Shown here: positions 1 through 64,000 of the stretch, in pieces
Position numbering within the stretch: the stretch's first letter is position 1
Layout: every line of letters starts with the position of its first letter
Assembly (NCBI RefSeq): GCF_900112815.1
Contig: NZ_FOND01000003.1
Location: 62,001 to 126,000 of the forward strand
Reading direction: 5' to 3'
DNA from: Blastococcus tunisiensis
GTDB lineage: Bacteria; Actinomycetota; Actinomycetes; Mycobacteriales; Geodermatophilaceae
DNA length: 64,000 nt
Notes under the pieces: generated by a model
What the model was told of the DNA's origin: nothing
Database searches by the model: none
The model's input: only the letters and a program-made list of their open reading frames with translations
Translations under genes and position numbers: made by a program

Positions 1-903
1 GGCGCGCAGCAGCTTCTCCGGCGTCGACATCTTCATGTAGGGGCAGGCCGCGCGGGAGTTGACCGGCTCGAACGAGGTGCCCGGGTTGGCCTGGCGCAGC
101 TGGTGCAGCATGCCGATCTCGGTGGCGACCAGGACGCGCTTCGCCGTCGTCCGGCGGGCCTCGTCGAGCATCCCGCCGGTGGAGAGGATGTGCACCCGTT
201 CGGTGGGCAGCTGGCCGTCGGACACCATCCACAGCGCGCTGGTGGCGCAACCGCACTCGGGGTGCACGAGCAGCTCGGCGTCCGGGGCAGCCTCGACGCT
301 GGCCCGGAGGTCGGTGGGGGAGATGCCCGCGTGGACGTGGCACTCGCCCATCCAGATGCGCATGTTCTGCCGGCCGGTGACCCGCTGGACGTGCGCGCCG
401 AGGAACTGGTCGGGCAGGAACAGCACCTCGCGGTCGGCCGGGACGGATTCGACGACCTCGACGGCGTTGGACGACGTGCAGCAGATGTCGGTCTCGGCCT
501 TCACCTCGGCCGAGGTGTTCACGTAGGAGACGACGACGGCGCCGGGGTGCTCGGCCTTCCACGCCCGGAGCTGGTCGGCGGTGATGGTGTCGGCCAGGGA
601 GCAGCCGGCGTTCGCGTCGGGCACCAGCACGGTCTTCTCCGGCGCGAGGATCTTGGCGGTCTCGGCCATGAAGTGCACGCCGGCGAAGACGATGGTGCTC
701 GCCTCGCTGGCGGCCGCGCGGCGGGAGAGGGCGAGCGAGTCGCCCACGTGGTCGGCGACGTCCTGGATCTCCGGGGCCTGGTAGTTGTGCGCCAGGACGA
801 CGGCGTCGCGCTCGGCGGCGAGCCGGCGGACCTCGTCACGCCAGGCATCCCACTGGTCCGGCGACCAGCTCGGAGCGGCAGGGGCGTTCAGCGTTGCGGT
901 CAC
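1..903 (-). CDS. nadA: Quinolinate synthase NadA (3' end cut by window edge)
   Basis: NadA condenses iminoaspartate with dihydroxyacetone phosphate to give quinolinate in de novo NAD synthesis, using a [4Fe-4S] cluster. About 301 residues are visible. An N-terminal VVLAHNYQ motif is followed by cluster and substrate motifs [14 protein letters not shown] and [13 protein letters not shown], and only the last few dozen residues lie outside the window. The GTG at 903-901 is preferred because GGAGG sits 5 nt upstream. An in-frame ATG at 930 would add nine residues but would overlap the inverted repeat region. The gene diverges from a Nudix-winged-helix gene, which suggests NrtR-type control. nadB and nadC would normally follow to the left of position 1. 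Identification is secure. Confidence 0.95.
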
Positions 904-931
904 CGGGACCTCCGGAGGAGTGGGTTTCATA

Positions 932-953
932 CTCACAGTCGAAAACCTGTGGG
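932..953. promoter_or_regulatory. Inverted repeat between nadA and the NrtR-like gene (putative operator)
   Basis: The arms CTCACAG (932-938) and CTGTGGG (947-953) are complementary except for one position and are separated by 8 nt. The repeat sits in the short gap between two divergent starts (903 and 975). NrtR proteins bind imperfect palindromes of about 20 bp upstream of nadA operons and are released by ADP-ribose or NAD derivatives. The placement fits; binding is inferred. Confidence 0.45.
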
Positions 954-974
954 ACAGACCCTAGCATTCCCGTC

Positions 975-1724
975 GTGCCCTCCGTGTGGTCCTCGCCGGA
1001 CCGACCCGCCTACCCGCACCACGCGCTCGCCGCGGTCCTGCAGGTCCGGACGGCGCGGGTGCACGTGATGCTGTGGCGGCGGGCGAACGAGCCGTTCGCC
1101 GGTACCTGGGCGCTGCCCGGCGGACCGCTGCTGCCCGACGAGCGCCTGGGCACCTCGATCGCCCGTCAGCTGGCGAGCAAGGTCGAGGTGCACCAGCTCG
1201 CCCACCTGGAGCAGCTGGAGACGCGCAGCGATCCCGACCGCGACCCCCGCGGGCGGACGGTGGCCACCGCCTACCTCGGCCTGGTGCCCTCCCACCTGGA
1301 CCCGCTCCTGCCCGAGGACACCGCGTGGCACCCGGTCGACGCGCTGCCGGCCACGGCGTTCGACCACGGTTCGATCGTCGGGTCGGCGCTCGCCCGGCTG
1401 CGGGCCAAGCTGTCCTACACGAACGTCGGCTTCGCCCTGGCGCCGCCGGCGTTCACCATCGCCGACCTCCGCGAGATCTACGTCGCGGCGATCGGCTACG
1501 ACGTCACCCCGACCAACCTCCAGCGGGTCCTGCTGCGCCGGGGCGTCCTCGAGGCGACCGGCGAGCTGTCGGCCCCGGGACGGTCGGGTGGGCGGCCCGC
1601 CATGCTCTACCGCTTCGCGTCGGCGAGCCTCGAGGTCACCGACCCGTTCGCGGTGTTCCGGCCGCCAACGGCACGGACGCCGCAGGCCTCACGGGCAGGT
1701 CGGGAGATCGGGCAGGAGGGGTAG
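975..1724 (+). CDS. NrtR-like regulator: degenerate Nudix domain plus winged helix
   Basis: The protein has 249 residues from GTG 975; the open frame extends upstream but runs into the nadA promoter. Residues 1 to about 130 form a Nudix domain (ALAAVLQVR, TWALPGGPLLPDE). The catalytic REUxEE part of the Nudix box reads RQLASKVEV, so the metal-binding glutamates are gone. Residues about 150-225 form a winged helix (FTIADLREIYVAAIG, TNLQRVLLRRG, GRSGGRPAMLYRF), the NrtR C-terminal layout. In that family the dead Nudix pocket senses ADP-ribose or NAD metabolites and the wing binds nadA operators. Divergence from nadA supports this role. The 3' end overlaps the convergent transglycosylase gene by 36 bp. 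An active Nudix hydrolase is less likely. Confidence 0.8.
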   Translation: MPSVWSSPDRPAYPHHALAAVLQVRTARVHVMLWRRANEPFAGTWALPGGPLLPDERLGTSIARQLASKVEVHQLAHLEQLETRSDPDRDPRGRTVATAYLGLVPSHLDPLLPEDTAWHPVDALPATAFDHGSIVGSALARLRAKLSYTNVGFALAPPAFTIADLREIYVAAIGYDVTPTNLQRVLLRRGVLEATGELSAPGRSGGRPAMLYRFASASLEVTDPFAVFRPPTARTPQASRAGREIGQEG

Positions 1725-3062
1725 GCCGAGCGGGCCGAGCAGCGTGCAGGTCACCCCGGGCACCAGCTCGGTCACGACCGGGGGTGCCGGGGGCGGGGGA
1801 GGAGCGGGTGCCGGGGCCGCAGGTACGGGGACCGGGACGGGCAGGGGCAGCGCCGGTGGTGCGGGGGCCGGTGCACCGCCGGCGGGTGCCGGCGGCGGGT
1901 CGGCCGGCCGCGGGGCCGGGTCGGCCGGCGGCGGCGGCGGCGCGGTCCCCTGCTGCGGCGTCGATCCGCTCGAACCGCTGCCCGGAGCCGGTTGCGCCGG
2001 CGCCCCGCCGCCGGTGGCGGCCGGCTGGGCCGGCGGGGCGGTCGAGGACTGCGGCCGGGAACCCGTGGTCTGCTCCGGCGGCGAGGTGGTCATGTCCTGG
2101 ACGCCGATAGCCGGGCCGGGGGCGGCGGGGGCGCCGTAGAAGCCGGACGGCGGGGGCACCGGCCCGCTGGTGTCGCCGACCAGGGGCAGGTCGGCCACCG
2201 GGAGGCCGGTGGCGTAGGCCCGGGCGAGTGCGAGCACCTCCGCGACGTACTCGTCGGAGTGGTTGTAGGCGAAGACCGCCCGGCGCTGGCCGGCCGCCGT
2301 CCGCAGATCGCCACCGGCGACGCAGAGGTAGTTCGCCGAGGCGAGGGCGGCATCGTCGATGTCGAAGGGATCGGCGACGCCGCTCCCGTCGGCATCGATG
2401 GCGTAGGAGCGCCAGGTGGTCGGGATGAACTGCATGGGGCCCATGGCCCGGTCGTAGGTGGTGTCACCGTCCCAGACGCCGCCGTCGCTGTCCCCGATGT
2501 AGGCGAACCGCCCGCCGTCCAGGGCCGGGCCCAGGATCTTCGGCGTCGCGGAGCCGTTCGGGGCGAGGACCGCACCCCCGTACCGGCCGTGGTTGGACTC
2601 GACCCGCCCGATGCCGGCCAGGAGCGACCAGTCGATGCCGCAGCCGGGCTTCGCCGACGCCATGCGGGCCGCGGCGACGCGGTAGGCGTTGAGCGCCACG
2701 TTCGGGATGCCGTTGGCCGCCAGGCCGGTGACGACGGCCTCGGGCGCCGGCTCCGTGCCCGCCACCCGGGCGGGTGTGGCGGGCAGGGTCGTGGCTCCGC
2801 GGGGGGCGCCCTCGGAGAGCGCGGGGATGGCCCAGCGGGTGGAGAGCGCCCGCGGCACGGCGCCGTCGTCGGCGTGCCCGACCGCGACGAGGTCCGGCGA
2901 GTCTGCCGGCGGAGCCACCATCGCGGTGCAGGCGGCGACGACCCCGGCGGCCAGGACCCAGCGCCTCCGCGCCCGGCGGCGCAGCGGTGGCGTCGGGGCG
3001 TGCGCCCCGCCCGCGGCTCGGGTACGCGGACCGGACTTCCCGTTCGGCATCGACTGCCCCAC
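1689..3062 (-). CDS. Secreted lytic murein transglycosylase with proline-rich tail
   Basis: The protein (457 aa from GTG 3062, GGGAG 5 nt upstream; ATG 3050 is an alternative) starts with a basic stretch and one hydrophobic segment (WVLAAGVVAACTAMVAPP), a signal peptide or anchor. The middle third is an MltB/SLT_2-type domain: CGIDWSLLAGIGRVESNHGRYGG carries the catalytic Glu, followed by YDRAMGPMQFIPTTW, DADGSGVADPFDIDDA and VFAYNHSDEYV. Such enzymes cut the MurNAc-GlcNAc bond to 1,6-anhydroMurNAc in the wall. The last 130 or so residues are a low-complexity Pro/Ala/Gly linker ending in a hydrophobic, two-cysteine tail. A 17-bp tandem repeat lies about 110 bp upstream. Confidence 0.85.
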   Translation of the reverse strand: MGQSMPNGKSGPRTRAAGGAHAPTPPLRRRARRRWVLAAGVVAACTAMVAPPADSPDLVAVGHADDGAVPRALSTRWAIPALSEGAPRGATTLPATPARVAGTEPAPEAVVTGLAANGIPNVALNAYRVAAARMASAKPGCGIDWSLLAGIGRVESNHGRYGGAVLAPNGSATPKILGPALDGGRFAYIGDSDGGVWDGDTTYDRAMGPMQFIPTTWRSYAIDADGSGVADPFDIDDAALASANYLCVAGGDLRTAAGQRRAVFAYNHSDEYVAEVLALARAYATGLPVADLPLVGDTSGPVPPPSGFYGAPAAPGPAIGVQDMTTSPPEQTTGSRPQSSTAPPAQPAATGGGAPAQPAPGSGSSGSTPQQGTAPPPPPADPAPRPADPPPAPAGGAPAPAPPALPLPVPVPVPAAPAPAPPPPPAPPVVTELVPGVTCTLLGPLGLPLLPDLPTCP

Positions 3063-3170
3063 CGTCACTCCCGACGATCCGTGGCTGGGTTCGCTGGCCC
3101 CGTGACCTGGCGAGGCGTCTACCCCGGTCGTTCGCGTGTAATGCACGACACAGCGACCCGGATTCACAGA

Positions 3171-3238
3171 TAGCGGATCGACACGGGTAGTGGATCGACA
3201 CGGGGTGCGGATCAACACGGGTAGCGGATCGACATCGT
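3171..3238. repeat. Four tandem 17-bp repeats
   Basis: Four consecutive 17-bp units start at 3171, 3188, 3205 and 3222. The consensus is TAGYGGATCGACACGGG; units 1 and 2 differ at one base, and units 3 and 4 at a few. The array lies in the non-coding gap between the transglycosylase start (3062, minus) and the tRNA-Arg gene (3352). Apart from the array I see no gene in 3063-3351. Its role is unknown; a protein-binding iteron or a replication-slippage tract are both possible. Confidence 0.85.
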
Positions 3239-3351
3239 GCGGATGCGGTCCTCGTGCGGACACCTCGGGCTCCGCGGCCCCCGTCCGCCGGACGGGTCGC
3301 GGTCGGAGCGGGCCGGAGGGGATGCGGGAGCGTCCACACCGCCGGATGGGG

Positions 3352-3424
3352 TGCGCCCGGCAGGGATCGAACCTGCGACCAAGTGCTTAGAAGGCACCTG
3401 CTCTATCCACTGAGCTACGGGCGC
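3352..3424 (-). tRNA. tRNA-Arg, anticodon UCU
   Basis: The 73-nt minus-strand sequence folds as a full cloverleaf. The 7-bp acceptor stem GCGCCCG/CGGGCGC is followed by a D-arm from GCTC to GAGC, and the anticodon stem GGTGC/GCACT holds loop CTTCTAA. The T-arm is GCAGG-TTCGATC-CCTGC and the discriminator is A. The anticodon UCU reads AGA/AGG arginine codons, which are rare in DNA this GC-rich. CCA is not encoded. Confidence 0.97.
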
Positions 3425-3630
3425 TCGGCTGCAGATCATCGCACCGCGGGGTGTCCGGGACGTGACGGCCGCCGCCAGGACCGCCCCCTGCGGGGTGGTC
3501 GTCCACAGGGGCGGGCCTCGTCCACAGATGCACCGGCGGGCCCCACCCGGTGGCTCACCGGACCCAGGCTCGTGCACACACCGGCAGGTCGCCGGCCGCG
3601 CCACCCGGCGCAGCAGACCCGAGGAGCACC

Positions 3631-4170
3631 GTGAACGACACCATCGTCACCGTCGTCGGCAACGTCGTCGACTCACCCCGGCGCGTCAACCTGGAGAACG
3701 GCGCCGTCACCAACTTCCGGCTGGCGTCGACCGCCCGCCGGTACGACGGCGCCAAGCAGGAGTTCGTCGACGCCGGCACGTTCTGGGTCGACGTCGAGTG
3801 CTGGAACAGCCTGAGCGGCAACGTGTCGGCCAGCGTGAGCAAGGGCGACCCGGTCATCGTGCACGGGGCGCTGAGCACGCACAGCTGGGAGTCCGAGACC
3901 GGAACCCGCAGCAAGCCGCGGATCAAGGCGTTCGCCGTCGGGCCGAACCTGCAGAAGGGGCGGTCCCTCTTCACGCGGGACAAGACCGCACGCGGCAGCG
4001 ACGGCGCGGACAGCGGTGCCGACGGCCAGTCCTCGACGGCGGGCGATCCCACCGGGACGGGCTACCCGGACGCCGAAGCACTCCTGTCGGGACGGGACTA
4101 CGAGGACGGGGGTGCGACGTTGGAGGAGGGGAACCCCGCCGACCTCCCCCGGGAGCCCGCGCACGTCTAG
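3631..4170 (+). CDS. ssb: Single-stranded DNA-binding protein, paralogue lacking the acidic C-terminal tip
   Basis: The 179-residue protein starts at GTG 3631, with GAGGAG just upstream. Residues 1 to about 110 form the OB fold (TIVTVVGNVV, NFRLASTARR, DAGTFWVDVECW, GDPVIVHGAL, RIKAFAVGPNL). The rest is a polar linker ending DLPREPAHV. Canonical bacterial SSBs end in an acidic DDDIPF-like tip that recruits partner proteins; none is present. This resembles the second, tail-less SSB of actinomycetes rather than the main replication SSB next to rpsF. ettA lies about 100 bp downstream on the same strand. Confidence 0.85.
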   Translation: MNDTIVTVVGNVVDSPRRVNLENGAVTNFRLASTARRYDGAKQEFVDAGTFWVDVECWNSLSGNVSASVSKGDPVIVHGALSTHSWESETGTRSKPRIKAFAVGPNLQKGRSLFTRDKTARGSDGADSGADGQSSTAGDPTGTGYPDAEALLSGRDYEDGGATLEEGNPADLPREPAHV

Positions 4171-4272
4171 TTGCCCGGGCTGGGAGGATCGGAGGCGAGA
4201 ACGTACGGGGTGGGGCCGCCCGACGGTGGCCCCGCCCCCCGCTCGCACGACGACGGAAGGCTCCGAAGCCCA

Positions 4273-5943
<1,671 letters not shown>

Positions 5944-5945
5944 CG

Positions 5946-6001
5946 AAGGACCCCGTCCTCCTCACCGCTCGCAGGCTCGCGGCGAGCCTCTGGACGGGGC
6001 C
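5946..6001. terminator. Bidirectional hairpin between ettA and the phosphatase gene
   Basis: CCCCGTCC (5951-5958) pairs with GGACGGGG (5992-5999), and inside it GCTCGC (5967-5972) pairs with GCGAGC (5982-5987). It lies between convergent genes and resembles the elements at 18554-18616 and 26148-26214. No U-tract follows, as is common in high-GC actinobacteria. Confidence 0.6.
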
Positions 6002-6041
6002 AGGGCCGGTCGGAGTTCCGCTCCGGCCGGCCGACGTCGTC

Positions 6042-6473
6042 TCAGGCCCTGGCGAACCGCGTCACGAACTCCCGCTGCCGCCGGGTCTCCACGGCCCGCG
6101 GTCGGTAGCGGCCACGCACGAACGTGACCGCCTCCTCCGCCGGGACGCCGTCCAGCACGGCCAGGCAGGCCAGCGCCGTACCGGTGCGCCCCGTCCCGCC
6201 GCGGCAGGCGATCTCCACCCGCTCGCCCGTCGACCTCTCCAGGGCAGCGCGCAGCGCGTCGCGGAGGTCGGCCGGGTCGGCGGGCAGGCCGAAGTCCCGC
6301 CAGCGCACCCAGCGCTGGTCCCACGCCGTCACCGGTGGCCGGCGGCCCAGCAGGTAGAGGCCGTGTTCGGGGAGCTGCCCCGGCGGCGTCTCCCGCAGGC
6401 CCCGCCCCAGCACCCGGCGCCCCGACGGCAGGACGAGCACGCCCGCCAGGTCCGCGGCCCAGGGTTCGCCCAC
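6042..6473 (-). CDS. Dual-specificity/tyrosine phosphatase-like protein
   Basis: This small 143-residue cytosolic protein carries the CX5R phosphatase loop CRGGTGRTG at about residues 90-98, preceded by a conserved acidic loop (WRDFGLPADPADL) that could supply the general acid. The first 45 residues contain the LPSGRRVLGRGL segment seen in actinobacterial members. ATG 6473 is the only sensible start. It diverges from the thioesterase gene at 6542 across 68 bp, which should hold both promoters. The substrate is unknown. Confidence 0.75.
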   Translation of the reverse strand: MGEPWAADLAGVLVLPSGRRVLGRGLRETPPGQLPEHGLYLLGRRPPVTAWDQRWVRWRDFGLPADPADLRDALRAALERSTGERVEIACRGGTGRTGTALACLAVLDGVPAEEAVTFVRGRYRPRAVETRRQREFVTRFARA

Positions 6474-6541
6474 CGGCTCACGGTAGGGCGGTCCGGGGGT
6501 CCGGGTGCGCGCCCGGACGGCGGTACGGCAGGGTGGCCGGC

Positions 6542-6955
6542 GTGAGACACACGGTGCACGTGCCGATGCGCTGGTCGGACATGGACGCCTACCAGCACAT
6601 CAACAACGTGGCCTTCCTCGGCTACTTCGAGATGGCCCGCGTCAACCTGTTCTTCGACCACCCCACCCACGACGAGAAGACCGGCATGCGCCGTGGGCTC
6701 GTCGTCCACTCCCACGAGATCGCCTACAAGCACTCGGTGGTCTACGACGCCGACCCGCTGGAGATCCAGGTGTGGGTCTCCACCGTCCGGGCCGCCTCGT
6801 TCCGGTGCCACTACGAGCTGTTCGACCACGGGCGGCTGGCGGTCACCGGCAGCACCGTGCTCGTCCCGTTCGACTTCGCCCTCGAGCGGCCGCGGCGGAT
6901 CACCCCCGAGGAGAAGGCGTTCCTGCTGCGCTACACCGACGAGCCCGACGCCTGA
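6542..6955 (+). CDS. Acyl-CoA thioesterase (4HBT hotdog fold)
   Basis: The 137-residue hotdog protein starts at GTG 6542 (VRHTVHVPMRWSDMDAYQHI). The motif RWSDMDAYQHINN with Asp and His, followed by FLGYFEMAR, is the 4-hydroxybenzoyl-CoA/YbgC-type thioesterase signature. HEIAYKHSVVYDADPLEIQVWV covers the central strands. It should hydrolyse acyl-CoA in the cytosol; chain specificity cannot be read. It is a single gene followed by a strong hairpin at 7065-7096. Confidence 0.85.
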   Translation: MRHTVHVPMRWSDMDAYQHINNVAFLGYFEMARVNLFFDHPTHDEKTGMRRGLVVHSHEIAYKHSVVYDADPLEIQVWVSTVRAASFRCHYELFDHGRLAVTGSTVLVPFDFALERPRRITPEEKAFLLRYTDEPDA

Positions 6956-7064
6956 GCAGGCGCGGCCGAGCCGCCGCCCGTGTGCGCGGAACAGGGCGCC
7001 CGGCGGCGCGAGGAGCGGCGTCTCCCCGGCGATCGGCGGCGTCGTGCACCCGCCAGGAACGCAG

Positions 7065-7096
7065 CGGCCCCCTGACGCCGGAGCGCCAGGGGGCCG
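7065..7096. terminator. Strong hairpin between thioesterase and bioY
   Basis: CGGCCCCCTG (7065-7074) and CAGGGGGCCG (7087-7096) form a perfect 10-bp GC stem with a 12-nt loop between convergent genes. It could serve either strand. Confidence 0.7.
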
Positions 7097-7112
7097 AGGA
7101 GCGGGCGGGACG

Positions 7113-7709
7113 TCAGCTGCGGCGGGCGAGCTTCCACGCCGTGCCGAGCACGGCGGCGGCGACGGCGGCCTTGACGATGCCGCCGAGGATGAACGGGTAG
7201 AAGCCGGCGTCGAGCGCCTGCGGCATCGACATGGCGGCGCTCGCGGCCAGCCACGGCACGCCCACCGCGAAGATGACCGCCTGGCCGGCGATGAACAGCG
7301 GGATGGCCTTCAGCGGGTTGCGGTCGGCGCCGTGCTTGGCGGCCAGCCCGATCAGGAAGGCGGCCGGGATGAAGCCGACGACGTAGCCGCCGGTGGCACC
7401 GAGGACGACGTCGACCCCGCCGCTGGCCTCGGAGTAGAACGGCAGCCCGACCAGCGCGGCGAGGATGTAGACCACCTGCACCGCGACCCCGCGGACCGGG
7501 CCCAGAGCGGCCGCGGTGAGCACGACCGCCAGCGTCTGCCCGGTGATCGGCACCGGCGAGCCCGGCACCGGCACCGCTACCTGCGCCAGCAGCGCGGTGA
7601 ACAGCACCCCGAGCGCCACGAGGCCGGCGGTCCGGGCACGCACGGCCGGGACGAGGTCAGCGAGAACGAGCGGGCGCGACGGCAGCGCGGGCATCGAGGC
7701 GGTGGCCAC
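7113..7709 (-). CDS. bioY: Biotin transporter substrate-binding protein BioY
   Basis: The 198-residue membrane protein starts at GTG 7709 with AGGAGG 6 nt upstream. It has about six hydrophobic segments and the BioY motifs VPITGQTLAVVL, GLPFYSEASGG and GATGGYVVGF. BioY is the S component that binds biotin, usually working with the energy-coupling AT module. No bioM or bioN gene is adjacent, so it either uses a shared ECF module encoded elsewhere or acts alone. The 100 bp upstream hold no BirA/BioQ site that I can recognise. Confidence 0.92.
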   Translation of the reverse strand: MATASMPALPSRPLVLADLVPAVRARTAGLVALGVLFTALLAQVAVPVPGSPVPITGQTLAVVLTAAALGPVRGVAVQVVYILAALVGLPFYSEASGGVDVVLGATGGYVVGFIPAAFLIGLAAKHGADRNPLKAIPLFIAGQAVIFAVGVPWLAASAAMSMPQALDAGFYPFILGGIVKAAVAAAVLGTAWKLARRS

Positions 7710-7813
7710 GGATCCTCCTGGAACGGCTGGTGGGCGCCGGTGGCGCCGCTGATCACCGGAGAGTCTGCCCTACCGTCCCGACCGCTCGCCCCGCCGGTCG
7801 GGCAGGTCGCGGA

Positions 7814-9391
7814 TCAGGCCCGCAGCCACACCGCGGCGTCAGGAGGCAGCGTGCCGCCGGCCACGTCGTCGCTCGCCAGCAGCACCTCGCCCTCCGGCAG
7901 CGGCACCGCCGCGGCCGAGAGGTTCACCAGGCACGCGAGGCCCCCGGGACGGCGGAAGGCGAGGCATCCGTCGGGCGACGGCAACCACTCCAGCCCGTCG
8001 CCCTCGAACAGCCCCGACCCCCGCCGCAGCCCCAGCGCCGTCCGGTACAGCGACTGCATCGAACCCGGGTCGGCGGACTGCGCCTCCGCGGTGAGCCCGG
8101 CCCAGCCGTCGGGCATGGGCAGCCAGGTGCCGGGTGTCGACGAGAACCCGTACGGCGGCGCGGAGCCCGACCAGGGCACCGGGATCCGGCAGGCGTCACG
8201 GCCCCGCTCGGTGCGGCCGGACCGCTCCCAGATCGGGTCCTGCAGCACCGCGTCGGGAAGGTCGACGTCCGGCATCCCCAGCTCGTCGCCGTTGTACAGG
8301 TAGGCCGCGCCCGGCAGGGCCAGCTGCAGCAGCGCGGCCGCCCGCGCCCGGCGCAGCCCCAGCTCGCCGCCGCCGTAGCGGGTGACGTGCCGGGGCCGGT
8401 CGTGGTTGGACAGCACCCAGCACGCCGGAGCGGGCGTGCCGGCGACGGCGGCGAGCGAGTCGACGACCGCGGCCCGCAGCGCGTCGGCGTCCCACTCCGC
8501 GGTGAGCAGCTTGAAGTTGAAGGCCAGCTGCAGCTCGTCGTCCCGGAGGTACTGGGCGAGCCGGACGTCGTCGGACACCCACACCTCGCCGACCGCCATC
8601 GTGCCCGGGTACCGGTCGAGGACGGTCCGGATGCGGCGGTGCACCACGTGCACCCCGTCCTGGTCGAAGCGGTGGTCGCCGGGGCCGTGGTCGGCGAGCA
8701 GCCCGGTGTCGTCCATCGGCACCATGTCCGGCAGACCCTCGGGCTTGGCCATCCCGTGCGCGACGTCGATCCGGAAGCCGTCGACGCCCCGGTCCAGCCA
8801 GAACCGCATGGTCTCCTCGAGGTCGGCCACGACCTCCGGGTTCGCGAAGTTCAGGTCCGGCTGCTCCGGCGCGAAGATGTGCAGGTACCACTGGCCGTCG
8901 GGCACGCGGGTCCACGCCGGTCCGCCGAAGACCGACGGCCAGTTGTTCGGCGGCTCGGCGCCGTCCGGGCCCCGGCCGTCGCGGAACAGGTAGCGGGCCC
9001 GTTCCGGGGACCCGGGGCCGGCGGCCAGCGCCGCCCGGAACCACTCGTGGTCGTGCGAGCTGTGGTTGGGCACCAGGTCGATGGTCACCCGCAGCCCCAG
9101 GGCGTGGGCGTCGGTGAGGAGGGCGTCGAACCCGGCGAGGTCGCCGAACACCGGCTCCACGTCGCGCGGATCGGCCACGTCGTACCCGTGGTCGGCCATG
9201 GGCGAGGGGTAGAACGGCGTGATCCAGAGGGCGTCCACGCCCAGCTCGGCCAGGTAGGGCAGGCGGGACCGGACGCCGATCAGGTCGCCGACCCCGTCCC
9301 CGTTGCCGTCGGCGAAGCTGCGCACGTAGACCTGGTAGAAGACGGCGTCGCGCCACCACTCGGGGGCAGGGGGTCCAGCAGCCGCGGTCAC
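7814..9391 (-). CDS. aglA: Alpha-glucosidase, GH13 (AglA-like)
   Basis: The 525-residue protein starts at GTG 9391 with GAGGAG 5-6 nt upstream; the frame stays open far upstream but that part overlaps glbO. The four GH13 regions are clear: DLVPNHSS, GFRIDVAHGM (nucleophile Asp), GEVWV (acid/base Glu) and LSNHD. WWRDAVFYQVYVRSFADGNGDGVGDL is the usual N-terminus of alpha-1,4 or trehalose-type glucosidases. There is no signal peptide, so it acts on intracellular maltose-type sugars. It follows glbO by 86 bp, as aglA and glbO are also neighbours in mycobacteria. Confidence 0.9.
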   Translation of the reverse strand: MTAAAGPPAPEWWRDAVFYQVYVRSFADGNGDGVGDLIGVRSRLPYLAELGVDALWITPFYPSPMADHGYDVADPRDVEPVFGDLAGFDALLTDAHALGLRVTIDLVPNHSSHDHEWFRAALAAGPGSPERARYLFRDGRGPDGAEPPNNWPSVFGGPAWTRVPDGQWYLHIFAPEQPDLNFANPEVVADLEETMRFWLDRGVDGFRIDVAHGMAKPEGLPDMVPMDDTGLLADHGPGDHRFDQDGVHVVHRRIRTVLDRYPGTMAVGEVWVSDDVRLAQYLRDDELQLAFNFKLLTAEWDADALRAAVVDSLAAVAGTPAPACWVLSNHDRPRHVTRYGGGELGLRRARAAALLQLALPGAAYLYNGDELGMPDVDLPDAVLQDPIWERSGRTERGRDACRIPVPWSGSAPPYGFSSTPGTWLPMPDGWAGLTAEAQSADPGSMQSLYRTALGLRRGSGLFEGDGLEWLPSPDGCLAFRRPGGLACLVNLSAAAVPLPEGEVLLASDDVAGGTLPPDAAVWLRA

Positions 9392-9477
9392 GGGTCTCCT
9401 CGGTAGGTCATGACGTGGTCCGGCCCCGTCCAGGGCACCGTCGCGAGCATGCGGAGGGTGGGAGGACGGGGTCGTCT

Positions 9478-9909
9478 TCAGGGGGTGAGGTCGCCGGCCG
9501 CGTCGTCGGGGAACCGGTTCTGCATGCTGCGCGCGGCCATCTCCAGGTAACCCCAGAGCGTCGCGTCCTGCTCGGCGGTCAGGCCGAGGGAGTCGACGGC
9601 GTCGCGCATGTGGGTCAGCCACGCGTCCCGCTCGGCCGGGCCGATCGCGAAGGGCGCGTGCCGCATGCGCAGCCGGGGGTGGCCGCGCTGCTGGGAGTAG
9701 GTGGTGGGCCCGCCCCAGTACTGCTCCAGGAAGGCGCGCAGCCGGACCTCGGCGCCCTCCCAGTCGTCCTGGGGGTACAGCGGCGCCAGCACCGGGTCGG
9801 TGCGCACGGCCGCGTAGAAGGAGGCGACCAGCTTCGTGAAGGTCGCGCTGCCGCCGACCTCGTCGTAGAAGGTGCGCGCCGAGGGCAGGGACCTGCTCGA
9901 CTCGCTCAT
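9478..9909 (-). CDS. glbO: Truncated haemoglobin, group II (GlbO-like)
   Basis: This 143-residue globin has TFYDEVGG at the start of the fold, [17 protein letters not shown] (B helix with Tyr), and [21 protein letters not shown], with the proximal His in the F-region and the conserved YWGG. Group II truncated globins bind O2/NO and in mycobacteria assist respiration at the membrane. ATG 9909 overlaps the stop of the upstream MFS gene (ATGA), so mscS-MFS-glbO form one coupled operon. Confidence 0.93.
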
Positions 9910-11219
9910 GCCCCCGATCGTCCCTCACCGGCCGCCGACGCCGCCACGGCGCCCCGGGTGCGGCGGAACGCGACGAGCACCGGGGCGACGGCGACCAGGC
10001 CGACGGCTCCGGACAGGGCGACCGCACCGCTGGCCGACACCCCTTCGGCCGCGAGCCCGGCACCCAGTGCTCCCAGGCCCTGCACGCCGTAGAGGCCGCT
10101 CACCGCCACCCCGAATGCCCGGCCCCGGAAGGAGGCCGGCACGGCCTGGACGAAGGAGACGTTGAGCGGGATCAGCCACGCGGCGCCGATGCCGGACACG
10201 AACAGCAGCCCCACCACGAGCCCGAAGGGCAGGCTGCCGGCCCCGAGCACGAGGCCGACGACGCCGGCGGCGAGGACCGGCACGAGGGAGAGCACGACGA
10301 GCGGCACCACGAGCCGTTCCCGCCGCTCCGGCCCGACCAGGCGGGCGATCACCAGCCCGCCGAGGGCGACGCCGAGTGGGTTGGCGGCCAGGAGCACGCC
10401 GAGCCCCGTGGCGTTCTGCCCCAGCTCGTCGGCCCACGGCGCGGCGACCCCCTCGGCCGCGTAGGCGAACAGCGTCCCCACCCACAGGACGCCGACGATC
10501 GCCAGCAGGCGGGGGGAGCGGCGGATCAGGCGCAGGCCGTCGCCGGTGTCGCGTAGCAGCGACTGGCGGATGTCCCCGGACTCGCTCACCGGCGCCGGGC
10601 GCGGGTGCAGGCCGGCCCACAGCCAGACCGCCGACACCGCGAACGTGACGGCGTCGATGAGCAGCGCCGCGGAGGGGCTCAGCGCCGCGACGAGGGCGCC
10701 GGCGACCAGGAAGCCGACCACCTGGGCCAGCTGGAGGGTGATGTTGGTGAGCGACGTCGCCACGGCGTACCGGTCGCCGTCCAGGACGTCGGCCATGAGC
10801 GCGGAGCGCGCCGACTCGAACGGCGGCGACCCCAGCGAGACGAGGAAGAGGAGGGCGAGCATGGCCGGGAGCGGCATCCCCGGGATGGCCATGCACGCCA
10901 GCAGCGCCGCCCGGCCGGCGTCGGTGACGATGAGCACCCGGTGGCGGGGGAGCCGGTCGGCGAAGGCGGACAGCAGCGGCCCGCCGAGCAGCCACGGCAG
11001 GTAGCCGAGGGCGAAGGTGAGCGCCGACAGCAGCGGTGAGGACGTGCGCTGGTAGACCAGCACCGTCAGGGCGACGCGGGCCAGCTCGTCGCCGGCGGTG
11101 GAGAGCAGGAACGTCCCGAACAGCGGCCGGAACTCCCGGACGGCGAAGACCTCGCGGAACGTGGCCTGCCGCAGCGGTTCGCCGGCAGGCGGCGGCCCCC
11201 CCGGCGCGGGGGCGGTCAG
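9906..11219 (-). CDS. MFS transporter, probably CTG-initiated
   Basis: The 437-residue, 12-segment major facilitator has conserved family sequence from [25 protein letters not shown] onward and the loop FADRLPRHR. It most resembles drug or small-molecule exporters of the MFS DHA1 group. In the right frame there is no ATG, GTG or TTG between the mscS stop and transmembrane segment 1. A CTG at 11219-11217 overlaps the mscS TGA as CTGA, in frame and at the expected N-terminus. The next GTG lies after the first membrane segment. The coupling CTGA upstream and ATGA downstream places it in the middle of a three-gene operon. Substrate unknown. Confidence 0.8.
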
Positions 11220-12220
11220 CGGGCGCCCGTCGCGGAGGTCCCCGCCAGCAGCGGCAGGGGGGTGCGGATGCCCTCGGCGACGAAGCGCTCCTTGAGCCGC
11301 ATCCGCAGCTCGCGCCCGACGCGCCACTGGTCGGCGTTGGTGGAGCGGACCATCAGCCGCAGGAAGACGCCCTCGGTGGTGATCTGCTCGACGCCCAGCG
11401 ACTCCGGCTCGGCCAGCAGGACGGCGGCCCACTCCGGTTCGGCGTACATCGCGTCGGCGACCTCCTGCATGATCGTCCGCGCGCGCTCCAGGTCGGTGTC
11501 GTGGGCGACGGGCATGTCGACGATCACCTGGGCGAAGCCCTGGCTCTTGTTGCCCACCCGCAGCACCTCGCCGTTGCGGACGTACCAGACCACGCCGTTG
11601 ATGTCGCGCAGCCGGGTGATCCGCAGCCCCACCGCCTCGACGGTGCCGCTGGCCTCCCCGAGGTCGACGACGTCCCCGACGCCGTACTGGTCCTCGAGGA
11701 TGATCCCGATCCCGGCGATGAAGTCCTTGATCAGGTTCTGCGCGCCGAAGCCGAGCGCGACCCCGACGACGCCGGCGCTGGCCACGATCGGCGCGAGGTT
11801 GAGCCCGAGCTCGCCGAGCACGAGCACCACGGCGATGCCGAGGATCACGATCGAGGCGAAGCTGCGCAGGACCGAGCCGATCGCCTCCGCGCGCTGGGTG
11901 CGTCGTTCGGCGGCCTGCTTCTCCAGGTCCGTCGGTGCGACCCGGTTGCGCAGCGGCCGCAGGATCGTCGGCATGGCGCCGGTCGCCGTGCGATCGGTCA
12001 GGCGGCGGATCGCCCGGTGGGCCAGCGCGCGGGCCACCGCGGCGAGCACGACGATGAGCAGGACGCGGGCGGGCGTCGCCACCAGGACGCGGGCGTTCTC
12101 GGCCAGCCAGTCCAGGCCGAACCAGTCGAAGAGCTTCTGGCAGAGCCAGTAGTCCGCGCAGTCGGGCATGACCGGGGACCCGTCGTCCGCGGCCAGCACT
12201 GTTGGTGATCGGCTCATCAC
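11216..12220 (-). CDS. mscS: Small-conductance mechanosensitive channel (MscS family)
   Basis: The 334-residue membrane protein starts at GTG 12220, with AAGGA 6 nt upstream and ATG immediately after. It has three hydrophobic segments; the pore helix IVASAGVVGVALGFGAQNLIKDFIAGIGI is typical. The beta domain follows (EDQYGVGDVVDLGEASGTVEAVGLRITRLRD, NGEVLRVGN), then an alpha-beta vestibule. The channel opens on hypo-osmotic shock. It is the first gene of the mscS-MFS-glbO operon. Confidence 0.92.
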   Translation of the reverse strand: MMSRSPTVLAADDGSPVMPDCADYWLCQKLFDWFGLDWLAENARVLVATPARVLLIVVLAAVARALAHRAIRRLTDRTATGAMPTILRPLRNRVAPTDLEKQAAERRTQRAEAIGSVLRSFASIVILGIAVVLVLGELGLNLAPIVASAGVVGVALGFGAQNLIKDFIAGIGIILEDQYGVGDVVDLGEASGTVEAVGLRITRLRDINGVVWYVRNGEVLRVGNKSQGFAQVIVDMPVAHDTDLERARTIMQEVADAMYAEPEWAAVLLAEPESLGVEQITTEGVFLRLMVRSTNADQWRVGRELRMRLKERFVAEGIRTPLPLLAGTSATGAR

Positions 12221-12272
12221 CGGAAATCCTTGCAGGTGCCGGGGTCCGTGTCAGCGAAGCGGGGGTCGCGTC

Positions 12273-14345
12273 CTACCGAAGGGCCAGACCCGTGTGCTCG
12301 GCCAGGAACGCCAGCTGGTCGGCGGCCAGGCCCACGGTGCGGCTCACCGCCCGGGCACCGTGGCCCACGGACGTCTCCCGGCGGAGCACGACCGGGGCCT
12401 CGGCGGACGTGGCGTGCTGCAGGGCGGCGGCCAGTTTCCGGCCGTGCAGCGGGTGCACCCGGGTGTCGGACTCGAAGGTCGTGATCAGCGTCGCCGGGTA
12501 CGCCGCCCCCTCCAGGACCGCGTGGTACGGCGAGTAGCCCAGCAGCCAGCCGAGCTCGGTGGGGTCCTGCGCCGTGCCGTACTCGTCGTTCCAGGTCCGG
12601 CCCAGCCCGAAGAGCTCGTACCGGACCATGTCCAGCAGCGGCGCGCTGCAGACGACGGCCGCCGCCAGCCCGGGGCGCTGGGTCAGGGTGGCGCCGACCA
12701 GCAGTCCGCCGTTGGAGCCGCCGAAGATCCCGAGCTGCCGGTGCGTGGTCCACCCCTGCGCGACCAGGTGCTCGCCGGCCGCGGCGAAGTCGTCGAACAC
12801 GTTCTGCTTGCGCTCGCGCATCCCGGCCCGGTGCCACTCCTCGCCGTGCTCGGAGCCGCCGCGCAGGTTCGCCACGGCCCACACCCCGCCCGCGGCCACC
12901 CAGGAGAGGGCCTGGGCGCTGTAGGCGGGCGTGACCGGGACGTTGAACCCCCCGTACCCGTAGAGCACCGTCGGCCGCGGGACGTCGGGCGCGCCGGCAC
13001 CGGACAGGACGAAGAGGTGGACCGGTGTCCCGTCGGCGGACGTCGCGTGCGTCTCCACCACCGTCAGCTCCGGAACCTCGCCGGCGACCGCCGCCTGCTC
13101 CCACGGCTGCAGCTCGGTCGGGGAGCCGGCGTCCCAGCGCAGCACCGACGGAGGGGTCGCGTAGTCGGTGTAGCCGACCCAGGCCGTCCCGCCGCCCTCG
13201 GGCGGCGAGCTGACCCCGGAGATGCTGCCGGCGCCCGGGCCCGGCACGTCGGCGAGCCGCCCCGAGCCGTCCGCGGCCCACACCGACAGCCGGTCGGTCG
13301 CGTCGACCGCGTGCACGGCGAGGACCTGCAGCGACCCGTCCGGCCCGTCGACCAGCGCCACGTCGGAGAGCACGGCGTCCGGGAGCTCGGGGACGACGTC
13401 CCGCCACGCCTCCGGCGCCCAGGTCGCCGGGTCCGCCGGGTCGGCCACGGCGAGCCGCCAGCGCGGGGTGCCCCGGTCGGACATCAGCCACAGCCGGCCG
13501 TCGCGGGCGACCCAGGCGGCGGTCTGCGCGTCGATCCCGACCTGCAGCTCGCGCAGCTCACCGCTCCCGGCGAGGTCCGCGAGCCAGACGTCGTCCCGGG
13601 GTGCGGTGCCGGCCGATCCCGAGACGACCAGCCAGCGGCCGTCGCGGCTGGTGTGCACGCCGAAGTAGGTCGTGGGGTCGCTGCCCTCGCCGTGCACCAG
13701 CTGGTCGCCGTCGGCCGGCGAGCCGACCCGGTGGCGCCACACGCGGCGGTGGAACTGCTCCTCCCCGGCCGGCACCTGGTCCGGGGCCAGCCGGCGGACG
13801 TAGAACAGCTCCTCGCCGCCGGGCAGCCAGGCGACGGGGGAGTAGCGGCACCGGTCGATCGGGCCGTCGATCACCTCGCCGGTGGCCACGTCCAGGACGT
13901 GCAGCCGGGACTCCTCGTCCCCGCCGGTGGACAGCTGGTAGGCCAGCCGGTCGCCCTCCCAGGAGGCCGACCAGGCGTCGAGCGTCGTCGTCCCCTCCGG
14001 GTCCAGCGCCATCGGGTCGACCAGCACCCGCACGGTGCCGTCGGGCTCTCGCACCCGCAGCACCGCGTGCTCCTGACCGGGGTCGCGCCGGGTGGAGAAG
14101 GCCCGGCCGCCCCGCCACACCGGGAGGCCCACCGCGCCCGAGCGCACCAGCGCCTCGAGGTGCGCGGTGAACGCGGGGCGCATCGGCAGCCCGCCGAGCA
14201 GGTCCCCGGCGAGGGTGTCCTGGGCCTCGCTCCAGGCCCGCGTGCGCGGGTCGGCGTCGTCCTCGAGCCAGCGGTAGGGGTCGGCGACGCGGTGTCCGTG
14301 CAGGTCCTCGACGAGGTCGAGCCGGGTGGCCTCGGGGTAGCGCAT
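12273..14345 (-). CDS. Prolyl oligopeptidase family serine peptidase (S9A)
   Basis: The 690-residue protein starts at ATG 14345 (ATG 14354 is also possible). The N-terminus VADPYRWLEDDADPRTRAWSEAQ is the classic S9A opening, followed by a beta-propeller and a C-terminal alpha/beta hydrolase. The catalytic Ser lies in FGGSNGGLLVGA, the Asp in ESDTRVHPLH and the His in VGHGAR. No signal peptide is seen. It cleaves post-proline in oligopeptides. It diverges from the HNH gene over about 140 bp containing a 12-bp palindrome. Confidence 0.92.
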   Translation of the reverse strand: MRYPEATRLDLVEDLHGHRVADPYRWLEDDADPRTRAWSEAQDTLAGDLLGGLPMRPAFTAHLEALVRSGAVGLPVWRGGRAFSTRRDPGQEHAVLRVREPDGTVRVLVDPMALDPEGTTTLDAWSASWEGDRLAYQLSTGGDEESRLHVLDVATGEVIDGPIDRCRYSPVAWLPGGEELFYVRRLAPDQVPAGEEQFHRRVWRHRVGSPADGDQLVHGEGSDPTTYFGVHTSRDGRWLVVSGSAGTAPRDDVWLADLAGSGELRELQVGIDAQTAAWVARDGRLWLMSDRGTPRWRLAVADPADPATWAPEAWRDVVPELPDAVLSDVALVDGPDGSLQVLAVHAVDATDRLSVWAADGSGRLADVPGPGAGSISGVSSPPEGGGTAWVGYTDYATPPSVLRWDAGSPTELQPWEQAAVAGEVPELTVVETHATSADGTPVHLFVLSGAGAPDVPRPTVLYGYGGFNVPVTPAYSAQALSWVAAGGVWAVANLRGGSEHGEEWHRAGMRERKQNVFDDFAAAGEHLVAQGWTTHRQLGIFGGSNGGLLVGATLTQRPGLAAAVVCSAPLLDMVRYELFGLGRTWNDEYGTAQDPTELGWLLGYSPYHAVLEGAAYPATLITTFESDTRVHPLHGRKLAAALQHATSAEAPVVLRRETSVGHGARAVSRTVGLAADQLAFLAEHTGLALR

Positions 14346-14408
14346 CGCACCCACGGTAGAGGCCGCCCGGGCACCCCGGCCCGGGATCCGCGGAAATCAG
14401 GCAGCGCC

Positions 14409-14420
14409 GATCGGCCGATC
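14409..14420. promoter_or_regulatory. 12-bp palindrome between divergent S9 peptidase and HNH genes
   Basis: GATCGGCCGATC is a perfect 12-bp palindrome in the 143-bp divergent intergenic region. It could be a repressor site. A chance palindrome is quite possible in this composition. Confidence 0.25.
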
Positions 14421-14488
14421 TCAGGTCAGAATGGGGCAGCCCGCGGGTCTCGGAGCCACCGGCGGTCCCGGGCGTCCGGAGGTGATCC

Positions 14489-15094
14489 GTGCCGCGTCCT
14501 GCGCCCGGGTCGTCGAGAGCGGGTCATCCAGGCCCGCGCCGCGACCCCGTCCCGTCGATCCATCCTGTGCCCTCGCCGGGTACCGCCGGCGCCACGCTGC
14601 TGCTCAACGCGACCTACGAGCCGCTCTGCGTCGTGTCCAGCCGGCGGGCCATCGTGCTCGTGCTCGCCGAGAAGGCCGAGCCGGTCGACTCCGCGGCGGA
14701 CGTGGTGCACGCCGAACGGGTCAGCCTCCCGGTCCCCGTCGTCGTCCGGCTGACCCGATACGTCCGGGTGCCCTACCCGGCCTCGGTGCCGCTGTCCCGC
14801 CGGGCGGTCTTCACCCGCGACGGGCAGGTCTGCGTCTACTGCGGCGGGTCGGCCACGAGCATCGACCACGTCGTGCCGCGCAGCCGCGGCGGCACGCACA
14901 CCTGGGACAACGTCGTCGCCGCCTGCCGCCGGTGCAACCACACGAAGGCCGACCGGTCCCTGGCCGAGATGGGGTGGGCGCTGCCGCACCCGCCCCGCAC
15001 CCCGAGCGGGGCGGCCTGGCGGCTGCTGGGCACCCGGACCGTCGATCCGCGCTGGCGCGACTGGCTGGGCGTCCCCGAGAGCGTCAGCGCATGA
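14489..15094 (+). CDS. HNH endonuclease family protein (Rv2469c-like context)
   Basis: The 201-residue protein starts at GTG 14489, fixed by the near-perfect Shine-Dalgarno GGAGGTGATC at 14478-14487. After a beta-rich N-terminal half (LLLNATYEPLCVVSSRRAIVLVL), the C-terminal half is an HNH module. Zinc ligand pairs CVYCGG and CRRCNH flank SIDHVVPRSRGGTHTWDNVVAA, and the motif has a paired His-Asp. This is the widespread actinobacterial 5-methylcytosine-endonuclease-like family; its target is unknown. An equivalent gene sits near glbO in mycobacteria. Confidence 0.85.
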   Translation: MPRPAPGSSRAGHPGPRRDPVPSIHPVPSPGTAGATLLLNATYEPLCVVSSRRAIVLVLAEKAEPVDSAADVVHAERVSLPVPVVVRLTRYVRVPYPASVPLSRRAVFTRDGQVCVYCGGSATSIDHVVPRSRGGTHTWDNVVAACRRCNHTKADRSLAEMGWALPHPPRTPSGAAWRLLGTRTVDPRWRDWLGVPESVSA

Positions 15095-15104
15095 GAGAGG
15101 GCCG

Positions 15105-15968
15105 ATGACGTCACCGGGGACCGCCCGCCGGCTGTGGGCGCTGGCGGAGCCGTTCCACGCGCTGACCTACTTCGCGCAGGAGTGCCGTGACGCCGCCGGG
15201 CAGGTGGGGCTGCGCGGCTTCTGGAACGGCTACTTCGCCCAGCGCGCCGCCCCGCTGGGTGCCGTCGGCCCGCAGCTCGTGACGGCCGTCTTCCACAACT
15301 TCGCGCCGGACTTCGTGGCGCGCCGGGTGCCGTCGATCTGGGCGGAGGTGACGCCGGCCGCCGCACTCGATGCCCGGGTCATCGGGGTCGACGCGGCGGT
15401 CCGGCGGGTGTTCGGCGAGGAGTGGATCAAGGTCGAGGAGACGGTCGAGGCGAGCGAGCTGGCCGCCGCGGCAGCGGCGGCCGTCGACCTCCCCGGGCGT
15501 CCGCTCGCCGCAGCCAACACCGCCGTCGAGGTCCCCGACCAGCCGCACCTGCGGCTGTGGCAGGCGCTCACCACGCTGCGCGAGCACCGCGGGGACGGCC
15601 ACACCGTCGCGCTGGTGCAGCGGGAGGTCGACGGCGTCACCGCGCACGTCCTCGCCGCGGCCGCCGGGCGGTCGGACCGGGAGTGGCTGATGCGGGCCCG
15701 CGGCTGGGACGACGCCGCCTGGGACGACGCGGTCGTCCGGCTCGTCGAGCGGGGGTGGCTGGCAGAGGAGGAGCTGACCGCGGAGGGGCTGGCGACGGTG
15801 GCCGCCATCGAGGCCGACACCGACCGGCTGGCGCTCGGCCCGTGGCTGGCGCTGGGCGACGCCGGGTGCGACCGCCTCGCCGAGCTGCTGGCACCCGTGC
15901 GCCGCGCGGTGGTGGCGGCGGGGGACTGGCCGGCGGGCAACCCGATCGGCGCACCCGATGCGGACTGA
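15105..15968 (+). CDS. SCO6745-like conserved actinobacterial protein
   Basis: The 287-residue soluble protein starts FHALTYFAQECRDA and contains GLRGFWNGYFAQRAAPLGAVG and FHNFAPDFV, hallmarks of the SCO6745 family. The C-terminal half looks like a winged helix (WDDAVVRLVERGWLAEEELTAEG). The biochemical function of the family is not known to me. It starts 10 bp after the HNH gene and is followed 27 bp later by the amidase gene, so it probably shares a transcript with both. Confidence 0.7.
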   Translation: MTSPGTARRLWALAEPFHALTYFAQECRDAAGQVGLRGFWNGYFAQRAAPLGAVGPQLVTAVFHNFAPDFVARRVPSIWAEVTPAAALDARVIGVDAAVRRVFGEEWIKVEETVEASELAAAAAAAVDLPGRPLAAANTAVEVPDQPHLRLWQALTTLREHRGDGHTVALVQREVDGVTAHVLAAAAGRSDREWLMRARGWDDAAWDDAVVRLVERGWLAEEELTAEGLATVAAIEADTDRLALGPWLALGDAGCDRLAELLAPVRRAVVAAGDWPAGNPIGAPDAD

Positions 15969-15995
15969 CCGGACGGCGGAGCTAGCGTCCCGCCC

Positions 15996-17429
15996 GTGAC
16001 CGAGCTGCACGACCGCACCGCGCTCGAGCAGGCCGCGGCCGTTCGCGCGAAGGAGATCAGCCCCACCGAGCTGGTGCGGCACGCCCTCGACCGCATCGAG
16101 GCGCTCGACGCCGGGCTCGGCGCGTTCCTCACCGTCACGCCGGAGCAGGCGCTGGCGGCGGCCCGCCGGGCGGAGGCGCTGGTCCGGCGGGGTGGTGACC
16201 TGCCGCCGCTGCTCGGCGTCCCGACGGCGATCAAGGACCTGAACAACACCGCCGGCGTCCGGACGACGTTCGGCGCGACCGTGATGGCCGACTTCGTGCC
16301 GACGACCGACGACGCCGTCGTCACCAAGCTGGCCGCCGCCGGGACGATCAGCCTGGGCAAGACCAACACCCCCGAGTTCGGGTTCCCCTGCTACACCGAC
16401 AACGCCCTGGCCGGGCCAGCGCGCTGCCCGTGGGACCCCACCCGGCTCGCCGGTGGCTCCAGCGGCGGCGCGGCCGTGGCCGTCGCCGCCGGGATGCTGC
16501 CCTTCGCCCAGGGGAGCGACGGAGGTGGATCGATCCGCATCCCGGCGTCGATCAACGGCGTCTACGGGATCAAGCCGAGCCGCGGGCGGGTCAGCAACGC
16601 CCCGTTCGGCAGCGACGTGACGGGGCTGGGCACCAACGGGCCGCTCGCCCGCACCGTCCGCGACGCCGCGGCGATGCTCGACGCCATGGCCGGCCCCGTG
16701 CTCGGTGACGCCGCGTGGGCGGCCCCGCTGCCGGCCGGGGAGACCTTCCTGGCCGCCGCCGACCGCGAGCCCGGCCGGCTGCGGATCGGCCGCTACCTCG
16801 AGTCCCCGATCCCCGGCGTCGTCCTGGACCCGGAGGTGCTCGCCGCGTTCGAGGAGGCCTCGGCGCTGCTCACCGAGCTGGGCCACGAGGTGGTGGACGT
16901 GCCGACCGGGCTCCTCGGGCCGGAGGTGCTGCCGTCCTTCGAGCAGGTGTGGGCGCTGTCGGGGACGTTGCTGCCCGTCCCGGCCGACCGGGTCGGGGAG
17001 TTGCGCCCGCTCACCCGCGAGCTGCGCGATCGCGGCCTGGCCATGTCGGCCCGGGCGGCGATGGAGGCCATGACGGCGCTGCGGCTCTTCGCCCGCCGGT
17101 TCCTGCAGGCGACCGCCGGCCACGACGTGCTGCTGGCCCCGGTCTGCACCATGACCCCACGGCCGCTGGGCTGGTTCGACGCCGGCGGGAACGGCGCCGA
17201 GGACTTCGAGCGGCAGAAGCGCTACGCCGCCTTCACCGCCCTCTTCAACGTCACCGGCCAGCCGGCCGTCAGCATCCCGCTGCACTGGACCGGCGACGGT
17301 CTGCCGGTCGGCAGCATGCTCGTGGGGCGCCCGGCCGACGACGTCACCCTGCTCGCCCTGTCGGCCCAGCTGGAGGCCGCCCGCCCGTGGGCGCACCGGC
17401 ACCCCGAGCAGTGGGAGTGGAGCGGTTGA
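15996..17429 (+). CDS. Amidase (amidase signature family)
   Basis: The 477-residue enzyme starts at GTG 15996. The Ser-cisSer-Lys triad is complete: Lys in [11 protein letters not shown], cis-Ser in [14 protein letters not shown] and nucleophile Ser in [13 protein letters not shown]. It hydrolyses a C-N amide bond in the cytosol; the substrate is not evident. It is not next to gatB or gatC, so it is not likely GatA. Confidence 0.9.
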
Positions 17430-17458
17430 AGCCGGTCCCTGCCGGTAAGTTGTCGTCC

Positions 17459-17887
17459 GTGAACACCGTCGAGGTCCTTCTCGTGCTCGCCGGCATCCCG
17501 CTGGCCATCATCGCGGTGCTGGCGCTGCTCACCCTGCGCGGTGGGCGCAAGCGCCTGCGGTACAAGCCCGGCCAGCCGTGGGACCACGCGCCGGTCTGGT
17601 ATGAGCCGCACCCGGCGAACGGCGCCTCGGACAGCCACGGACCGGCCCCGGCCGCCGGGCCCGCGGCGGTGGGCGGCAGCTCCACGGCGGCCCTCGGGTC
17701 GTCGATGTACCCGGAGCAGGCCGGGGAGCGGGACGTGGACACCCACGGCACCGCCGTGGCGCACCTGGGCAGCGCCGGGGCGCACGGCGGCGATGGGCAC
17801 GGCGGCGGTGCGCACGCGTCCGGTGCCGGTGCCGGCTACCCGCCGGTGGACGCCGGGCCGCTCGGCGGCGCCCGCGGCACCTGGTGA
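17459..17887 (+). CDS. ctaJ: Single-span membrane protein, CtaJ-like cytochrome oxidase subunit
   Basis: The 142-residue protein starts at GTG 17459. Residues 1-25 hold one transmembrane helix (VEVLLVLAGIPLAIIAVLAL). RYKPGQPWDHAPVWYEPHP follows, and the rest is Gly/Ala/His-rich and disordered. The TM-RYKPGQ-W-PVWY pattern matches the small actinobacterial aa3-oxidase subunit CtaJ of the bcc-aa3 supercomplex. The neighbouring DUF5130 gene fits the same conserved neighbourhood. The assignment rests on the N-terminal 50 residues. Confidence 0.6.
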   Translation: MNTVEVLLVLAGIPLAIIAVLALLTLRGGRKRLRYKPGQPWDHAPVWYEPHPANGASDSHGPAPAAGPAAVGGSSTAALGSSMYPEQAGERDVDTHGTAVAHLGSAGAHGGDGHGGGAHASGAGAGYPPVDAGPLGGARGTW

Positions 17888-17947
17888 CGACGGACCGGCG
17901 ATGATGACCACGACCTGCTCCACGACCACTGTCCTGGGAGGACGACC

Positions 17948-18415
17948 ATGACCAGCGCGGTGGAGACCGAGTCGCACGACACGGCCACGAACCGGACGGC
18001 GCCCGCACGGACCGACGAGTCCGAGCGTGGCGCGCTCGACGAGATCTTCTCCTTCCAGGAGCTCGCGCGGCTGGACGAGGCGCTGACCATGTCCTCCCGC
18101 GAGACCGGGCTGCGGTTCACCCTCTACATCGGTGACCTGGGCGAGCGCACCCGCGCCACCGCGGAGCAGCTGCACGCCCGCTCCGGCCACCACCCGACGG
18201 ACTCGGTGCTGCTCGCGGTGTCGCCCGGGCAGAAGGTGGTCGAGGTGGTCACCGGGGCGGGTGCCGCGCGCCGGCTGCCCGACCGGGCGTGCGCGCTCGC
18301 CGTCCTGTCGATGACGACGTCGTTCGCCTCCGGTGACCTCGTCGGGGGGATCATCAACGGGCTCCGCCAGCTGTCGGACCAGGCCGGGCACCCCGCCTCC
18401 CTGCGCCAGCACTGA
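17948..18415 (+). CDS. DUF5130 (TPM-like) protein, Rv2468c-type
   Basis: The 155-residue protein has a polar N-terminus and then FSFQELARLDEALTMSSRETGLRFTLYIGD and VLLAVSPGQKVVEVVTG. These are features of DUF5130, an actinobacterial relative of TPM-domain proteins. ATG 17948 follows a GGGAGG run. Its role is unknown. The last codons and stop (LRQH-stop) form the first unit of the 20-bp tandem array that follows, so the C-terminus has been involved in repeat expansion. Confidence 0.75.
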   Translation: MTSAVETESHDTATNRTAPARTDESERGALDEIFSFQELARLDEALTMSSRETGLRFTLYIGDLGERTRATAEQLHARSGHHPTDSVLLAVSPGQKVVEVVTGAGAARRLPDRACALAVLSMTTSFASGDLVGGIINGLRQLSDQAGHPASLRQH

Positions 18416-18560
18416 GCTCCTTGCGCCAGCACTGAGCTCCTTGCGCCAGCACTGAGCTCCTTGCGCCAGCACTGAGCTCCTTGCGCCAGCACTGAGCTCC
18501 TTGCGCCAGCGCTGAGCTCCTTGCGCCAGCGCTGATCTCCCTGCGCGGGCACTGAACGGC
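18401..18560. repeat. 20-bp tandem repeat array beginning inside the DUF5130 stop region
   Basis: Eight consecutive 20-bp units start at 18401, 18421, 18441, 18461, 18481, 18501, 18521 and 18541. The consensus is YTGCGCCAGCACTGAGCTCC. The first five are almost identical, units 6 and 7 carry A-to-G and G-to-T changes, and unit 8 is degenerate. Unit 1 encodes the last four residues and stop of the DUF5130 protein. There is no spacer sequence, so it is not a CRISPR array. The AGCTC core is self-complementary. Confidence 0.95.
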
Positions 18561-18616
18561 CCCGCTGCAGGGGCCGGCCGCGAGCTCGCGAGCGGTGGGG
18601 GCAGCGGGGTCCTTCC
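18554..18616. terminator. Bidirectional terminator-like inverted repeat
   Basis: The left arm AACGGCCCCGCTGC and right arm GCAGCGGGGTCCTT pair over a perfect 9-bp core (CCCCGCTGC/GCAGCGGGG), with a smaller internal stem around CGAGCTCGCGAGC. It sits between the convergent DUF5130 and pepN genes. Nearly the same element recurs at 26148-26214. Confidence 0.7.
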
Positions 18617-18684
18617 GCCGGTCGGGGGGCCTCCGGCCCCCGCGACCGGTCCACCGCGGTGGTCACCGACCGACCAGGTCGCCG

Positions 18685-18724
18685 CGTTCCCCGGGGAACG
18701 CCGCCGCGTTCCCCGGGGAACGCG
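18685..18724. repeat. Two adjacent copies of a GTTCCCCGGGGAAC palindrome
   Basis: CGTTCCCCGGGGAACG (18685-18700) and a longer CGCGTTCCCCGGGGAACGCG (18705-18724) lie about 20 bp downstream of the pepN stop. Each can form a GC hairpin. They could be tandem terminators for pepN or a paired protein-binding site. Confidence 0.7.
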
Positions 18725-18741
18725 ACGCGCCTCGTCTCCGC

Positions 18742-21294
18742 TCAGAGGTGCGCGTCGGCGTCCTTCTCCCGGGCCCGCAGCGCCCGGGCGATCCCGTCCC
18801 GCCCCTCGGAGACCAGCCGGCGGAGCGGGGCCGGCTGCTCGGTGTCGGCCAGCCAGGCGTCGGCGGCGGCGATGGTCCGGGGCTCGACCACGGGCGGGAA
18901 CAGGTACTGCACCGCGTTCTTCGCGATCTCGCCCGGCCGGCGTGCCCAGATCGGACCGATCTCGGCGAAGTACCGGTCGACGTAGCCGGCCGTGAGCTCC
19001 CGCTGGGCAGGGTGCCAGAAGCCCTGCAGGAGCGCCTCGTGCACGGCGTTGGGCACCTGCTCGTCGTGGAAGGCCCGCTGCCAGGCCTCCTCCTTGGCCT
19101 CCGCCGTCGGCCGCAGCGCCCGCGCGGTCGCCGCCCGCCGGACGCCGGTCGCCGTCGCGTCCTGCTCGGCCTCGGCGTCGATCTCGGCGTCCCCGGCGGC
19201 GCCGATCGCGACCAGCCCGCTCAGGAACGCCCACCGCGCGTCGGCGTCGACCTGCAGGCCCTCGACGGTGTGCGACCCGTCGAGCAGGCCGCGCAGCACG
19301 GCCGCGTGCTCCTCGGTGCGGGCCGCGCTGGCCAGCGTCCGGGACCACTGCAGCTGGGTGTCGCTGCCGGCCGGTGCCGCCCGCAGCGCGCCCAGGGCGT
19401 GGTCGGCCAGTGCCGCCCACCCCGTCGGCGCCCAGGTGGGGTCGGCGTAGGAGCTCAGGGCGGTCTGCACCCGCCCCAGCAGTGCCTGCACGACGCTGGT
19501 CTCGGTCTCGGCGTCGACCCCGGCGAGCACCAGCTGCACCCAGTCGCGCGCCGGCAGCTCGGCGTCCCGGGTCATGTCCCAGGCGGCCGACCAGCACAGC
19601 GCCCGGGCCAGCGGGTCGGGCATGGCGCCGATCCGGGCGCGCAGGGTGCGCAGCGAGCGCTCGTCCAGCCGCAGCTTGGCGTAGGTGAGGTCGTCGTCGT
19701 TGACCAGCACCAGGTCGGCGGCCGGGTGGCCCACCAGCTCGGCCACCTCGGTGCGGGCCCCGGCGACGTCCAGCTCCACCCGGTCGGTGCGGGTCAGCCC
19801 CTCCGGGTTCTCGCTGTAGAGGCCGACGGCCAGCCGGTGGTTGCGCAGCACCGGGTGCTCGGCGACCGCCGTCTGCTCGATCGCGAAGCTCGCGTACCGG
19901 CCGTCGTCGGTCAGCTCGAACACCGGCCGCAGCGTGTTCACCTGGCTGGTCCGCAGCCACTGCTCCACCCACTCGCCCAGGTCGCGGCCCGAGCTCTCCT
20001 CCAGCGGAGCCAGCAGGTCGGCCAGCGTGGTGTTGCCGAACTCGTGGGTGCGGAAGTACCGGCGCACCCCGGCGAGGAACTCCTCCCGGCCGACGTAGGC
20101 CACCAGCTGCTTGAGCACCGAGGCGCCCTTGGCGTAGGTGATGCCGTCGAAGTTGACCTCGACCGCCGCGACGTCGGGGATGTCGGCGGCGATCGGGTGG
20201 GTGGAGGGCAGCTGGTCCTGCGCGTAGGCCCACGCCTTCTCGGTGTTGGCGAAGGTCGTCCAGGCCGTCGTGTACTCGGTGGCCTCGGCCTGGCAGAGCG
20301 TGCTGATGTAGGTCGCGAAGGACTCGTTGAGCCAGAGGTCGTCCCACCAGCGCATGGTCACCAGGTCGCCGAACCACATGTGGCCCAGCTCGTGCAGGAT
20401 CGTCTCCGCGCGCCGCTCGTACTTGGCGCGGGTGGCCTTCGACCGGAAGACGTAGTCCTCCAGGAACGTCACCGCCCCGGCGTTCTCCATCGCGCCGGCG
20501 TTGAACTCGGGCACGAAGAGCTGGTCGTACTTGTCGAACGGGTACGGGTAGTCGAACACCCGGTGGTAGAAGTCGAAGCCCTGCTTGGTGATGCGGAACA
20601 GCTCGTCCGGGTCGAGGTACTTCGCCAGGGACGCGCGGCAGTACAGCCCCAGCGGGATGCCCTCGTGGGAGTCGGTAACCTTGGCGTAGGGGCCGGCGAT
20701 CAGGGCCACGAGGTAGGTGGAGATGCGCTTGGTGGGCTCGAAGTGCGCCAGCTGGGAGCCGGCCGGGCCGGCCTCGATCGTGCGCCCGCCGGTGTTGGAG
20801 ACGACCTGCCAGTCGAACGGTGCGACGACGTGCAGCGTGAACGTGGCCTTGAGGTCGGGCTGGTCGAAGCAGGCGAACATCCGCTTGGCGTCGGCCGGCT
20901 CGAACTGGGTGTAGAGGTAGACCTGCCCGTCCTCGGGGTCGGCGAAGCGGTGCAGCCCCTCGCCGGAGTTGGAGTACCGGCAGTCGGCGGTGACCACCAG
21001 GGTGTTCTGCTCGGCCAGCCCGGTCAGCGGCAGGCCACCGGCCTCGGTGTAGGTGCTGACGTCGAGCTCGACGCCGTTGAGCGTCGCCGAGTGCACGGTG
21101 TCGGCGACCAGGTCGATGAACGTGTCCGCGCCGGCCCGGGCGGCGGTGAACTCCACCGTCGTCACGGAGCGGAACGTGCGCTCGCCGGGATGCCCGTCGC
21201 CGTCGGTGACGTCGAGCGAGAGGTCGTAGCTCTGCACGGCGAGGAGCTCGGCGCGGGCAGCGGCATCGGTGCGGGTCAGGTTCGGTACGGCCAC
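18742..21294 (-). CDS. pepN: Aminopeptidase N (M1 family)
   Basis: The 850-residue zinc aminopeptidase starts at GTG 21294. It has GAMENAG, the substrate amino-terminus site, at about residue 260. The zinc site [27 protein letters not shown] (HEXXH-18-E) is at about residues 300-325, and a long ERAP1-like C-terminal helical domain follows. It removes N-terminal residues from peptides in the cytosol. It diverges from the Rv2466c-like gene, the same arrangement as Rv2467 and Rv2466c in Mycobacterium tuberculosis. Confidence 0.96.
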
Positions 21295-21431
21295 CCCGGG
21301 AGCTTCCCATGCCGGGACGACGGTTCCCGCGGCCCTCCACCACGCGGGAACAAGCCGCCGCCGATCCTCATTGGCAGGTGCAGCAGGCGCGGCGACGGCC
21401 GCTGCCCACCCGATCGTCGAGGAGACCGAGG

Positions 21432-22097
21432 ATGACCGAAGCAGTGCAGAGCGCGCCCACCTCCGCCCGCGTGGACTTCTGGTTCGACCCGCTGTGCCCG
21501 TGGGCGTGGCTCACCAGCCGGTGGGTGCTCGAGGCCGCCAAGGTGCGCGACATCGACCTGCACTGGCACGTCATGTCCCTCGCCGTCCTCAACCGCGGGC
21601 GGGACCTCCCCGAGGACTACCGCACGATGATGGAGCAGGCCTGGGGCCCGGTGCGTGTCGCTGTCGCCGCCGCCCAGCAGCACGGCGACGGGGTGCTCGG
21701 CGACCTCTACACGGCCATGGGCACCCTCCGGCACCACGAGGGCCGGGAGCTCGACGAGATCATCGCGCCGGCCCTCGAGCGGGTCGGCCTGCCGGCGTCC
21801 CTCGCGGAGGCGGCCACGTCGACCGAGTACGACCAGGCGCTCGAGAAGAGCCACCACGAGGGCATGGACCCGGTCGGCGACGACGTCGGCACGCCGGTCA
21901 TGCACATCGACGGCGTCGCCTTCTTCGGACCGGTGATCAGCCGGGTGCCGACCGGTGAGGACGCCGGCAAGGCCTTCGACGGCGCCGTCCTGCTGGCCAA
22001 CCTCCCCGACTTCTGGGAGCTCAAGCGCACCCGGCTCTCCGGTCCCGACATGGACTCCGTGCCCGCCGACGCCCTGGAGCTCACCGCCCGCCGCTGA
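21432..22097 (+). CDS. DsbA-fold mycothiol-linked reductase, Rv2466c-like, with CPWA active site
   Basis: The 221-residue protein starts at ATG 21432 after [53 protein letters not shown] and [18 protein letters not shown] match Rv2466c, a mycothiol-dependent reductase of thioredoxin/DsbA fold. From memory the Rv2466c active site is CPWC; here the second cysteine is alanine (CPWAW), giving a monothiol centre. It could act by mycothiolation rather than by an intramolecular disulfide. It lies opposite pepN. Confidence 0.85.
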
Positions 22098-22112
22098 GAA
22101 CCGCCGGCGGCC

Positions 22113-23753
22113 TCAGTCGCGGCTGCCGGCGACATCGGTCTGCGGGGCGGGTCCGCCGTCCGTGAGCGGGGTCTCCGGCGGCCCGCCGGGGACGGGCGCG
22201 GCCCCCGGCGTGACGTCGGTGGCCAGCTCCTCGTGCCGGATGGACAGGCCCGCCACGATCACCACGGTGACGGCGGTCATCATCCAGATGGCCACGCCGA
22301 AGGCCTCCGACGTGCCGAACGCCTGCGCCTCGAGGGCGGTCGCCGGGCCGGGCTCGGCCCCGCCGGCAGCCAGCTCGGCGGTGCGCCGGCTGATCCCGTT
22401 CGCGAACACGGTGCCCAGGACGGCGATCCCGATGGCGCCGCCCACCTGCTGCACCGTGTTGAGCACCGCCGATCCCACGCCGGCGTCGCCGGGGTCGACC
22501 CGGCTGACCGCCGTGAGGGTGAGCGGCACGAACAGCAGGCCCATCCCGGCCGCCTGGACGACGATCCACGGCAGCAGGTCGCCGACGTAGCCGGCGCCCA
22601 CGTCCATCCGGCTGTAGCCCCACATCGCCAGGACCGACAGCGCCCCGCCGGCGCCGGCGATCCAACGGGGGTCCACCCGGGAGGCCAGCGCCGAGGCGAG
22701 CTGCGCGGCGCCGACGATGCCGACGGTGAACGGCAGGAACGCGATGCCGGCCTCCAGCGGGCTGTAGCCGAGCACCTGCTGCACGAACAGCGAGACGAAC
22801 AGGAACATCGAGAAGATCGCGGCACCGATGACGAGCATGACCGCGAAGCTCACCGCCCGCGTGCGGTCCGCGATCACCCGCATCGGCAGCAGCGCGTGCG
22901 GGGACCGGGCCTCGACCACGAAGAAGGCCACCAGCAGCACGAGGCCCGCGACGATCGGGCCGTACACCAGGGTGTCCGACCACTCCTGGGGCAGCCCCGT
23001 GTCGAGATCGGTCTGGGCCTTGCGGTTGAAGCCGTAGACGACGGCGGCCAGCCCGAGGGTCGCCGTCAGCGCTCCGGGCAGGTCCCAGCGGCCCGGCTGG
23101 GGCTCGGACTCGGCCAGGTACCGGGGGGCGAGCACCGCGACGGCGAGCCCGATCGGCACGTTGATCAGCATCGTCCAGCGCCAGGACGCCTCGGTGAGCG
23201 CGCCGCCGAGGATGAGCCCGACGGCCGCACCGGCGCCGGACATGGCCGCGTAGACGGCGAAGGCCCGGTTCCGGGGCGGGCCGGCCGGGAAGGTCGTGGT
23301 GATCAGCGCCAGCGCGGTGGGAGAGGCGGCCGCGGCACCCGCGCCCTGCAGGGCGCGGGCCGCGAGCAGCTGCCACTGCTCCTGGGCCAGCCCCGCCAGC
23401 AGCGAGCCCACGGCGAACACCAGGACGCCGGCGAAGAAGACCCTCCGCCGGCCCACGATGTCGCCCAGCCGGCCGCCGAGCAGCAGCAACCCGCCGAAGG
23501 CGATGGCGTAGGCGGTGACCACCCAGGTGAGGTCGGCGTCGGGGATGGCCAGCTGCTCCTGGATGCGGGGGAGCGCGATGTTCACCACCGACCCGTCGAG
23601 CACCACCATGAGCTGCACGGTGCTGATCAGGACGAGGGCCACCCACAGCGGGCGTCCGCCGGGACCCGTGCGGCGCTCCACCGCGGGTGCGACGGGCGGC
23701 GGCTGGTCCGCGGGGAGCCGTGGATCGGGGATGTGCGGGCGGTCGCTGGTCAT
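22113..23753 (-). CDS. MFS efflux transporter, DHA2 (14-TM) type
   Basis: The 546-residue protein has about 14 hydrophobic segments. MVVLDGSVVNIALPRIQ, GGRLGDIVGRRR and RALQGAGAAAASPTALALI are signature motifs of the EmrB/QacA drug:H+ antiporter group. The polar C-terminal tail is about 40 residues. ATG 23753 has GGAGGACATCC upstream. It ends 15 bp from the stop of the convergent Rv2466c-like gene. No regulator is adjacent. The substrate is unknown, probably hydrophobic cations or drugs. Confidence 0.9.
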   Translation of the reverse strand: MTSDRPHIPDPRLPADQPPPVAPAVERRTGPGGRPLWVALVLISTVQLMVVLDGSVVNIALPRIQEQLAIPDADLTWVVTAYAIAFGGLLLLGGRLGDIVGRRRVFFAGVLVFAVGSLLAGLAQEQWQLLAARALQGAGAAAASPTALALITTTFPAGPPRNRAFAVYAAMSGAGAAVGLILGGALTEASWRWTMLINVPIGLAVAVLAPRYLAESEPQPGRWDLPGALTATLGLAAVVYGFNRKAQTDLDTGLPQEWSDTLVYGPIVAGLVLLVAFFVVEARSPHALLPMRVIADRTRAVSFAVMLVIGAAIFSMFLFVSLFVQQVLGYSPLEAGIAFLPFTVGIVGAAQLASALASRVDPRWIAGAGGALSVLAMWGYSRMDVGAGYVGDLLPWIVVQAAGMGLLFVPLTLTAVSRVDPGDAGVGSAVLNTVQQVGGAIGIAVLGTVFANGISRRTAELAAGGAEPGPATALEAQAFGTSEAFGVAIWMMTAVTVVIVAGLSIRHEELATDVTPGAAPVPGGPPETPLTDGGPAPQTDVAGSRD

Positions 23754-23998
23754 GGATGTCCTCCGAGGAAGCCGGCCCCGTGCGGGTCGAGGAGGCGGCC
23801 CGGGCGACGCCGGCCGGGCTCGGCCTGATCGCGCGGGACGCTAGCCATGGAGACGCCGCGGCGGGCGCCTCCGTGACACGGCCGGTCCACCGGCCCCGGC
23901 GCGTGCTGCTGGGCCGCGACCGCCCGGTCACCCGGGGTCCGCCCGGCAGCTCCGGCGTCCGTGCCCGGCGCCCGCACCGCGTGCGGCATGCTGTCGCG

Positions 23999-24760
23999 GT
24001 GTCGAACCCCGCCCGTCAGCGCATCCTGATCACCGGCGCCAGCTCCGGCCTCGGCGAGGGCATGGCCCGCCGTTTCGCCGCCATGGGCCGCGACCTGGCG
24101 CTCGCCGCCCGCCGCACGGAGCGGCTCGAGTCGCTCAGGCAGGAACTGCTCGCCGCGCACCCCGGCATCCGAGTCGAGGTCGCGGCCATGGACGTCGACG
24201 ACCCCGCATCGGTCGCCACCGTCGTCCCCGAGCTGGTCGGGCGGCTCGGCGGGCTCGACCGGTTCGTCGTCAACGCCGGCATCGGCAAGGGCGCGTCCAT
24301 CGGCGGCGGCAAGCCCGAGGCCAACCGCGCCGTCCTGCACACCAACGTCCTCGGCGCGCACGCCCAGTGCGAGGCCGCCATGGAGGTCTTCCGCGCGCAG
24401 GGCGCCGGCCACCTGGTGCTGATCTCCTCGGTGGCCTCCGTCCGCGGCATGCCGGGCACCCGGACCGCGTACGGGGCCAGCAAGGCCGCGGTGAACGCCC
24501 TCGCGGAGGGCATCCGCTCCGACGTCTGGGGCAGCGGCATCGTGGTGACCACGATCCTGCCCGGCTACATCGCGACCGACATCAACGTCGGCCGTCGGGG
24601 CCCGTTCACCGTGGAGCTGGACGAGGGCGTCGACGCGCTGACGGCGGCGATCGAGCGCGAGCCGGTGAAGGCCTACGTGCCGGGATGGCCGTGGACGCCG
24701 ATCGCCGCGCTGCTCCGCGTCCTGCCGCTGTCGGTGGTGCGCCGGCTCACCGGCTCCTGA
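23999..24760 (+). CDS. Short-chain dehydrogenase/reductase
   Basis: The 253-residue SDR starts at GTG 23999. It has the dinucleotide motif TGASSGLG, the NAG motif in FVVNAGIGKG, Ser in LISSVASV and YGASK as the catalytic Tyr-Lys pair. The C-terminus PGWPWTPIAALLRVLPLSVVRRLTGS is hydrophobic and basic, possibly membrane-associated. The 245 bp upstream of this start to the DHA2 gene hold no other gene. The substrate is unknown. Confidence 0.9.
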   Translation: MSNPARQRILITGASSGLGEGMARRFAAMGRDLALAARRTERLESLRQELLAAHPGIRVEVAAMDVDDPASVATVVPELVGRLGGLDRFVVNAGIGKGASIGGGKPEANRAVLHTNVLGAHAQCEAAMEVFRAQGAGHLVLISSVASVRGMPGTRTAYGASKAAVNALAEGIRSDVWGSGIVVTTILPGYIATDINVGRRGPFTVELDEGVDALTAAIEREPVKAYVPGWPWTPIAALLRVLPLSVVRRLTGS

Positions 24761-24856
24761 CGCCGGTCCGCGGGATGCGGTGAACGACCGGGGAGGACCT
24801 GCCTCGTCGAGGCCCGCGGAGGGCTTCCCGTCGAGGGTGGAGCCGCGCCGGCCGAC

Positions 24857-24904
24857 GTCCAGCCGCGCCCTGACGCGGCTCCACGTCGTGCCGCGCGGCT
24901 GGAC
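24857..24904. terminator. 12-bp inverted repeat between SDR and DUF429 genes
   Basis: GTCCAGCCGCGC (24857-24868) is exactly complementary to GCGCGGCTGGAC (24893-24904), with 24 nt between. It lies in the 200-bp gap of convergent genes, which holds no other feature that I can see. Most likely a bidirectional terminator. Confidence 0.55.
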
Positions 24905-24961
24905 GGGCCCACCGAGCGCACCAGGAGGCGGCCCGGAAGCCGGATGCGTGCCGGCTCACCG

Positions 24962-25633
24962 CTACCAGCAGATGCGCATCGGGCGGCCCCGGCCGTCGAC
25001 GGCGCCGTCGCCGACGCACTCGCCCTCGTCGCGGGCCAGGCGGGCGGCCGACCACGCGGCGGCACACGCGTCCAGCGCGTCGATCACCGGCACGCCCGCC
25101 GGGGCGCCGGCCAGGGCTTCCTCGACGTCCATGATCGCGCGCAGCGCACGCAGCCGCTGCACCGTCCCGCGGGCGCTGCCCTTCCGGTCGCGGACGTCGT
25201 CCGAGAGGGCGCGGAAGGCCAGCTCGGGGTGCACCTCGACCACCCGGTCGGTCGGCGGATCGCCCAGCGCGTCGTCCAGCGCACGGATGCCCTTCACCAG
25301 CTGGAACGCCTGGGCGGACGGCGCGCGGGGTGGGTCGGTGCAGGCCCGCGAGATCCGTCGGGCCTCGGCGTAGTCGTCGGTGGCGAGCACGGCGCGCACC
25401 GGTGCCGGGAAGATCGAGCTACCGAGCGGCCCCATCAGCCGGCGCGCCGCGACGTCGCAGGCGCGGGCACCGGTCTCCGACAGCCCGATCGGCATGTCGA
25501 TGGCGATCAGCTCCACATCGGGGACGGCGAGCACGGCGGGGACGTCGTCCAGGGCCATCAGCCGCACCGTCCGGCCGTCCAGCAGTGCCCCCGCCCAGCG
25601 TCCGCGCCAGCCGTCGACCCCCAGCACCGCCAC
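24962..25633 (-). CDS. DUF429 domain protein (RNase H-like fold)
   Basis: The 223-residue protein begins MAVLGVDGWRGRWAGALL and has an acidic second motif (ELIAIDMPIGL), then SSIFPAPVRAVL, EVHPELAFRAL and IDALDACAAAWSAARLA. This DUF429 pattern has aspartates arranged as in RNase H/actin-like folds. Function unknown. ATG 25633 lies 26 bp from the divergent rpiB start, so both promoters are tightly packed or overlapping. Confidence 0.8.
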   Translation of the reverse strand: MAVLGVDGWRGRWAGALLDGRTVRLMALDDVPAVLAVPDVELIAIDMPIGLSETGARACDVAARRLMGPLGSSIFPAPVRAVLATDDYAEARRISRACTDPPRAPSAQAFQLVKGIRALDDALGDPPTDRVVEVHPELAFRALSDDVRDRKGSARGTVQRLRALRAIMDVEEALAGAPAGVPVIDALDACAAAWSAARLARDEGECVGDGAVDGRGRPMRICW

Positions 25634-25659
25634 GGCCCGAGCCTGACAGACTCGGTTCC

Positions 25660-26139
25660 GTGCGCGTCTTCATCGGTACCGACCACGCCGGGCTCGAGTT
25701 CAAGGAGCACCTGAAGCGGGTGCTCGCCGACGCCGGCCACGAGCCGGTCGACTGCGGTGCGTTCAGCTACGACGCCCAGGACGACTACCCGCCGTTCTGC
25801 TTCGAGGTGGGGGAGCGGACGGTGACCGAGCCGGGGAGCCTCGGCGTCGTCATCGGGGGGTCGGGGAACGGCGAGCAGATCGCGGCCAACAAGGTGCCCG
25901 GGGTGCGCGCCGCGCTGGTCTGGAACACCGCGACCGCGCAGCTGGCCCGCCAGCACAACGACGCGAACGTCGTCTCCATCGGGGCGCGCCAGCACAGCCC
26001 CGAGGAGGCGGCGGACCTGGTGCTGGAGTTCCTGCGCACCGACTTCAGCGGCGACGAGCGGCACGTCCGCCGGATCGGCCTGATCAGCGACTACGAGCGC
26101 GACCGCCACCGTCCCGCCGGCGGTCAGCCGACCACGTGA
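25660..26139 (+). CDS. rpiB: Ribose-5-phosphate isomerase B
   Basis: RpiB interconverts ribose 5-phosphate and ribulose 5-phosphate in the pentose phosphate pathway. The 159-residue protein starts at GTG 25660 with VRVFIGTDHAGLEFKEHL. It has YPPFCFEVGE, IGGSGNGEQIAANKVPGVRAALVWN and HNDANVVSIGARQHS, all RpiB/LacAB motifs. The region also holds rpiB near pepN and Rv2466c in mycobacteria. A bidirectional hairpin follows 8 bp after the stop. Confidence 0.95.
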   Translation: MRVFIGTDHAGLEFKEHLKRVLADAGHEPVDCGAFSYDAQDDYPPFCFEVGERTVTEPGSLGVVIGGSGNGEQIAANKVPGVRAALVWNTATAQLARQHNDANVVSIGARQHSPEEAADLVLEFLRTDFSGDERHVRRIGLISDYERDRHRPAGGQPTT

Positions 26140-26147
26140 CCTGATGG

Positions 26148-26214
26148 AACGGCCCCGCTGCAGGGGCCCGCGCCGAGCGGAGCGAGGCGTGGGGGGCAGC
26201 GGGGTCCTTCATCA
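26148..26214. terminator. Bidirectional terminator-like inverted repeat between rpiB and DinB-like gene
   Basis: GAACGGCCCCGCTGC near 26148-26162 and GCAGCGGGGTCCTTC near 26197-26211 form the outer stem, with outermost TGATG and CATCA continuing it. The right edge touches the stop of the minus-strand gene at 26212. Sequence and layout match 18554-18616. Confidence 0.7.
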
Positions 26215-26826
26215 GAGCACCGAGAACCCCGCAGGCAGCCCCGGCCGGCCGGTCGCGGCCAGCAGCAGCGGACCGGCGCGGCCGCCCGCGACGGCGAGGT
26301 CGGCGACCAGGCGCAGGGCCTCGGCGGCGGCCGTCGGCGGGACCTCCGGGGGCAGGCCGAGCGCGCTCGCGAGGTCGGCGGTGTGCTCGGCCAGCTCGAA
26401 CGTCCGCGTCGGCAGGTAGTCGGCCAGCCGCATGCCGCCGGCGATCGTCGTCACCGGCTCGCTGCCGTCCGTCGTCCCCACGAGGGCGAGCACGCGCCGG
26501 GCGATCCCGGCCACCGCGTCCGCCGGGTCGTCGCCGAGCGCGGCCCCGGCCGCGGTCCCGCGCTCGGCGACGGCCGCACCGGCGGCCATCGCGCTCGTGG
26601 CGCGGACGTACTCCACCGCCGAGCCGATCTCCACGGCGGGTGCCGGACGGCCGAGGTAGGCCTCGACGGTGAGCAGCGACCGGCTGGTGTGACCGACCAG
26701 GGCGCGCACGTCCCACTCACCCAGCCCCGGCTGGTCCCACCGGTCACCGACGAGCCCGGCCGTGGCGACGAACCACTGCGCCGCGTCGGCGAAGGCCCGG
26801 CGCGCGTCGTCCCAGGCGGCGGTCAT
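26212..26826 (-). CDS. Maleylpyruvate isomerase N-terminal (DinB-like, mycothiol-type) protein
   Basis: The 204-residue helical protein has WDQPGLGEWDVRALVGHTSRSLLTVEAYL and RTFELAEHTADLASALGLPPEVP. These are typical of the TIGR03086/MDMPI group related to mycothiol-dependent maleylpyruvate isomerase. The histidines in VGHT and LAEHTADL would bind a metal. Related proteins act as thiol transferases. The substrate is unknown. It starts 1 bp after the Eis-like gene stop, so the two are co-transcribed. Confidence 0.75.
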   Translation of the reverse strand: MTAAWDDARRAFADAAQWFVATAGLVGDRWDQPGLGEWDVRALVGHTSRSLLTVEAYLGRPAPAVEIGSAVEYVRATSAMAAGAAVAERGTAAGAALGDDPADAVAGIARRVLALVGTTDGSEPVTTIAGGMRLADYLPTRTFELAEHTADLASALGLPPEVPPTAAAEALRLVADLAVAGGRAGPLLLAATGRPGLPAGFSVL

Positions 26827-26827
26827 G

Positions 26828-28072
26828 TCAGAAGTCGTCCGGGCACCAGGGGGCCACCGGCCAGCCGAACGCCGTGGACGCCAGCGTCACCGCGCCGGGG
26901 CTGATCTCGCGCACCCGCCCGGCCTGCTGCAGCGCGGCCATCGAGACCCCGCCCAGGTAGACGGCGGAGAGCTCCTCGATGCCCAGGGCGATGTCGGGGT
27001 CGCGGTCGGTGCGGTCGCAGAACGCGCCGGCCGGATGCCCCCACAGGTGCCAGCGGCCGCTGTTCCACGGGCAGAACGGGTCCTCGACCTCCAGCACCAG
27101 GTCGATCGGCGCGGGGTAGCGGCGGGCCGACAGCGCCGGACCGACGTCGACGACCCGCACCCACAGCCCGTCGACGGGGCGGGCGCGCAGCGCGCGCAGG
27201 TCGACCAGCTGGTGCCGGATCGGGTCGTCGTAGGGCTGCTGCGGCGCCTCGACGGTGCGCACCAGGTCGTGCGAGAACAGGTACCGCCACAGGGACGCGT
27301 AGCCCGCCGTCGTCATGGCGCGCACCTCACCGGCGATCAGCTTCCCGTCGGGCTCGGCCCCGTCGGTCCAGGCGGACTTCAGCCGGTAGGTGGCGTAGCC
27401 GGTCGGCGTGCCGTCGGCCTCGACGTGCAGCACGTGCTGGCGGGCCGTGGCGCCCCTGCGCTGGTCCGGCTCGTCGCGCAGCACCCGGTCCCACCAGTCA
27501 CCGGTACGGGCCAGGTTGCCGGGGACGAACCGCCGCACCGTCTCGTACACGCCCTCGGCGGCCGGCCGGAACTCCTCGAGGTCGACCAGCCGCACGGTGC
27601 CGGTGCCGAGGTCGACGTCGGGGCGGATCCGCAGCCGCTCGGTGCGGCCGGTCCACCCGCCCTTCCAGGAGGCGGTGGCGTAGCCGAACCGGCCGTAGAT
27701 CGACGCCTCGGCGGCCCACAGGGCGGCGACGGGCTCGCGGCCCGCCTCGTGGATCGCGTCGAGCTGCCGCCGCATGATCGCCGTCAGCACGCCCTGCCGG
27801 CGGTGCGTGGGGGACACGGTGATCCACGTGATGCCCGCGCAGGGCACGGGCGCCCCGCCCGGCACGCTCATCCGGAAGCTGTAGACGCCGGAGGTCGCCG
27901 CCACCCGGTCCCCGTCGAACAGGGCGAGGGAGCGGTCCAGCTCGGCGACCGCGGGCGGGGACCCGAACCACGGGCCGGTGGCGTCGTCGCCGAAGACGGT
28001 GACCATGGCGCGCGAGAAGCGCGGCCACTCGTCGGGGGTGATGGGGCGCAGCTGGTCGCGGAGATCGGGCAC
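26828..28072 (-). CDS. GNAT acetyltransferase, Eis-like
   Basis: The 414-residue protein has a first GNAT domain with VSPTHRRQGVLTAIMRRQLDAIHEAG, the acetyl-CoA pyrophosphate loop. A second GNAT-like half and an SCP2-like C-terminal domain follow, ending WCPDDF. Eis proteins use the C-terminal carboxylate as base, and this end (DDF) matches the rule. In mycobacteria Eis acetylates aminoglycosides and host peptides. Here the natural substrate is unknown. It is first in a pair with the DinB-like gene. Confidence 0.85.
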   Translation of the reverse strand: MPDLRDQLRPITPDEWPRFSRAMVTVFGDDATGPWFGSPPAVAELDRSLALFDGDRVAATSGVYSFRMSVPGGAPVPCAGITWITVSPTHRRQGVLTAIMRRQLDAIHEAGREPVAALWAAEASIYGRFGYATASWKGGWTGRTERLRIRPDVDLGTGTVRLVDLEEFRPAAEGVYETVRRFVPGNLARTGDWWDRVLRDEPDQRRGATARQHVLHVEADGTPTGYATYRLKSAWTDGAEPDGKLIAGEVRAMTTAGYASLWRYLFSHDLVRTVEAPQQPYDDPIRHQLVDLRALRARPVDGLWVRVVDVGPALSARRYPAPIDLVLEVEDPFCPWNSGRWHLWGHPAGAFCDRTDRDPDIALGIEELSAVYLGGVSMAALQQAGRVREISPGAVTLASTAFGWPVAPWCPDDF

Positions 28073-28147
28073 GGCATCTGTCTACCGGTCGGGTGCGACG
28101 GGACGCGATCGAGTTGCCGGGAGCCGGGACGCTGCCAGGATTCCCGC

Positions 28148-28564
28148 ATGGTGGAGGAACGGCCCATCGCCTGGTGGGTCAAGCGGCTCGACGCGTTGCT
28201 CGAGGAGGCCGTCGACGCCGTCGTCACCGGCGAGGGCCTGACCCGCCGGCACTGGCAGCTGCTGCACGCGCTGGCCGCCGGGCCGGCCGACGAGGCCGCG
28301 GTCCGGGCGGCGCTGCCCGACGCCCCCGGCGACGCCGACGCCGTGCTCACCGACCTGGTCGCCCGCGGCTGGGTCGGCCGCCCGGTCGCCGATCGCGCCG
28401 GGCTCACCCCGGACGGCGCAGCGGCGCACGACCGCGTCGCCCGGGCCGTGGACCGCGTCCGCCGGCACGTCGCCGACGGGCTGTCCCGGCCGGAGTACGA
28501 GCGGACGATCCTCGTGCTCCGCCGGATGGTCAGCAACGTCGAGCGGGCGCTGGGCCGGGAATGA
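28148..28564 (+). CDS. MarR-like winged-helix protein
   Basis: The 138-residue protein starts at ATG 28148 (MVEERPIAWWVKRLDALLEEAVDAVV). GLTRRHWQLLHALA is the first recognition segment, the acid-rich middle is wing-like (VLTDLVARGWVGRPVAD), and the C-terminal helix IVLRRMVSNVERALG could dimerise. This fits a MarR-type regulator. It diverges from the Eis-like gene (75 bp gap), an obvious possible target. No effector can be read. Confidence 0.7.
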   Translation: MVEERPIAWWVKRLDALLEEAVDAVVTGEGLTRRHWQLLHALAAGPADEAAVRAALPDAPGDADAVLTDLVARGWVGRPVADRAGLTPDGAAAHDRVARAVDRVRRHVADGLSRPEYERTILVLRRMVSNVERALGRE

Positions 28565-28565
28565 C

Positions 28566-29210
28566 TCAGCCCCGCAGGTAGGCGAGGGTGGCCATCACGC
28601 GGCGGTGCTGGTCCTCGTCCTGGGCGAGGCCGAGCTTGGCGAAGATGTGCTGGGTGTGCTTCTCCACCGCTCCCGGCGTGACGACGAGGGCCCGGGCGAT
28701 CGCGCCGTTGGAGTGGCCCTCCGCGATCAGCCCCAGCACCTCCCGCTCCCGCGGGGTGAGCCGGCGCACCGGGTCGTCGGCCCGCCGGCGGGCGAACAGC
28801 TGGGCCACCACCTGCGGGTCCAGCACGGTGCCACCGCCGACGACGTCCTCCAGCGCCTCGAGGAAGGTGTCCACGTCGGCCACCCGGTCCTTGAGCAGGT
28901 AGCCCACCCCGCCGGCACCGTCGGCGAGCAGCTCGTCGGCGTAGGCCACCTCCACGTACTGGGACAGCACGAGCACCGCCGTCCCGGGTGCCTCCCGGCG
29001 CGCCTCGACCGCGGCCCGCAGGCCCTCGTCGGTGTGCGTCGGCGGCATCCGGACGTCGACGACGGCGACGTCCGGGCGGTGCTCGCGCACCGCCCGGACC
29101 AGCGAGGGGCCGTCGCCGACCGCGGCGACCACCTCCGTGCCGGCCTCCTCGAGCAGGCGGACCAGGCCCTCCCGGAGCAGCACCGAGTCGTCGGCGATCA
29201 CGACGCGCAC
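28566..29210 (-). CDS. NarL/LuxR-type response regulator
   Basis: The 214-residue protein starts at GTG 29210. The receiver domain has ADDS, the phosphoacceptor Asp in VVDVRMPP, and Lys in YLLKDRV. The C-terminal LuxR helix-turn-helix has LTPREREVLGLIAEGHSNGAIARALVV and VEKHTQHIFAKLGL. It overlaps the histidine kinase gene by 13 bp, so the pair is translationally coupled. Neighbouring genes facing away (lipoprotein and sigma factor) are possible targets. Confidence 0.94.
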   Translation of the reverse strand: MRVVIADDSVLLREGLVRLLEEAGTEVVAAVGDGPSLVRAVREHRPDVAVVDVRMPPTHTDEGLRAAVEARREAPGTAVLVLSQYVEVAYADELLADGAGGVGYLLKDRVADVDTFLEALEDVVGGGTVLDPQVVAQLFARRRADDPVRRLTPREREVLGLIAEGHSNGAIARALVVTPGAVEKHTQHIFAKLGLAQDEDQHRRVMATLAYLRG

Positions 29211-30511
29211 GGCAGCTCCGCGGTCATCCGGGTCGGGCCGCCGCGCGGGCTGTCCACGGCGAGCGTGCCGTCGACCGCCTGCAGCCGGTCGGCCAGGCCG
29301 GCCAGGCCGTGCCCGGGCGCGAGCACCGCGCCACCGACGCCGTCGTCCTCGACGACCACCCGCAGCCGGTCGCCGGTGCAGGTCACCTCGACCCGGCAGG
29401 TGGTGGCGTCGCTGTGCTTGGCGGCGTTGGCCAGCGCCTCGCTGACGACGAAGTAGGCGGTGTTCTCGGTGACCGGCGCGAGCCGCTCGCCCGGCAGGTC
29501 GACCGCGAGGTCCACCGGGACGGGGGACCGGGCGGCGACGGCGGCCAGCGCCGCGGCCAGCCCCCGGTCGGCCAGCACGGGCGGCGCGATGCCACGGGAG
29601 AGGGCGCGGAGGTCCTCGAGGGTCTCCCGGGCCAGGCCGGCCGCCTCGCCCAGTGCCGCGCGGGCGGCCTCGGGGTCGCGCTCCATCGTCCGCTGGGCAC
29701 GGGCGAGGTCCATGTTCAGCCGCACCAGCTGCTGCTGGGGGCCGTCGTGGATGTCGCGCTCGAGCCGGCGCAGTGCCACGGCCTCGGCGGCGACCGCGGC
29801 GTCCCGGCCCTGGGACAGCCGGCCAAGCTCGGCCTGGGTGGCCGCCCGGGAGGTGAGCAGGACGCGTCCGAGGGACGCCTGCAGCAGCGCGACGCCACGG
29901 ACGGCGAACGGCAGGGCGGCGGCGAAGGCGACCCCGATCCCGGTGTAGAGCGCGATGCGGCTCCCGGCCGAGCTCTGCAGGCCGAGCAGCTCGAGCAGGT
30001 CGGTGTTGTCCGGGTCCCCCGAGGCGTCGGGCAGCGCCCAGTCCCAGGCGCCGTAGGTGAGGCCGCCCAGCGCGCCGGCCCAGAACGTGACCGCGACGAC
30101 GAAGGAGAGGACGGCGACGGGCAGCCGGAGCACCGCGTGCAGCGCGTCGAGCCAGGTCTGCGGGTCGCGCAGCGGGGTGACCGTCCGCCGGATCACACCG
30201 CCCTCCCCGGCGCGGTAGGCCGGGACCGGCACCGGGCGGCCGAGCACGGCGGGCAGCTGGGCGCGCTCCAGCGCGGCGAACCCGCGGGCGGCCAGGAGCG
30301 TGCCGGCCAGGACGGCGACGCCCGCCCAGATCACCAGCAGCCCGGCGCCGACGGCCAGGCCGGTGATGACCACCACGAAGGCGGCGATCGCGACGGGGAA
30401 ACCGACCAGGACGTAGCCGCTGTCGACGCCCAGCCGGCGCACGCGGGCGCGGAGGCCGGGGTGGGGCGCGGGCGCGGTGGTGGTCATCGGCGGGAGGACG
30501 GCGGTGCTCAT
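29198..30511 (-). CDS. Sensor histidine kinase (NarL-type partner, Sensor domain)
   Basis: The 437-residue membrane kinase starts at ATG 30511. About four hydrophobic segments occur in residues 30-215, including a Sensor-domain pattern (TPLRDPQTWLDALHAVLRLPVAV). The HisKA_3 box ERDIHDGPQQQLVRLNMDLARA carries the phosphorylated His. The ATPase end has NAAKHSDAT (N box) and VEDDGVGG and GHGLAGLADR (G boxes). It probably senses cell-envelope stress, by analogy with LiaS-like kinases; this is inference. Confidence 0.92.
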   Translation of the reverse strand: MSTAVLPPMTTTAPAPHPGLRARVRRLGVDSGYVLVGFPVAIAAFVVVITGLAVGAGLLVIWAGVAVLAGTLLAARGFAALERAQLPAVLGRPVPVPAYRAGEGGVIRRTVTPLRDPQTWLDALHAVLRLPVAVLSFVVAVTFWAGALGGLTYGAWDWALPDASGDPDNTDLLELLGLQSSAGSRIALYTGIGVAFAAALPFAVRGVALLQASLGRVLLTSRAATQAELGRLSQGRDAAVAAEAVALRRLERDIHDGPQQQLVRLNMDLARAQRTMERDPEAARAALGEAAGLARETLEDLRALSRGIAPPVLADRGLAAALAAVAARSPVPVDLAVDLPGERLAPVTENTAYFVVSEALANAAKHSDATTCRVEVTCTGDRLRVVVEDDGVGGAVLAPGHGLAGLADRLQAVDGTLAVDSPRGGPTRMTAELPCAS

Positions 30512-30724
30512 GCCGTCGAGCCTGCTGCCGGCGACGGCGCCGACCCATCCCGCTGGCTGGCCGGTCGGGGATCGGGCCGGCCCGACTGTCGCGTGCTCAT
30601 CTCGGCCGGGATGCTCCCGGCCGCGAGCGGCGGTGTCCAGCACCGACCCCCGGTAGGGTCGGCCGGGCTGGGTCTGCCGTCGTCGTCGTGCCCCTGCGCC
30701 ACCGGCGTGCCCGGCGGACGGAGG

Positions 30725-32431
30725 ATGCCCGTGCGCTCCCGCGCGCTGCCGATCGCCCTGACCGCCCTGCTCTTCACCGGTGCCTGCACCGGCTCCGGGG
30801 AGGGCGGGTCCGAGCCGGAGGAGCAGGTCGCGCAGGTCACCACCGCGGCGCCGGGGGAGCGGCTGACCCTCGTCGCGGACGAGGACCCGGTGGCCGCCGC
30901 GGTGAGCGCGAGCCGCACCTTCTTCGCCGTTGCCGGGGTGGCCGTCCTGGCCGCGGAGGACGACCGGGCCGGGATGCTGCTGGGTGCCTCGGCCGCCGTC
31001 GCGCTGGGTGTGCCGTTGCTGGTGGGTGCCGACGGGAACAGGGTGGAGGAGCCGGTCCTGGCCGAGCTGGACCGGCTCGGGACGACGACCGTGCTCGCCG
31101 TCGGGGACGCCGCGCCCGCGCCGGAGTCGGAGTCGGAGTCGGACTCGCCGTCGTCGTCCCCGTCGGAGGACGACGTCCAGGTCATCGGGGTGCCCGCCGA
31201 ACCGGGTGCGGTCGCCGAGCTGCTCGGCCGGGACCTCGCCGGGACGGAGCCGGTCGCCGAGGGCGCCGACGTGGCCGCGGTCGCGGCGCTGGACCCCGAC
31301 GACCCGGCCGCGCTCCTGCCCCAGGGCGGCGGACGGTCGGACGAGGACGGCGCGCGCGCCGCGGACGGCGAGCTCCCCGAGATCGAGGGCGGCGAGCCGC
31401 TGGCGAGCACCCTGGTGCTGGTCACCGGCGATCCTGCCGGGCTGGCCGGCACGGCCACGGCCCGCGCGGCCGGGGCCCGCGTGCTGGTCACCGACGGGGC
31501 CACCGATCCGCGCGCGTCGGAGGAGCTGATCAGCACCCTCGCCGAGGACGACGCCGAGCACGTGGTCGCGCTGGGGGCCGGCTTCGCCGCGGAGGACGGG
31601 CTGGACTGGAAGCTGGAGACGGCCGCCACCGGGACCCAGTTGCCCGGCGGCGGCCAGGTGCTCTTCCCGGGGAAGATGATGGTGGCGCTCTACGGCCACC
31701 CCGGCACCGGTGCGCTGGGCGTGATGGGGGAGCAGCCGGTGGAGGCGGCGATCGAGCGGGCGCGGGCGCACGCGGCCCCCTACCAGCCGCTGGTCGACGC
31801 CACGGTCGTGCCGGCCTTCGAGATCATCGCGACGGTCGCCTCGGCCTTCGCGGGGCCGGACGGCAACTACTCCAACGAGACCGACATCGCCGAGATCCGG
31901 CCGTGGGTCGAGGCGGCGGGAGCGGCCGGGCTCTACGTCGTCCTGGACCTGCAGCCGGGCCGCACCGACTTCGTCACCCAGGCCGAGCTGTACCGCCCGC
32001 TCCTGGAACTGCCGTACGTGGGGCTGGCCCTCGACCCGGAGTGGCGGCTCGGGCCCAACGACGTGCACCTGGTCCGGATCGGCTCGGTGGCGATCGAGGA
32101 GGTCAACGCGGTGGTGGCCTGGCTGGCGGACCTGACGCGGGAGAACGCGCTGCCGCAGAAGCTGCTGGTCCTGCACCAGTTCCGGATCGACATGCTGCCC
32201 GGTCTCGAGCGGCTGGACATGGGCCGTGACGAGCTGGCGATCCTGATCCACGCCGACGGGCAGGGGCCGCAGGGCTCCAAGCAGGCGACCTGGCAGGCGC
32301 TCCAGGGCAACGCTCCCGAGGGGGTGTACTGGGGCTGGAAGAACTTCTACGACGAGGACGTCCCGATGCTCACCCCGGAGCAGACGATCGCCCAGGTCAG
32401 CCCGCTCCCGGAGCTGGTGACCTACCAGTAG
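30725..32431 (+). CDS. Lipoprotein with cell-wall-binding-repeat-2-like and C-terminal barrel-like domain
   Basis: The 568-residue protein starts at ATG 30725. LPIALTALLFTGAC is a clear type II signal with lipobox Cys at about residue 19. Residues about 70-300 contain repeats of the type LAELDRLGTTTVLAVGD and AGARVLVTDGATDPR, similar to the cell-wall-binding repeat 2 fold, split by an acidic Ser/Glu/Asp linker. The C-terminal 250 residues (LYGHPGTGALGVMGEQPVE, YVVLDLQPGRTDF, LALDPEWRLGPN, WGWKNFYDED) look like a sugar-hydrolase-like barrel with acidic residues. I cannot name an activity. It diverges from the two-component operon and precedes the sigma factor gene by 73 bp. Confidence 0.7.
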   Translation: MPVRSRALPIALTALLFTGACTGSGEGGSEPEEQVAQVTTAAPGERLTLVADEDPVAAAVSASRTFFAVAGVAVLAAEDDRAGMLLGASAAVALGVPLLVGADGNRVEEPVLAELDRLGTTTVLAVGDAAPAPESESESDSPSSSPSEDDVQVIGVPAEPGAVAELLGRDLAGTEPVAEGADVAAVAALDPDDPAALLPQGGGRSDEDGARAADGELPEIEGGEPLASTLVLVTGDPAGLAGTATARAAGARVLVTDGATDPRASEELISTLAEDDAEHVVALGAGFAAEDGLDWKLETAATGTQLPGGGQVLFPGKMMVALYGHPGTGALGVMGEQPVEAAIERARAHAAPYQPLVDATVVPAFEIIATVASAFAGPDGNYSNETDIAEIRPWVEAAGAAGLYVVLDLQPGRTDFVTQAELYRPLLELPYVGLALDPEWRLGPNDVHLVRIGSVAIEEVNAVVAWLADLTRENALPQKLLVLHQFRIDMLPGLERLDMGRDELAILIHADGQGPQGSKQATWQALQGNAPEGVYWGWKNFYDEDVPMLTPEQTIAQVSPLPELVTYQ

Positions 32432-32504
32432 GACGACGGCCCTCCCGGATTGTCGGTGTCCTGTGGTGTGCTGACCGGCACATCGACTTCGAGGGGTGGT
32501 CTCC

Positions 32505-33488
32505 GTGACCAGCGTGGCGATCGGCCCGGCGGATCAGCTCGATCCCCGTCTGCTCGAGCACCGGCGGGAGCTGACCGGCTACTGCTACCGGATGCTCGGT
32601 TCGTCCTTCGACGCCGAGGACGCGGTGCAGGAGACGATGGTGCGGGCCTGGCGCGGGCTGGCGGACTTCGAGGGCCGGTCGGCGCTGCGGTCGTGGCTCT
32701 ACCGGATCGCGACCAACGTCTGCCTCGACCAGCTGTCCGGCCGGCAGCGCCGCGCGCTGCCGATGGACCTGGCCGGCTCCCCGTTCCCGCCGGTGCAGGC
32801 CTCGCTCGCCGGGCGGCGCCCGGCCACGGCGTGGATCGAGCCGGTGCTCGACCGGCAGGTGCTGCCCGAGGACGGCGACCCGGCCGAGCAGGCGGTGGCC
32901 AGGGAGTCGATCCGGCTGGCCTTCGTCGCCGCGCTGCAGCACCTGCCACCGCGCCAGCGCGCCGTGCTGATCCTGCGCGAGGTGCTGCGGTGGAAGGCCG
33001 ACGAGGTGGCCGAGCTGCTCGACACGACGGTCGCCTCGGTCAACAGTGCGCTGCAGCGGGCACGGGCCACGCTGTCCGCCGCCGGCGGTGCGCCCGCACC
33101 CCGGCCGCTGGACGCCGACGACCGGGAGCTGCTGGCCCGCTACGTCGACGCGTTCGAGCGCTACGACATCGACGCGTTCGTGAAGCTGCTGCACGAGGAC
33201 GCCACCCAGCACATGCCGCCGTTCGAGATGTGGCTGAAGGGCCGCGACGACATCGGCGCCTGGATGCTCGGCCCGGGAGCGGCCTGCCGCGGCTCGGTGG
33301 TGGTGCCGATGAGCGCCAACGGCACGCCGGCGTTCGCGCAGTACAAGCCGCGCGAGGGGGGTGGTCGGGCACCGTGGGCTCTGCACGTGCTCGAGGTCGA
33401 CGGCGGCCGGATCGCCCACATCTCGAGCTTCCTCGACCTCGACAACGACCTGTTCCAGACGCTCGGTCTGCCGACGCTGGTCGACTGA
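32505..33488 (+). CDS. ECF sigma-70 factor with C-terminal SnoaL-like domain (SigG/SigJ-type)
   Basis: The 327-residue protein is preferred from GTG 32505 with GAGGGG 8 nt upstream; GTG 32496 is possible. Region 2 is at [27 protein letters not shown], with [14 protein letters not shown]. Region 4 is [41 protein letters not shown]. The last 110 residues form a SnoaL_2/NTF2-like pocket domain ([30 protein letters not shown]). Such fused sigma factors usually lack an anti-sigma partner, and the SnoaL domain controls activity. No anti-sigma gene is seen here. Confidence 0.92.
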
Positions 33489-33502
33489 CCCGCTGAGCGT
33501 CC

Positions 33503-35140
33503 CTACGCCCGACGGGCGCGGGTCCGGGGCGCGGCCGGGCGCCGCGGTGCCGGGAGCACTGCCGGCGCCTCGGGGCGGCCGAAGTGGTAGCCCTGGCCGA
33601 AGCGGGCGCCGAGCCGGCGCAGGGTCGCGGCCTGCTCGGCCGTCTCGATGCCCTCGGCGACGAGGGCGACGCCCATCTCCTCGGCGTAGCCGGCGATCGC
33701 GCGGGCGATCGCCCGGCAGGCCGGGTCGTGCTCGACGTCGCGGACGAACGCCACGTCCAACTTGATGATGTCGGGGGCCAGCTGGGTCAGATGCTGCAGG
33801 CTGGCGAAGCCGGCGCCGGTGTCGTCGATCGCGATCCGGAGCCCGCGCGCCCGCAGCCCGGCGAGTGCCTGGCGGAGCGTCGCGTAGTCCACCACCTCCT
33901 CGTGCTCGGTCAGTTCCACGACCAGGCGGCCGGGCGGGGTGCGGTCGAGCAGTGCGGCGGTCACGGGGTCGAGCAGCGTCGCGGGGGAGAAGTTGACCGA
34001 CAGGTACGTGTCGGCCGGGAGCAGGGGCAGCAGCGCCAGGGCGGACCGGGCGGCCTGCTGCTCGAGGTAGACCTGGAATCCCAGGTCGCGGCTCTGGCGG
34101 AACACCTGGTCGGGTGCCACCGCCGCCCCGTCCGTCGACCGGAAGCGGGACAGCGCCTCGAAGCCGACCACCCGGCCGCCGTCGAGCTCGACGATCGGCT
34201 GGACGACCATGCTGCGCCCGGGGCCGTCGACCAGCGCACCGAAGGCGGCCCGGTCGGCGTCGCTCCGGCGTGCCGACTGCTCCTCCTGGGCCAGGCTGTG
34301 CCCGATGAGACCGGCGATGACCGTGAGGGCCTCGATCTGCCCGTGGGTCGGCGAGCTGCCGCTGTCGGTGCCCAGGCCGCAGAGGGTGCCGTACACCGAG
34401 CCGTCCGGCCGGCGGACCGGGACACCGCAGTAGGCACCCACGCCCAGGTCCGCGGTGACGGGCATGGCGCCCAGGAGCGGATGTGCCGGCACGTCCGGGA
34501 CGGCCGCGGGGATGGTGCCGGCCAGGAGCAGCGTGCAGTACCCGTCGGCGGCGTCGATCGTGGTGCCGGGTGCCAGGTCGGGGCCGCCGTCGGCGTCCAC
34601 CGCCACGAAGGTCTGCCGGTCGCCCTCGATCCGGGAGAGGAAGGTGAGTGGCATCCCCAGGACGGCGCGTGCGGTGGCCAGCAGGCGGTGCACGACCGGG
34701 GAGTACCCGTCGTCGTGCCGCGGGTCGTCGTCGGCCCGGCGCTCGGTGAGCCCCAGGCCGTCGAGCAGGTCCTGACCGGCCCGGTGCTGCCGCAGCCGGG
34801 TGAGCACGGCGCCGGCCTGACGGCCGAGTGCCTCGGCGACGCTCCGCTGCCGGGGGGTGAAGGGCCGCGCCCCGGCGGGCCGGCCGAGGGTGAGCTCGCC
34901 GACGGCCTGCCCCTGGGCGGTGAGGGGGACGAGGAGAGCGGTCGTCCGCGCGCCGGGGCACTCGGTCAGCCCGCGGTCGGTGTGCAGCGAGACGGCGCCG
35001 TCCGGACCGGTCAGGTGCCCGGCGGCCACGGGGGCGGCGCAGAGCGCCTGGGCCACCTCGAGGGTGCGCGACAGGACGACGTCCTCGGTCTCCGCCTCCG
35101 CGATCGAGGTGACCTCCGCGATGGCCGCTGCAATCCTCAC
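33503..35140 (-). CDS. GAF-GAF-EAL cyclic-di-GMP phosphodiesterase
   Basis: The 545-residue soluble protein is taken from GTG 35140; the start is weakly supported and the open frame extends upstream. Two GAF-like sensor regions (residues about 15-110 and 130-290, the second with [10 protein letters not shown] and [23 protein letters not shown]) precede an EAL domain. The catalytic set is complete: [47 protein letters not shown] and LVAEGIE. There is no GGDEF domain. It should hydrolyse cyclic-di-GMP in response to a small ligand or redox cue. It converges with the sigma factor gene with 14 bp between stops. Confidence 0.9.
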
Positions 35141-35314
35141 GCACCGGTCATCGACCGGGGGCGGCAGCGGCTGCAGCCCACCGGCACGGACTCGCCCCTT
35201 GGGGGGAGGGAGAGGGGGGTGCCGCGTGTACGCCGCCGACCGCCGGTCCAGGGGCCGATGACTCGCGGTGCCCCGGCCGGTCCTAGCAGGAGGACCTTCG
35301 AGAGGGGACTTCCG

Positions 35315-35692
35315 ATGCTCAGCGACAGCCCTGCCTTCAGCGGCTTCTCCGTGGACGACGCCGACGCCGCCCGCCACTTCTACCAGGAGACCCTCGGCCT
35401 GCGGGTCACCGACGAGGCCATGGACGGCATCCTCCGCCTCCACCTCGGCGGGGGGACCAGCGTGCTGGTCTACGCCAAGCCCGACCACGTGCCGGCGACC
35501 TTCACGGTGCTCAACTTCCCGGTGCCCGACATCGAGAAGGCCGTCGACGAGCTGGCCGCCCGCGGGGTCCGCTTCCAGCGCTACGAGTACCCGCCCACCG
35601 ACGAGAAGGGCATCATGCGCGCCGGTGGCCCGCTGATCGCCTGGTTCACCGACCCGGCCGGCAACGTCCTCTCGGTGATGCAGGAGGGCTGA
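35315..35692 (+). CDS. VOC family (glyoxalase/bleomycin-resistance fold) protein
   Basis: The 125-residue protein starts at ATG 35315 with AGAGGGG upstream. A single VOC module is visible: [61 protein letters not shown] and [14 protein letters not shown]. The fold usually binds a divalent metal or a ligand. It is unlikely to be the missing ring-cleavage dioxygenase of the 37-41 kb genes because it is short and single-domain. The 174 bp upstream hold no other feature. Confidence 0.85.
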
Positions 35693-35777
35693 CCGGCCGG
35701 GTCGGCGGCCGCCCGAGGGCTCCGGATCGGGTCCCAGGGCCCTCGTGGCCGGGGCCGGCACCCGCCACGATCGCCGG

Positions 35778-36617
35778 GTGCGCAGCTGGGTCCGCGACCA
35801 CGCCGTCCTGACCTACGCCCTGCTGGCCTACGGGTCGTCGTGGGCGTGGTGGGTGCCGATGCTCGTGCGTGGCGACGTCGTCCGGCGGGGTGACGGGTGG
35901 CCCACCCACCTGCCCGGACTGCTGGGGCCGGCCGTCGCCGCCGTGGTCGTGACGGTGGTGATCGAGGGGCGCCCCGGGGTCGCCGAACTCGGCGCGCGGG
36001 TGGTGCGGTGGCGGGTCGGCTGGTCCTGGTGGCTGCTGGTCGCCGGCACGGCCGCGCTCGCCCTCCTCGGGCTCGTCGTCCCGTTGCTCACGGGGGACGA
36101 CATCCCGGGGCTGCAGGCGTTCTCGCGCTATTCCGGAATGGGCGAGCTCGGGCTCGCCGGGATGCTCGTCGTCGCCTTCGTCGTCAACGGTCTCGGCGAG
36201 GAGACGGGCTGGCGAGGGTTCGCCGTCGAGAGGCTGCTGGCCCGGCGCGGGCTCACCGCGACCGCTGTGGTCGTCGGCGCGCTGTGGGCGGGCTGGCACC
36301 TCCCGCTGTTCTGGATCAACGACTCGTTCCGGTCGTTCGGCGCGCTCGGGATCCTGGGCTGGACGATCGGCCTCGCCGCGGGATCGGTGGTGCTGACCTG
36401 GATCTACCGCGGAGCCGGGCACAGCGTGCTGCTGGCGGCGGCGTGGCACACGGCCTTCAACCTGACGTCGGCCACCGAGGCCACCGGGGATGTCGTCCCC
36501 GCGATCAGCAGCACACTGGTCATCGTCGTGGCGGTCGCGGTCGTGCGGCGTGATCGAGGCCGGACGCGGCGGTCCGATCGGACGCCGCACGGAGGGAGGA
36601 CCTCGCGCCGCGGCTAA
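35778..36617 (+). CDS. CPBP-family intramembrane metalloprotease
   Basis: The 279-residue membrane protein (GTG 35778) has about seven hydrophobic segments. The motifs of the Rce1/CPBP fold are present: EETGWRGFAVERLL (Glu-Glu-x3-Arg), WHLPLFW and the HTAFN motif. Members are prenyl-protein-like peptidases or immunity proteins. Its substrate is unknown. It is followed 11 bp later by the K+ channel gene. Confidence 0.85.
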   Translation: MRSWVRDHAVLTYALLAYGSSWAWWVPMLVRGDVVRRGDGWPTHLPGLLGPAVAAVVVTVVIEGRPGVAELGARVVRWRVGWSWWLLVAGTAALALLGLVVPLLTGDDIPGLQAFSRYSGMGELGLAGMLVVAFVVNGLGEETGWRGFAVERLLARRGLTATAVVVGALWAGWHLPLFWINDSFRSFGALGILGWTIGLAAGSVVLTWIYRGAGHSVLLAAAWHTAFNLTSATEATGDVVPAISSTLVIVVAVAVVRRDRGRTRRSDRTPHGGRTSRRG

Positions 36618-36628
36618 CGTGCGGCGTC

Positions 36629-37414
36629 ATGTCCCACCCCCTTCCGACGGAGCATCGCCGCGAGCGGTGGGAGCGCGCCGCGGAGTGGCCGCTGACTCTC
36701 GCCGCGCTGGTCTTCCTCGCCGCCTACGCCTGGCCGATCCTCGACCAGGACCTGGCGGCCCCCTGGCCGCGGGTCTGCCAGGCGGCCACGTGGGTGGCGT
36801 GGAGCGCGTTCGCCGTCGACTACGCCGCCCGCCTCGCCCTGTCCCGACGGCGCTGGGCGTTCGTCCGGTCCCACCTGTTCGACCTGGCGGTCGTCGTGCT
36901 GCCGCTGCTGCGACCGCTCCGGCTGCTGCGCCTGGTCACGTTGCTGACCGTGCTCAACCGGCACGCCGGGCAGTCGCTGCGCGGCCGGGTGATCGTCTAC
37001 GTCTGCGGGGCGACGTCGCTGATCATCTTCGTCGCCGCGCTGGCCCTGCTCGATGCCGAGGGCGATCACCCCGACGCCAATGTCGACGGCTTCGGTGACT
37101 CCCTGTGGTGGGCGTTCGCGACCGTCACGACGGTCGGCTACGGCGACCGGTACCCGGTGACGACGGAGGGCCGGGTGATCGCCGCGGGCCTGATGCTGGC
37201 CGGCATCGCGCTGCTGGGCGTGGTGACCGCGACCTTCGCCTCGTGGCTGGTCGAGCGGGTGCAGGAGGTCGGCGAGGAGAGCCAGACGGCCACCCGCCGC
37301 GACGTCCGTGCCCTGATGCAGGAGGTGACCGCGCTGCGGGCCGAGCTGTCGGCGAGACCGCGGGAGGCCCCCGCCGGGGTCGACGGGAACGGTGCTGCCG
37401 GCCGCAGCGGCTGA
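36629..37414 (+). CDS. Voltage-gated-like K+ channel, single pore
   Basis: The 261-residue protein has about six membrane segments. Segment 4 has regularly spaced arginines (RPLRLLRLVTLLTVLNRH), and a pore loop carries the K+ selectivity filter TVTTVGYGDRYPVTTEGR. A C-terminal coiled-coil-like stretch (VTALRAELSAR) could tetramerise it. No RCK domain is present. ATG 36629 is supported by its position 11 bp after the CPBP stop. Confidence 0.92.
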   Translation: MSHPLPTEHRRERWERAAEWPLTLAALVFLAAYAWPILDQDLAAPWPRVCQAATWVAWSAFAVDYAARLALSRRRWAFVRSHLFDLAVVVLPLLRPLRLLRLVTLLTVLNRHAGQSLRGRVIVYVCGATSLIIFVAALALLDAEGDHPDANVDGFGDSLWWAFATVTTVGYGDRYPVTTEGRVIAAGLMLAGIALLGVVTATFASWLVERVQEVGEESQTATRRDVRALMQEVTALRAELSARPREAPAGVDGNGAAGRSG

Positions 37415-37523
37415 CCGGCGCGGGTCCCCGCCTCGTCCGCTGCGGCGGCCGGGTGCGCACCGCACCATGGTGGGAACCACGGCCGGGGACTCGGCCGGGT
37501 CCGCACGTCGCGAGGAGCCCGTT

Positions 37524-38630
37524 GTGCGCATCACCGCCGCCGTCGTCGAAGAGCTGCACGGTCCCTTCGTGGTCCGACCCGTCGAGCTGGAGGACCCGGG
37601 GCCCGGTGACGTGCTGGTCAGGATCGCGGCGACCGGCTACTGCCACACCGACGGGATCGCCCGCGACGGCGACCTGCCGTTCCCGCTGCCCGGCGTCCTG
37701 GGGCACGAGGGTGCCGGCACGGTGGTCGCGGTGGGGGAGGGCGTCACCGGCGTCCGCGAGGGTCAGGACGTCGTCCTCGGCTGGCCGTACTGCGGGCGGT
37801 GCCGCAACTGCCTGGCCGGTGAGCCGCGCTACTGCCTGGACCTGGGGGAGCTCGTCGGCGCGGGCCAGCGCCCCGGAGGTCGCGGCTCGGCGCTGCGGAC
37901 CCCCGACGGGGGCCCGCTGGGCAGCCACTTCTTCGGCCAGTCGTCGTTCGCCACGTACGCGATGACCTCGGCGTCCTCGCTCGTGCCCGTCCCGGCAGGG
38001 CTGCCGGTCGAGCTGATGGGGCCGCTGGCCTGCGGGCTGGCCACCGGCGCCGGCGCCGTGTTCAACACCCTGCGCCCGGAGCCCGGCTCGTCGATCGTCG
38101 TCTACGGCGCCGGCACCGTGGGGCTGGCCGCGGTGATGGCCGCCCGGTGCTCGCCGGCCACGACCATCATCGCCGTCGACCGGCACGCCGCCCGGCTCCG
38201 GCTCGCGGCCGACCTGGGCGCCACCCACACGATCGACGCCACGGACACCGATCCGGTCGGCGCGGTCAACGACATCTGCGGTGGCCCGGCCGACGCCGCG
38301 CTGGACTGCACCGGCGTCGTCTCCGTGCTGCGACAGGCGATCGACTCGGTGGGCATGCTCGGGACCGCGCTGCTCATCGGTGGCGCGCCGGCGGGGGCGG
38401 AGTTCAGCGCCGATCACCTGAGCACGCTGTGGGGCAAGACCATCCGGGGCACCCTCGGGGGCAGCGGCCAGGGGCAGGCGCTGATCACGTCCCTGATGGA
38501 TCTGCACACCCAGGGGCGGTTCCCGTTCGACCGGCTGGTCCAGTTCTTCGCGCTGGAGGACATCGCCGACGCCGTCGAGGCCTCGCACAGCGGTGCGGTC
38601 GTCAAGCCCGTCATCCGCATGCCGCACTGA
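37524..38630 (+). CDS. Zinc alcohol dehydrogenase, aryl-alcohol type
   Basis: The 368-residue medium-chain dehydrogenase starts at GTG 37524 with AGGAG 7 nt upstream. Catalytic zinc ligands lie in ATGYCHTDG and LGHEGAGTVV, and structural zinc cysteines in CGRCRNCLAGEPRYC. The NAD site is YGAGTVGLAAV. Overall resemblance is to aryl- and benzyl-alcohol dehydrogenases. It stands just upstream of an aromatic hydroxylase and a maleylacetate reductase and ends about 110 bp before the hydroxylase gene, which has its own promoter. Confidence 0.88.
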   Translation: MRITAAVVEELHGPFVVRPVELEDPGPGDVLVRIAATGYCHTDGIARDGDLPFPLPGVLGHEGAGTVVAVGEGVTGVREGQDVVLGWPYCGRCRNCLAGEPRYCLDLGELVGAGQRPGGRGSALRTPDGGPLGSHFFGQSSFATYAMTSASSLVPVPAGLPVELMGPLACGLATGAGAVFNTLRPEPGSSIVVYGAGTVGLAAVMAARCSPATTIIAVDRHAARLRLAADLGATHTIDATDTDPVGAVNDICGGPADAALDCTGVVSVLRQAIDSVGMLGTALLIGGAPAGAEFSADHLSTLWGKTIRGTLGGSGQGQALITSLMDLHTQGRFPFDRLVQFFALEDIADAVEASHSGAVVKPVIRMPH

Positions 38631-38661
38631 CGGCCGCGGCGAACGGGCCGATATGTGGCCC

Positions 38662-38690
38662 TTGACACAATTGCGAGTTACCCGTCGAAT
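38662..38690 (+). promoter_or_regulatory. Promoter for the flavin hydroxylase operon
   Basis: TTGACA (38662-38667) and TCGAAT (38685-38690) are spaced by 17 bp, 50 bp before the ATG at 38741. The -35 is perfect, the -10 keeps four of six consensus bases. Confidence 0.6.
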
Positions 38691-38740
38691 GAGCCTGCCC
38701 GCTGTGCGGACGGTCGTCCGCGCCACTCGAAGGGACCTCG

Positions 38741-40531
38741 ATGACTGCTCTCCCGCCGGACGCCGCTGTGCCCGGAGCCGCCGTGACCACCGACGTCCTG
38801 ATCGTGGGCTCGGGTCCCGCTGGCGCCTCCGCGGCCCTCTTCCTCGCCACGTACGGGACGCAGGCGCTGCTGGTGACGAAGTACGGCCGGCTGTCCGACA
38901 CCCCCCGCGCGCACATCACCAACCAGCGCACCATGGAGGCGCTGCGGGACGCGGGCCTCGAGGAGCGGCTGATGCGGGAGGCGACGCCCTGGGAGTCGAT
39001 GGGGAACACGACCTTCTGCACGAGCCTGGCCGGTGAGGAGCTGGGCCGCATCCCCTCGTGGGGCACGGACACGGTGCGGCACGCGGACTACGAGCTGCAG
39101 AGCCCGTGCACGATGCTCGATGCCCCGCAGACGATCACCGAGCCGATCCTGGTCCAGGCCGCCCAGGAGCGCGGAGCGCGGGTCCGCTTCGACACCGAGT
39201 ACGTCTCCCACGTCCTGGAGGACGACGGCGTCACCACGACCGTCCGCGACCGGCTGACCGGCACCGAGTACACGATCCGCTCGAAGTACCTCATCGGTGC
39301 CGACGGCGCCCGCAGCAAGGTCGCCGCCGACCTGGACCTGCCCTTCGAGGGTCCCGGCGCGGTGGCCGGCGCGCTGAGCATCATCTTCGAGGCCGACCTG
39401 TCGCGGTTCGTCGCGCACCGCCCGTCGGTCCTCTACTGGATGCTGCAGCCCGGCGCGGAGAAGGAGGGCGTCGGCCTCGGGGTGCTGCGGATGATCAAGC
39501 CGTGGACCGAGTGGATGCTCATGTGGGGCTACGAGGTCGCGGCCGGTCCGCCGGAGCTCACCGACGAGGTCGTCCGGGAGCTGGCGGTGCAGCTGGTCGG
39601 GAGCGACGACTTCGAGATGCGGGTCAAGTCCCGCTCGCCGTGGACGGTCAACCACCACTTCGCGACGACGATCGCGCGCGGACGGGTGTTCTGCGCCGGC
39701 GACGCCGTCCACCGCCACCCGCCGACGAACGGGCTGGGCTCGAACACCTCCATCCAGGACGCCTACAACCTGGCCTGGAAGCTCGCGCACGTCGTCGCCG
39801 GGACCGCCGCGCCGTCGCTGCTGGACTCCTACGACGCGGAGCGGGCCCCGATCGCCCGGCAGATCGTCGAGCGGGCCAACCAGAGCATCGCCGACACCGG
39901 GAAGATCATCAGCGCCCTCGACCTGGAGCACACCGAGGCCGAGGCGCTCGAGCGGCAGCTCGCGCTGTGGAAGTCGCCCGGGCCCGAGGGGGAGAAGATC
40001 CGCGCGGCGGTGCGCGAGGCGATCGCCTACAAGGCCTACGAGTTCGACGCGCACGGGGTCGAGCACAACCAGCGGTACGCCTCGTCGGCGGTCGTGCCCG
40101 ACGGGACGCCGATGCCCGAGTACCGCCGCGATCCCGAGCTGTACGCCCAGCCGACGACCTGGCCCGGCGCCAAGCTCCCGCACACGTGGGTCACCGCGGA
40201 CGGGCACCGGGTGTCCACGCTCGACCTGGTCGGGCGCGGCCGGTTCAGTGTCGTGACCGGTATCGGTGGGGCCGCGTGGCTCGACGCGGCTCGGGCTCTC
40301 GGCGAGGAGTTCGGCCTGGACATCACCGGGGTCTCGATCGGCCCGGGCGAGCAGTTCGAGGACCCGTACGGGACGTGGGCCGACCTCCGGGAGATCGAGG
40401 ACGGCGGCGTGCTGCTGGTCCGGCCGGACCTGTACGTCGCGGCCCGGCACCTGTCCTCGCCGTCCTCGCCGGCCGACGCGCACGGCTGGCTGCGGGACGC
40501 GCTGGGTGCCGTCCTGGGCCGGACGGCCTGA
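38741..40531 (+). CDS. FAD-dependent aromatic hydroxylase (phenol or dichlorophenol 6-monooxygenase type)
   Basis: The 596-residue enzyme belongs to the class A flavin hydroxylases. VLIVGSGPAGASAALFLATYG binds FAD, LIGADGARSKV is the DG motif and CAGDAVHRHPPTNGLGSNTSIQDAYNLAWKL is the GD motif. The C-terminal 150 residues form the thioredoxin-like dimer domain of phenol hydroxylases. Closest resemblance is to 2,4-dichlorophenol 6-monooxygenase (TfdB) and resorcinol hydroxylase. It would ortho-hydroxylate a phenol with NAD(P)H and O2. The maleylacetate reductase gene follows by 20 bp, consistent with an intermediate such as hydroxyquinol or chlorocatechol. Confidence 0.88.
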   Translation: MTALPPDAAVPGAAVTTDVLIVGSGPAGASAALFLATYGTQALLVTKYGRLSDTPRAHITNQRTMEALRDAGLEERLMREATPWESMGNTTFCTSLAGEELGRIPSWGTDTVRHADYELQSPCTMLDAPQTITEPILVQAAQERGARVRFDTEYVSHVLEDDGVTTTVRDRLTGTEYTIRSKYLIGADGARSKVAADLDLPFEGPGAVAGALSIIFEADLSRFVAHRPSVLYWMLQPGAEKEGVGLGVLRMIKPWTEWMLMWGYEVAAGPPELTDEVVRELAVQLVGSDDFEMRVKSRSPWTVNHHFATTIARGRVFCAGDAVHRHPPTNGLGSNTSIQDAYNLAWKLAHVVAGTAAPSLLDSYDAERAPIARQIVERANQSIADTGKIISALDLEHTEAEALERQLALWKSPGPEGEKIRAAVREAIAYKAYEFDAHGVEHNQRYASSAVVPDGTPMPEYRRDPELYAQPTTWPGAKLPHTWVTADGHRVSTLDLVGRGRFSVVTGIGGAAWLDAARALGEEFGLDITGVSIGPGEQFEDPYGTWADLREIEDGGVLLVRPDLYVAARHLSSPSSPADAHGWLRDALGAVLGRTA

Positions 40532-40551
40532 CCCTCGCCGCGCGGGACGAC

Positions 40552-41610
40552 ATGACCGGGTTCCCCGACGGGTTCGACATCGACGGGCTGCCCACGCGGG
40601 TGCTGTTCGGCACGGGACGCCGGGCCGAGGTGGCCGCGGAGGTGGCCCGCCTGGGGCGGTCGGCGCTGCTGGTGACCGGCCGTTCCCAGGCGGCGTTCGT
40701 CGCGGAGCTCGAGCAGGCGCTGGGCGGTGGGCACGCAGGCACGCTCGACGGCGCGGTCGAGCACGTGCCCGTGCCGCTGGCCGAGCGGGCTCGCGCGGTC
40801 GCCCGCGAGACCGGTGCCGACGTGCTGGTCGCGGTGGGCGGTGGCTCGTCGGTGGGGCTGGCGAAGGCGATCGCGCTCACCGGCGGCCAGCCGGTCGTCG
40901 CGGTGCCCACCACCTACTCCGGCTCGGAGATGACCCCGATCTGGGGCACCTCGGAGGGCGGGCGCAAGACGACCGGGCGGGACGAGCGGGTGCGTCCGCG
41001 GGTGGTGCTGTACGACCCCGAGCTCACCCTGGACCTGCCGGCGGCGACGTCCGCCGCGAGCGGCATGAACGCGGTGGCGCACTGCGTGGAGGCGCTGTGG
41101 CTGGCGCCGGCCAACCCGCTGGTCGGGGCCCTGGCGGAGGAGGGTCTGCGCGAGCTGGCGGCCGCGCTGCCCGTCCTGCGGCGGTCCCCGCGGGACGTCG
41201 CAGTGCGGGGCGGGGCGTTGCGCGGTGCCTGGCTCGCCGGCACCGTCCTGGCCGCGGCGGGGACCGGGCTGCACCACAAGATCTGCCACGTGCTCGGCGG
41301 GCTCGGCCTGCCGCACGCCCAGGTGCACGCGGCGGTGCTGCCCGCGGTGACCGCCTTCCTGGCCGACGCGGCGCCGGGCGCCGTCGCGCGCATCCGGCGG
41401 TCCCTGGGTGTCGCCGACGCCGCCGAGGGGTTGTGGCAGCTGGCGGCCGACGCCGGCGCACCGACGTCCCTCGCCGACCTGGGACTGGCGCCGGAGCAGG
41501 TCGACGAGGCGGCGGACCTGGTGGCGCAGGCGGGCCCGGCGGCCCCACGGCGCGTCACCGCGGACGACGTGCGGTCCATCCTGGGCACGGCGCTGGCGGG
41601 CCGGCCGTGA
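40552..41610 (+). CDS. Maleylacetate reductase
   Basis: The 352-residue iron-type dehydrogenase starts at ATG 40552. It has NAD(H) motif AVGGGSSVGLAKAIAL, PTTYSGSEMTPIW, AASGMNAVAHCVEALW and GLHHKICHVLGGLGLPHA, all typical of TfdF-type maleylacetate reductases. It reduces maleylacetate to 3-oxoadipate at the end of hydroxyquinol and chlorocatechol routes. No intradiol dioxygenase is adjacent, so ring cleavage must be encoded elsewhere. Confidence 0.9.
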   Translation: MTGFPDGFDIDGLPTRVLFGTGRRAEVAAEVARLGRSALLVTGRSQAAFVAELEQALGGGHAGTLDGAVEHVPVPLAERARAVARETGADVLVAVGGGSSVGLAKAIALTGGQPVVAVPTTYSGSEMTPIWGTSEGGRKTTGRDERVRPRVVLYDPELTLDLPAATSAASGMNAVAHCVEALWLAPANPLVGALAEEGLRELAAALPVLRRSPRDVAVRGGALRGAWLAGTVLAAAGTGLHHKICHVLGGLGLPHAQVHAAVLPAVTAFLADAAPGAVARIRRSLGVADAAEGLWQLAADAGAPTSLADLGLAPEQVDEAADLVAQAGPAAPRRVTADDVRSILGTALAGRP

Positions 41611-41784
41611 CCCGATTTCTGAAGACGATCATCGCGGGGGCGAGCCGACGCTGACGTTCCTGGTGGGAAGCACCCAGTCCAGCGCTCTCGATGTCGTCCG
41701 CTCTCGCGGTCGGCACCAGGAGCCTTGACCGATGATCTCCGGTATCGGGACGCGGCCTGTCAGGGTTGTGAGCGAAGGGGAGCG

Positions 41785-42324
41785 GTGACGACTTCGTCAG
41801 GTGGCGGGCAGCAGGACGCTGGGGAATTCACGAGCATCGCGTTGGGAGCGGCGGCGATTGCCTCGGCCGCGCCGTGGTCGAGGCCGTGCGGAGCGGCCGG
41901 GCATGCACGACCCGGGCTCGAAGCGGTGCGAATGCTGCTGCCCGTCGCCCAACACGCATGGCGCACCGTCGATGCAGTGGCCGGGTCCGTCGAGCCGGAG
42001 CTCATGATGCGCAGTGGCACAGATGACGCTGGAGCCGTCGGGGAACTGCTCCAGGTGGCTGGTGACGTCGACCTGCTCGCCTACGCCGCACTCACCCTTA
42101 CCGCCGACGGGGACGAGCTCAGCCCCGACGAGCGGGTGGTCCGGACGTTCCTCGACGCACCGTCGACGGCCCGCCTGAGCCTTCCGGAGTTGCTCGTGGA
42201 ATTGCGAAGGAAGGCAGCGCACGACAGGCTGCGCGCAGAGGCCGCTGCGCTGGCCGCCGATGACGGTGACCGTGCCGAGGCGGCTGAGGTCCTCCGGGAC
42301 ATGGAGTCGCTGCGTGCGTGGTGA
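41785..42324 (+). CDS. Probable antitoxin partner of the MazF-like toxin (unassigned)
   Basis: The 179-residue ORF has GTG 41785 and a good ribosome site AAGGGGAG just upstream. The C-terminal 50 residues are helical, acidic and antitoxin-like (ELLVELRRKAAHD, AAALAADDGD, VLRDMESLRAW). Residues 1-120 are Ala/Ser-rich and unlike any family I recognise, so a shorter start is possible. Its last 11 nt overlap the GTG of the MazF-like reading frame, the usual antitoxin-toxin coupling. The role is inferred from position and C-terminus. Codon bias here is weaker than in neighbours. Confidence 0.45.
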   Translation: MTTSSGGGQQDAGEFTSIALGAAAIASAAPWSRPCGAAGHARPGLEAVRMLLPVAQHAWRTVDAVAGSVEPELMMRSGTDDAGAVGELLQVAGDVDLLAYAALTLTADGDELSPDERVVRTFLDAPSTARLSLPELLVELRRKAAHDRLRAEAAALAADDGDRAEAAEVLRDMESLRAW

Positions 42325-42618
42325 GGTGTATCGCCTTCGCTCCCCCCGGGGCGCCCGGGGCCATGGGCAGGCCGGCGGCCGCTTGCGATCGTCGTCCAGT
42401 CTGCTCTGCTGCCGCTGTCGACCTGGCTGGTCGCGCCGACCTCCACCTCGGCACGCGCGACCACGTTCCGTCCCGAAATCTCCCTCGAGGGCCGCTCCAC
42501 CCGGGTGCTGGCCGAGCAAACCGGTGCCGTGGATCCGCGGCGCTTGGGGGAGTCGGCCGGTCACCTCACCTTCGATGAACTGCGCCAGGTAGACGCTGCG
42601 TTCGGTCTCGGCCTCTAA
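42314..42618 (+). pseudogene. mazF: MazF/PemK-type toxin gene split by a frameshift
   Basis: From GTG 42314 one frame reads VRGEVYRLRSPRG, the MazF N-terminus. Near 42371-42376 the frame that continues the family changes: GRRPLAIVVQSALLPLSTWL, then TTFRPEISLEGRSTRVLAEQTGAVDPRRLG and LTFDELRQVDAAFG, up to TAA at 42616. The second part is in the same frame as the upstream antitoxin ORF but after its stop. One missing base (or a -1 slip in the GGCCGGCGGCC stretch) joins both parts into a roughly 100-residue ribonuclease toxin. Either the toxin is dead, expression needs frameshifting, or the sequence has an error. Confidence 0.75.
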
Positions 42619-43150
42619 CGGACACCCAGGACGTCGCCCCCCAGGAGCCCGCTACCCCGCGCGCGAGCCCTCTGTGATTGTTGTTCATGGTTGGGGTCTC
42701 GGCGCGGCGTCGTCCGGTCTGTGGGCGACGCTGGCCGAAAGCGGTGCCGGGCGCTCGGCCTGCGGTCCCTCCGGATGTCGCCGATCCCCCGGAACGGGCT
42801 GCGCGCCGGGCATTGCGAGCGGCCTGTTCCGCCTGCTTCAGGCGCTCGGGAGCATTCACCGTCAGGTAGGTGCTGCCGCTCTGACCGAAGTGGGACCACC
42901 TGTACCGGTGCTCCCCGATCGTCCACGTCGCCGCCATGTGCGCCCCACGGTCGACACGTTCGACGGGGAGCGTGTAGGCACGCCCTTCCTCCAGCGGGAA
43001 CCGGAAGAACTGACCGGGTGGCACGATCACGTCGCGGCACCACTCGACGACCGGGGGCAAATCTCGCTGCGCGTAGTCATGCCCGGACCAGTCCTCGGTC
43101 AACGCGAGCCGCACCTCGAGGGAGGCGAGCGGCCATCCAGGCCGTTGCAC
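42566..43150 (-). CDS. Hypothetical protein
   Basis: I do not recognise this 194-residue protein. From GTG 43150 the first 110 residues look genuinely coding (EVRLALTEDWSGHDYAQRDL, VIVPPGQFFRFPLEEGRAYTL, AATWTIGEHRYRWSHFGQSGSTYLTV). A charged helix LKQAEQAARNARRAARS follows, and then low-complexity sequence. The end overlaps the mazF tail by 53 bp on the opposite strand, so the C-terminal part may be frame-shifted or spurious. It sits in the accessory stretch with the toxin pair and debris. Confidence 0.45.
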   Translation of the reverse strand: MQRPGWPLASLEVRLALTEDWSGHDYAQRDLPPVVEWCRDVIVPPGQFFRFPLEEGRAYTLPVERVDRGAHMAATWTIGEHRYRWSHFGQSGSTYLTVNAPERLKQAEQAARNARRAARSGGSATSGGTAGRAPGTAFGQRRPQTGRRRAETPTMNNNHRGLARGVAGSWGATSWVSVRGRDRTQRLPGAVHRR

Positions 43151-43182
43151 CGCTCGACGGCCACGGACTGCTGACCCTCAAC

Positions 43183-43205
43183 GTCGGGACTGCAGCAGTC
43201 CCGAC
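43183..43205. promoter_or_regulatory. GGGACT-type palindrome upstream of the universal stress protein
   Basis: GTCGGGACTGC and GCAGTCCCGAC flank a single A: an exact 23-bp palindrome centred 33 bp before the usp ATG. The DosR/DevR box consensus is GGGACT-NN-AGTCCC. Here the same half-sites are separated by 5 instead of 2 nt. A -10-like TAGGAT (43215-43220) follows 9 bp after, so transcription would start at or next to the ATG. A factor of the DosR kind is a hypothesis; a terminator hairpin for an upstream unit is the alternative. Confidence 0.5.
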
Positions 43206-43226
43206 CATCAACCCTAGGATGAGTGC

Positions 43227-43622
43227 ATGACGATCGTCGTCGGATACATCCCGACCCCTGAAGGTGAAGCCAGTTTGGTTGCAGCGGTGGAGGAAGCGCG
43301 CCGCAGGGATGAGCCGCTGCACGTGGTGAACGTCCGAGCAAGCGACTCCTCCGAAGATCGCCGTTACCTCGAAGAGCCGGAGGTGGAACGTCTCACCGGC
43401 AGACTCGCGGGCATGGGTGTGATCTTCGAGGTCCAGCAGCTTGTCAGAGGCAAGGAGCCAGCCGAGGAGATCGTCGGCGCCGCCGAGCGGTTGAAAGCCA
43501 GCCTCATCGTCATCGGCATTCGACGGAGAAGGCCGACCGGTAAACTGATCTTCGGCAGTCAGGCCCAGCGCATCCTCCTCGATTCGGAGTGCCCAGTGCT
43601 GGCAGTGAAGCCCTCCACCTGA
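43227..43622 (+). CDS. Universal stress protein (UspA fold)
   Basis: The 131-residue single-domain Usp has MTIVVGYIPTPEGEASLVAAVEEA at the N-terminus and the nucleotide-binding G-2x-G-9x-G-S-like motif in RRRRPTGKLIFGSQAQRILLDSECPVLAVKP. It probably binds ATP. ATG 43227 has no clear Shine-Dalgarno, and TAGGAT 7-12 nt upstream suggests a leaderless message. GGGACT palindromes are classic for Usp genes under DosR in related bacteria. Confidence 0.85.
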   Translation: MTIVVGYIPTPEGEASLVAAVEEARRRDEPLHVVNVRASDSSEDRRYLEEPEVERLTGRLAGMGVIFEVQQLVRGKEPAEEIVGAAERLKASLIVIGIRRRRPTGKLIFGSQAQRILLDSECPVLAVKPST

Positions 43623-44108
43623 CCGGCGTGGGCTGGACGCCCGCGTCCATCAGCAGCTGGAGGCCGGGCCGGTGTCGAGCAGGTGAGCCTGGTTCGAGCT
43701 GCGGCCCAGAGTGCGCCGACGTGCGTGGTCCTCGGTCGCGAGTAGTTCGGCCGTTTGTGGCCCGAGGCCGGCTATTCGCAGCCGGGCCCCTTCCATCGTC
43801 GAGATGGTTGCAGCTTCTGAACCTGGCGCCCGAACTCGACGTCGCTTCTTGACTACCTCGAGGACGCTGAACAGGTGGGACCAAACACGCCCCGCGGGCC
43901 AGGGCTGGCCGAATGGTGCCTCCGAAATCGGCAGCACGAGGACACGCTCGCGCCGATCACGGCCAAGGATGCCGTGCGGGCGATCGCCACGGCGCATGTG
44001 TGCCTGGGTCCACGAGGGTCTCGCTGCTGTCGTGGATGGCAGGCAGCAGTGAGGACGCTGCTCCGGTCTGAACCGGGTCACTACCCGAGGCGCTTGTAGG
44101 GTTCGGCA
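43623..44108. other. 486-bp gap with a probable gene remnant
   Basis: No intact gene is evident. On the + strand 43821-44099 an open frame without a start contains a protein-like segment (about 43845-44010: LLDYLEDAEQVGPN, AEWCLRNRQHEDTLAP, ITAKDAVRAIATAHVCLG). It then dissolves into Arg/Cys-rich sequence. It looks like the eroded end of a larger gene; the family is not certain. Confidence 0.35.
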
Positions 44109-45158
44109 ATGCGTAACCCGAAGACGTTCTTCCGCCCGTTGGCCGTCGGTGCGCCGGCTCCGGTGCGGGAGGTGCCCTTCCGTCCCTCCCGAATGCTGCA
44201 CTTCTTCGACCCCTCGAACGCGAAGATGGTCGCCAAGCTGCCCGATCTGGCCAGCAAAGTCGACGTGTTGCTCGGCAACCTCGAGGACGCCGTCCAGGCG
44301 GTGAACAAGGACGCCGCCCGCGCGGGCCTGGTCGACGTGGCCCGGACGGTGGATCTGGGCGGTACTCAGCTGTGGACGCGGATCAACAGTTTGGACTCCC
44401 CGTGGGCGCTCGACGACCTCACGACCCTGGTCACCGAGATCGGCAACGAGCTCGACGTCATCATGGTGCCGAAGGTGGAGGGTCCGGAGGACATCCACTA
44501 CGTGGACCGGCTGCTGGCGCAGCTGGAGGTCAAGGGTGGCGTTCGCAAGCCGTTGCTGGTGCACGCCATCCTCGAGACGGCCTCCGGCGTGGCGCAGGTA
44601 GAAGAGATCGCGCTGGCGTCCCCGCGCATGCAGGGCATCAGCCTCGGGCCGGCCGACCTGGGCGCCGATCGTCGGATGAAGACCACCCGGGCCGGCGGTG
44701 GGCACCCGTGGTACCTCGTCCGGGAGGACCCTGTTGACAGCGACGTGCACGCCCCCCGGGCGACCTACCTGCAGGACGTCTACCACTACACGATCGGCCG
44801 GATGGTCGACGCCTGCGTGCAGGCCGGCATCTATCCCTACTACGGCCCGTTCGGCGACATCGGCGACGTGGTCGCCTGCGAGGACCAGTTCCGCAACGCC
44901 TACCTGATGGGATGCGTGGGGACCTGGTCCCTCCACCCGGTGCAGATCGACATCGCCCGCCGCGTCTTCTCGCCCGACGTCTCGGAGGTCGCCTGGGCGC
45001 GCCGGGTCGTCGATGCCATGGGCGACGGCACCGGCGCGGTCATGATCGATGGCAAGATGCAGGACGACGCCTCGGTGAAGATGTGCCGCGTCACCCTCGA
45101 CCTCGCCGCCGAGCTCGCCGAGCGTGACCCCGAGCTCAAGGAGCTCTACGGCCTTTGA
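44109..45158 (+). CDS. HpcH/HpaI-type CoA-ester lyase (malyl-CoA/beta-methylmalyl-CoA lyase-like)
   Basis: The 349-residue TIM-barrel lyase has NLEDAVQAVNKDAARAGLV (the CitE Glu-Asp motif), TQLWTRINSLDS, VIMVPKVEGPEDIHYVD (PKVE metal motif) and ISLGPADLGADRRMKT. The C-terminal VAWARRVVDAMGDGTGAVMIDGKMQDD is a CoA-lid pattern. It is longer than bacterial CitE beta subunits and closest in layout to malyl-CoA or citramalyl-type lyases, which split a 3-hydroxyacyl-CoA into acetyl- or propionyl-CoA and an oxoacid. No citrate lyase alpha or gamma genes are near. ATG 44109 lacks a strong ribosome site. An IS remnant begins at its stop. Confidence 0.82.
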   Translation: MRNPKTFFRPLAVGAPAPVREVPFRPSRMLHFFDPSNAKMVAKLPDLASKVDVLLGNLEDAVQAVNKDAARAGLVDVARTVDLGGTQLWTRINSLDSPWALDDLTTLVTEIGNELDVIMVPKVEGPEDIHYVDRLLAQLEVKGGVRKPLLVHAILETASGVAQVEEIALASPRMQGISLGPADLGADRRMKTTRAGGGHPWYLVREDPVDSDVHAPRATYLQDVYHYTIGRMVDACVQAGIYPYYGPFGDIGDVVACEDQFRNAYLMGCVGTWSLHPVQIDIARRVFSPDVSEVAWARRVVDAMGDGTGAVMIDGKMQDDASVKMCRVTLDLAAELAERDPELKELYGL

Positions 45159-45159
45159 G

Positions 45160-45479
45160 CCCGCCGATGCGCCGCCGAGGGCGCCAGTCTGACTTCGGCG
45201 GCGATCGCCACCGGCCCGGGCCGCTGCTTCCAACGCAGGTGCACGATCTTTGCGCACCATCGGCTGGGGCGTGCGCCGCGGCGAGGAACGGGGCCGGCTG
45301 GAGCGGTCCACCATGCCGGCGGGGCCGAACTCGAGGTAGCAATCCCGCCACCTGGCCGCCGTGGGGCACGAGACCTCAAACCGCTCCGCCGCCCGGACTA
45401 CGGGCCAGCCCTGGTCGACGATGCAGCAGGCCAGCCGAAGCCGGCCGGTCTCGGTGAGCGGCGCATTGCGGTGAATCAA
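45160..45479 (-). pseudogene. IS481-family transposase remnant (N-terminal part, frameshifted)
   Basis: From TTG 45479 the minus frame reads LIHRNAPLTETGRLRLACCIVDQGWPVVRAAERFEVSCPTAARW and AGMVDRSSRPRSSPRRTP, the helix-turn-helix start of IS481 transposases. The frame then breaks near 45255; the next segment (KIVHLRWKQRPGPVAIAAEVRLAPS) is in another frame and ends where the upstream lyase gene stops (45158). The catalytic DDE domain is absent. The bases to 45613 are probably the element's end. Confidence 0.8.
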
Positions 45480-45613
45480 GGGGGACCTCCTGGGTCGGAG
45501 TGGGTGCCTGGCGGTTCCCACAGCCAAACCCGGAGGTCCCTCCCTGCCTCAAGATCAGCCTCATCCGCAGGTAGTGCACCAACCTGTCCGAGCAGTACAC
45601 CTAGCCCGCGGGC

Positions 45614-46267
45614 CTAGGTCGAGCGGCGCGGCCGGAGCCCGATCAACGTCGCCGCGCTGGCCACCAGGGCGGGTACCCCCGGCGGCGTCGCCGGGACGAG
45701 GGCCAAGGCGATGGCCCCGCCCAGCAGCGCGACGGTCGCCCGGCGCCGGTCGCGGATCTCGGCGAACAGCAGCCCGAGGAAGAACGCAGGGAAGACCGCG
45801 TCCAGTCCGAGCGCGTTCGCGTCGAGCGGGGGAGCGAGGACGCCGGCCACCGTGCCGCTCACCCAGCCGGCGTAGTGGATGGCCGCGTGCCCGATCAGAC
45901 GCTCGCGCTGGAAGCTCCCACCGGGCTCGGCGGCCAGCACCCACGCCGACGTGACGACCGCCTGACCTTCGAATGCACGCCGAACGCGGCCTCCTCGCAA
46001 CGAAGAGCCGACCGCGAAGCCCATGGGGACGAAGCGGGAGTTCACCAGCGCGGCGGCGCTGACGGCTGCGCCGAGCCCGCCGCCGGCGACGAGGATTCCG
46101 ACGGCGGCGAACTGCGCCGCACCGGCGTGCATGAGCACCGACATCGCGATGACGGCGGCGGGGGGCATCCCGGCCGCGCTCGCCACGACCCCGAAGGACA
46201 GTGCGAGGGCGAAATTCGCTGCCGTGTAGGGCACGCCTTCCCGCATGCCTCGGCGCCACTCGTTCAC
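45614..46267 (-). CDS. azlC: AzlC family branched-chain amino acid exporter subunit
   Basis: The 217-residue protein starts at GTG 46267 (GGGAAGGGG upstream; ATG 46312 is the longer option). It has about six to seven hydrophobic segments. GVPYTAANFALALSFGVVASAAGMPPAAVIAMSVLMHAGAAQFAA is the AzlC signature. AzlC normally works with the small membrane partner AzlD encoded directly downstream. Here the next 450 bp are IS481 debris and a convergent gene, so azlD is missing. Function is therefore doubtful. Confidence 0.85.
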   Translation of the reverse strand: MNEWRRGMREGVPYTAANFALALSFGVVASAAGMPPAAVIAMSVLMHAGAAQFAAVGILVAGGGLGAAVSAAALVNSRFVPMGFAVGSSLRGGRVRRAFEGQAVVTSAWVLAAEPGGSFQRERLIGHAAIHYAGWVSGTVAGVLAPPLDANALGLDAVFPAFFLGLLFAEIRDRRRATVALLGGAIALALVPATPPGVPALVASAATLIGLRPRRST

Positions 46268-46302
46268 CCGCGCCCCTTCCCTCGGCCCGGTGGTGCTCCT
46301 AT

Positions 46303-46311
46303 TGTCGGACA
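46303..46311. promoter_or_regulatory. TGTCGGACA palindrome between azlC and CitE-like genes
   Basis: The 9-bp palindrome TGTC-G-GACA lies in the divergent gap of azlC (46267) and the lyase gene (46399). A nearly identical TGTC-T-GACA lies within the promoter of the second CoA-transferase gene (62368-62376). The pattern is like FCD-type GntR sites. The link is hypothetical. Confidence 0.35.
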
Positions 46312-46398
46312 TTAACCGCCCGGGTCTCACGTTCCTGCTTCTGCGGGCCGCGTCCGCCCGAGATGTCGCCCGCCCGTCGCCGACCGCAGGGGTCCCCG

Positions 46399-47283
46399 GT
46401 GCTCGAGATCACGACATTGCTCTACGTGCCGGCCAACCGCCCGGACCGGATCACCACCGCCTGCCTCAGCGGCGCCTCGGGGATCGCGGTGGACCTCGAG
46501 GACGCCGTTGCCGTCGAGGCGAAGGCCGCCGCCCGCAACGCACTGCCCGACGTGCTGCGCCGGCACCTGCGCCCCGGCTGCGTGGTCGCCGTCCGGATCA
46601 ACGCGCTGGACACCGGTCTCGCGGAGGCCGACCTCACCGCGCTCGGGCCGGTCCTGGGAGCGACCGACCTCGTCATCGTCCCGAAGGTCGCGACGGCGGA
46701 TGACCTGCGCTCGGTGAGCGCGCGCCTGGCCGAACTGGAGGGAGCGCACGGTGTACCGGCGGGTCGCACACGCCTCCTGGCCCTCATCGAGACCGCGCGG
46801 GCGGTCCTGCACGCGGAGGAGATCGCTGCCGCCGGAGAGCGCGTCCTGACCCTCGGCTTCGGCGCCGCCGACCTCAGCGGCGAACTGGGCATCGAGCCCG
46901 CGCCGGGGAGCCTCGCGCTGGTTCAGGCCCGCTCCCAGGTGGTTCTCGCGGCCGCGGCGGCCGGCCTGCCGGCACCGCTGGACGCGCCGCACCTGCGGCT
47001 GCGCGACCCGGTGGGCCTGCGGAGGTCGGCCGAGCACGCCCGAGCACTCGGGTTCGGCGGGACACAGGTGATCCACCCGGAGCAGCTCGGCACGGTCCAC
47101 GAGGTGTTCGCGCCGACCCCCCAGGAGACGGCGTGGGCACGCGAGGTCCAGGAGGCGTTCGACCGCGCTGAGGCCGAAGGAACGGCGAGCATCCGGCTCG
47201 CCGACGGCACGTTCGTCGACTACCCGGTGGTGCGGCGGGCTCGGCGCATCCTCGCGGCGTCGGGCGAGGAGGCGGGGCGATGA
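46399..47283 (+). CDS. CitE-like CoA-ester lyase (citramalyl/malyl-type)
   Basis: The 294-residue lyase starts at GTG 46399 with AGGGG upstream. It has LLYVPANRPDRITTACLSGASGIAVDLEDAVAVEAKAAAR, VAVRINALDT and VIVPKVATADDL (Glu/metal motifs). LGFGAADLSGELGIE and GFGGTQVIHPEQLGTVHEVF follow. It is the stand-alone CitE type that cleaves citramalyl-CoA or 3-hydroxyacyl-CoA. It ends in ATGA overlap with the class III CoA-transferase gene. The trio of CoA-transferase, MaoC hydratase and CitE lyase resembles itaconate-type degradation in other bacteria. Confidence 0.88.
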   Translation: MLEITTLLYVPANRPDRITTACLSGASGIAVDLEDAVAVEAKAAARNALPDVLRRHLRPGCVVAVRINALDTGLAEADLTALGPVLGATDLVIVPKVATADDLRSVSARLAELEGAHGVPAGRTRLLALIETARAVLHAEEIAAAGERVLTLGFGAADLSGELGIEPAPGSLALVQARSQVVLAAAAAGLPAPLDAPHLRLRDPVGLRRSAEHARALGFGGTQVIHPEQLGTVHEVFAPTPQETAWAREVQEAFDRAEAEGTASIRLADGTFVDYPVVRRARRILAASGEEAGR

Positions 47284-48482
47284 GCGCCGGCGCAGGCGGC
47301 GCCCGACCGCTCGAAGGCGTCGTCGTCGTGACCCTCGAGCACGCCGTGGCCGCTCCCTTCGCCACTCGCCAGCTCGCCGACCTCGGGGCCAGGGTCATCA
47401 AGGTCGAACGGCCCGGCGTCGGCGACTTCGCGCGCGGCTACGACGAGACCGTCCGCGGGACGTCCAGCGTCTTCTTCTGGCTGAACAGGTCCAAGGAGTC
47501 CCTGACGCTCGACGTCAAGCATCCTCGGGCGCCGGAGCTGCTGGACCGGCTGCTCGAGCGCGCGGACGTCTTCGTGCAGAACCTCGCCCCGGGGGCGGCC
47601 CAGCGGCTGGGCCTGGGGGGCGACGAGCTCCTGGCCCGTCATCCGCGGCTCGTGGTCTGCAACATCTCCGGCTTCGGCGACGCCGGACCGTATCGGGACC
47701 GGAAGGCCTACGACCTGCTCATTCAGGGAGAGGCGGGGGTCATCTCGGTCACCGGCACCGAGGACGTCCCGTCGAAGGTCGGCATCTCGGTCGCCGACAT
47801 CGCCGGGGGGATGTACGGCTTCTCGGGGATCCTCGCCGCCCTCCTCCAGCGGAGCCGGACCGGTCGCGGCGACGTCCTGGACATCTCGCTGTTCGACGCG
47901 CTCATCGAGTGGATGGGGCATCCCTTGTACTACACCGAGTACGGCGGCACCCAGCCCGTGCGCATGGGTACGGCCCACCCGATCATCGCGCCCTACGGCG
48001 CCTTCGCGACCCAGGAGGGCGACGAGATCCTCGTCGCGGTGCAGAACGAACGCGAGTGGCGGGCGTTCTGCACCGTCGTGCTCGGCGATCCAGCCGCGGC
48101 GTCGGATCCGAGCTGGTCGACCATGAGCGGCCGGGTGGCCGACCGGACGGCGCTCGACGCGATGATCGGCGACCGGTTCGCGCAGCTGGGGTCCGGGGAG
48201 GCGCTCCGCCTGCTGGACGAGGCCAGCATCGCCTCCGCGCGGGTCAACCAGCTCCGCGACGTCGCCCGGCACCCGCAACTGGTGGACCGGGACCGGTGGC
48301 AGGACGTGGCAACCCCGTTCGGGCCCGTGCCGGGACTGCTCCCCACCGGCCTGCCGCGCGGTGCTTCGCCGCGCATGGACCCGGTGCCGGCCCTCGGCGA
48401 GCACACCGAGCAGGTCGTCGAGTGGCTCGGCTTCTCGGCCGAGGACAGAGCAGCGATGCGAGCGGACGGACTGTTCGAGTGA
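47280..48482 (+). CDS. Class III (CaiB/BaiF) CoA-transferase
   Basis: The 400-residue enzyme overlaps the CitE-like gene by ATGA. It begins PLEGVVVVTLEHAVAAPFATRQLADLGARVIKVERP and has LDVKHP, LVVCNISGFGDAGP and AYDLLIQGEAGVISVTGTEDVPSKVG with the conserved Asp of formyl-CoA transferase. The C-terminal PRMDPVPALGEHTEQVVEWLG is the swapped half. It moves CoA between a carboxylic acid and an acyl-CoA. In the likely pathway it would activate the acid substrate from succinyl-CoA or acetyl-CoA. Confidence 0.92.
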   Translation: MSAGAGGARPLEGVVVVTLEHAVAAPFATRQLADLGARVIKVERPGVGDFARGYDETVRGTSSVFFWLNRSKESLTLDVKHPRAPELLDRLLERADVFVQNLAPGAAQRLGLGGDELLARHPRLVVCNISGFGDAGPYRDRKAYDLLIQGEAGVISVTGTEDVPSKVGISVADIAGGMYGFSGILAALLQRSRTGRGDVLDISLFDALIEWMGHPLYYTEYGGTQPVRMGTAHPIIAPYGAFATQEGDEILVAVQNEREWRAFCTVVLGDPAAASDPSWSTMSGRVADRTALDAMIGDRFAQLGSGEALRLLDEASIASARVNQLRDVARHPQLVDRDRWQDVATPFGPVPGLLPTGLPRGASPRMDPVPALGEHTEQVVEWLGFSAEDRAAMRADGLFE

Positions 48483-48504
48483 ATCGATGGGGAGAGGGCG
48501 CGGC

Positions 48505-49035
48505 ATGAGGCACACCGGCTGGCAAGGGCGGTACTTCGAGGACTTCGTGGTGGGAGACGTCTACGAGCACCCGCTCTCGCGGACGATCACCTCCGCGGAC
48601 AACATCTGGTTCACCTTGTTGACGCAGAACACCGCCTCGGTCCACTTCGACCACGTCTACGCCGCGCAGACCGAATTCGGGAAGCCGCTGGTCAACTCCA
48701 CCTTCACGCTCGCGCTGGTCGCGGGGCAGAGCGTCTCCGACGTCTCGCAGAACGTGTTCGCCAACCTCGGCTGGACCGACGTGACGATGCCCGCCCCGGT
48801 CTTCGAGGGGGACACCGTGTCCTCGTGGTCGGAGGTTCTCGAGCTGCGTGAGTCGAGGTCCCGTCCCGACGTCGGCATCGTCACTGTCCACACGGAGGGC
48901 GTGAAGCAGACCGGCCAGACGGTCCTCGTGTTCACGCGGTCGGTGATGGTCTACAAGCGCGGGCACGGACCGTCACGCCGCGTGCCGACGGCTGAGAACG
49001 GCCCCCTTTCCCCCGGACGGACGGAGCAGTCATGA
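48505..49035 (+). CDS. MaoC-type acyl-CoA hydratase
   Basis: The 176-residue hotdog protein starts at ATG 48505 with GGAGAGGG 6 nt upstream. YFEDFVVGDVYEHPLSRTITSADNIWFT leads into TASVHFDHVYAAQTEFGKPLVNSTFTLALV, where the hydratase Asp/His positions fall. This long version with YFEDF is close to mesaconyl-CoA or itaconyl-CoA hydratases. It would hydrate or dehydrate an unsaturated acyl-CoA before CitE cleavage. Its stop overlaps the next start (ATGA). Confidence 0.87.
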   Translation: MRHTGWQGRYFEDFVVGDVYEHPLSRTITSADNIWFTLLTQNTASVHFDHVYAAQTEFGKPLVNSTFTLALVAGQSVSDVSQNVFANLGWTDVTMPAPVFEGDTVSSWSEVLELRESRSRPDVGIVTVHTEGVKQTGQTVLVFTRSVMVYKRGHGPSRRVPTAENGPLSPGRTEQS

Positions 49036-50189
49036 CCCAGCCCGACACCGATGTGCGCAAGGACCTGCGGGATCTCGTAGCCCGGGTGTGCGCCGACTTC
49101 CCCGACGACTACTGGCGACGCATCGACGAGGAACGCAGCTATCCGGAGGCGTTCGTCGACGCGCTGACCGGCACCGGACTGCTCGGTGCGCTGGTGCCCG
49201 AGGAGTACGGGGGCCTGGGCCTCGGGCTCGGGGATGCGTCGGTGATCCTCGAGGAGATCAACTACCGGGGCGGTAACGCGGCCCCGGTGCACGCCCAGCT
49301 CTACACGATGGGAGCCCTGCTCCGGCACGGGTCGGCTGAGCAGAAGGAGCGGTATCTGCCGGGGATCGCCGCCGGCAGCATCCGCCTGCAGTCCTTCGCG
49401 GTGACCGAGCCGGGGGCGGGCACGGACACCACGAACCTCAGCACCCGGGCGGTCCGGGACGGCGACCGCTACGTCGTGAACGGGCAGAAGATCTGGACGT
49501 CCCGCGTCCAGCACTCCGACCTCATGCTCCTGCTGGCACGCACCACGCCGAAGGAGGAGACGACCAAGCGATCCCAAGGGCTGTCGCTGTTCCTCGTCGA
49601 CATGCGGGATCTGAAGGGCCTCACCGTCCGGCCGATCCACACGATGGTCAACCACGAGACCAACGAGCTGTTCTTCGACGACATGGAGATTCCGGCCGAC
49701 ACCCTCATCGGTGAGGAGGGCAACGGGTTCAAGTACGTGCTCGACGGGATGAACGCCGAACGCATCCTGATCGCCTCCGAGTGCATCGGTGACGGGCGAT
49801 GGTTCGTCGAACGGGGTGCGGCCTACGCCGGGTCCCGGACCGTCTTCGGCCGGCCGATCGGCCAGAACCAGGGAATCCAGTTCCCGCTGGCGCGGGCCTA
49901 CGTCAACGTGTCGGCGGCGAACCTGATGCGCTGGAAGGCCGCGGACCTGTTCGACCAGCACCAGCCCTGCGGAGCCGAGGCGAACATGGCCAAGATGCTC
50001 GCGGCCGACGCCTCCTGGGAGGCCGCCAACGCCGCGCTGCAGACCCACGGCGGCTTCGGCTTCGCCAGCGAGTACCACGTCGAGCGGAAGTTCCGGGAGA
50101 CGCGCCTGTACCAGGTCGCCCCGGTGTCCACGAATCTGATCCTGTCTTACATCGGCGAGCACGTGCTCGGAATGCCTCGGTCCTTCTGA
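49032..50189 (+). CDS. Acyl-CoA dehydrogenase family protein
   Basis: The 385-residue flavoprotein has the two-domain layout: LVPEEYGGLGLGLGDASVILEEI, LQSFAVTEPGAGTDTTNLSTRA, YVVNGQKIWTSRVQHSDLMLLLA and the C-terminal QTHGGFGFASEYHVERKFRETRLYQVAPVSTNLILSYI. In classic members the catalytic Glu is in a YEGT motif; here the aligned stretch reads VAPVST, so Glu must come from elsewhere or the reaction differs. It ends the tightly coupled CitE-CoA-transferase-MaoC-dehydrogenase set. Confidence 0.9.
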   Translation: MTQPDTDVRKDLRDLVARVCADFPDDYWRRIDEERSYPEAFVDALTGTGLLGALVPEEYGGLGLGLGDASVILEEINYRGGNAAPVHAQLYTMGALLRHGSAEQKERYLPGIAAGSIRLQSFAVTEPGAGTDTTNLSTRAVRDGDRYVVNGQKIWTSRVQHSDLMLLLARTTPKEETTKRSQGLSLFLVDMRDLKGLTVRPIHTMVNHETNELFFDDMEIPADTLIGEEGNGFKYVLDGMNAERILIASECIGDGRWFVERGAAYAGSRTVFGRPIGQNQGIQFPLARAYVNVSAANLMRWKAADLFDQHQPCGAEANMAKMLAADASWEAANAALQTHGGFGFASEYHVERKFRETRLYQVAPVSTNLILSYIGEHVLGMPRSF

Positions 50190-50212
50190 CCCGTCGCTCG
50201 GGATGCGGATCC

Positions 50213-50226
50213 CTACCGTCCGGTAG
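50213..50226. promoter_or_regulatory. CTACCG-TC-CGGTAG inverted repeat upstream of the LIV importer
   Basis: The 14-bp inverted repeat lies 23 bp after the dehydrogenase stop and 243 bp before the GTG of the substrate-binding protein. CTACCGTC recurs directly at 50280. It looks like a TetR-type operator. A weak promoter TTGCGT-17-TACCGT (50258-50286) follows. Nothing else is evident in 50190-50468. Confidence 0.4.
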
Positions 50227-50468
50227 TGACCTGACACACTTTCGTTACGTCAGACCATTGCGTCTGGTGGTGTCCGTCACTACCGTCGTGGTACGTCGTT
50301 CCGCATGGCGGGCCGATGAACGGGGTTCCGATAGCGGGCTGAGGCCCCCTGGCGGAGCGGCAGAGCAGAGCAAGGCAGGGCGGTGGAACGACCGCGGTCA
50401 TGCGGTCAGCGCGGCCCAGCTGGTCCGACGTCCGACGACACGTTGTCCCCTCGTCCTCAGGAGAGACT

Positions 50469-51668
50469 GTGCAGCCCTCGCGCAACCACATCCGGCGTAC
50501 CCGCATCGCCATCGCCTCCCTCGGCGTCGTCGTCACCGCAGCCGCATGCGGCGGCGACGGCGGCTCCGGCGGCGACGGCTCAGGCGGCGACGGCTCAGGC
50601 GGTGGCACGTACACGGTGGGGGCCGTCATCCCCCTCTCGGGCACGAACCAGGTCTACGGCGACGACTACCGCGTCGCCATCGACCTCTGCACGACCTACG
50701 CGAACGAGAACCTCGTCGAGGGCGAGCTCGAGATGGAGTACGCGGACGGCGAAGGTCTGCCCGCGCCGTCGGTGACCGCCATGAACCAGGTGGTGAACGT
50801 CCAGGACGCGATTGCCGTGCTCACCGGCTTCAGCGCGCCCACCAAGGCCCTGGCGCCGATCGCCAACCAGCTGAAGGTGCCGCTGTTCAACGGTGGCGCG
50901 AGCTCCCCCGACCTGCAGGGCCTGGGCGAATACGTCTTCAACAACATCCCGCTCGCCGACCAGCAGATCCCCGGCTCGACGACGTACGTGATCGAGGACC
51001 TCGGTGAGGAGTCGTGGTTCGTCATCTACTCGAACGAGACGCTCGGACTGAGCATGCTCGACGCCCTCGAGGAGGCCGTCCCCGAGCAGGGCGGCGAGAT
51101 CGTCGGCACGGCGGAGGTCAGCTCCCAGGCGACCGACTTCGGTGCGCAGGTCGCCGCCATCCGCAACGCCCAGCCCGACGCGGTCTTCCTGGCCACGACC
51201 AGCGGTGCCAGCGTCCCGACGATCATCCGGCAGATCCGTGACGCCGGCGTCGACGCCCAGCTGGTCTCCTACGCCGGCATGGACATCCCCGAGACCCTGG
51301 CCGAGCCGGGCGCCGAGGGGATGCTGTTCTCCTCGCAGAGCATCGACTACGAGACCGACAACGAGATCACGAAGTACTTCGTCGAGGAGTTCGAGGCGCA
51401 GAACCCGGGGGAGCGCCCGACGACCCTGCAGGCGAACTACTGCAGCGAGATGTCGATCATCGGCACCGCCATCGCCTCGCTCGAGGAGAGCGGCGACGAG
51501 GTGAACGGCGAGAACCTGATGACGGAGATCCGGGACATCGCCACCTTCGACGTCGTCGGTGGCGAGGTCACCTTCGCGGACGACGGCACGGTGAACCTGC
51601 CCATCGACGTGCGCGTGGTCGAGGACGGCGAGCTGAACGTCGCCTACACCTACACCCCCGAGGACTGA
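50469..51668 (+). CDS. livK: LIV-type ABC transporter substrate-binding lipoprotein
   Basis: The 399-residue protein starts at GTG 50469 with AGGAGAG just upstream. A hydrophobic stretch (IAIASLGVVVTAAAC) ends in a lipobox Cys, followed by a GGDGS repeat linker. The periplasmic-binding fold type I follows: YTVGAVIPLSGTNQVYGDDYRVAIDL, VLTGFSAPTKALAPIANQLKVPLFNGG and TLQANYCSEMSIIGTAI. It binds an amino acid or carboxylate. Its neighbours suggest an organic acid rather than leucine. Confidence 0.93.
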   Translation: MQPSRNHIRRTRIAIASLGVVVTAAACGGDGGSGGDGSGGDGSGGGTYTVGAVIPLSGTNQVYGDDYRVAIDLCTTYANENLVEGELEMEYADGEGLPAPSVTAMNQVVNVQDAIAVLTGFSAPTKALAPIANQLKVPLFNGGASSPDLQGLGEYVFNNIPLADQQIPGSTTYVIEDLGEESWFVIYSNETLGLSMLDALEEAVPEQGGEIVGTAEVSSQATDFGAQVAAIRNAQPDAVFLATTSGASVPTIIRQIRDAGVDAQLVSYAGMDIPETLAEPGAEGMLFSSQSIDYETDNEITKYFVEEFEAQNPGERPTTLQANYCSEMSIIGTAIASLEESGDEVNGENLMTEIRDIATFDVVGGEVTFADDGTVNLPIDVRVVEDGELNVAYTYTPED

Positions 51669-51703
51669 GACCGGCGACTCGAGGCGCGGGAGGGGTGCGG
51701 TAA

Positions 51704-52561
51704 GTGCTCGCACTGCAGTTGTTGATCAACGGCATTGCCGTGGGCGCGCTCTACGCGCTCGCGGCGGTGGGAGTGGCGCTGATCTTCTGGTCGACGAGGG
51801 TCTTCCACATCGCGCACGGGGCTACGTACCTCATCGCGGCGTACACCTACGTGGCGCTGTACGAGACGTCGATGCTCCTGGCGCTGGTGGCCAGCGTGCT
51901 GGCCGCCGCGTTGTTCGGGTGGGGACTGAACAAGTTCGTCTACCGGCCGATCCAGCGGTCACGGGAGTCGTTCTTCACGCTCTTCGTGGCGTCCTTCGGG
52001 ACGCTGATCGTCGTCGCCAACGTGATCTCGCTCTGGGCCGGCTCGGGGCCGAAGTCGCTCCCCACGCTCTTGGGGCGGGTGCACATCGGTTTCCTGCAGA
52101 TCACGTGGGTGGCGATCATCGCGATCGTCGTCGCCGTGGTCTTCCTGCTCGGCCTCCAGTTCTTCCTGGAGAAGACCGAGACCGGAGTCGGGTTGCGGGC
52201 GATGGCCGACAACGTCGAGCTGGTCGAGCTGCTGGGGCTGAACCGGCGGCGGTTCGCCGCCGTCGCGTTCATCCTCGGGTCGGTCCTCGTGGTGCCGGCG
52301 GCGATCCTCACCACGTACGTGCAGGGGCTGACCCCGCAGTTGGGGCTGAAGATCGCGACGATCGCCTTGATCGTGTCGATCGCGGGGGGCGTCGGCAGCC
52401 TGGCCGGCGCGGTCGTCGGGGCGATCCTGCTGGGCGTGGTCGAGAACGTGTCGACGCTCTGGGTGAATGCCTCGTGGGGGGAGGCGGTCGGTTTCACCGT
52501 CCTGCTGGCGATCCTCGTGTTCCGTCCGTCCGGCATCATCCCGCGGGCCTCCGCGACCTAG
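51704..52561 (+). CDS. livH: LIV-type ABC transporter permease LivH
   Basis: The 285-residue permease starts at GTG 51704 with GGGAGGGG upstream. About eight membrane segments include LLINGIAVGALYALAAVGVALIFWSTRVFHIAHGATY (LivH N-terminus). GLRAMADNVELVELLGLNRRRFAAVAFILGS is the EAA-type coupling loop. It forms the channel with LivM. Confidence 0.92.
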   Translation: MLALQLLINGIAVGALYALAAVGVALIFWSTRVFHIAHGATYLIAAYTYVALYETSMLLALVASVLAAALFGWGLNKFVYRPIQRSRESFFTLFVASFGTLIVVANVISLWAGSGPKSLPTLLGRVHIGFLQITWVAIIAIVVAVVFLLGLQFFLEKTETGVGLRAMADNVELVELLGLNRRRFAAVAFILGSVLVVPAAILTTYVQGLTPQLGLKIATIALIVSIAGGVGSLAGAVVGAILLGVVENVSTLWVNASWGEAVGFTVLLAILVFRPSGIIPRASAT

Positions 52562-52588
52562 CGCGAACCAGAAAGGGAGGGAGGGCTC

Positions 52589-53569
52589 GTGCTGGACTTC
52601 CTGATCAACCTGTTCATCATCGCGTCGATCTTCGCGATCGTGGCCAGTTCACTGAACCTGCTCATCGGCTTCACCGGCGTGTTCTCGATCGCGCACGCCA
52701 TCTTCTACGGCGTCGGCGGGTACGCGGCCGCATTGACGTCCCTGCACCTGGGGACGTCGCTGCTGCTGGCCCTGCTCATCGCCATGGTTGCGTCCGCACT
52801 CTTCTCGGTCCTGCTGGCACTACCGGCGGCGAGGGTCACCGGTGAGTACTTCGTGGTGGTCTCGCTGGCGTTCGCGCTGGTCGCGTTCACCGTGTTCAGC
52901 CAGTGGACACCGGTGACCGGTGGGCCAGCGGGCCTGGTGGGGATCCAGCGCGTCACGCTCCTCGGGATCCCGCTGGACAGCAACGAGGCCTATCTCGGGT
53001 TGGCCGTGGTGATGCTGGTGCTGGTGACCCTGGTCCTCTACGTGATCATCCGGCGCACCCCGCTCGGGCGGTCCCTGCAGGCCCTGCGGGACGACCCGCT
53101 GGCCGCGCAGGCCCTCGGCAAGAACCCGTTCCGGTTGCGCCTGACCGCGGTGCTGATCTCTGCGGCCCTCGCCTCCACCGGCGGCGTCATCTACGCCGGG
53201 TACGTGTTCTTCATCAATGCCGACAGCTTCAGCGTCGACTACGGCGTGCTCTTCATGGCGATGGTCATCCTCGGTGGGGCCGGAACCCTGTCCGGCCCCA
53301 TCATCGGAGCCTTCTTCATCACGCTGTTCCCGGAGGCGCTGGAGTTCGCGGACCTGCCCAGCGAGCTCAAGGGGCCGCTGGAGCAGATCATCTACGGTGC
53401 GGCGCTGGTCATCCTGATGCTGGTCCGGCCCTCGGGCATCGCCGGCATGTTCTCGGGTCTGTTGCCGAAGAACCGCCGGAAGGGCGGTCCACCGGATGCG
53501 CCCGAAGGACAGCCGGCCGCCGGGGGCCCGGTCACGGGTGCGGCGACCGCGACGGGAGGTGTGGCATGA
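52589..53569 (+). CDS. livM: LIV-type ABC transporter permease LivM
   Basis: The 326-residue permease starts at GTG 52589 with AAAGGGAGGGAGGG upstream. FAIVASSLNLLIGFTGVFSIAHAIFYGVGGY and SLQALRDDPLAAQALGKNPFRLRL are LivM motifs. The C-terminal tail is polar and about 45 residues long. The stop overlaps livG by ATGA. Confidence 0.92.
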   Translation: MLDFLINLFIIASIFAIVASSLNLLIGFTGVFSIAHAIFYGVGGYAAALTSLHLGTSLLLALLIAMVASALFSVLLALPAARVTGEYFVVVSLAFALVAFTVFSQWTPVTGGPAGLVGIQRVTLLGIPLDSNEAYLGLAVVMLVLVTLVLYVIIRRTPLGRSLQALRDDPLAAQALGKNPFRLRLTAVLISAALASTGGVIYAGYVFFINADSFSVDYGVLFMAMVILGGAGTLSGPIIGAFFITLFPEALEFADLPSELKGPLEQIIYGAALVILMLVRPSGIAGMFSGLLPKNRRKGGPPDAPEGQPAAGGPVTGAATATGGVA

Positions 53570-54303
53570 CCTCCCCGATGCTGGAGCTGACCGGGGTGAA
53601 GAAGTCCTTCGGCGGCAACCACGTCATCCCCGGGCTCGACCTGACGCTCAAGGCCCACGAGGTGACCGCGCTGATCGGCCCCAACGGGGCGGGCAAGACG
53701 ACCATCTTCAACCTGATCACCGGGTTCCTCAAGCCGGACGAAGGAACGGTCGTCTACAAGGGCCAGGGGCTCACCGGCCTGACCCCGGAGAACGTCTTCC
53801 GGAAGGGAATGGTGCGCACCTTTCAGGAGGTCCGGGTCTTCGGCGGCATCACCGTCCTGGAGAACGTCCTCGTCGGCAGGGAGCACGGCTTCGGGTCGTG
53901 GCGCAAGACGAAGGAGAACAAGCAGGCGGCGATGGAGACGCTCGCGCTGGTCGGCCTGGACGGCAAGGCCCACACCGAGGCGCGCGACCTGTCCTACGCC
54001 GAGCAGAAGTTCCTGAGTCTGGCGCGCGTGCTCGGATCGGACGCCGAGCTGCTCCTGCTCGACGAGCCGACGTCCGGGCTCGACGGCCGGTCGCTGGATG
54101 TGGTCACCGGCCTGATCCCGCGGCTCAAGGAGATGAACCGCACCGTGCTGATCATCGAGCACAACCTCGACGTCGTCCGATCCATCGCCGAGCGCATCGT
54201 CTTCCTCGAGAGCGGGCGGGTCATCGCGACCGGCACGGGCGACGAACTGTTCGCGCGCCAGGACCTGGCCGACATCTACTTCGGCGGGGGGACGGTCCAG
54301 TGA
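53566..54303 (+). CDS. livG: LIV-type ABC transporter ATPase LivG
   Basis: The 245-residue ATPase has Walker A GPNGAGKT, Q-loop FQEVRVFGG and Walker B LLLLDEPTSGLD. The signature is LSYAEQKFLSLARVL rather than LSGGQ; LivG-type ATPases often have LSYGQQ, so this is a further variant. The His switch IIEHNLD is intact. It is fused by overlap to livM and livF, giving coupled synthesis of the importer. Confidence 0.92.
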   Translation: MTSPMLELTGVKKSFGGNHVIPGLDLTLKAHEVTALIGPNGAGKTTIFNLITGFLKPDEGTVVYKGQGLTGLTPENVFRKGMVRTFQEVRVFGGITVLENVLVGREHGFGSWRKTKENKQAAMETLALVGLDGKAHTEARDLSYAEQKFLSLARVLGSDAELLLLDEPTSGLDGRSLDVVTGLIPRLKEMNRTVLIIEHNLDVVRSIAERIVFLESGRVIATGTGDELFARQDLADIYFGGGTVQ

Positions 54304-55004
54304 GCCTGTTGGAGGTCAAGGACCTGACGGCGGCCTACGGACGGCACACCGCGATCCGCGACGTGTCGGTGAAGGCCGAGGCGGGCGAGGTCACGGCGAT
54401 CGTCGGCCACAACGGCGCCGGGAAGACCACGCTGCTCAACAGCGTCGCGGGCGTGCTCCGCAACGTGCGGGGCAGCGTCGTCTTCAACGGTACGGAGACC
54501 CTGCGAGGAAGCCATCGCGGGCGCCCGCCGGGGCTGGCGATGGTGCCGCAGGGCATCGGCGTCTTCCCCAGCCTGACCATCGGTGAGAACGTCAAGCTCG
54601 GGATCACCGCGGGGGGCAAGGTTCCCAAGGAGGTCGCCGACGAGCGCATCGCGGTGGCCCAGCGCTACCTCCCGCTGCTCGGCGAGCGCTGGGACGAGCG
54701 CGGCGGCCGGCTCTCCGGCGGTCAGCGGCAGATGGTGAGCATCGGCCGGGCCCTCGTCTCGGGGGCGTCCTGCATCCTGCTCGACGAGCCGTCGGTCGGG
54801 CTCTCGCCCAAGCTCGTCGAGGCGATGATGGAGGTCTTCGGGACGCTGCGGGACGACGGCCTGGCCATCGTGCTGGTCGAGCAGAACGTGAAGCAGGCGC
54901 TCACCATCGCCGACCGGGTCGTGGTCATGAAGGCCGGCCGGGTCATCGTCGACAGCAGCGCCAGCGAGTTCTCGTCGCGCGAAAGTCTGTGGGAGCTCTT
55001 CTGA
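54300..55004 (+). CDS. livF: LIV-type ABC transporter ATPase LivF
   Basis: The 234-residue ATPase starts at GTG 54300, overlapping the livG stop as GTGA. Walker A GHNGAGKT, signature LSGGQRQMVSIGRAL, Walker B ILLDEPSVGLS and H-loop VEQNVKQAL are all intact. A strong hairpin (55011-55043) follows, before the acyl-CoA synthetase. Confidence 0.93.
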   Translation: MSLLEVKDLTAAYGRHTAIRDVSVKAEAGEVTAIVGHNGAGKTTLLNSVAGVLRNVRGSVVFNGTETLRGSHRGRPPGLAMVPQGIGVFPSLTIGENVKLGITAGGKVPKEVADERIAVAQRYLPLLGERWDERGGRLSGGQRQMVSIGRALVSGASCILLDEPSVGLSPKLVEAMMEVFGTLRDDGLAIVLVEQNVKQALTIADRVVVMKAGRVIVDSSASEFSSRESLWELF

Positions 55005-55010
55005 CCACCC

Positions 55011-55043
55011 CGGCCCTGGCCGGCCCCCGGCCGGCCAGGGCCG
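55011..55043 (+). terminator. 13-bp perfect hairpin between livF and the acyl-CoA synthetase gene
   Basis: CGGCCCTGGCCGG (55011-55023) and CCGGCCAGGGCCG (55031-55043) form a perfect stem with a 7-nt loop, followed by a pyrimidine run CTCCTCTCTCCC. It could end or attenuate the importer transcript before the enzymes, or protect the importer message. Confidence 0.6.
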
Positions 55044-55071
55044 CTCCTCTCTCCCCCGACCGGAGGTTCGC

Positions 55072-56694
55072 ATGACCGTGCCCGAGACGATGCTGGACCT
55101 ACTCCGCAGCAGTGCGGCATCGCACGGGTCCGCCGAGGCGCTGCGCATGTGCGACGGCGACGAGCACGTGACGTACGAGGAACTCCTGGCCCGCGTCGAG
55201 ACCGTCGCCGCCGGGTTGCACGCCGCCGGGTTCCGGCGCGGGGACAGCATCGCCTTGTGGCTGCCCAGCAGCATCGAGTGGGTCGTCCTCGAGTTCGCCG
55301 CGGCGGGGCTCGGCATCCTGGTCGTCCCGCTGAACACGCGGTACAAGCCGGCCGAGGTGGCCCACCTGCTCGGCGTGGGACGCGCCGATGCGCTGATCTT
55401 CTCCCCGGGCTTCCACGACATCGACTTCGCCGGGATGGTCAGCGACGTTCTCGCCACCACCACCGACGAGGTCCGGGCCCGGCTCCGGCTGCTGGTGACG
55501 GTCGGCGACGACCTCCCGGCCGGCTTCGACACCAACGGCCGGACCGTCCTCCGCTTCGAGACCCTGATGGCCACGGAGGCCATCGACGTCCCGTGGGCGG
55601 GGCAGCCGGACGACCTCGTGAACGTCTTCGGCACGTCGGGCACGACGTCGTTCCCCAAGCTCGCCAGCCAGGACCAGAAGACGATCGTGCGGCACGCGCG
55701 CACCGCCGCGCGGGCGCTGCACCTGGGTCCGGCGGACCGCATGCTGTGCTTCCTGCCGTTCTGCGGCACGTTCGGATTCGTCGCCCTCATGGCGACCCTG
55801 GCAGGTGGCGGCCGGGCGGTCGTGCAACCGGTGTACACCCACGACACCGCCGTCGAGGTCGTCCGCACCCACGGCGTCACGGTGCTGCTCTCCACCGAGG
55901 CGATCGTCCGGGGCATGTTCGCCGCCCCCGGCGCCGGTCCGGACGCGTTCGCGACGTGGAACCGCGGCGTGGTCGCCGGGGTGAACGTGCGCGACCTCAT
56001 CGACCGGGCGGCAGCGTGGGACCTCACGCTGTTCAACGTGTACGGCTCCTCGGAACTGTTCGCCGTGATGGCGGTCTGGGACCCGACGGACCCGGCGCAC
56101 GTCCGCGCGATCCCCGGTGGCCGGCTGGTCGACGGCGACATCCACGTGCGGGTCGTCGAGCCCGGAACCGGGGAGCCGGTGCCGGAGGGCGAGCCGGGGG
56201 AGCTGCAGTTCAGCGGCTACAACGTGACGCGCGGCTACCTCTCCAACGAGAAGGCCAACGCCGCCGCGTTCACCGCCGACGGGTGGTACCGCTCGAACGA
56301 CCGAGGGCGTGTCCTGGAAGGCGGCCGCGCGTTCGAGTACCAGGCCCGGCTGGCCGACACTTTGCGCCTGCGCGGCTACCTGGTCAGCCCGGGGGAGATC
56401 GAGGAGTTCCTCGTCTCCGCCGAATCGGTCGCCGAGGCGCAGGTCGTCGGGGTCCGCGACGACTCCACCGGCGACGACCGCGCGGTCGCCTTCGTCAAGG
56501 CCGCTCCTGGTTCGTCGCCCGACCCCGAACAGCTGCGGGCGGCCTGCCGGGAGTCCCTGGCCGGTTGGAAGATCCCCGACGTGATCGTGCTCGTCGAGAG
56601 CTATCCGACGACGCCGAGCGCCAACGGGGAGAAGGTCCAGAAGGTCCGGCTGCGTGAGATGGCAGTCGAGGCGCTCCTCGCCAAGCAGGGCTGA
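55072..56694 (+). CDS. AMP-forming acyl-CoA synthetase
   Basis: The 540-residue ligase starts at ATG 55072 with GGAGG upstream. The adenylation core has P-loop FGTSGTTSFPKLA, FNVYGSSELFAVM, ELQFSGYNVTRGYLSNEKANAAAFTADGWYRSNDRG, and the C-terminal Lys motif PSANGEKVQK. The hinge motif reads LADTLRLRGYLVSPGEIEE. It activates a carboxylic acid to acyl-CoA; a branched or dicarboxylic substrate is suggested by the genes around it. It is the first enzyme gene after the importer. Confidence 0.9.
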   Translation: MTVPETMLDLLRSSAASHGSAEALRMCDGDEHVTYEELLARVETVAAGLHAAGFRRGDSIALWLPSSIEWVVLEFAAAGLGILVVPLNTRYKPAEVAHLLGVGRADALIFSPGFHDIDFAGMVSDVLATTTDEVRARLRLLVTVGDDLPAGFDTNGRTVLRFETLMATEAIDVPWAGQPDDLVNVFGTSGTTSFPKLASQDQKTIVRHARTAARALHLGPADRMLCFLPFCGTFGFVALMATLAGGGRAVVQPVYTHDTAVEVVRTHGVTVLLSTEAIVRGMFAAPGAGPDAFATWNRGVVAGVNVRDLIDRAAAWDLTLFNVYGSSELFAVMAVWDPTDPAHVRAIPGGRLVDGDIHVRVVEPGTGEPVPEGEPGELQFSGYNVTRGYLSNEKANAAAFTADGWYRSNDRGRVLEGGRAFEYQARLADTLRLRGYLVSPGEIEEFLVSAESVAEAQVVGVRDDSTGDDRAVAFVKAAPGSSPDPEQLRAACRESLAGWKIPDVIVLVESYPTTPSANGEKVQKVRLREMAVEALLAKQG

Positions 56695-56762
56695 CCGGGT
56701 CCGTCCCGAGTCGGCCGCCACCGTCCGTCCGCCGGTCACCCGGCACCGAGAAAGGCATCGCC

Positions 56763-57569
56763 GTGAGCCCGAGAAGTCTTCCTCCAGTGCGGTCCGACAT
56801 CGCCTGGAGCAACGCCGAGACGATCGTCATCCGCGGTCACGACCTGGTCGAGGAACTGCTGGGGAAGGTGAGCCTCGGCGATTTCGGCTTCCTCGAGCTG
56901 TTCCACCGGCTGCCCGACGAGTCGGAGTCGGTCGTGTTCAACGCGATGCTGGTGAGCCTCGCGGAGCACGGCATGACGGCGAACGCGATGGTGGCGCGAC
57001 TGACGTACCTGGGTGCGCCGGAGTCGCTGCAGGGTGCCGTCGCGGCCGGCCTCATGGGCCTGGGCACGACCTTCGTCGGGACCATCGAGGGCACCGCGAA
57101 GATGCTCCAGGGGGTCTCCGGGGACGACGCCTGGCGCACCGACGACGCCGCGCTGGAGGAGCTGGCGACCGGGATCGCCGAGGGCTTCGTGACCGCCCGC
57201 ACGCCGGTCCCGGGCATCGGTCATCCGATCCACAAACCGGTCGACCCGCGAGCGGAGAAGCTCTTCCGGCTGGCCCGCGAGCACGGGCTGGACGACGCCT
57301 ACGAGCGCCTGCTCCGGGCCGTCAAGGCCGTCGCCGAGGACCGGCTGAACCGCGAGCTGCCGATCAACGTCACCGGTGCGATCGGGGCGCTCGCCACCAC
57401 CATGGGCCTGCGCTGGGAGGTCAGCCGCGGCCTCGGTGTGATGGCCCGCGCCGTCGGTCTCGTCGGGCACATCCTCGAGGAGCTCGACCAGCCGATCGCG
57501 CGGACGGTTCAGCACGAGACCGAGAGGACGGCGTCCGCGCACCTGGTGGAGGGGAACTCCCACGGCTGA
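56763..57569 (+). CDS. Citryl-CoA lyase-like protein (citrate-synthase fold)
   Basis: The 268-residue protein starts at GTG 56763. It has AEHGMTANAMVAR (first active His), GIGHPIHKPVDPRAEKLFRLA (second His, the DPR motif) and LPINVTGAIGALATTMGLRWEVSRGLGVMARAVGLVGHILEE. In citrate synthase and ATP-citrate lyase an Asp follows NV in the equivalent loop (NVDG); here it is NVTG. The fold cleaves or forms CoA esters of 3-hydroxy-3-carboxy acids. This variant may handle a substituted citryl-CoA or another thioester. It sits between the synthetase and an enoyl-CoA hydratase. Confidence 0.85.
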   Translation: MSPRSLPPVRSDIAWSNAETIVIRGHDLVEELLGKVSLGDFGFLELFHRLPDESESVVFNAMLVSLAEHGMTANAMVARLTYLGAPESLQGAVAAGLMGLGTTFVGTIEGTAKMLQGVSGDDAWRTDDAALEELATGIAEGFVTARTPVPGIGHPIHKPVDPRAEKLFRLAREHGLDDAYERLLRAVKAVAEDRLNRELPINVTGAIGALATTMGLRWEVSRGLGVMARAVGLVGHILEELDQPIARTVQHETERTASAHLVEGNSHG

Positions 57570-57654
57570 GAACCCGGGGCCCGCGGCGAACGGCCGGCCG
57601 GACGAGGCCCCTCCCGAGGACGACCACGTCGTCGTCACGACGTCATCGGACGGC

Positions 57655-58398
57655 GTGCGGACCCTCCGGCTGAACCGACCGGCGTCGCGCAATGCGCTGA
57701 GCGTTCCGCTCCGGGCGGCGCTCATGGCCGCCCTGGCCGGGGCCGCTGCTGATCCGGATGTCCGCTGCGTGATCCTCCGTGGTGACCAGCGCGCGTTCTG
57801 CGCCGGCGGTGACGTGAAGAGCATGGACCCGTCCGAGGCCCCGCTGGCCACGGTGCGCCGGATGGACGCCGCCGGGGCCATGGTCCGGGCGGTGTACGAC
57901 CTGCCGAAGCCCGTGATCGCGGCGGTCGAGGGCCCGGCGGTGGGCGCCGGCTTCAGCCTCGCGCTGGCCAGCGACATCGTGATCGCGTCGGACAGCGCGA
58001 CGTTCGGCGCGGCGTTCGTCAAGCGTGGCCTCGTGCCGGACACCGGGCTCAGCTACCTGCTGGCCCGGTCGATCGGGGTGGCCCGGACCAAGTACCTGGT
58101 CATGACCGGCGAGATGTTCGGCGCCGAGGCCGCGGAGGCGATGGGCATCGTCGCGGTCCGCTGCGGGACGGCGGAGTTCGAGGACCGGCTGGCCGCCCTG
58201 GCGTCGAGCCTGGCGGCGGGAGCGACCGGCGCCCTCGGCATGGCCAAGCGGATGCTCAACCGGGCGCTGGAGACCGACCTGGAGTCGGCTCTCACTCTCG
58301 AGGCCTTCGGCCAGGCCGTGGCGCGCACCACCGAGGACCACAAGGCGAGCGTGCGCAGCTTCAAGGCCAAGGAGCCGCCGCACTTCACCGGCCGCTGA
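57655..58398 (+). CDS. Enoyl-CoA hydratase/isomerase family protein (start uncertain)
   Basis: The crotonase fold is clear: TLRLNRPASRNALSV, FCAGGDVKSM (oxyanion hole), ALASDIVIASDSATFGAAFVKRGLVPDTG and GMAKRMLNRALETDLESALTLE. GTG 57655 is the first ordinary start in frame, but the usual first strand (HVVVTTSSDG) lies upstream. Between a stop at 57439 and that GTG the frame contains no ATG, GTG or TTG. ACG 57562 follows a strong GGAGGGG (57548-57554) by 7 nt and may be used. Metabolic role: hydration or C-C cleavage of an acyl-CoA. Confidence 0.85.
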   Translation: MRTLRLNRPASRNALSVPLRAALMAALAGAAADPDVRCVILRGDQRAFCAGGDVKSMDPSEAPLATVRRMDAAGAMVRAVYDLPKPVIAAVEGPAVGAGFSLALASDIVIASDSATFGAAFVKRGLVPDTGLSYLLARSIGVARTKYLVMTGEMFGAEAAEAMGIVAVRCGTAEFEDRLAALASSLAAGATGALGMAKRMLNRALETDLESALTLEAFGQAVARTTEDHKASVRSFKAKEPPHFTGR

Positions 58399-58453
58399 CC
58401 CGGCGACTGGACGCGGGCCGGGGGTCCCGGAACGGACGAGAGGGAGGCACGAC

Positions 58454-59521
58454 GTGGTGCAGCAGACGGCCCTACCCGCGGAGATGGACGCCGTGCGCCT
58501 CTCGGCGTTCGGCCCCCCGGAGGTGCTCGTGCCCGAACGGGTGCCGACGCCTCTGCCGGGAGACCAGGACGTCGTCATCGAGATGGCGTACTGCGGCATC
58601 TGCCGGCACGACGTGCTCAGCCGGCAGGGCGCGTTCCCGACCGTCCATCCGCCGATCACCCCCGGGCACCAGATCAGCGGGCACGTGGTGGCCGCCGGCG
58701 CCGACGTCCCGCCCGGTCTGCTCGACCGGCCGGTCACCACGATGCTGACGGTCGGCTGCGGGCACTGCCCGGCCTGCCTGGCCGGCGACCCCGCCAACTG
58801 CGCCACCGGCAGGCCCGCCTTCCTGGGCGACGACCGCGACGGCGGCTACGCCGAGTACGTCACCGTTCCGCACCACGCGGTCGTCCCGTTGCCCGACGGG
58901 ATGGACCTCCTGCAGGCGGCCGTCGTGAACTGCACCCTCGGCACGGCCTACCACGCGATGGTGCGGGGCGGTTTCGCGGCGGGGGAGACCGTCGTGGTCA
59001 CCGGCGCCAGCGGCGGGGTGGGCATCCACGCGGTGAAGCTGCTCGCGCACGCCGGCGTCCGGGTCCTGGCCGTCACGTCGCGGGAGGCGAAGGCGCCACT
59101 GCTGCGCACGGTCGGCGCGGCCGAGGTGATCGTGGCCCCCGATCTCGAGTTCGCGAAGCCCGTGCGGGAGCTGACCGGCGGTGCGCGCGCCGACGGCGTC
59201 CTGGACATCGTCGGCTCGCGCAGCCTGAACGAGTCGCTGCGCGCGCTGCGTGACGGCGGGCGCGTGGTGGTCCTCGGGAACGTCGACGGTGGGTCCACCA
59301 CCGTGAAGCCGGCGCTGCTCATCCTGCGCGAGCTGTCGATCCTCGGCACGCGGTCGGCCACGAAGGCCGAGCTGGCGGCCGTGCTCGACCTCGTGTCGTC
59401 CGGTCGGATCGAGGTCGAGGTCGGCGGTGTCTTCCCGTTCCGCGAGGCCGCGCGGGCGCACGCCGCGATGGAGGACGGCGGGCTCGAGGGCCGAGCCGTG
59501 CTCACGATGCCCGGCTCCTGA
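58454..59521 (+). CDS. Zinc-type alcohol dehydrogenase/quinone reductase family
   Basis: The 355-residue medium-chain dehydrogenase starts at GTG 58454 after GAGGGAGG. Structural zinc cysteines are in CGHCPACLAGDPANC, and the catalytic Cys is in CGICRHD. The usual GHE is GHQ (PGHQISGHVV), so the third ligand changed. The NAD(P) site is VTGASGGVGIHAVKLL. It could oxidise a hydroxyacid or aldehyde intermediate. The gene is followed by an enoyl-CoA hydratase after 76 bp. Confidence 0.87.
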   Translation: MVQQTALPAEMDAVRLSAFGPPEVLVPERVPTPLPGDQDVVIEMAYCGICRHDVLSRQGAFPTVHPPITPGHQISGHVVAAGADVPPGLLDRPVTTMLTVGCGHCPACLAGDPANCATGRPAFLGDDRDGGYAEYVTVPHHAVVPLPDGMDLLQAAVVNCTLGTAYHAMVRGGFAAGETVVVTGASGGVGIHAVKLLAHAGVRVLAVTSREAKAPLLRTVGAAEVIVAPDLEFAKPVRELTGGARADGVLDIVGSRSLNESLRALRDGGRVVVLGNVDGGSTTVKPALLILRELSILGTRSATKAELAAVLDLVSSGRIEVEVGGVFPFREAARAHAAMEDGGLEGRAVLTMPGS

Positions 59522-59597
59522 GCCCGCAGCACCAGTCGTCACGAGTCATCCCGGCCGCCGATCGCGCGAGCCGTTCGTCCGATGAGAGGAAGCGAAG

Positions 59598-60401
59598 ATG
59601 GCACAGCAGGAGAGCGGCGCAACGGGGTCGCGCGTCCGCGTCGAGGAGCACGGTCCCTACGTCCGAGTCGTCACCATCGACAACCCCCCGGTCAACGCGC
59701 TGGACAGCGCCGCCTACCAGCAGCTCCTGCAGGCGTTCGAGGAGATCTCGGTGTCGAAGGACGTGCGCGCGGTGGTGCTCACCGCCGCCGGCCAGAGGGC
59801 GTTCTGCGCGGGCACCGACATCCGCGACTTCGGTCACCAGCACCTCGATGAGCCGCTCGAGCCGGTGCGTCACTCCAAGCTGGTCAAGAGCGTCTTCGAC
59901 GCGATCTGGGACTGCCCCGTCCCGGTCATCGCGTGCATCAACGGCCCGGCGATGGGAGCTGGGGTCGGGCTCGCGTCGTCCTGCGACGTCATCATCGCCG
60001 CCGACGACGCCGTCCTGGCGCTCCCGGAGATCAACGTCGGCGTTCTGGGCGGTGCGCGCGCACTGGCCCGGCTGGTTCCTCCACAGCGGGTCCGGCTGAT
60101 GATGTACACGGGCCGGCGCATCCCGTTCAGCGACCTTGTGCCGTACGGATCCGTCCTGGCCACGGTGCCGGTCGACGACCTGCTGAAGACCGGCCTCGAG
60201 CTGGCCACGGAGATCGCCGGAAAGAGCCCGACCGCGATCCGGTTGGCGAAGAAGGGCCTCACCCACCTGGAGGTCGCCGACCTCAGCCCCAGCGACGGCT
60301 ACAAGTACGAGCAGTCGCTCACCGAGCAGCTGGCGCACCACCCGGACGCCGCCCGCGCCGCCGCCGCCTTCTTCGAGGGCAAGACCGCAGTCTTCGACTG
60401 A
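59598..60401 (+). CDS. Enoyl-CoA hydratase/isomerase family protein
   Basis: The 267-residue crotonase starts at ATG 59598 with AGAGGAAG upstream. It has IDNPPVNALDSAAYQQLL, FCAGTDIRDFG, INGPAMGAGVGLASSCDVIIAADDAVLALPEINVGVLGGARAL and SPTAIRLAKKGL. The length and sequence are typical of catabolic enoyl-CoA hydratases. It is followed 8 bp later by the ADP-forming synthetase subunit gene. Confidence 0.92.
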   Translation: MAQQESGATGSRVRVEEHGPYVRVVTIDNPPVNALDSAAYQQLLQAFEEISVSKDVRAVVLTAAGQRAFCAGTDIRDFGHQHLDEPLEPVRHSKLVKSVFDAIWDCPVPVIACINGPAMGAGVGLASSCDVIIAADDAVLALPEINVGVLGGARALARLVPPQRVRLMMYTGRRIPFSDLVPYGSVLATVPVDDLLKTGLELATEIAGKSPTAIRLAKKGLTHLEVADLSPSDGYKYEQSLTEQLAHHPDAARAAAAFFEGKTAVFD

Positions 60402-60409
60402 GGGACCCG

Positions 60410-61837
60410 ATGACCATCGAGGAGAGCGGCACCGACATGGATCTGTTGCGGACGGTGTTCCGCCCGTCGTCGATCGCGCTGATCGGGGCGTCGGAGACCC
60501 CGACGAAGCTCATCACCTACCGGCCCATCGAGTACCTCCGGCGCTACGGGTACGCCGGTGGGATCTACCCGGTCAACCCGAAGTACGAGTCGGTGCAGGG
60601 GCTGCCGGCCTACGCGACGGTGGGCGCCGCCCCGGCGCCGCCCGAGATGGTGATCGTCGCGCTGCCGCGCCAACACGTGCTGGCCGCCCTCGAGGAGTGC
60701 GCCGCGGTGGGCACGAAGGTCGCCATCGTGTACTCCTCCGGGTTCGCGGAGGTGCCCGACGGCGTCGGCCTCCAGCAGGAGGTCGCCGACCTGTCCCGGC
60801 GCACCGGCCTGCGGGTGATCGGCCCGAACTGCCAGGGGATCGCCAACCTGGCCGAGGGGGTGTTCCCCTGCTTCTCGACCGCGTTCGCGACGGACGCTCC
60901 CGAGAGCGGGCGGGCCGCCATCATCTCCCAGTCGGGCGCGGTCGCCGCGATGATCTACAACTCGTGGACGGCCGTCGGTGGGGGCGCCAAGTACTGGGCG
61001 TCGACCGGCAACGAGGCGGACCTGACGGTGGCGCAGCTCGCCCGTGCCGCCGTGGAGGACCCGGACGTCGACCAGCTGCTGCTCTACCTGGAGAGCGTCC
61101 GGGACGCCGAGGTGCTCAGCGCGCTCGCCGACCGAGCGGCGGAGCTGGGCAAGCAGGTCGTCCTCTACCGGTCCACCCGGTCGGAGCACGGCTGGGCGGC
61201 GGCCGGGCGGCACACCGGGGCCGGCGCGACGGGCTCCGACCGGCTCGCCGACACGGTGCCCGGGGGTACGCACCTGCTGCACGCCGACTCGCTCGACGAG
61301 CTGATCGCCCTCGCGCAGGTGGGGCGATGCGGCAAGCCGGTCGCCGGCCCCAGGATGGCCGTGATCAGCAACTCCGGCGGCCTCGGCGTGATGACGGCGG
61401 ACGCGGCGACGGCCGCGGGGTTCACCCTCGAGGACCTCACCCCGGGCAACCGCGACGCGCTGGCCACGCTCCTGCCCGGCTTCGCATCGGTGCAGAACCC
61501 GGTCGACGTGACGGCGCAGCTGCTCAACGACCCGGCTCTGCTCGAGTCCGCGCTGCCGGTGATGCTCAGCGACACCGGGGTCGACGCGCTCGTGGTCGCT
61601 CTCGGTGCGGTCGGCGACGGCTACGACGTGGAGCAGATCTGCCGGGACGTGCTGCGCGCGCACGAGGAGTCGAGCAAACCGGTCGCCGTCGTGTGGGTCG
61701 GCAGCCGGATCGATGTCCGTCGCCGGCTCGGAGCCGCCGGGGTGCCGGTGTTCACGAGCGTCACCGAAACGGTCGCCGCCCTGGCCCGGCAGCGGGACGC
61801 CGCGCTCCGGGCGCCGGCAACCGTGGGACGGGGGTGA
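60410..61837 (+). CDS. ADP-forming acyl-CoA synthetase alpha-type (CoA-binding) protein
   Basis: The 475-residue protein starts at ATG 60410. It has the CoA-binding domain (SSIALIGASETPTKLITYRPIEYLRRYGYAGGIYPVNPKYE), two succinyl-CoA-ligase-like domains (IISQSGAVAAMIYN, WASTGNEADLTVAQLARAAVEDPDV) and a His in AGRHTGAGATG that corresponds to the phospho-His site. The ATP-grasp beta domain is missing and no gene for it follows. It may use a beta subunit encoded elsewhere, or act as a CoA-transfer or regulatory protein. The next gene overlaps (GTGA). Confidence 0.85.
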   Translation: MTIEESGTDMDLLRTVFRPSSIALIGASETPTKLITYRPIEYLRRYGYAGGIYPVNPKYESVQGLPAYATVGAAPAPPEMVIVALPRQHVLAALEECAAVGTKVAIVYSSGFAEVPDGVGLQQEVADLSRRTGLRVIGPNCQGIANLAEGVFPCFSTAFATDAPESGRAAIISQSGAVAAMIYNSWTAVGGGAKYWASTGNEADLTVAQLARAAVEDPDVDQLLLYLESVRDAEVLSALADRAAELGKQVVLYRSTRSEHGWAAAGRHTGAGATGSDRLADTVPGGTHLLHADSLDELIALAQVGRCGKPVAGPRMAVISNSGGLGVMTADAATAAGFTLEDLTPGNRDALATLLPGFASVQNPVDVTAQLLNDPALLESALPVMLSDTGVDALVVALGAVGDGYDVEQICRDVLRAHEESSKPVAVVWVGSRIDVRRRLGAAGVPVFTSVTETVAALARQRDAALRAPATVGRG

Positions 61838-62325
61838 GTCCCGTGCGTCCCTTCGAGCCCTACTACTTCGAGGACCTCTCGGTCGGGCAGGAGTTCGAGA
61901 CGGCCCGGCGGACGGTCACCGAGACCGACCTGATGGTCTTCGCGATGCTGTCCAGCGACTGGAACGCCGTGCACACCGACGCACTGGCGGCGGGGGACTC
62001 CGAGTTCGGCGGGCGGATCGTGCACGGAGCCCTCGGCCTCATGATCACCACCGGTCTCGTGCAGCGCTCCGGCATGTTCGAAGGCTCGGCGGTCGCCCTC
62101 CTCGGCTTCTCGGGCTGGGCCTTCGACCGGCCGTTGCGGGTGGGGGACACCGTCTTCACCCGCCTGCGGATCGCAGGTCTGCGTCGCACCAGCCGGGGAG
62201 ACCGGGGGGTCATCAACCGCGAGCTCGAGCTGATCAACCAGGACGGCGACGTCGTCCAGCACGGCCGCAGCGACTTCATGGTGCGCTGCCGGGACGCCGG
62301 AGAGCTACCTGCACCGACCGGATAG
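61834..62325 (+). CDS. MaoC-type acyl-CoA hydratase
   Basis: The 163-residue hotdog protein starts at GTG 61834, overlapping the previous stop. YYFEDLSVGQEFETARRTVTETDLMVFAMLSSDWNAVHTDALAAGDSEFGGRIVHGALGLMITTGL holds the hydratase Asp/His positions. It hydrates a trans-2-enoyl-CoA. It is the last gene of the LIV-to-MaoC run before the separate promoter at 62353. Confidence 0.9.
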   Translation: MSPVRPFEPYYFEDLSVGQEFETARRTVTETDLMVFAMLSSDWNAVHTDALAAGDSEFGGRIVHGALGLMITTGLVQRSGMFEGSAVALLGFSGWAFDRPLRVGDTVFTRLRIAGLRRTSRGDRGVINRELELINQDGDVVQHGRSDFMVRCRDAGELPAPTG

Positions 62326-62352
62326 GCGACCTCGGGAAAGCGCCGGAGGTCG

Positions 62353-62382
62353 TTGACGGACGCTAAATGTCTGACATATATT
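62353..62382 (+). promoter_or_regulatory. Strong promoter with an embedded TGTCTGACA palindrome
   Basis: TTGACG (62353-62358) and TATATT (62377-62382) are spaced by 18 bp. The 11-bp palindrome ATGTCTGACAT (62367-62377) lies between and over the -10, the classic position for a repressor. A GntR-like match occurs at 46303-46311. Confidence 0.65.
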
Positions 62383-62423
62383 CGTCCCGTCGCGGACACC
62401 GAGACGGGGAAGTCTCACGCTCG

Positions 62424-63713
62424 ATGCAGCGGTTCGCGACCGGAGACGAGAGGCATGGGCTGACGGTGACGGCTGACGGCGGCAACGGGCATCCCTCGCC
62501 GGGGAGCCCGGTGCTCGAGGGCATCCGGGTGCTGGACCTGACCCAGCAGCTGTCGGGTCCCTACGCGGGGATGATCCTGGCCGACCTCGGAGCCGACGTC
62601 ATCAAGGTGGAGGCGCCGCACCGGCCGGACCCCGCCCGCGTGGTTCCCGGCCAGCGCGTCGGCGGGCACAGCTCCTACTACCTGAGCCTGAACCGGAACA
62701 AGCGCAGCATCGCCCTCGACCTCAAGGATCCCTGCGACCACGAGGCGTTCATGCGGCTGGTCGAGGAGTCCAACGTCGTCCTGGACAACTTCCGGCCGGG
62801 GGTCACGACACGACTCGGTGTCGACCGCGCCGCCCTCGAGGCGCGCAACCCGGCGATCGTCACCTGCAGCGTGACCGGGTTCGGTGAGACCGGCCCGGAA
62901 CGGAACCGCCCGGCCTACGACTACCTCATGCAGGCTCTCGCCGGCTCGATGGGCCTCACCGGCGAGCCCGACGGGCCGCCCACCAAGTACGGCCTCTCGG
63001 TGGTCGACCACGTCGGCGGGCTGTTCGCGGTCATCGGGGTCCTGGGGAGCTTGCTCGGCCGGCGTGATCCGCAGGCGCCCGGCCGGCACGTCGACGTGTC
63101 GCTCCTGGACAGCCATCTGTCGATGTTGTCATACGTGGCCGCCGACCTCCTGGCCGGCGGTGAGCCGCCGGTGCGCCAACGACTGTCCTCCCATCCGAGG
63201 GCCGTGGCGGCCCGGGTCTACCGCACCGCCGACGGCTGGGTGGTCCTCATGCCCCTCGCCGAGCACTTCTGGCCCCGGCTGTGCGCCGTTCTCGGCGCCG
63301 ACGAGCTCGCGGACGACCCGCAGTTCGTCGACGCCGAGGCCCGCCTCGCACATCGCGACGAGCTCTTCGCGATCCTCGAACCGCTCGTGGCATCGCGTAC
63401 CACCGCCGAGTGGATGGACCTCATGGTCGCCGCCGACGTCCCGGCCGCGCCGGTCCAGTCTGTCGCCGAGGCCATCGCGATGCCCCAGACGACCGCCCGC
63501 GAGATGGTGGTCGAGCTCGCGCACCCGGCGTACGGCGCCTACCGCGCCATGGGCAATCCGGTGAAGATCTCCGCGTCCGGACCCGCGCTGGTGCGCGGCG
63601 CACCGGAGCTCGGCGAGCACAACGGCGAGATCCTGCACGCCCGTGGGATCCCGGTGCACGACCGGGCGACGCCGTGCCTCCCCGTCGAGCTCCCCGCCGT
63701 GGCCGAGCAGTGA
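62424..63713 (+). CDS. Class III (CaiB/BaiF) CoA-transferase
   Basis: The 429-residue enzyme starts at ATG 62424; an upstream ATG at 62367 is inside the promoter palindrome and is rejected. GIRVLDLTQQLSGPYAGMILADLGADVIKVEAPHR, SLNRNKRSIALDLKDP, IVTCSVTGFGETGPERNRPAYDYLMQALAGSMGLTGEPDGPPTKYG (Asp site) and DVSLLDSHLSMLSY are CaiB/BaiF motifs. It has its own promoter, suggesting regulation separate from the importer run. Confidence 0.93.
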   Translation: MQRFATGDERHGLTVTADGGNGHPSPGSPVLEGIRVLDLTQQLSGPYAGMILADLGADVIKVEAPHRPDPARVVPGQRVGGHSSYYLSLNRNKRSIALDLKDPCDHEAFMRLVEESNVVLDNFRPGVTTRLGVDRAALEARNPAIVTCSVTGFGETGPERNRPAYDYLMQALAGSMGLTGEPDGPPTKYGLSVVDHVGGLFAVIGVLGSLLGRRDPQAPGRHVDVSLLDSHLSMLSYVAADLLAGGEPPVRQRLSSHPRAVAARVYRTADGWVVLMPLAEHFWPRLCAVLGADELADDPQFVDAEARLAHRDELFAILEPLVASRTTAEWMDLMVAADVPAAPVQSVAEAIAMPQTTAREMVVELAHPAYGAYRAMGNPVKISASGPALVRGAPELGEHNGEILHARGIPVHDRATPCLPVELPAVAEQ

Positions 63714-64000
63714 GCGCCCGGGCGGCCGGCGCCGCGGAAGAACTCGTCGTCGAGCGGCGCGGACGGGTGCTCGAGCTGACGATCAACCGGCCCGACCGGC
63801 GCAACGCCCTCACGCCGAGCCTGATCGGGGCCCTCACCGGTGCGCTCACCGCGGGCGCCGCCGATCCCGAGGTACGGGCCGTCCTGCTGACCGGACAGGG
63901 CCGCAAGGCCTTCTGCGCCGGCTTCGACCTCGGTCACTTCGACGACGCGGGCGCCGCGCCCGGCGGTGAACGCGACCTCGTCGACGGCCTGGCGACGACG
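63710..64000 (+). CDS. Enoyl-CoA hydratase/isomerase (truncated by window end)
   Basis: A GTG at 63710 overlaps the CoA-transferase stop as GTGA. The first 97 residues show the crotonase start: LTINRPDRRNALTPSLIGALT, AVLLTGQGRKAFCAGFDLGHF. It continues beyond the window. Confidence 0.9.
   Translation, partial: MSARAAGAAEELVVERRGRVLELTINRPDRRNALTPSLIGALTGALTAGAADPEVRAVLLTGQGRKAFCAGFDLGHFDDAGAAPGGERDLVDGLATT

Follow-up and report, generated by a model that had tools for sequence, protein, structure and literature searches.

A mosaic acyl-CoA catabolic island in Blastococcus tunisiensis with a citryl-CoA lyase-like protein from a family lacking the catalytic carboxylate

The acyl-CoA catabolic genes at the downstream end of the window (the whole 64,000-nucleotide stretch of Blastococcus tunisiensis contig NZ_FOND01000003.1 that was analysed) form a mosaic island of separate gene blocks and not one operon. 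The island includes a member of a "citryl-CoA lyase" family (ccl) that, as a new observation, lacks the catalytic carboxylate in 86 of 86 aligned rows. The best explanation, which we hold tentatively and from sequence comparison, is a probably acquired mosaic in which two blocks, A and B, would feed one another and Ccl would cut a 2-hydroxy-2-alkylsuccinyl-CoA-type ester.

Layout, borders and distribution of the island

The first block is mcl1 (44109-45158), severed from the rest by a remnant of IS481 and by an azlC gene on the opposite strand. Block A, the second, is citE2-coaT1-maoC1-acad1 (46363-50189), and block B, the third, is livKHMGF-acs-ccl-ech1-adh-ech2 (50400-60401), with block B genes resuming at 74.4-84.2 kb. 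The fourth block (60405-74455, about 14 kb) is missing from the equivalent place in a Frankiales MAG locus (L006), acdA being its first gene. In the best explanation, both mcl1 and the fourth block would be additions separate from blocks A and B. The features in the window are as follows.

44109..45158, +, mcl1, Chloroflexus-type malyl-CoA/beta-methylmalyl-CoA/citramalyl-CoA lyase homologue
45165..45548, -, N-terminal remnant of an IS481-family transposase (Pfam LZ_Tnp_IS481, 33.2 bits, cut-off 22.2)
45614..46309 (start approximate), -, azlC-like permease gene (Pfam AzlC, 89.3 bits on open frame 45614-46408)
46363..47283, +, citE2, CitE-type C-C lyase of itaconate-cluster type, 45% identical to the Rhodococcus rhodochrous cluster CitE
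47280..48482, +, coaT1, class III CoA-transferase, itaconate CoA-transferase candidate (Pfam CoA_transf_3, 353 bits)
48487..49035, +, maoC1, RipB/Ich-like MaoC hydratase (NCBIfam RipB_Ich, 197.5 bits)
49032..50189, +, acad1, (RS)-methylsuccinyl-C4-CoA-dehydrogenase-type acyl-CoA dehydrogenase (ACAD) homologue
50400..51668, +, livK, substrate-binding protein (Pfam Peripla_BP_6, 181 bits)
51704..52561, +, livH, permease (Pfam BPD_transp_2; 89% to L006)
52589..53569, +, livM, permease (Pfam BPD_transp_2; 77% to L006)
53566..54303, +, livG, ATPase (Pfam ABC_tran on 53566-54300)
54300..55004, +, livF, ATPase (Pfam ABC_tran; frame 53496-55004)
55072..56694, +, acs, AMP-forming acyl-CoA synthetase (Pfam AMP-binding, 199 bits)
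56763..57569, +, ccl, lyase family protein of citrate-synthase type, with Thr204 in place of the catalytic Asp
57634..58398 (start approximate; first in-frame GTG at 57655), +, ech1, crotonase (Pfam ECH_1, 179 bits)
58454..59521, +, adh, zinc-type MDR dehydrogenase/reductase (Pfam ADH_zinc_N and ADH_N; 49% in the Bacillota locus L007)
59598..60401, +, ech2, crotonase (Pfam ECH_1, 159 bits)
60410..61837, +, acdA, ADP-forming acyl-CoA synthetase, alpha-type (Pfam CoA_binding_2, Succ_CoA_lig and Ligase_CoA_2 on 60398-61837)
61834..62322, +, maoC2, MaoC hydratase (Pfam MaoC_dehydratas, 67.9 bits)
62367..63713, +, coaT2, class III CoA-transferase (Pfam CoA_transf_3, 417 bits)
63710..64000 in the window, running to about 64510, +, ech3, third crotonase (Pfam ECH_1, 170.9 bits on L003:5711-6511)

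The gene inventory of the original prediction was recovered by family scans, with only two crotonases complete in the window and the third crossing its end. Six four-base overlaps are present in the almost continuous one-strand run that it described (citE2/coaT1, maoC1/acad1, livM/livG, livG/livF, acdA/maoC2 and coaT2/ech3), but the run is not continuous, being interrupted by the IS481 remnant, by azlC, whose opposite orientation breaks the run between mcl1 and citE2, and by a 210-base gap between acad1 and livK. The proposed limits of 44109 to 64000 are too narrow: the cluster passes the window end on the same contig and reaches about 84.2 kb. This part holds a third class III CoA-transferase, found by family scans in addition to coaT1 and coaT2, hydroxyisobutyrate-dehydrogenase-like and methylmalonyl-CoA-mutase-type proteins, and thl with an adjacent DUF35 gene (zf-ChsH2 and OB_ChsH2_C domains), both 14 kb from block B. 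The GC content lies between 0.68 and 0.73 at 42-64 kb, below the 0.74-0.77 that prevails upstream; since it is still 0.70-0.73 past the cluster, to about 92 kb, low GC marks no clean border.

Among 394 class genomes, own genome included in each count, mcl1 is found in 56, acad1 in 12 and a close ccl (E<=1e-60) in 1, and mcl1 and acad1 occur together in the own genome only. Almost every relative searched is without ccl, and the same holds for acad1; no other genome among 116 relatives (own included) has a ccl above 47% identity. By these three marker genes the region is not one co-inherited set. The rarity of ccl and the GC content below that upstream fit a probable acquisition by the own lineage. 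The idea of the whole region as one unit is not supported, given the separate marker genes and the absence of 60405-74455 from that place in the nearest relative locus. Separate occurrence in relatives, named beforehand as evidence against that idea, is seen for mcl1, acad1 and the 14-kb block and not for the liv-acs-ccl core.

Block A and the two CitE-type lyases

Block A resembles an itaconate/methylsuccinate-type cluster, as the original prediction had recognised for its CoA-transferase, MaoC and CitE; acad1 adds to the likeness. The nearest match of citE2 among those compared is the CitE of an itaconate-type cluster, and the lyase residues R/E/D/D are kept. coaT1 reaches 52-53% to CoA-transferases from three itaconate/methylsuccinate-type clusters, maoC1 69% to the MaoC of the R. 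rhodochrous cluster, and acad1 67-73% to the ACADs in four such clusters (L088-L091). The R. rhodochrous cluster, on plasmid pGD02.2.1, consists of IclR, CitE, PrpD, CoaT, MaoC and ACAD genes, and the four gene types of block A are also clustered in Deinococcus and Paraburkholderia records. citE2, coaT1 and maoC1 are contiguous, with homologues clustered in L088, L091 and L138. A further itaconate-type cluster (G443) matches block A at 57% (CoaT), 59% (MaoC), 57% (ACAD) and 40% (CitE).

No MmgE/PrpD isomerase is found in 46363-50189; a prpD gene (68870-70306) lies about 19 kb downstream of block A, with 34-36% to the cluster PrpDs. Both maoC1 (197.5 versus 340 bits) and citE2 (172.8 versus 375 bits) score below the curated NCBIfam cut-offs for RipB/Ich and RipC/Ccl, respectively, which lowers the claim of being an itaconate cluster, not that of working like one. 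By homology, CoaT1 would form the CoA ester, Acad1 would convert methylsuccinyl-C4-CoA to mesaconyl-C4-CoA, MaoC1 would hydrate the latter to a citramalyl-CoA, and CitE2 would split this into acetyl-CoA and pyruvate.

The two predicted CitE/HpcH lyases are both present, but they are different enzymes, citE2 being of the itaconate-cluster type and mcl1 a Chloroflexus-type malyl-CoA lyase. The top PDB matches of mcl1 are 6kin (E 7e-139) and 4l7z/4l80 (E 4.5e-137). The mechanistic residues R92, E157, D184 and D318 of the Chloroflexus-type enzyme (PMC3832036) correspond to R91, E156, D183 and D319, so all four are kept.

The chances are evenly balanced that mcl1 works outside the island, in the ethylmalonyl-CoA pathway or as an apparent malate synthase. 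The own genome encodes ccr (605 bits), with a mutase-like gene at a distance of about 6 kb, and has a merely partial ICL match (64.5 bits); ccr is present in all eight mcl1-bearing genomes among 67. It is, however, also over the cut-off in 47 of the 59 genomes that lack mcl1, so that the overlap says little. In three of the four relatives' loci examined (of seven), mcl1 adjoins a CitE-like gene whose product carries Glu at the lid position, a malyl-CoA-thioesterase signature, whereas the own genome has no close partner of this type for mcl1, the best match (39%) lying elsewhere in the genome. A role outside the island also sits poorly with G035, where mcl1 adjoins a ccl-family gene inside a LIV cluster.

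Ccl, block B and the proposed link between the blocks

The designation of Ccl as citryl-CoA-lyase-like is right as to family and not as to the catalytic carboxylate, which is absent. The protein scores 308 bits with NCBIfam PRK06224.1-5 (cut-off 193) and 76 bits with Pfam Citrate_synt, and its best solved match is the citryl-CoA lyase 6hxp (E 3.8e-28). These matches would suit an ordinary citryl-CoA lyase cleaving citrate or methylcitrate, with acdA as part of a citryl-CoA synthetase, but we consider this very improbable. Thr204 faces the catalytic Asp of 6hxp, and neither Asp nor Glu stands at this position in any family row, while both controls have an acid there (Glu in the own citrate synthase, Asp in a citrate-synthase-like protein of G071). 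In addition, acdA has no ATP-grasp domain among its Pfam matches and lies outside the block common with L006. Lacking the carboxylate, Ccl is not an ordinary citryl-CoA lyase and may instead be a non-canonical enzyme that cleaves esters resembling citramalyl-CoA; the loss could also mean that Ccl performs no retro-Claisen chemistry whatsoever.

A CoA-activating enzyme is adjacent in 23 of 58 ccl-family loci (an AMP ligase in 20, a CoA-transferase in 3 others), and two additional loci, L119 and L120, likewise have a ligase next to the gene. In 10 of the 58, all in Proteobacteria, a methylsuccinyl-CoA-dehydrogenase-type (Mcd-type) ACAD lies directly beside it. No CitE-profile match was found across the sequence stretches covered around the 58 loci, and a MaoC match within 2.5 kb was found in 3 of 11 Mcd-linked loci, several of which are incomplete. 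In the tree, the Mcd-linked members fall in a 36-row group (support 87, not starred) to which the window ccl does not belong; it lies nearer the ligase-linked members, so the Mcd link is not simply transferable to it. The GHPxHK proteins without the catalytic Asp may conceivably be a separate family splitting 2-alkylmalyl-CoA esters, a convergent CitE counterpart that stands in for CitE beside Mcd-type ACADs and ligases, and here the cleavage step of an undescribed LIV-fed pathway for an acid that forms an alkylsuccinate; we regard this proposal as speculative.

Block B contains a complete LIV (HAAT) importer in one run, with a binding protein, two permeases and two ATPases. For 10.2 kb it is colinear in L006, with a DNA identity of 80.7%, the conserved block ending at 60404, and is followed there by thl-DUF35, maoC3-abh-MBL and acs2-maoC4 at 80-85%. 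In a Bacillota MAG locus (L007, 53% GC), LIV, acs, adh, ccl, thl, DUF35 and MaoC genes are clustered together, and in G035 LIV, a ligase, a ccl-family gene, mcl1 and an Mcd-like ACAD (46%) lie within one 19.5-kb stretch. Recurrence in two other organisms and, in looser form, in G035 indicates that importer, ligase and ccl belong together, in keeping with the set originally proposed. The importer would take up a hydrophobic or branched carboxylic acid, which Acs would then activate. The crotonases, the MDR dehydrogenase, the MaoC hydratases and the thiolase-like/ChsH2-type pair would process the activated acid, and Ccl would cut a tertiary 2-hydroxy-2-alkylsuccinyl-CoA-type intermediate into acetyl-CoA and a 2-oxo acid. 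This gene content would allow for the two C-C lyases of the earlier model.

The importer family, together with the hydroxyisobutyrate-dehydrogenase-like and methylmalonyl-CoA-mutase-type proteins, might recall ordinary branched-chain amino-acid catabolism, a reading we find very improbable. The genes scanned gave no recognisable branched-chain keto-acid dehydrogenase, acad1 has 67-73% to itaconate-type cluster ACADs, and such catabolism would be expected to be widespread, whereas ccl and acad1 are rare among the relatives searched.

Alternatively, block B could degrade the side chain or ring of an alicyclic or terpenoid acid, with a retro-aldol step by thl and its ChsH2/DUF35 partner and a second cleavage by Ccl. 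This is possible, if rather unlikely. The best solved match of thl is 4u4e (E 3.3e-114), lipid-transfer proteins such as 6ok1 also match (E 2.1e-38), its partner carries both ChsH2-type domains, and the pair directly follows block B in L006 and shares its cluster in L007, but in the window genome it is 14 kb away. FMO-like flavoproteins are found at 57.4 bits in ccl locus L031 and at 43.1 bits in the itaconate-type cluster of R. rhodochrous, although such domain matches do not establish Baeyer-Villiger activity. The scanned genes of the window cluster gave no recognisable ring monooxygenase.

The preferred reading, of blocks A and B feeding one another, draws on a divergent, inverted coaT1-maoC1-acad1 copy alongside block B in L006, where an IclR gene (70% like that of the R. 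rhodochrous cluster) lies directly upstream of livK, on the Mcd-type ACADs beside ccl and on the G035 stretch. The L006 trio has 68% DNA identity to block A, against 81% for block B, so the two blocks were not moved together as a single unit. Independent operons (mcl1; the itaconate/methylsuccinate-type genes; LIV-acs-ccl; the CoA-transferase/mutase block) may instead have collected at a single hotspot for insertions while acting on unrelated substrates, which is a genuine but doubtful possibility. It fits the scattered marker genes, the separation of mcl1 from citE2 by the IS481 remnant and azlC, the missing 14-kb block and the inverted, more divergent trio in L006; among eight actinobacterial acad1-homologue loci (L117, L118, L135-L140), moreover, none has a ccl match, and CoaT, MaoC and CitE lie alongside in one (L138). 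Chance gathering accounts less well for the Mcd-type neighbours of ccl-family genes, for the same core flanked by two different trios in two genomes, and for the hibdh-cmd pair (51.5% and 82%) that the G443 cluster shares with the 14-kb block.

Comparison with known systems

PMC12290011 describes the biochemistry of an itaconate/methylsuccinate degradation cluster in Cupriavidus necator and Pseudomonas aeruginosa. This cluster comprises ict-ich-ccl together with mcd and mmgE, and its ACAD is an (RS)-methylsuccinyl-C4-CoA dehydrogenase. Block A likewise has the CoA-transferase, MaoC, CitE and ACAD genes adjacent and partly overlapping; it differs in lacking MmgE/PrpD, in being joined to the LIV-acs-ccl block and in its two sub-cut-off scores. 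For its proteins, the comparison was with homologues taken from plasmid records and not with the assayed proteins of these two species.

mcl1 aligns over its full length with the Chloroflexus aurantiacus malyl-CoA lyase (4l7z/4l80; 460 bits) and shares its mechanistic residues. The island CoA-transferases differ from 2-methylfumaryl-CoA isomerase, its partner in the 3-hydroxypropionate bicycle, with TIGR04253 scores of 69.7 bits for coaT1 and 90.5 bits for coaT2 (cut-off 725).

The Ltp2-ChsH2 retro-aldolase performs the retro-aldol step in steroid side-chain degradation. The thl-DUF35 pair just past the window resembles it in gene arrangement and in the zf-ChsH2 and OB domains, but thl is nearer to 4u4e, a "Thiolase", and no steroid genes were recognised among those scanned.

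In citrate synthase, histidines and the DPR arginine hold the 2-oxo acid. Ccl has the citrate-synthase-type family, the length of about 260 residues, His69, His154 and the DPR arginine in common with citryl-CoA lyase (6hxp) and the C-terminal domain of ATP-citrate lyase. It differs in the catalytic Asp, whose position is taken across the family by Thr, Ala, Ser, Asn, Ile or Val, and in its gene neighbours, which are acyl-CoA ligases and ACADs, with no citryl-CoA synthetase seen nearby. The family is further set apart by the GHPxHK motif (GHHxHK in 14 of 86 rows) and an extra invariant histidine, His157.

Extent and unity of the region

Reading-frame analysis, base composition by codon position and searches for protein families bear out, with corrections, the gene inventory of the original prediction, which had placed one large CoA-thioester catabolic region at positions 44109 to 64000. 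The cluster does not stop at 64000, being carried on to about 84.2 kb by the same contig of the assembly (5.04 Mb, 43 contigs). It includes the features below. Names given by eye or by similarity, and not by family scan, are those of the second acyl-CoA dehydrogenase (ACAD), the IclR, the second azlC, the second ligase and the far MaoC genes.

45165-45548, reverse strand: IS481 transposase remnant between mcl1 (44109-45158) and azlC, inside the island
67401-68760, past the window end: hydroxyisobutyrate-dehydrogenase-like gene and small CMD gene
Past the window end: MmgE/PrpD protein, second ACAD, third class III CoA-transferase, IclR
Past the window end: thiolase-like protein with ChsH2-type DUF35 partner
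Past the window end: luciferase-type oxidoreductase, an assignment made by eye
Past the window end, up to about 84.2 kb: ech3, methylmalonyl-CoA-mutase-type large subunit, GntR regulator
Past the window end, to about 84.2 kb: MBL and alpha/beta hydrolases, MaoC proteins, second azlC, second ligase

For the methylmalonyl-CoA-mutase-type large subunit (L003:6517-8106, L003 being a stretch of this contig), Pfam gave no B12-binding domain, and a small subunit was not noticed nearby; its RQY and R motifs look to be of the methylmalonyl type.

The gene spacing, the comparison with a Frankiales MAG locus (L006) and the marker distribution in 394 class genomes led us to reject the idea of one operon or of one set inherited together. 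The region is a mosaic, in which an itaconate/methylsuccinate-type module (block A, citE2-coaT1-maoC1-acad1) and a conserved LIV-ligase-ccl module (block B, livKHMGF-acs-ccl-ech1-adh-ech2, 50400-60401) stand side by side. The parts of this mosaic are compatible with the predicted scheme, in which a substrate is imported, activated with CoA and cleaved twice at C-C bonds, the unit being smaller than claimed.

The island was likely acquired by the lineage. Among 116 relatives (own genome included), no other genome carries ccl at above 47% identity, the 15 genomes of the same genus having at most a ccl paralogue, and at E ≤ 1e-60 the gene is confined to the own genome among the 394 class genomes. 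The GC content is 0.68 to 0.73 over 42 to 64 kb, against mostly 0.74 to 0.77 upstream; values of 0.70 to 0.73 extend past the cluster end, as far as about 92 kb. No repeats or tRNA genes were found as island borders, the repeats in 38 to 52 kb being only weak and the tRNA gene search giving one tRNA-Arg at 3350-3424. The gene-poor stretch from 41.6 to 44.1 kb is perhaps the left border. Just upstream of the island lies an aromatic-ring hydroxylase-type flavoprotein gene (FAD_binding_3 and Rng_hyd_C, 38741-40531, forward strand), and two azlC-like genes (45614-46309, reverse strand; 80950-81684 on the extended window scale, forward strand) are found, one close to either end of the enlarged cluster.

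Block A and the malyl-CoA-lyase-type gene mcl1

The four genes of block A (46363-50189) are almost contiguous. The product of acad1, an ACAD of the (RS)-methylsuccinyl-C4-CoA dehydrogenase type (Mcd), is 67 to 73% identical to cluster ACADs of Rhodococcus rhodochrous, Paraburkholderia, Paracoccus and Deinococcus, whose clusters all include MaoC and CitE and, in three of the four, a CaiB/BaiF CoA-transferase. The lyase residues R, E, D and D are all kept in citE2. Scores of the models for the known pathway stay under the curated cut-offs, so we class block A as an itaconate/methylsuccinate-type module from its gene arrangement and the ACAD identity, short of proven membership. PMC12290011 reports on such a cluster in C. 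necator and P. aeruginosa. Assignment of the CoA-transferases to the 2-methylfumaryl-CoA isomerase of the 3-hydroxypropionate bicycle was rejected for both coaT1 (69.7 bits versus 725) and coaT2 (90.5 bits versus 725).

Matches to acad1 occur in 3 of 67 relatives and 12 of 394 class genomes (own included). We examined eight homologous loci, from 7 of the 11 other class genomes with a match (including G026) and from one relative (G022). CoA-transferase, MaoC and CitE stand beside the ACAD in one of them, an independent cluster in G443 with 57%, 59% and 40% identity to the block A proteins and 57% for the ACAD itself. This cluster also has a second CoA-transferase and PrpD, and its hydroxyisobutyrate-dehydrogenase-like/CMD pair is 51.5% and 82% identical to the genes at 67401-68760, so this pair is also found beside a block-A-type module. 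Elsewhere among the eight, a CoA-transferase (L135, L136) or PrpD (L139) directly adjoins the ACAD. The 142-residue CMD protein (L003:10333-10761) matches its G443 counterpart (L138:18375-18767), from another family of the class, at 82% over 131 residues, a conservation unusual for the cluster; in both loci its gene adjoins the hydroxyisobutyrate-dehydrogenase-like gene.

None of these eight actinobacterial loci has a ccl match, which weakens the reading that blocks A and B are joined and feed one another, a possibility that we hold tentatively, and strengthens the alternative of an accretion of independent operons without joint function, which we consider rather doubtful. Even should the activity proposed below for ccl not hold, the window carries an operon of the itaconate/methylsuccinate type linked to a conserved core of LIV importer, ligase and lyase.

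The mcl1 product matches Chloroflexus malyl-CoA lyase over its full length and keeps all four mechanistic residues given in PMC3832036. Counting the own genome, 8 of the 67 relatives and 56 of the 394 class genomes have the gene, and among the 12 class genomes with acad1 the two occur together in the own genome only. Seven relatives carry mcl1; in three of the four loci examined (L114-L116) it adjoins a gene for a CitE-like protein whose lid residue is Glu, a thioesterase signature according to PMC3832036. These three loci hold a candidate malyl-CoA lyase/thioesterase pair (apparent malate synthase). In L114 (G089), an azlC2-like gene lies 0.5 kb from mcl1. Equating citE2 with this thioesterase-type CitE was rejected, the identity being 33 to 34% with Asp instead of Glu. 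The fourth locus, in G035, places mcl1 beside a ccl-family gene, with LIV genes, a ligase, crotonases and an Mcd-like ACAD in the locus. The ccr gene is present in all eight genomes with mcl1, but also in 47 of the 59 without it.

The LIV-ligase-ccl core and its relatives

Scanning database contigs with ccl gave 52 loci with a homologue, the best being L006, which is colinear with all of block B, the DNA identity being 80.7%. The two sequences align as far as 60404 and again from 74456, starting with the thiolase-like and DUF35 genes, followed by maoC3-abh-MBL (inverted) and acs2-maoC4. Because of this break, the segment 60405-74455 appears to be inserted in the window lineage, or lost or moved in L006, which was compared over 20.8 kb only, so that the 14-kb block could sit elsewhere in that genome. 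L006 also carries a more divergent coaT1-maoC1-acad1 set upstream on the opposite strand, and just before livK an IclR gene that shares 70% identity with its counterpart in the R. rhodochrous cluster.

In a locus (L007) of a Bacillota MAG with 53% GC, the SDR, thiolase-like, DUF35, MaoC, acdA-like synthetase, two ACAD genes and ccl share a strand, opposite to livKHMGF-acs-adh. L006 and L007 thus show LIV importer, ligase, MDR dehydrogenase, ccl and the thiolase/ChsH2 pair in association in two phyla, the full set being present in 2 of the 52 loci. This recurrence is the strongest argument that some of the predicted region forms a functional unit. Solved-structure matches for the livK ligand gave generic binding proteins only.

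The ccl family and its proposed activity

The ccl product matches PRK06224.1-5 above cut-off, and its closest solved protein is citryl-CoA lyase 6hxp. Its Thr204 aligns with an Asp in both citryl-CoA lyase and ATP-citrate lyase, at the site of the usual acid/base residue (Asp/Glu) of the citrate-synthase machinery. In 86 aligned rows, which include the window protein, the own genome copy (L058), several near-copies and 29 that stem from relatives (the 30 best loci there, minus the own one), with L048 left out by the length filter, this column holds Thr (47), Ala (31), Ser (5), Asn, Ile and Val (1 each), and none has Asp or Glu. His69, His154, His157 and Asp161-Pro162-Arg163 are invariant. As controls, the same column has Glu in the own citrate synthase and Asp in a citrate-synthase-like protein of G071. 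The label "citryl-CoA-lyase-like" is in need of revision, and the missing carboxylate is the main reason to doubt any Claisen-type reaction by ccl.

Neighbours within 400 bases of ccl were called in 58 loci (12 with less than 2 kb on one side, and including near-identical pairs such as L022/L023 and L033/L037 and two paralogue loci) with unvalidated profiles from few sequences, genes outside the profiles being left unnamed.

Gene types up to 400 bases away from ccl (58 loci)
AMP ligase: 20
TctC: 10
Methylsuccinyl-CoA-dehydrogenase-type ACAD: 10 (L014, with a TctC gene between ccl and ACAD, excluded)
Other ACAD: 4
SDR: 3
CoA-transferase: 3
Crotonase: 2
MDR: 2
PrpD: 1
MFS: 1

By these counts an activation enzyme is the commonest neighbour theme, from which we infer that ccl may act on a CoA ester of the 2-hydroxy-2-alkylsuccinate type. 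No CitE-profile match was found anywhere in the stretches examined around ccl. Cupriavidus necator N-1 pBB2 (L093) has the order ccl-CoaT-LeuC-LeuD with a TctC gene near, which would suit citraconate conversion to (R)-citramalate and citramalyl-CoA cleavage, and Roseibium has ccl, a methylsuccinyl-CoA-dehydrogenase-type ACAD and MaoC in a row, with PrpD nearby.

Partner type tracks the ccl tree, with 4 changes against a shuffled mean of 12.3 (0 of 200 shuffles as low), in a quick search on 60 of the 86 rows with several long branches. The labels were hand-set from the 58-locus survey, except L014 (Mcd), the window (ligase), L075 in G082 (CoA-transferase, from its locus) and L061 in G013 (CoA-transferase, by analogy with G010). 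The window ccl is sister to L006 (support 98), and by path L007 and members linked to ligases are its nearest neighbours; rows linked to Mcd fall within a 36-row group that excludes it (support 87, not starred). A paralogue of about 40% identity lies beside a CoA-transferase in the own genome, G010 and G082. The paralogue loci L096-L098, where a CoA-transferase adjoins it, have an MDR-type gene near, at least two of them an amidohydrolase-like gene nearby, and L096 and L097 an IclR gene.

Family records come from Proteobacteria, Chloroflexi, Bacillota and Actinobacteria. What interests us most is this lyase family without the Asp, together with its link to ACADs of the methylsuccinyl-CoA-dehydrogenase type. 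We found no description of these in the open part of PubMed Central, nor any of the family outside citrate metabolism; words beginning with "citryl" are absent from the main text of PMC12290011 and from the available passages of PMC9007349. If the proposed activity is true, a family named citryl-CoA lyase by NCBI models has another function, and inferences on citrate metabolism from this annotation would be corrected. The branched C5-dicarboxylate pathways (itaconate, methylsuccinate) would gain a lyase, representing a second, unrelated way to split citramalyl-CoA-type esters, with the machinery of citrate synthase minus its usual acid/base residue.
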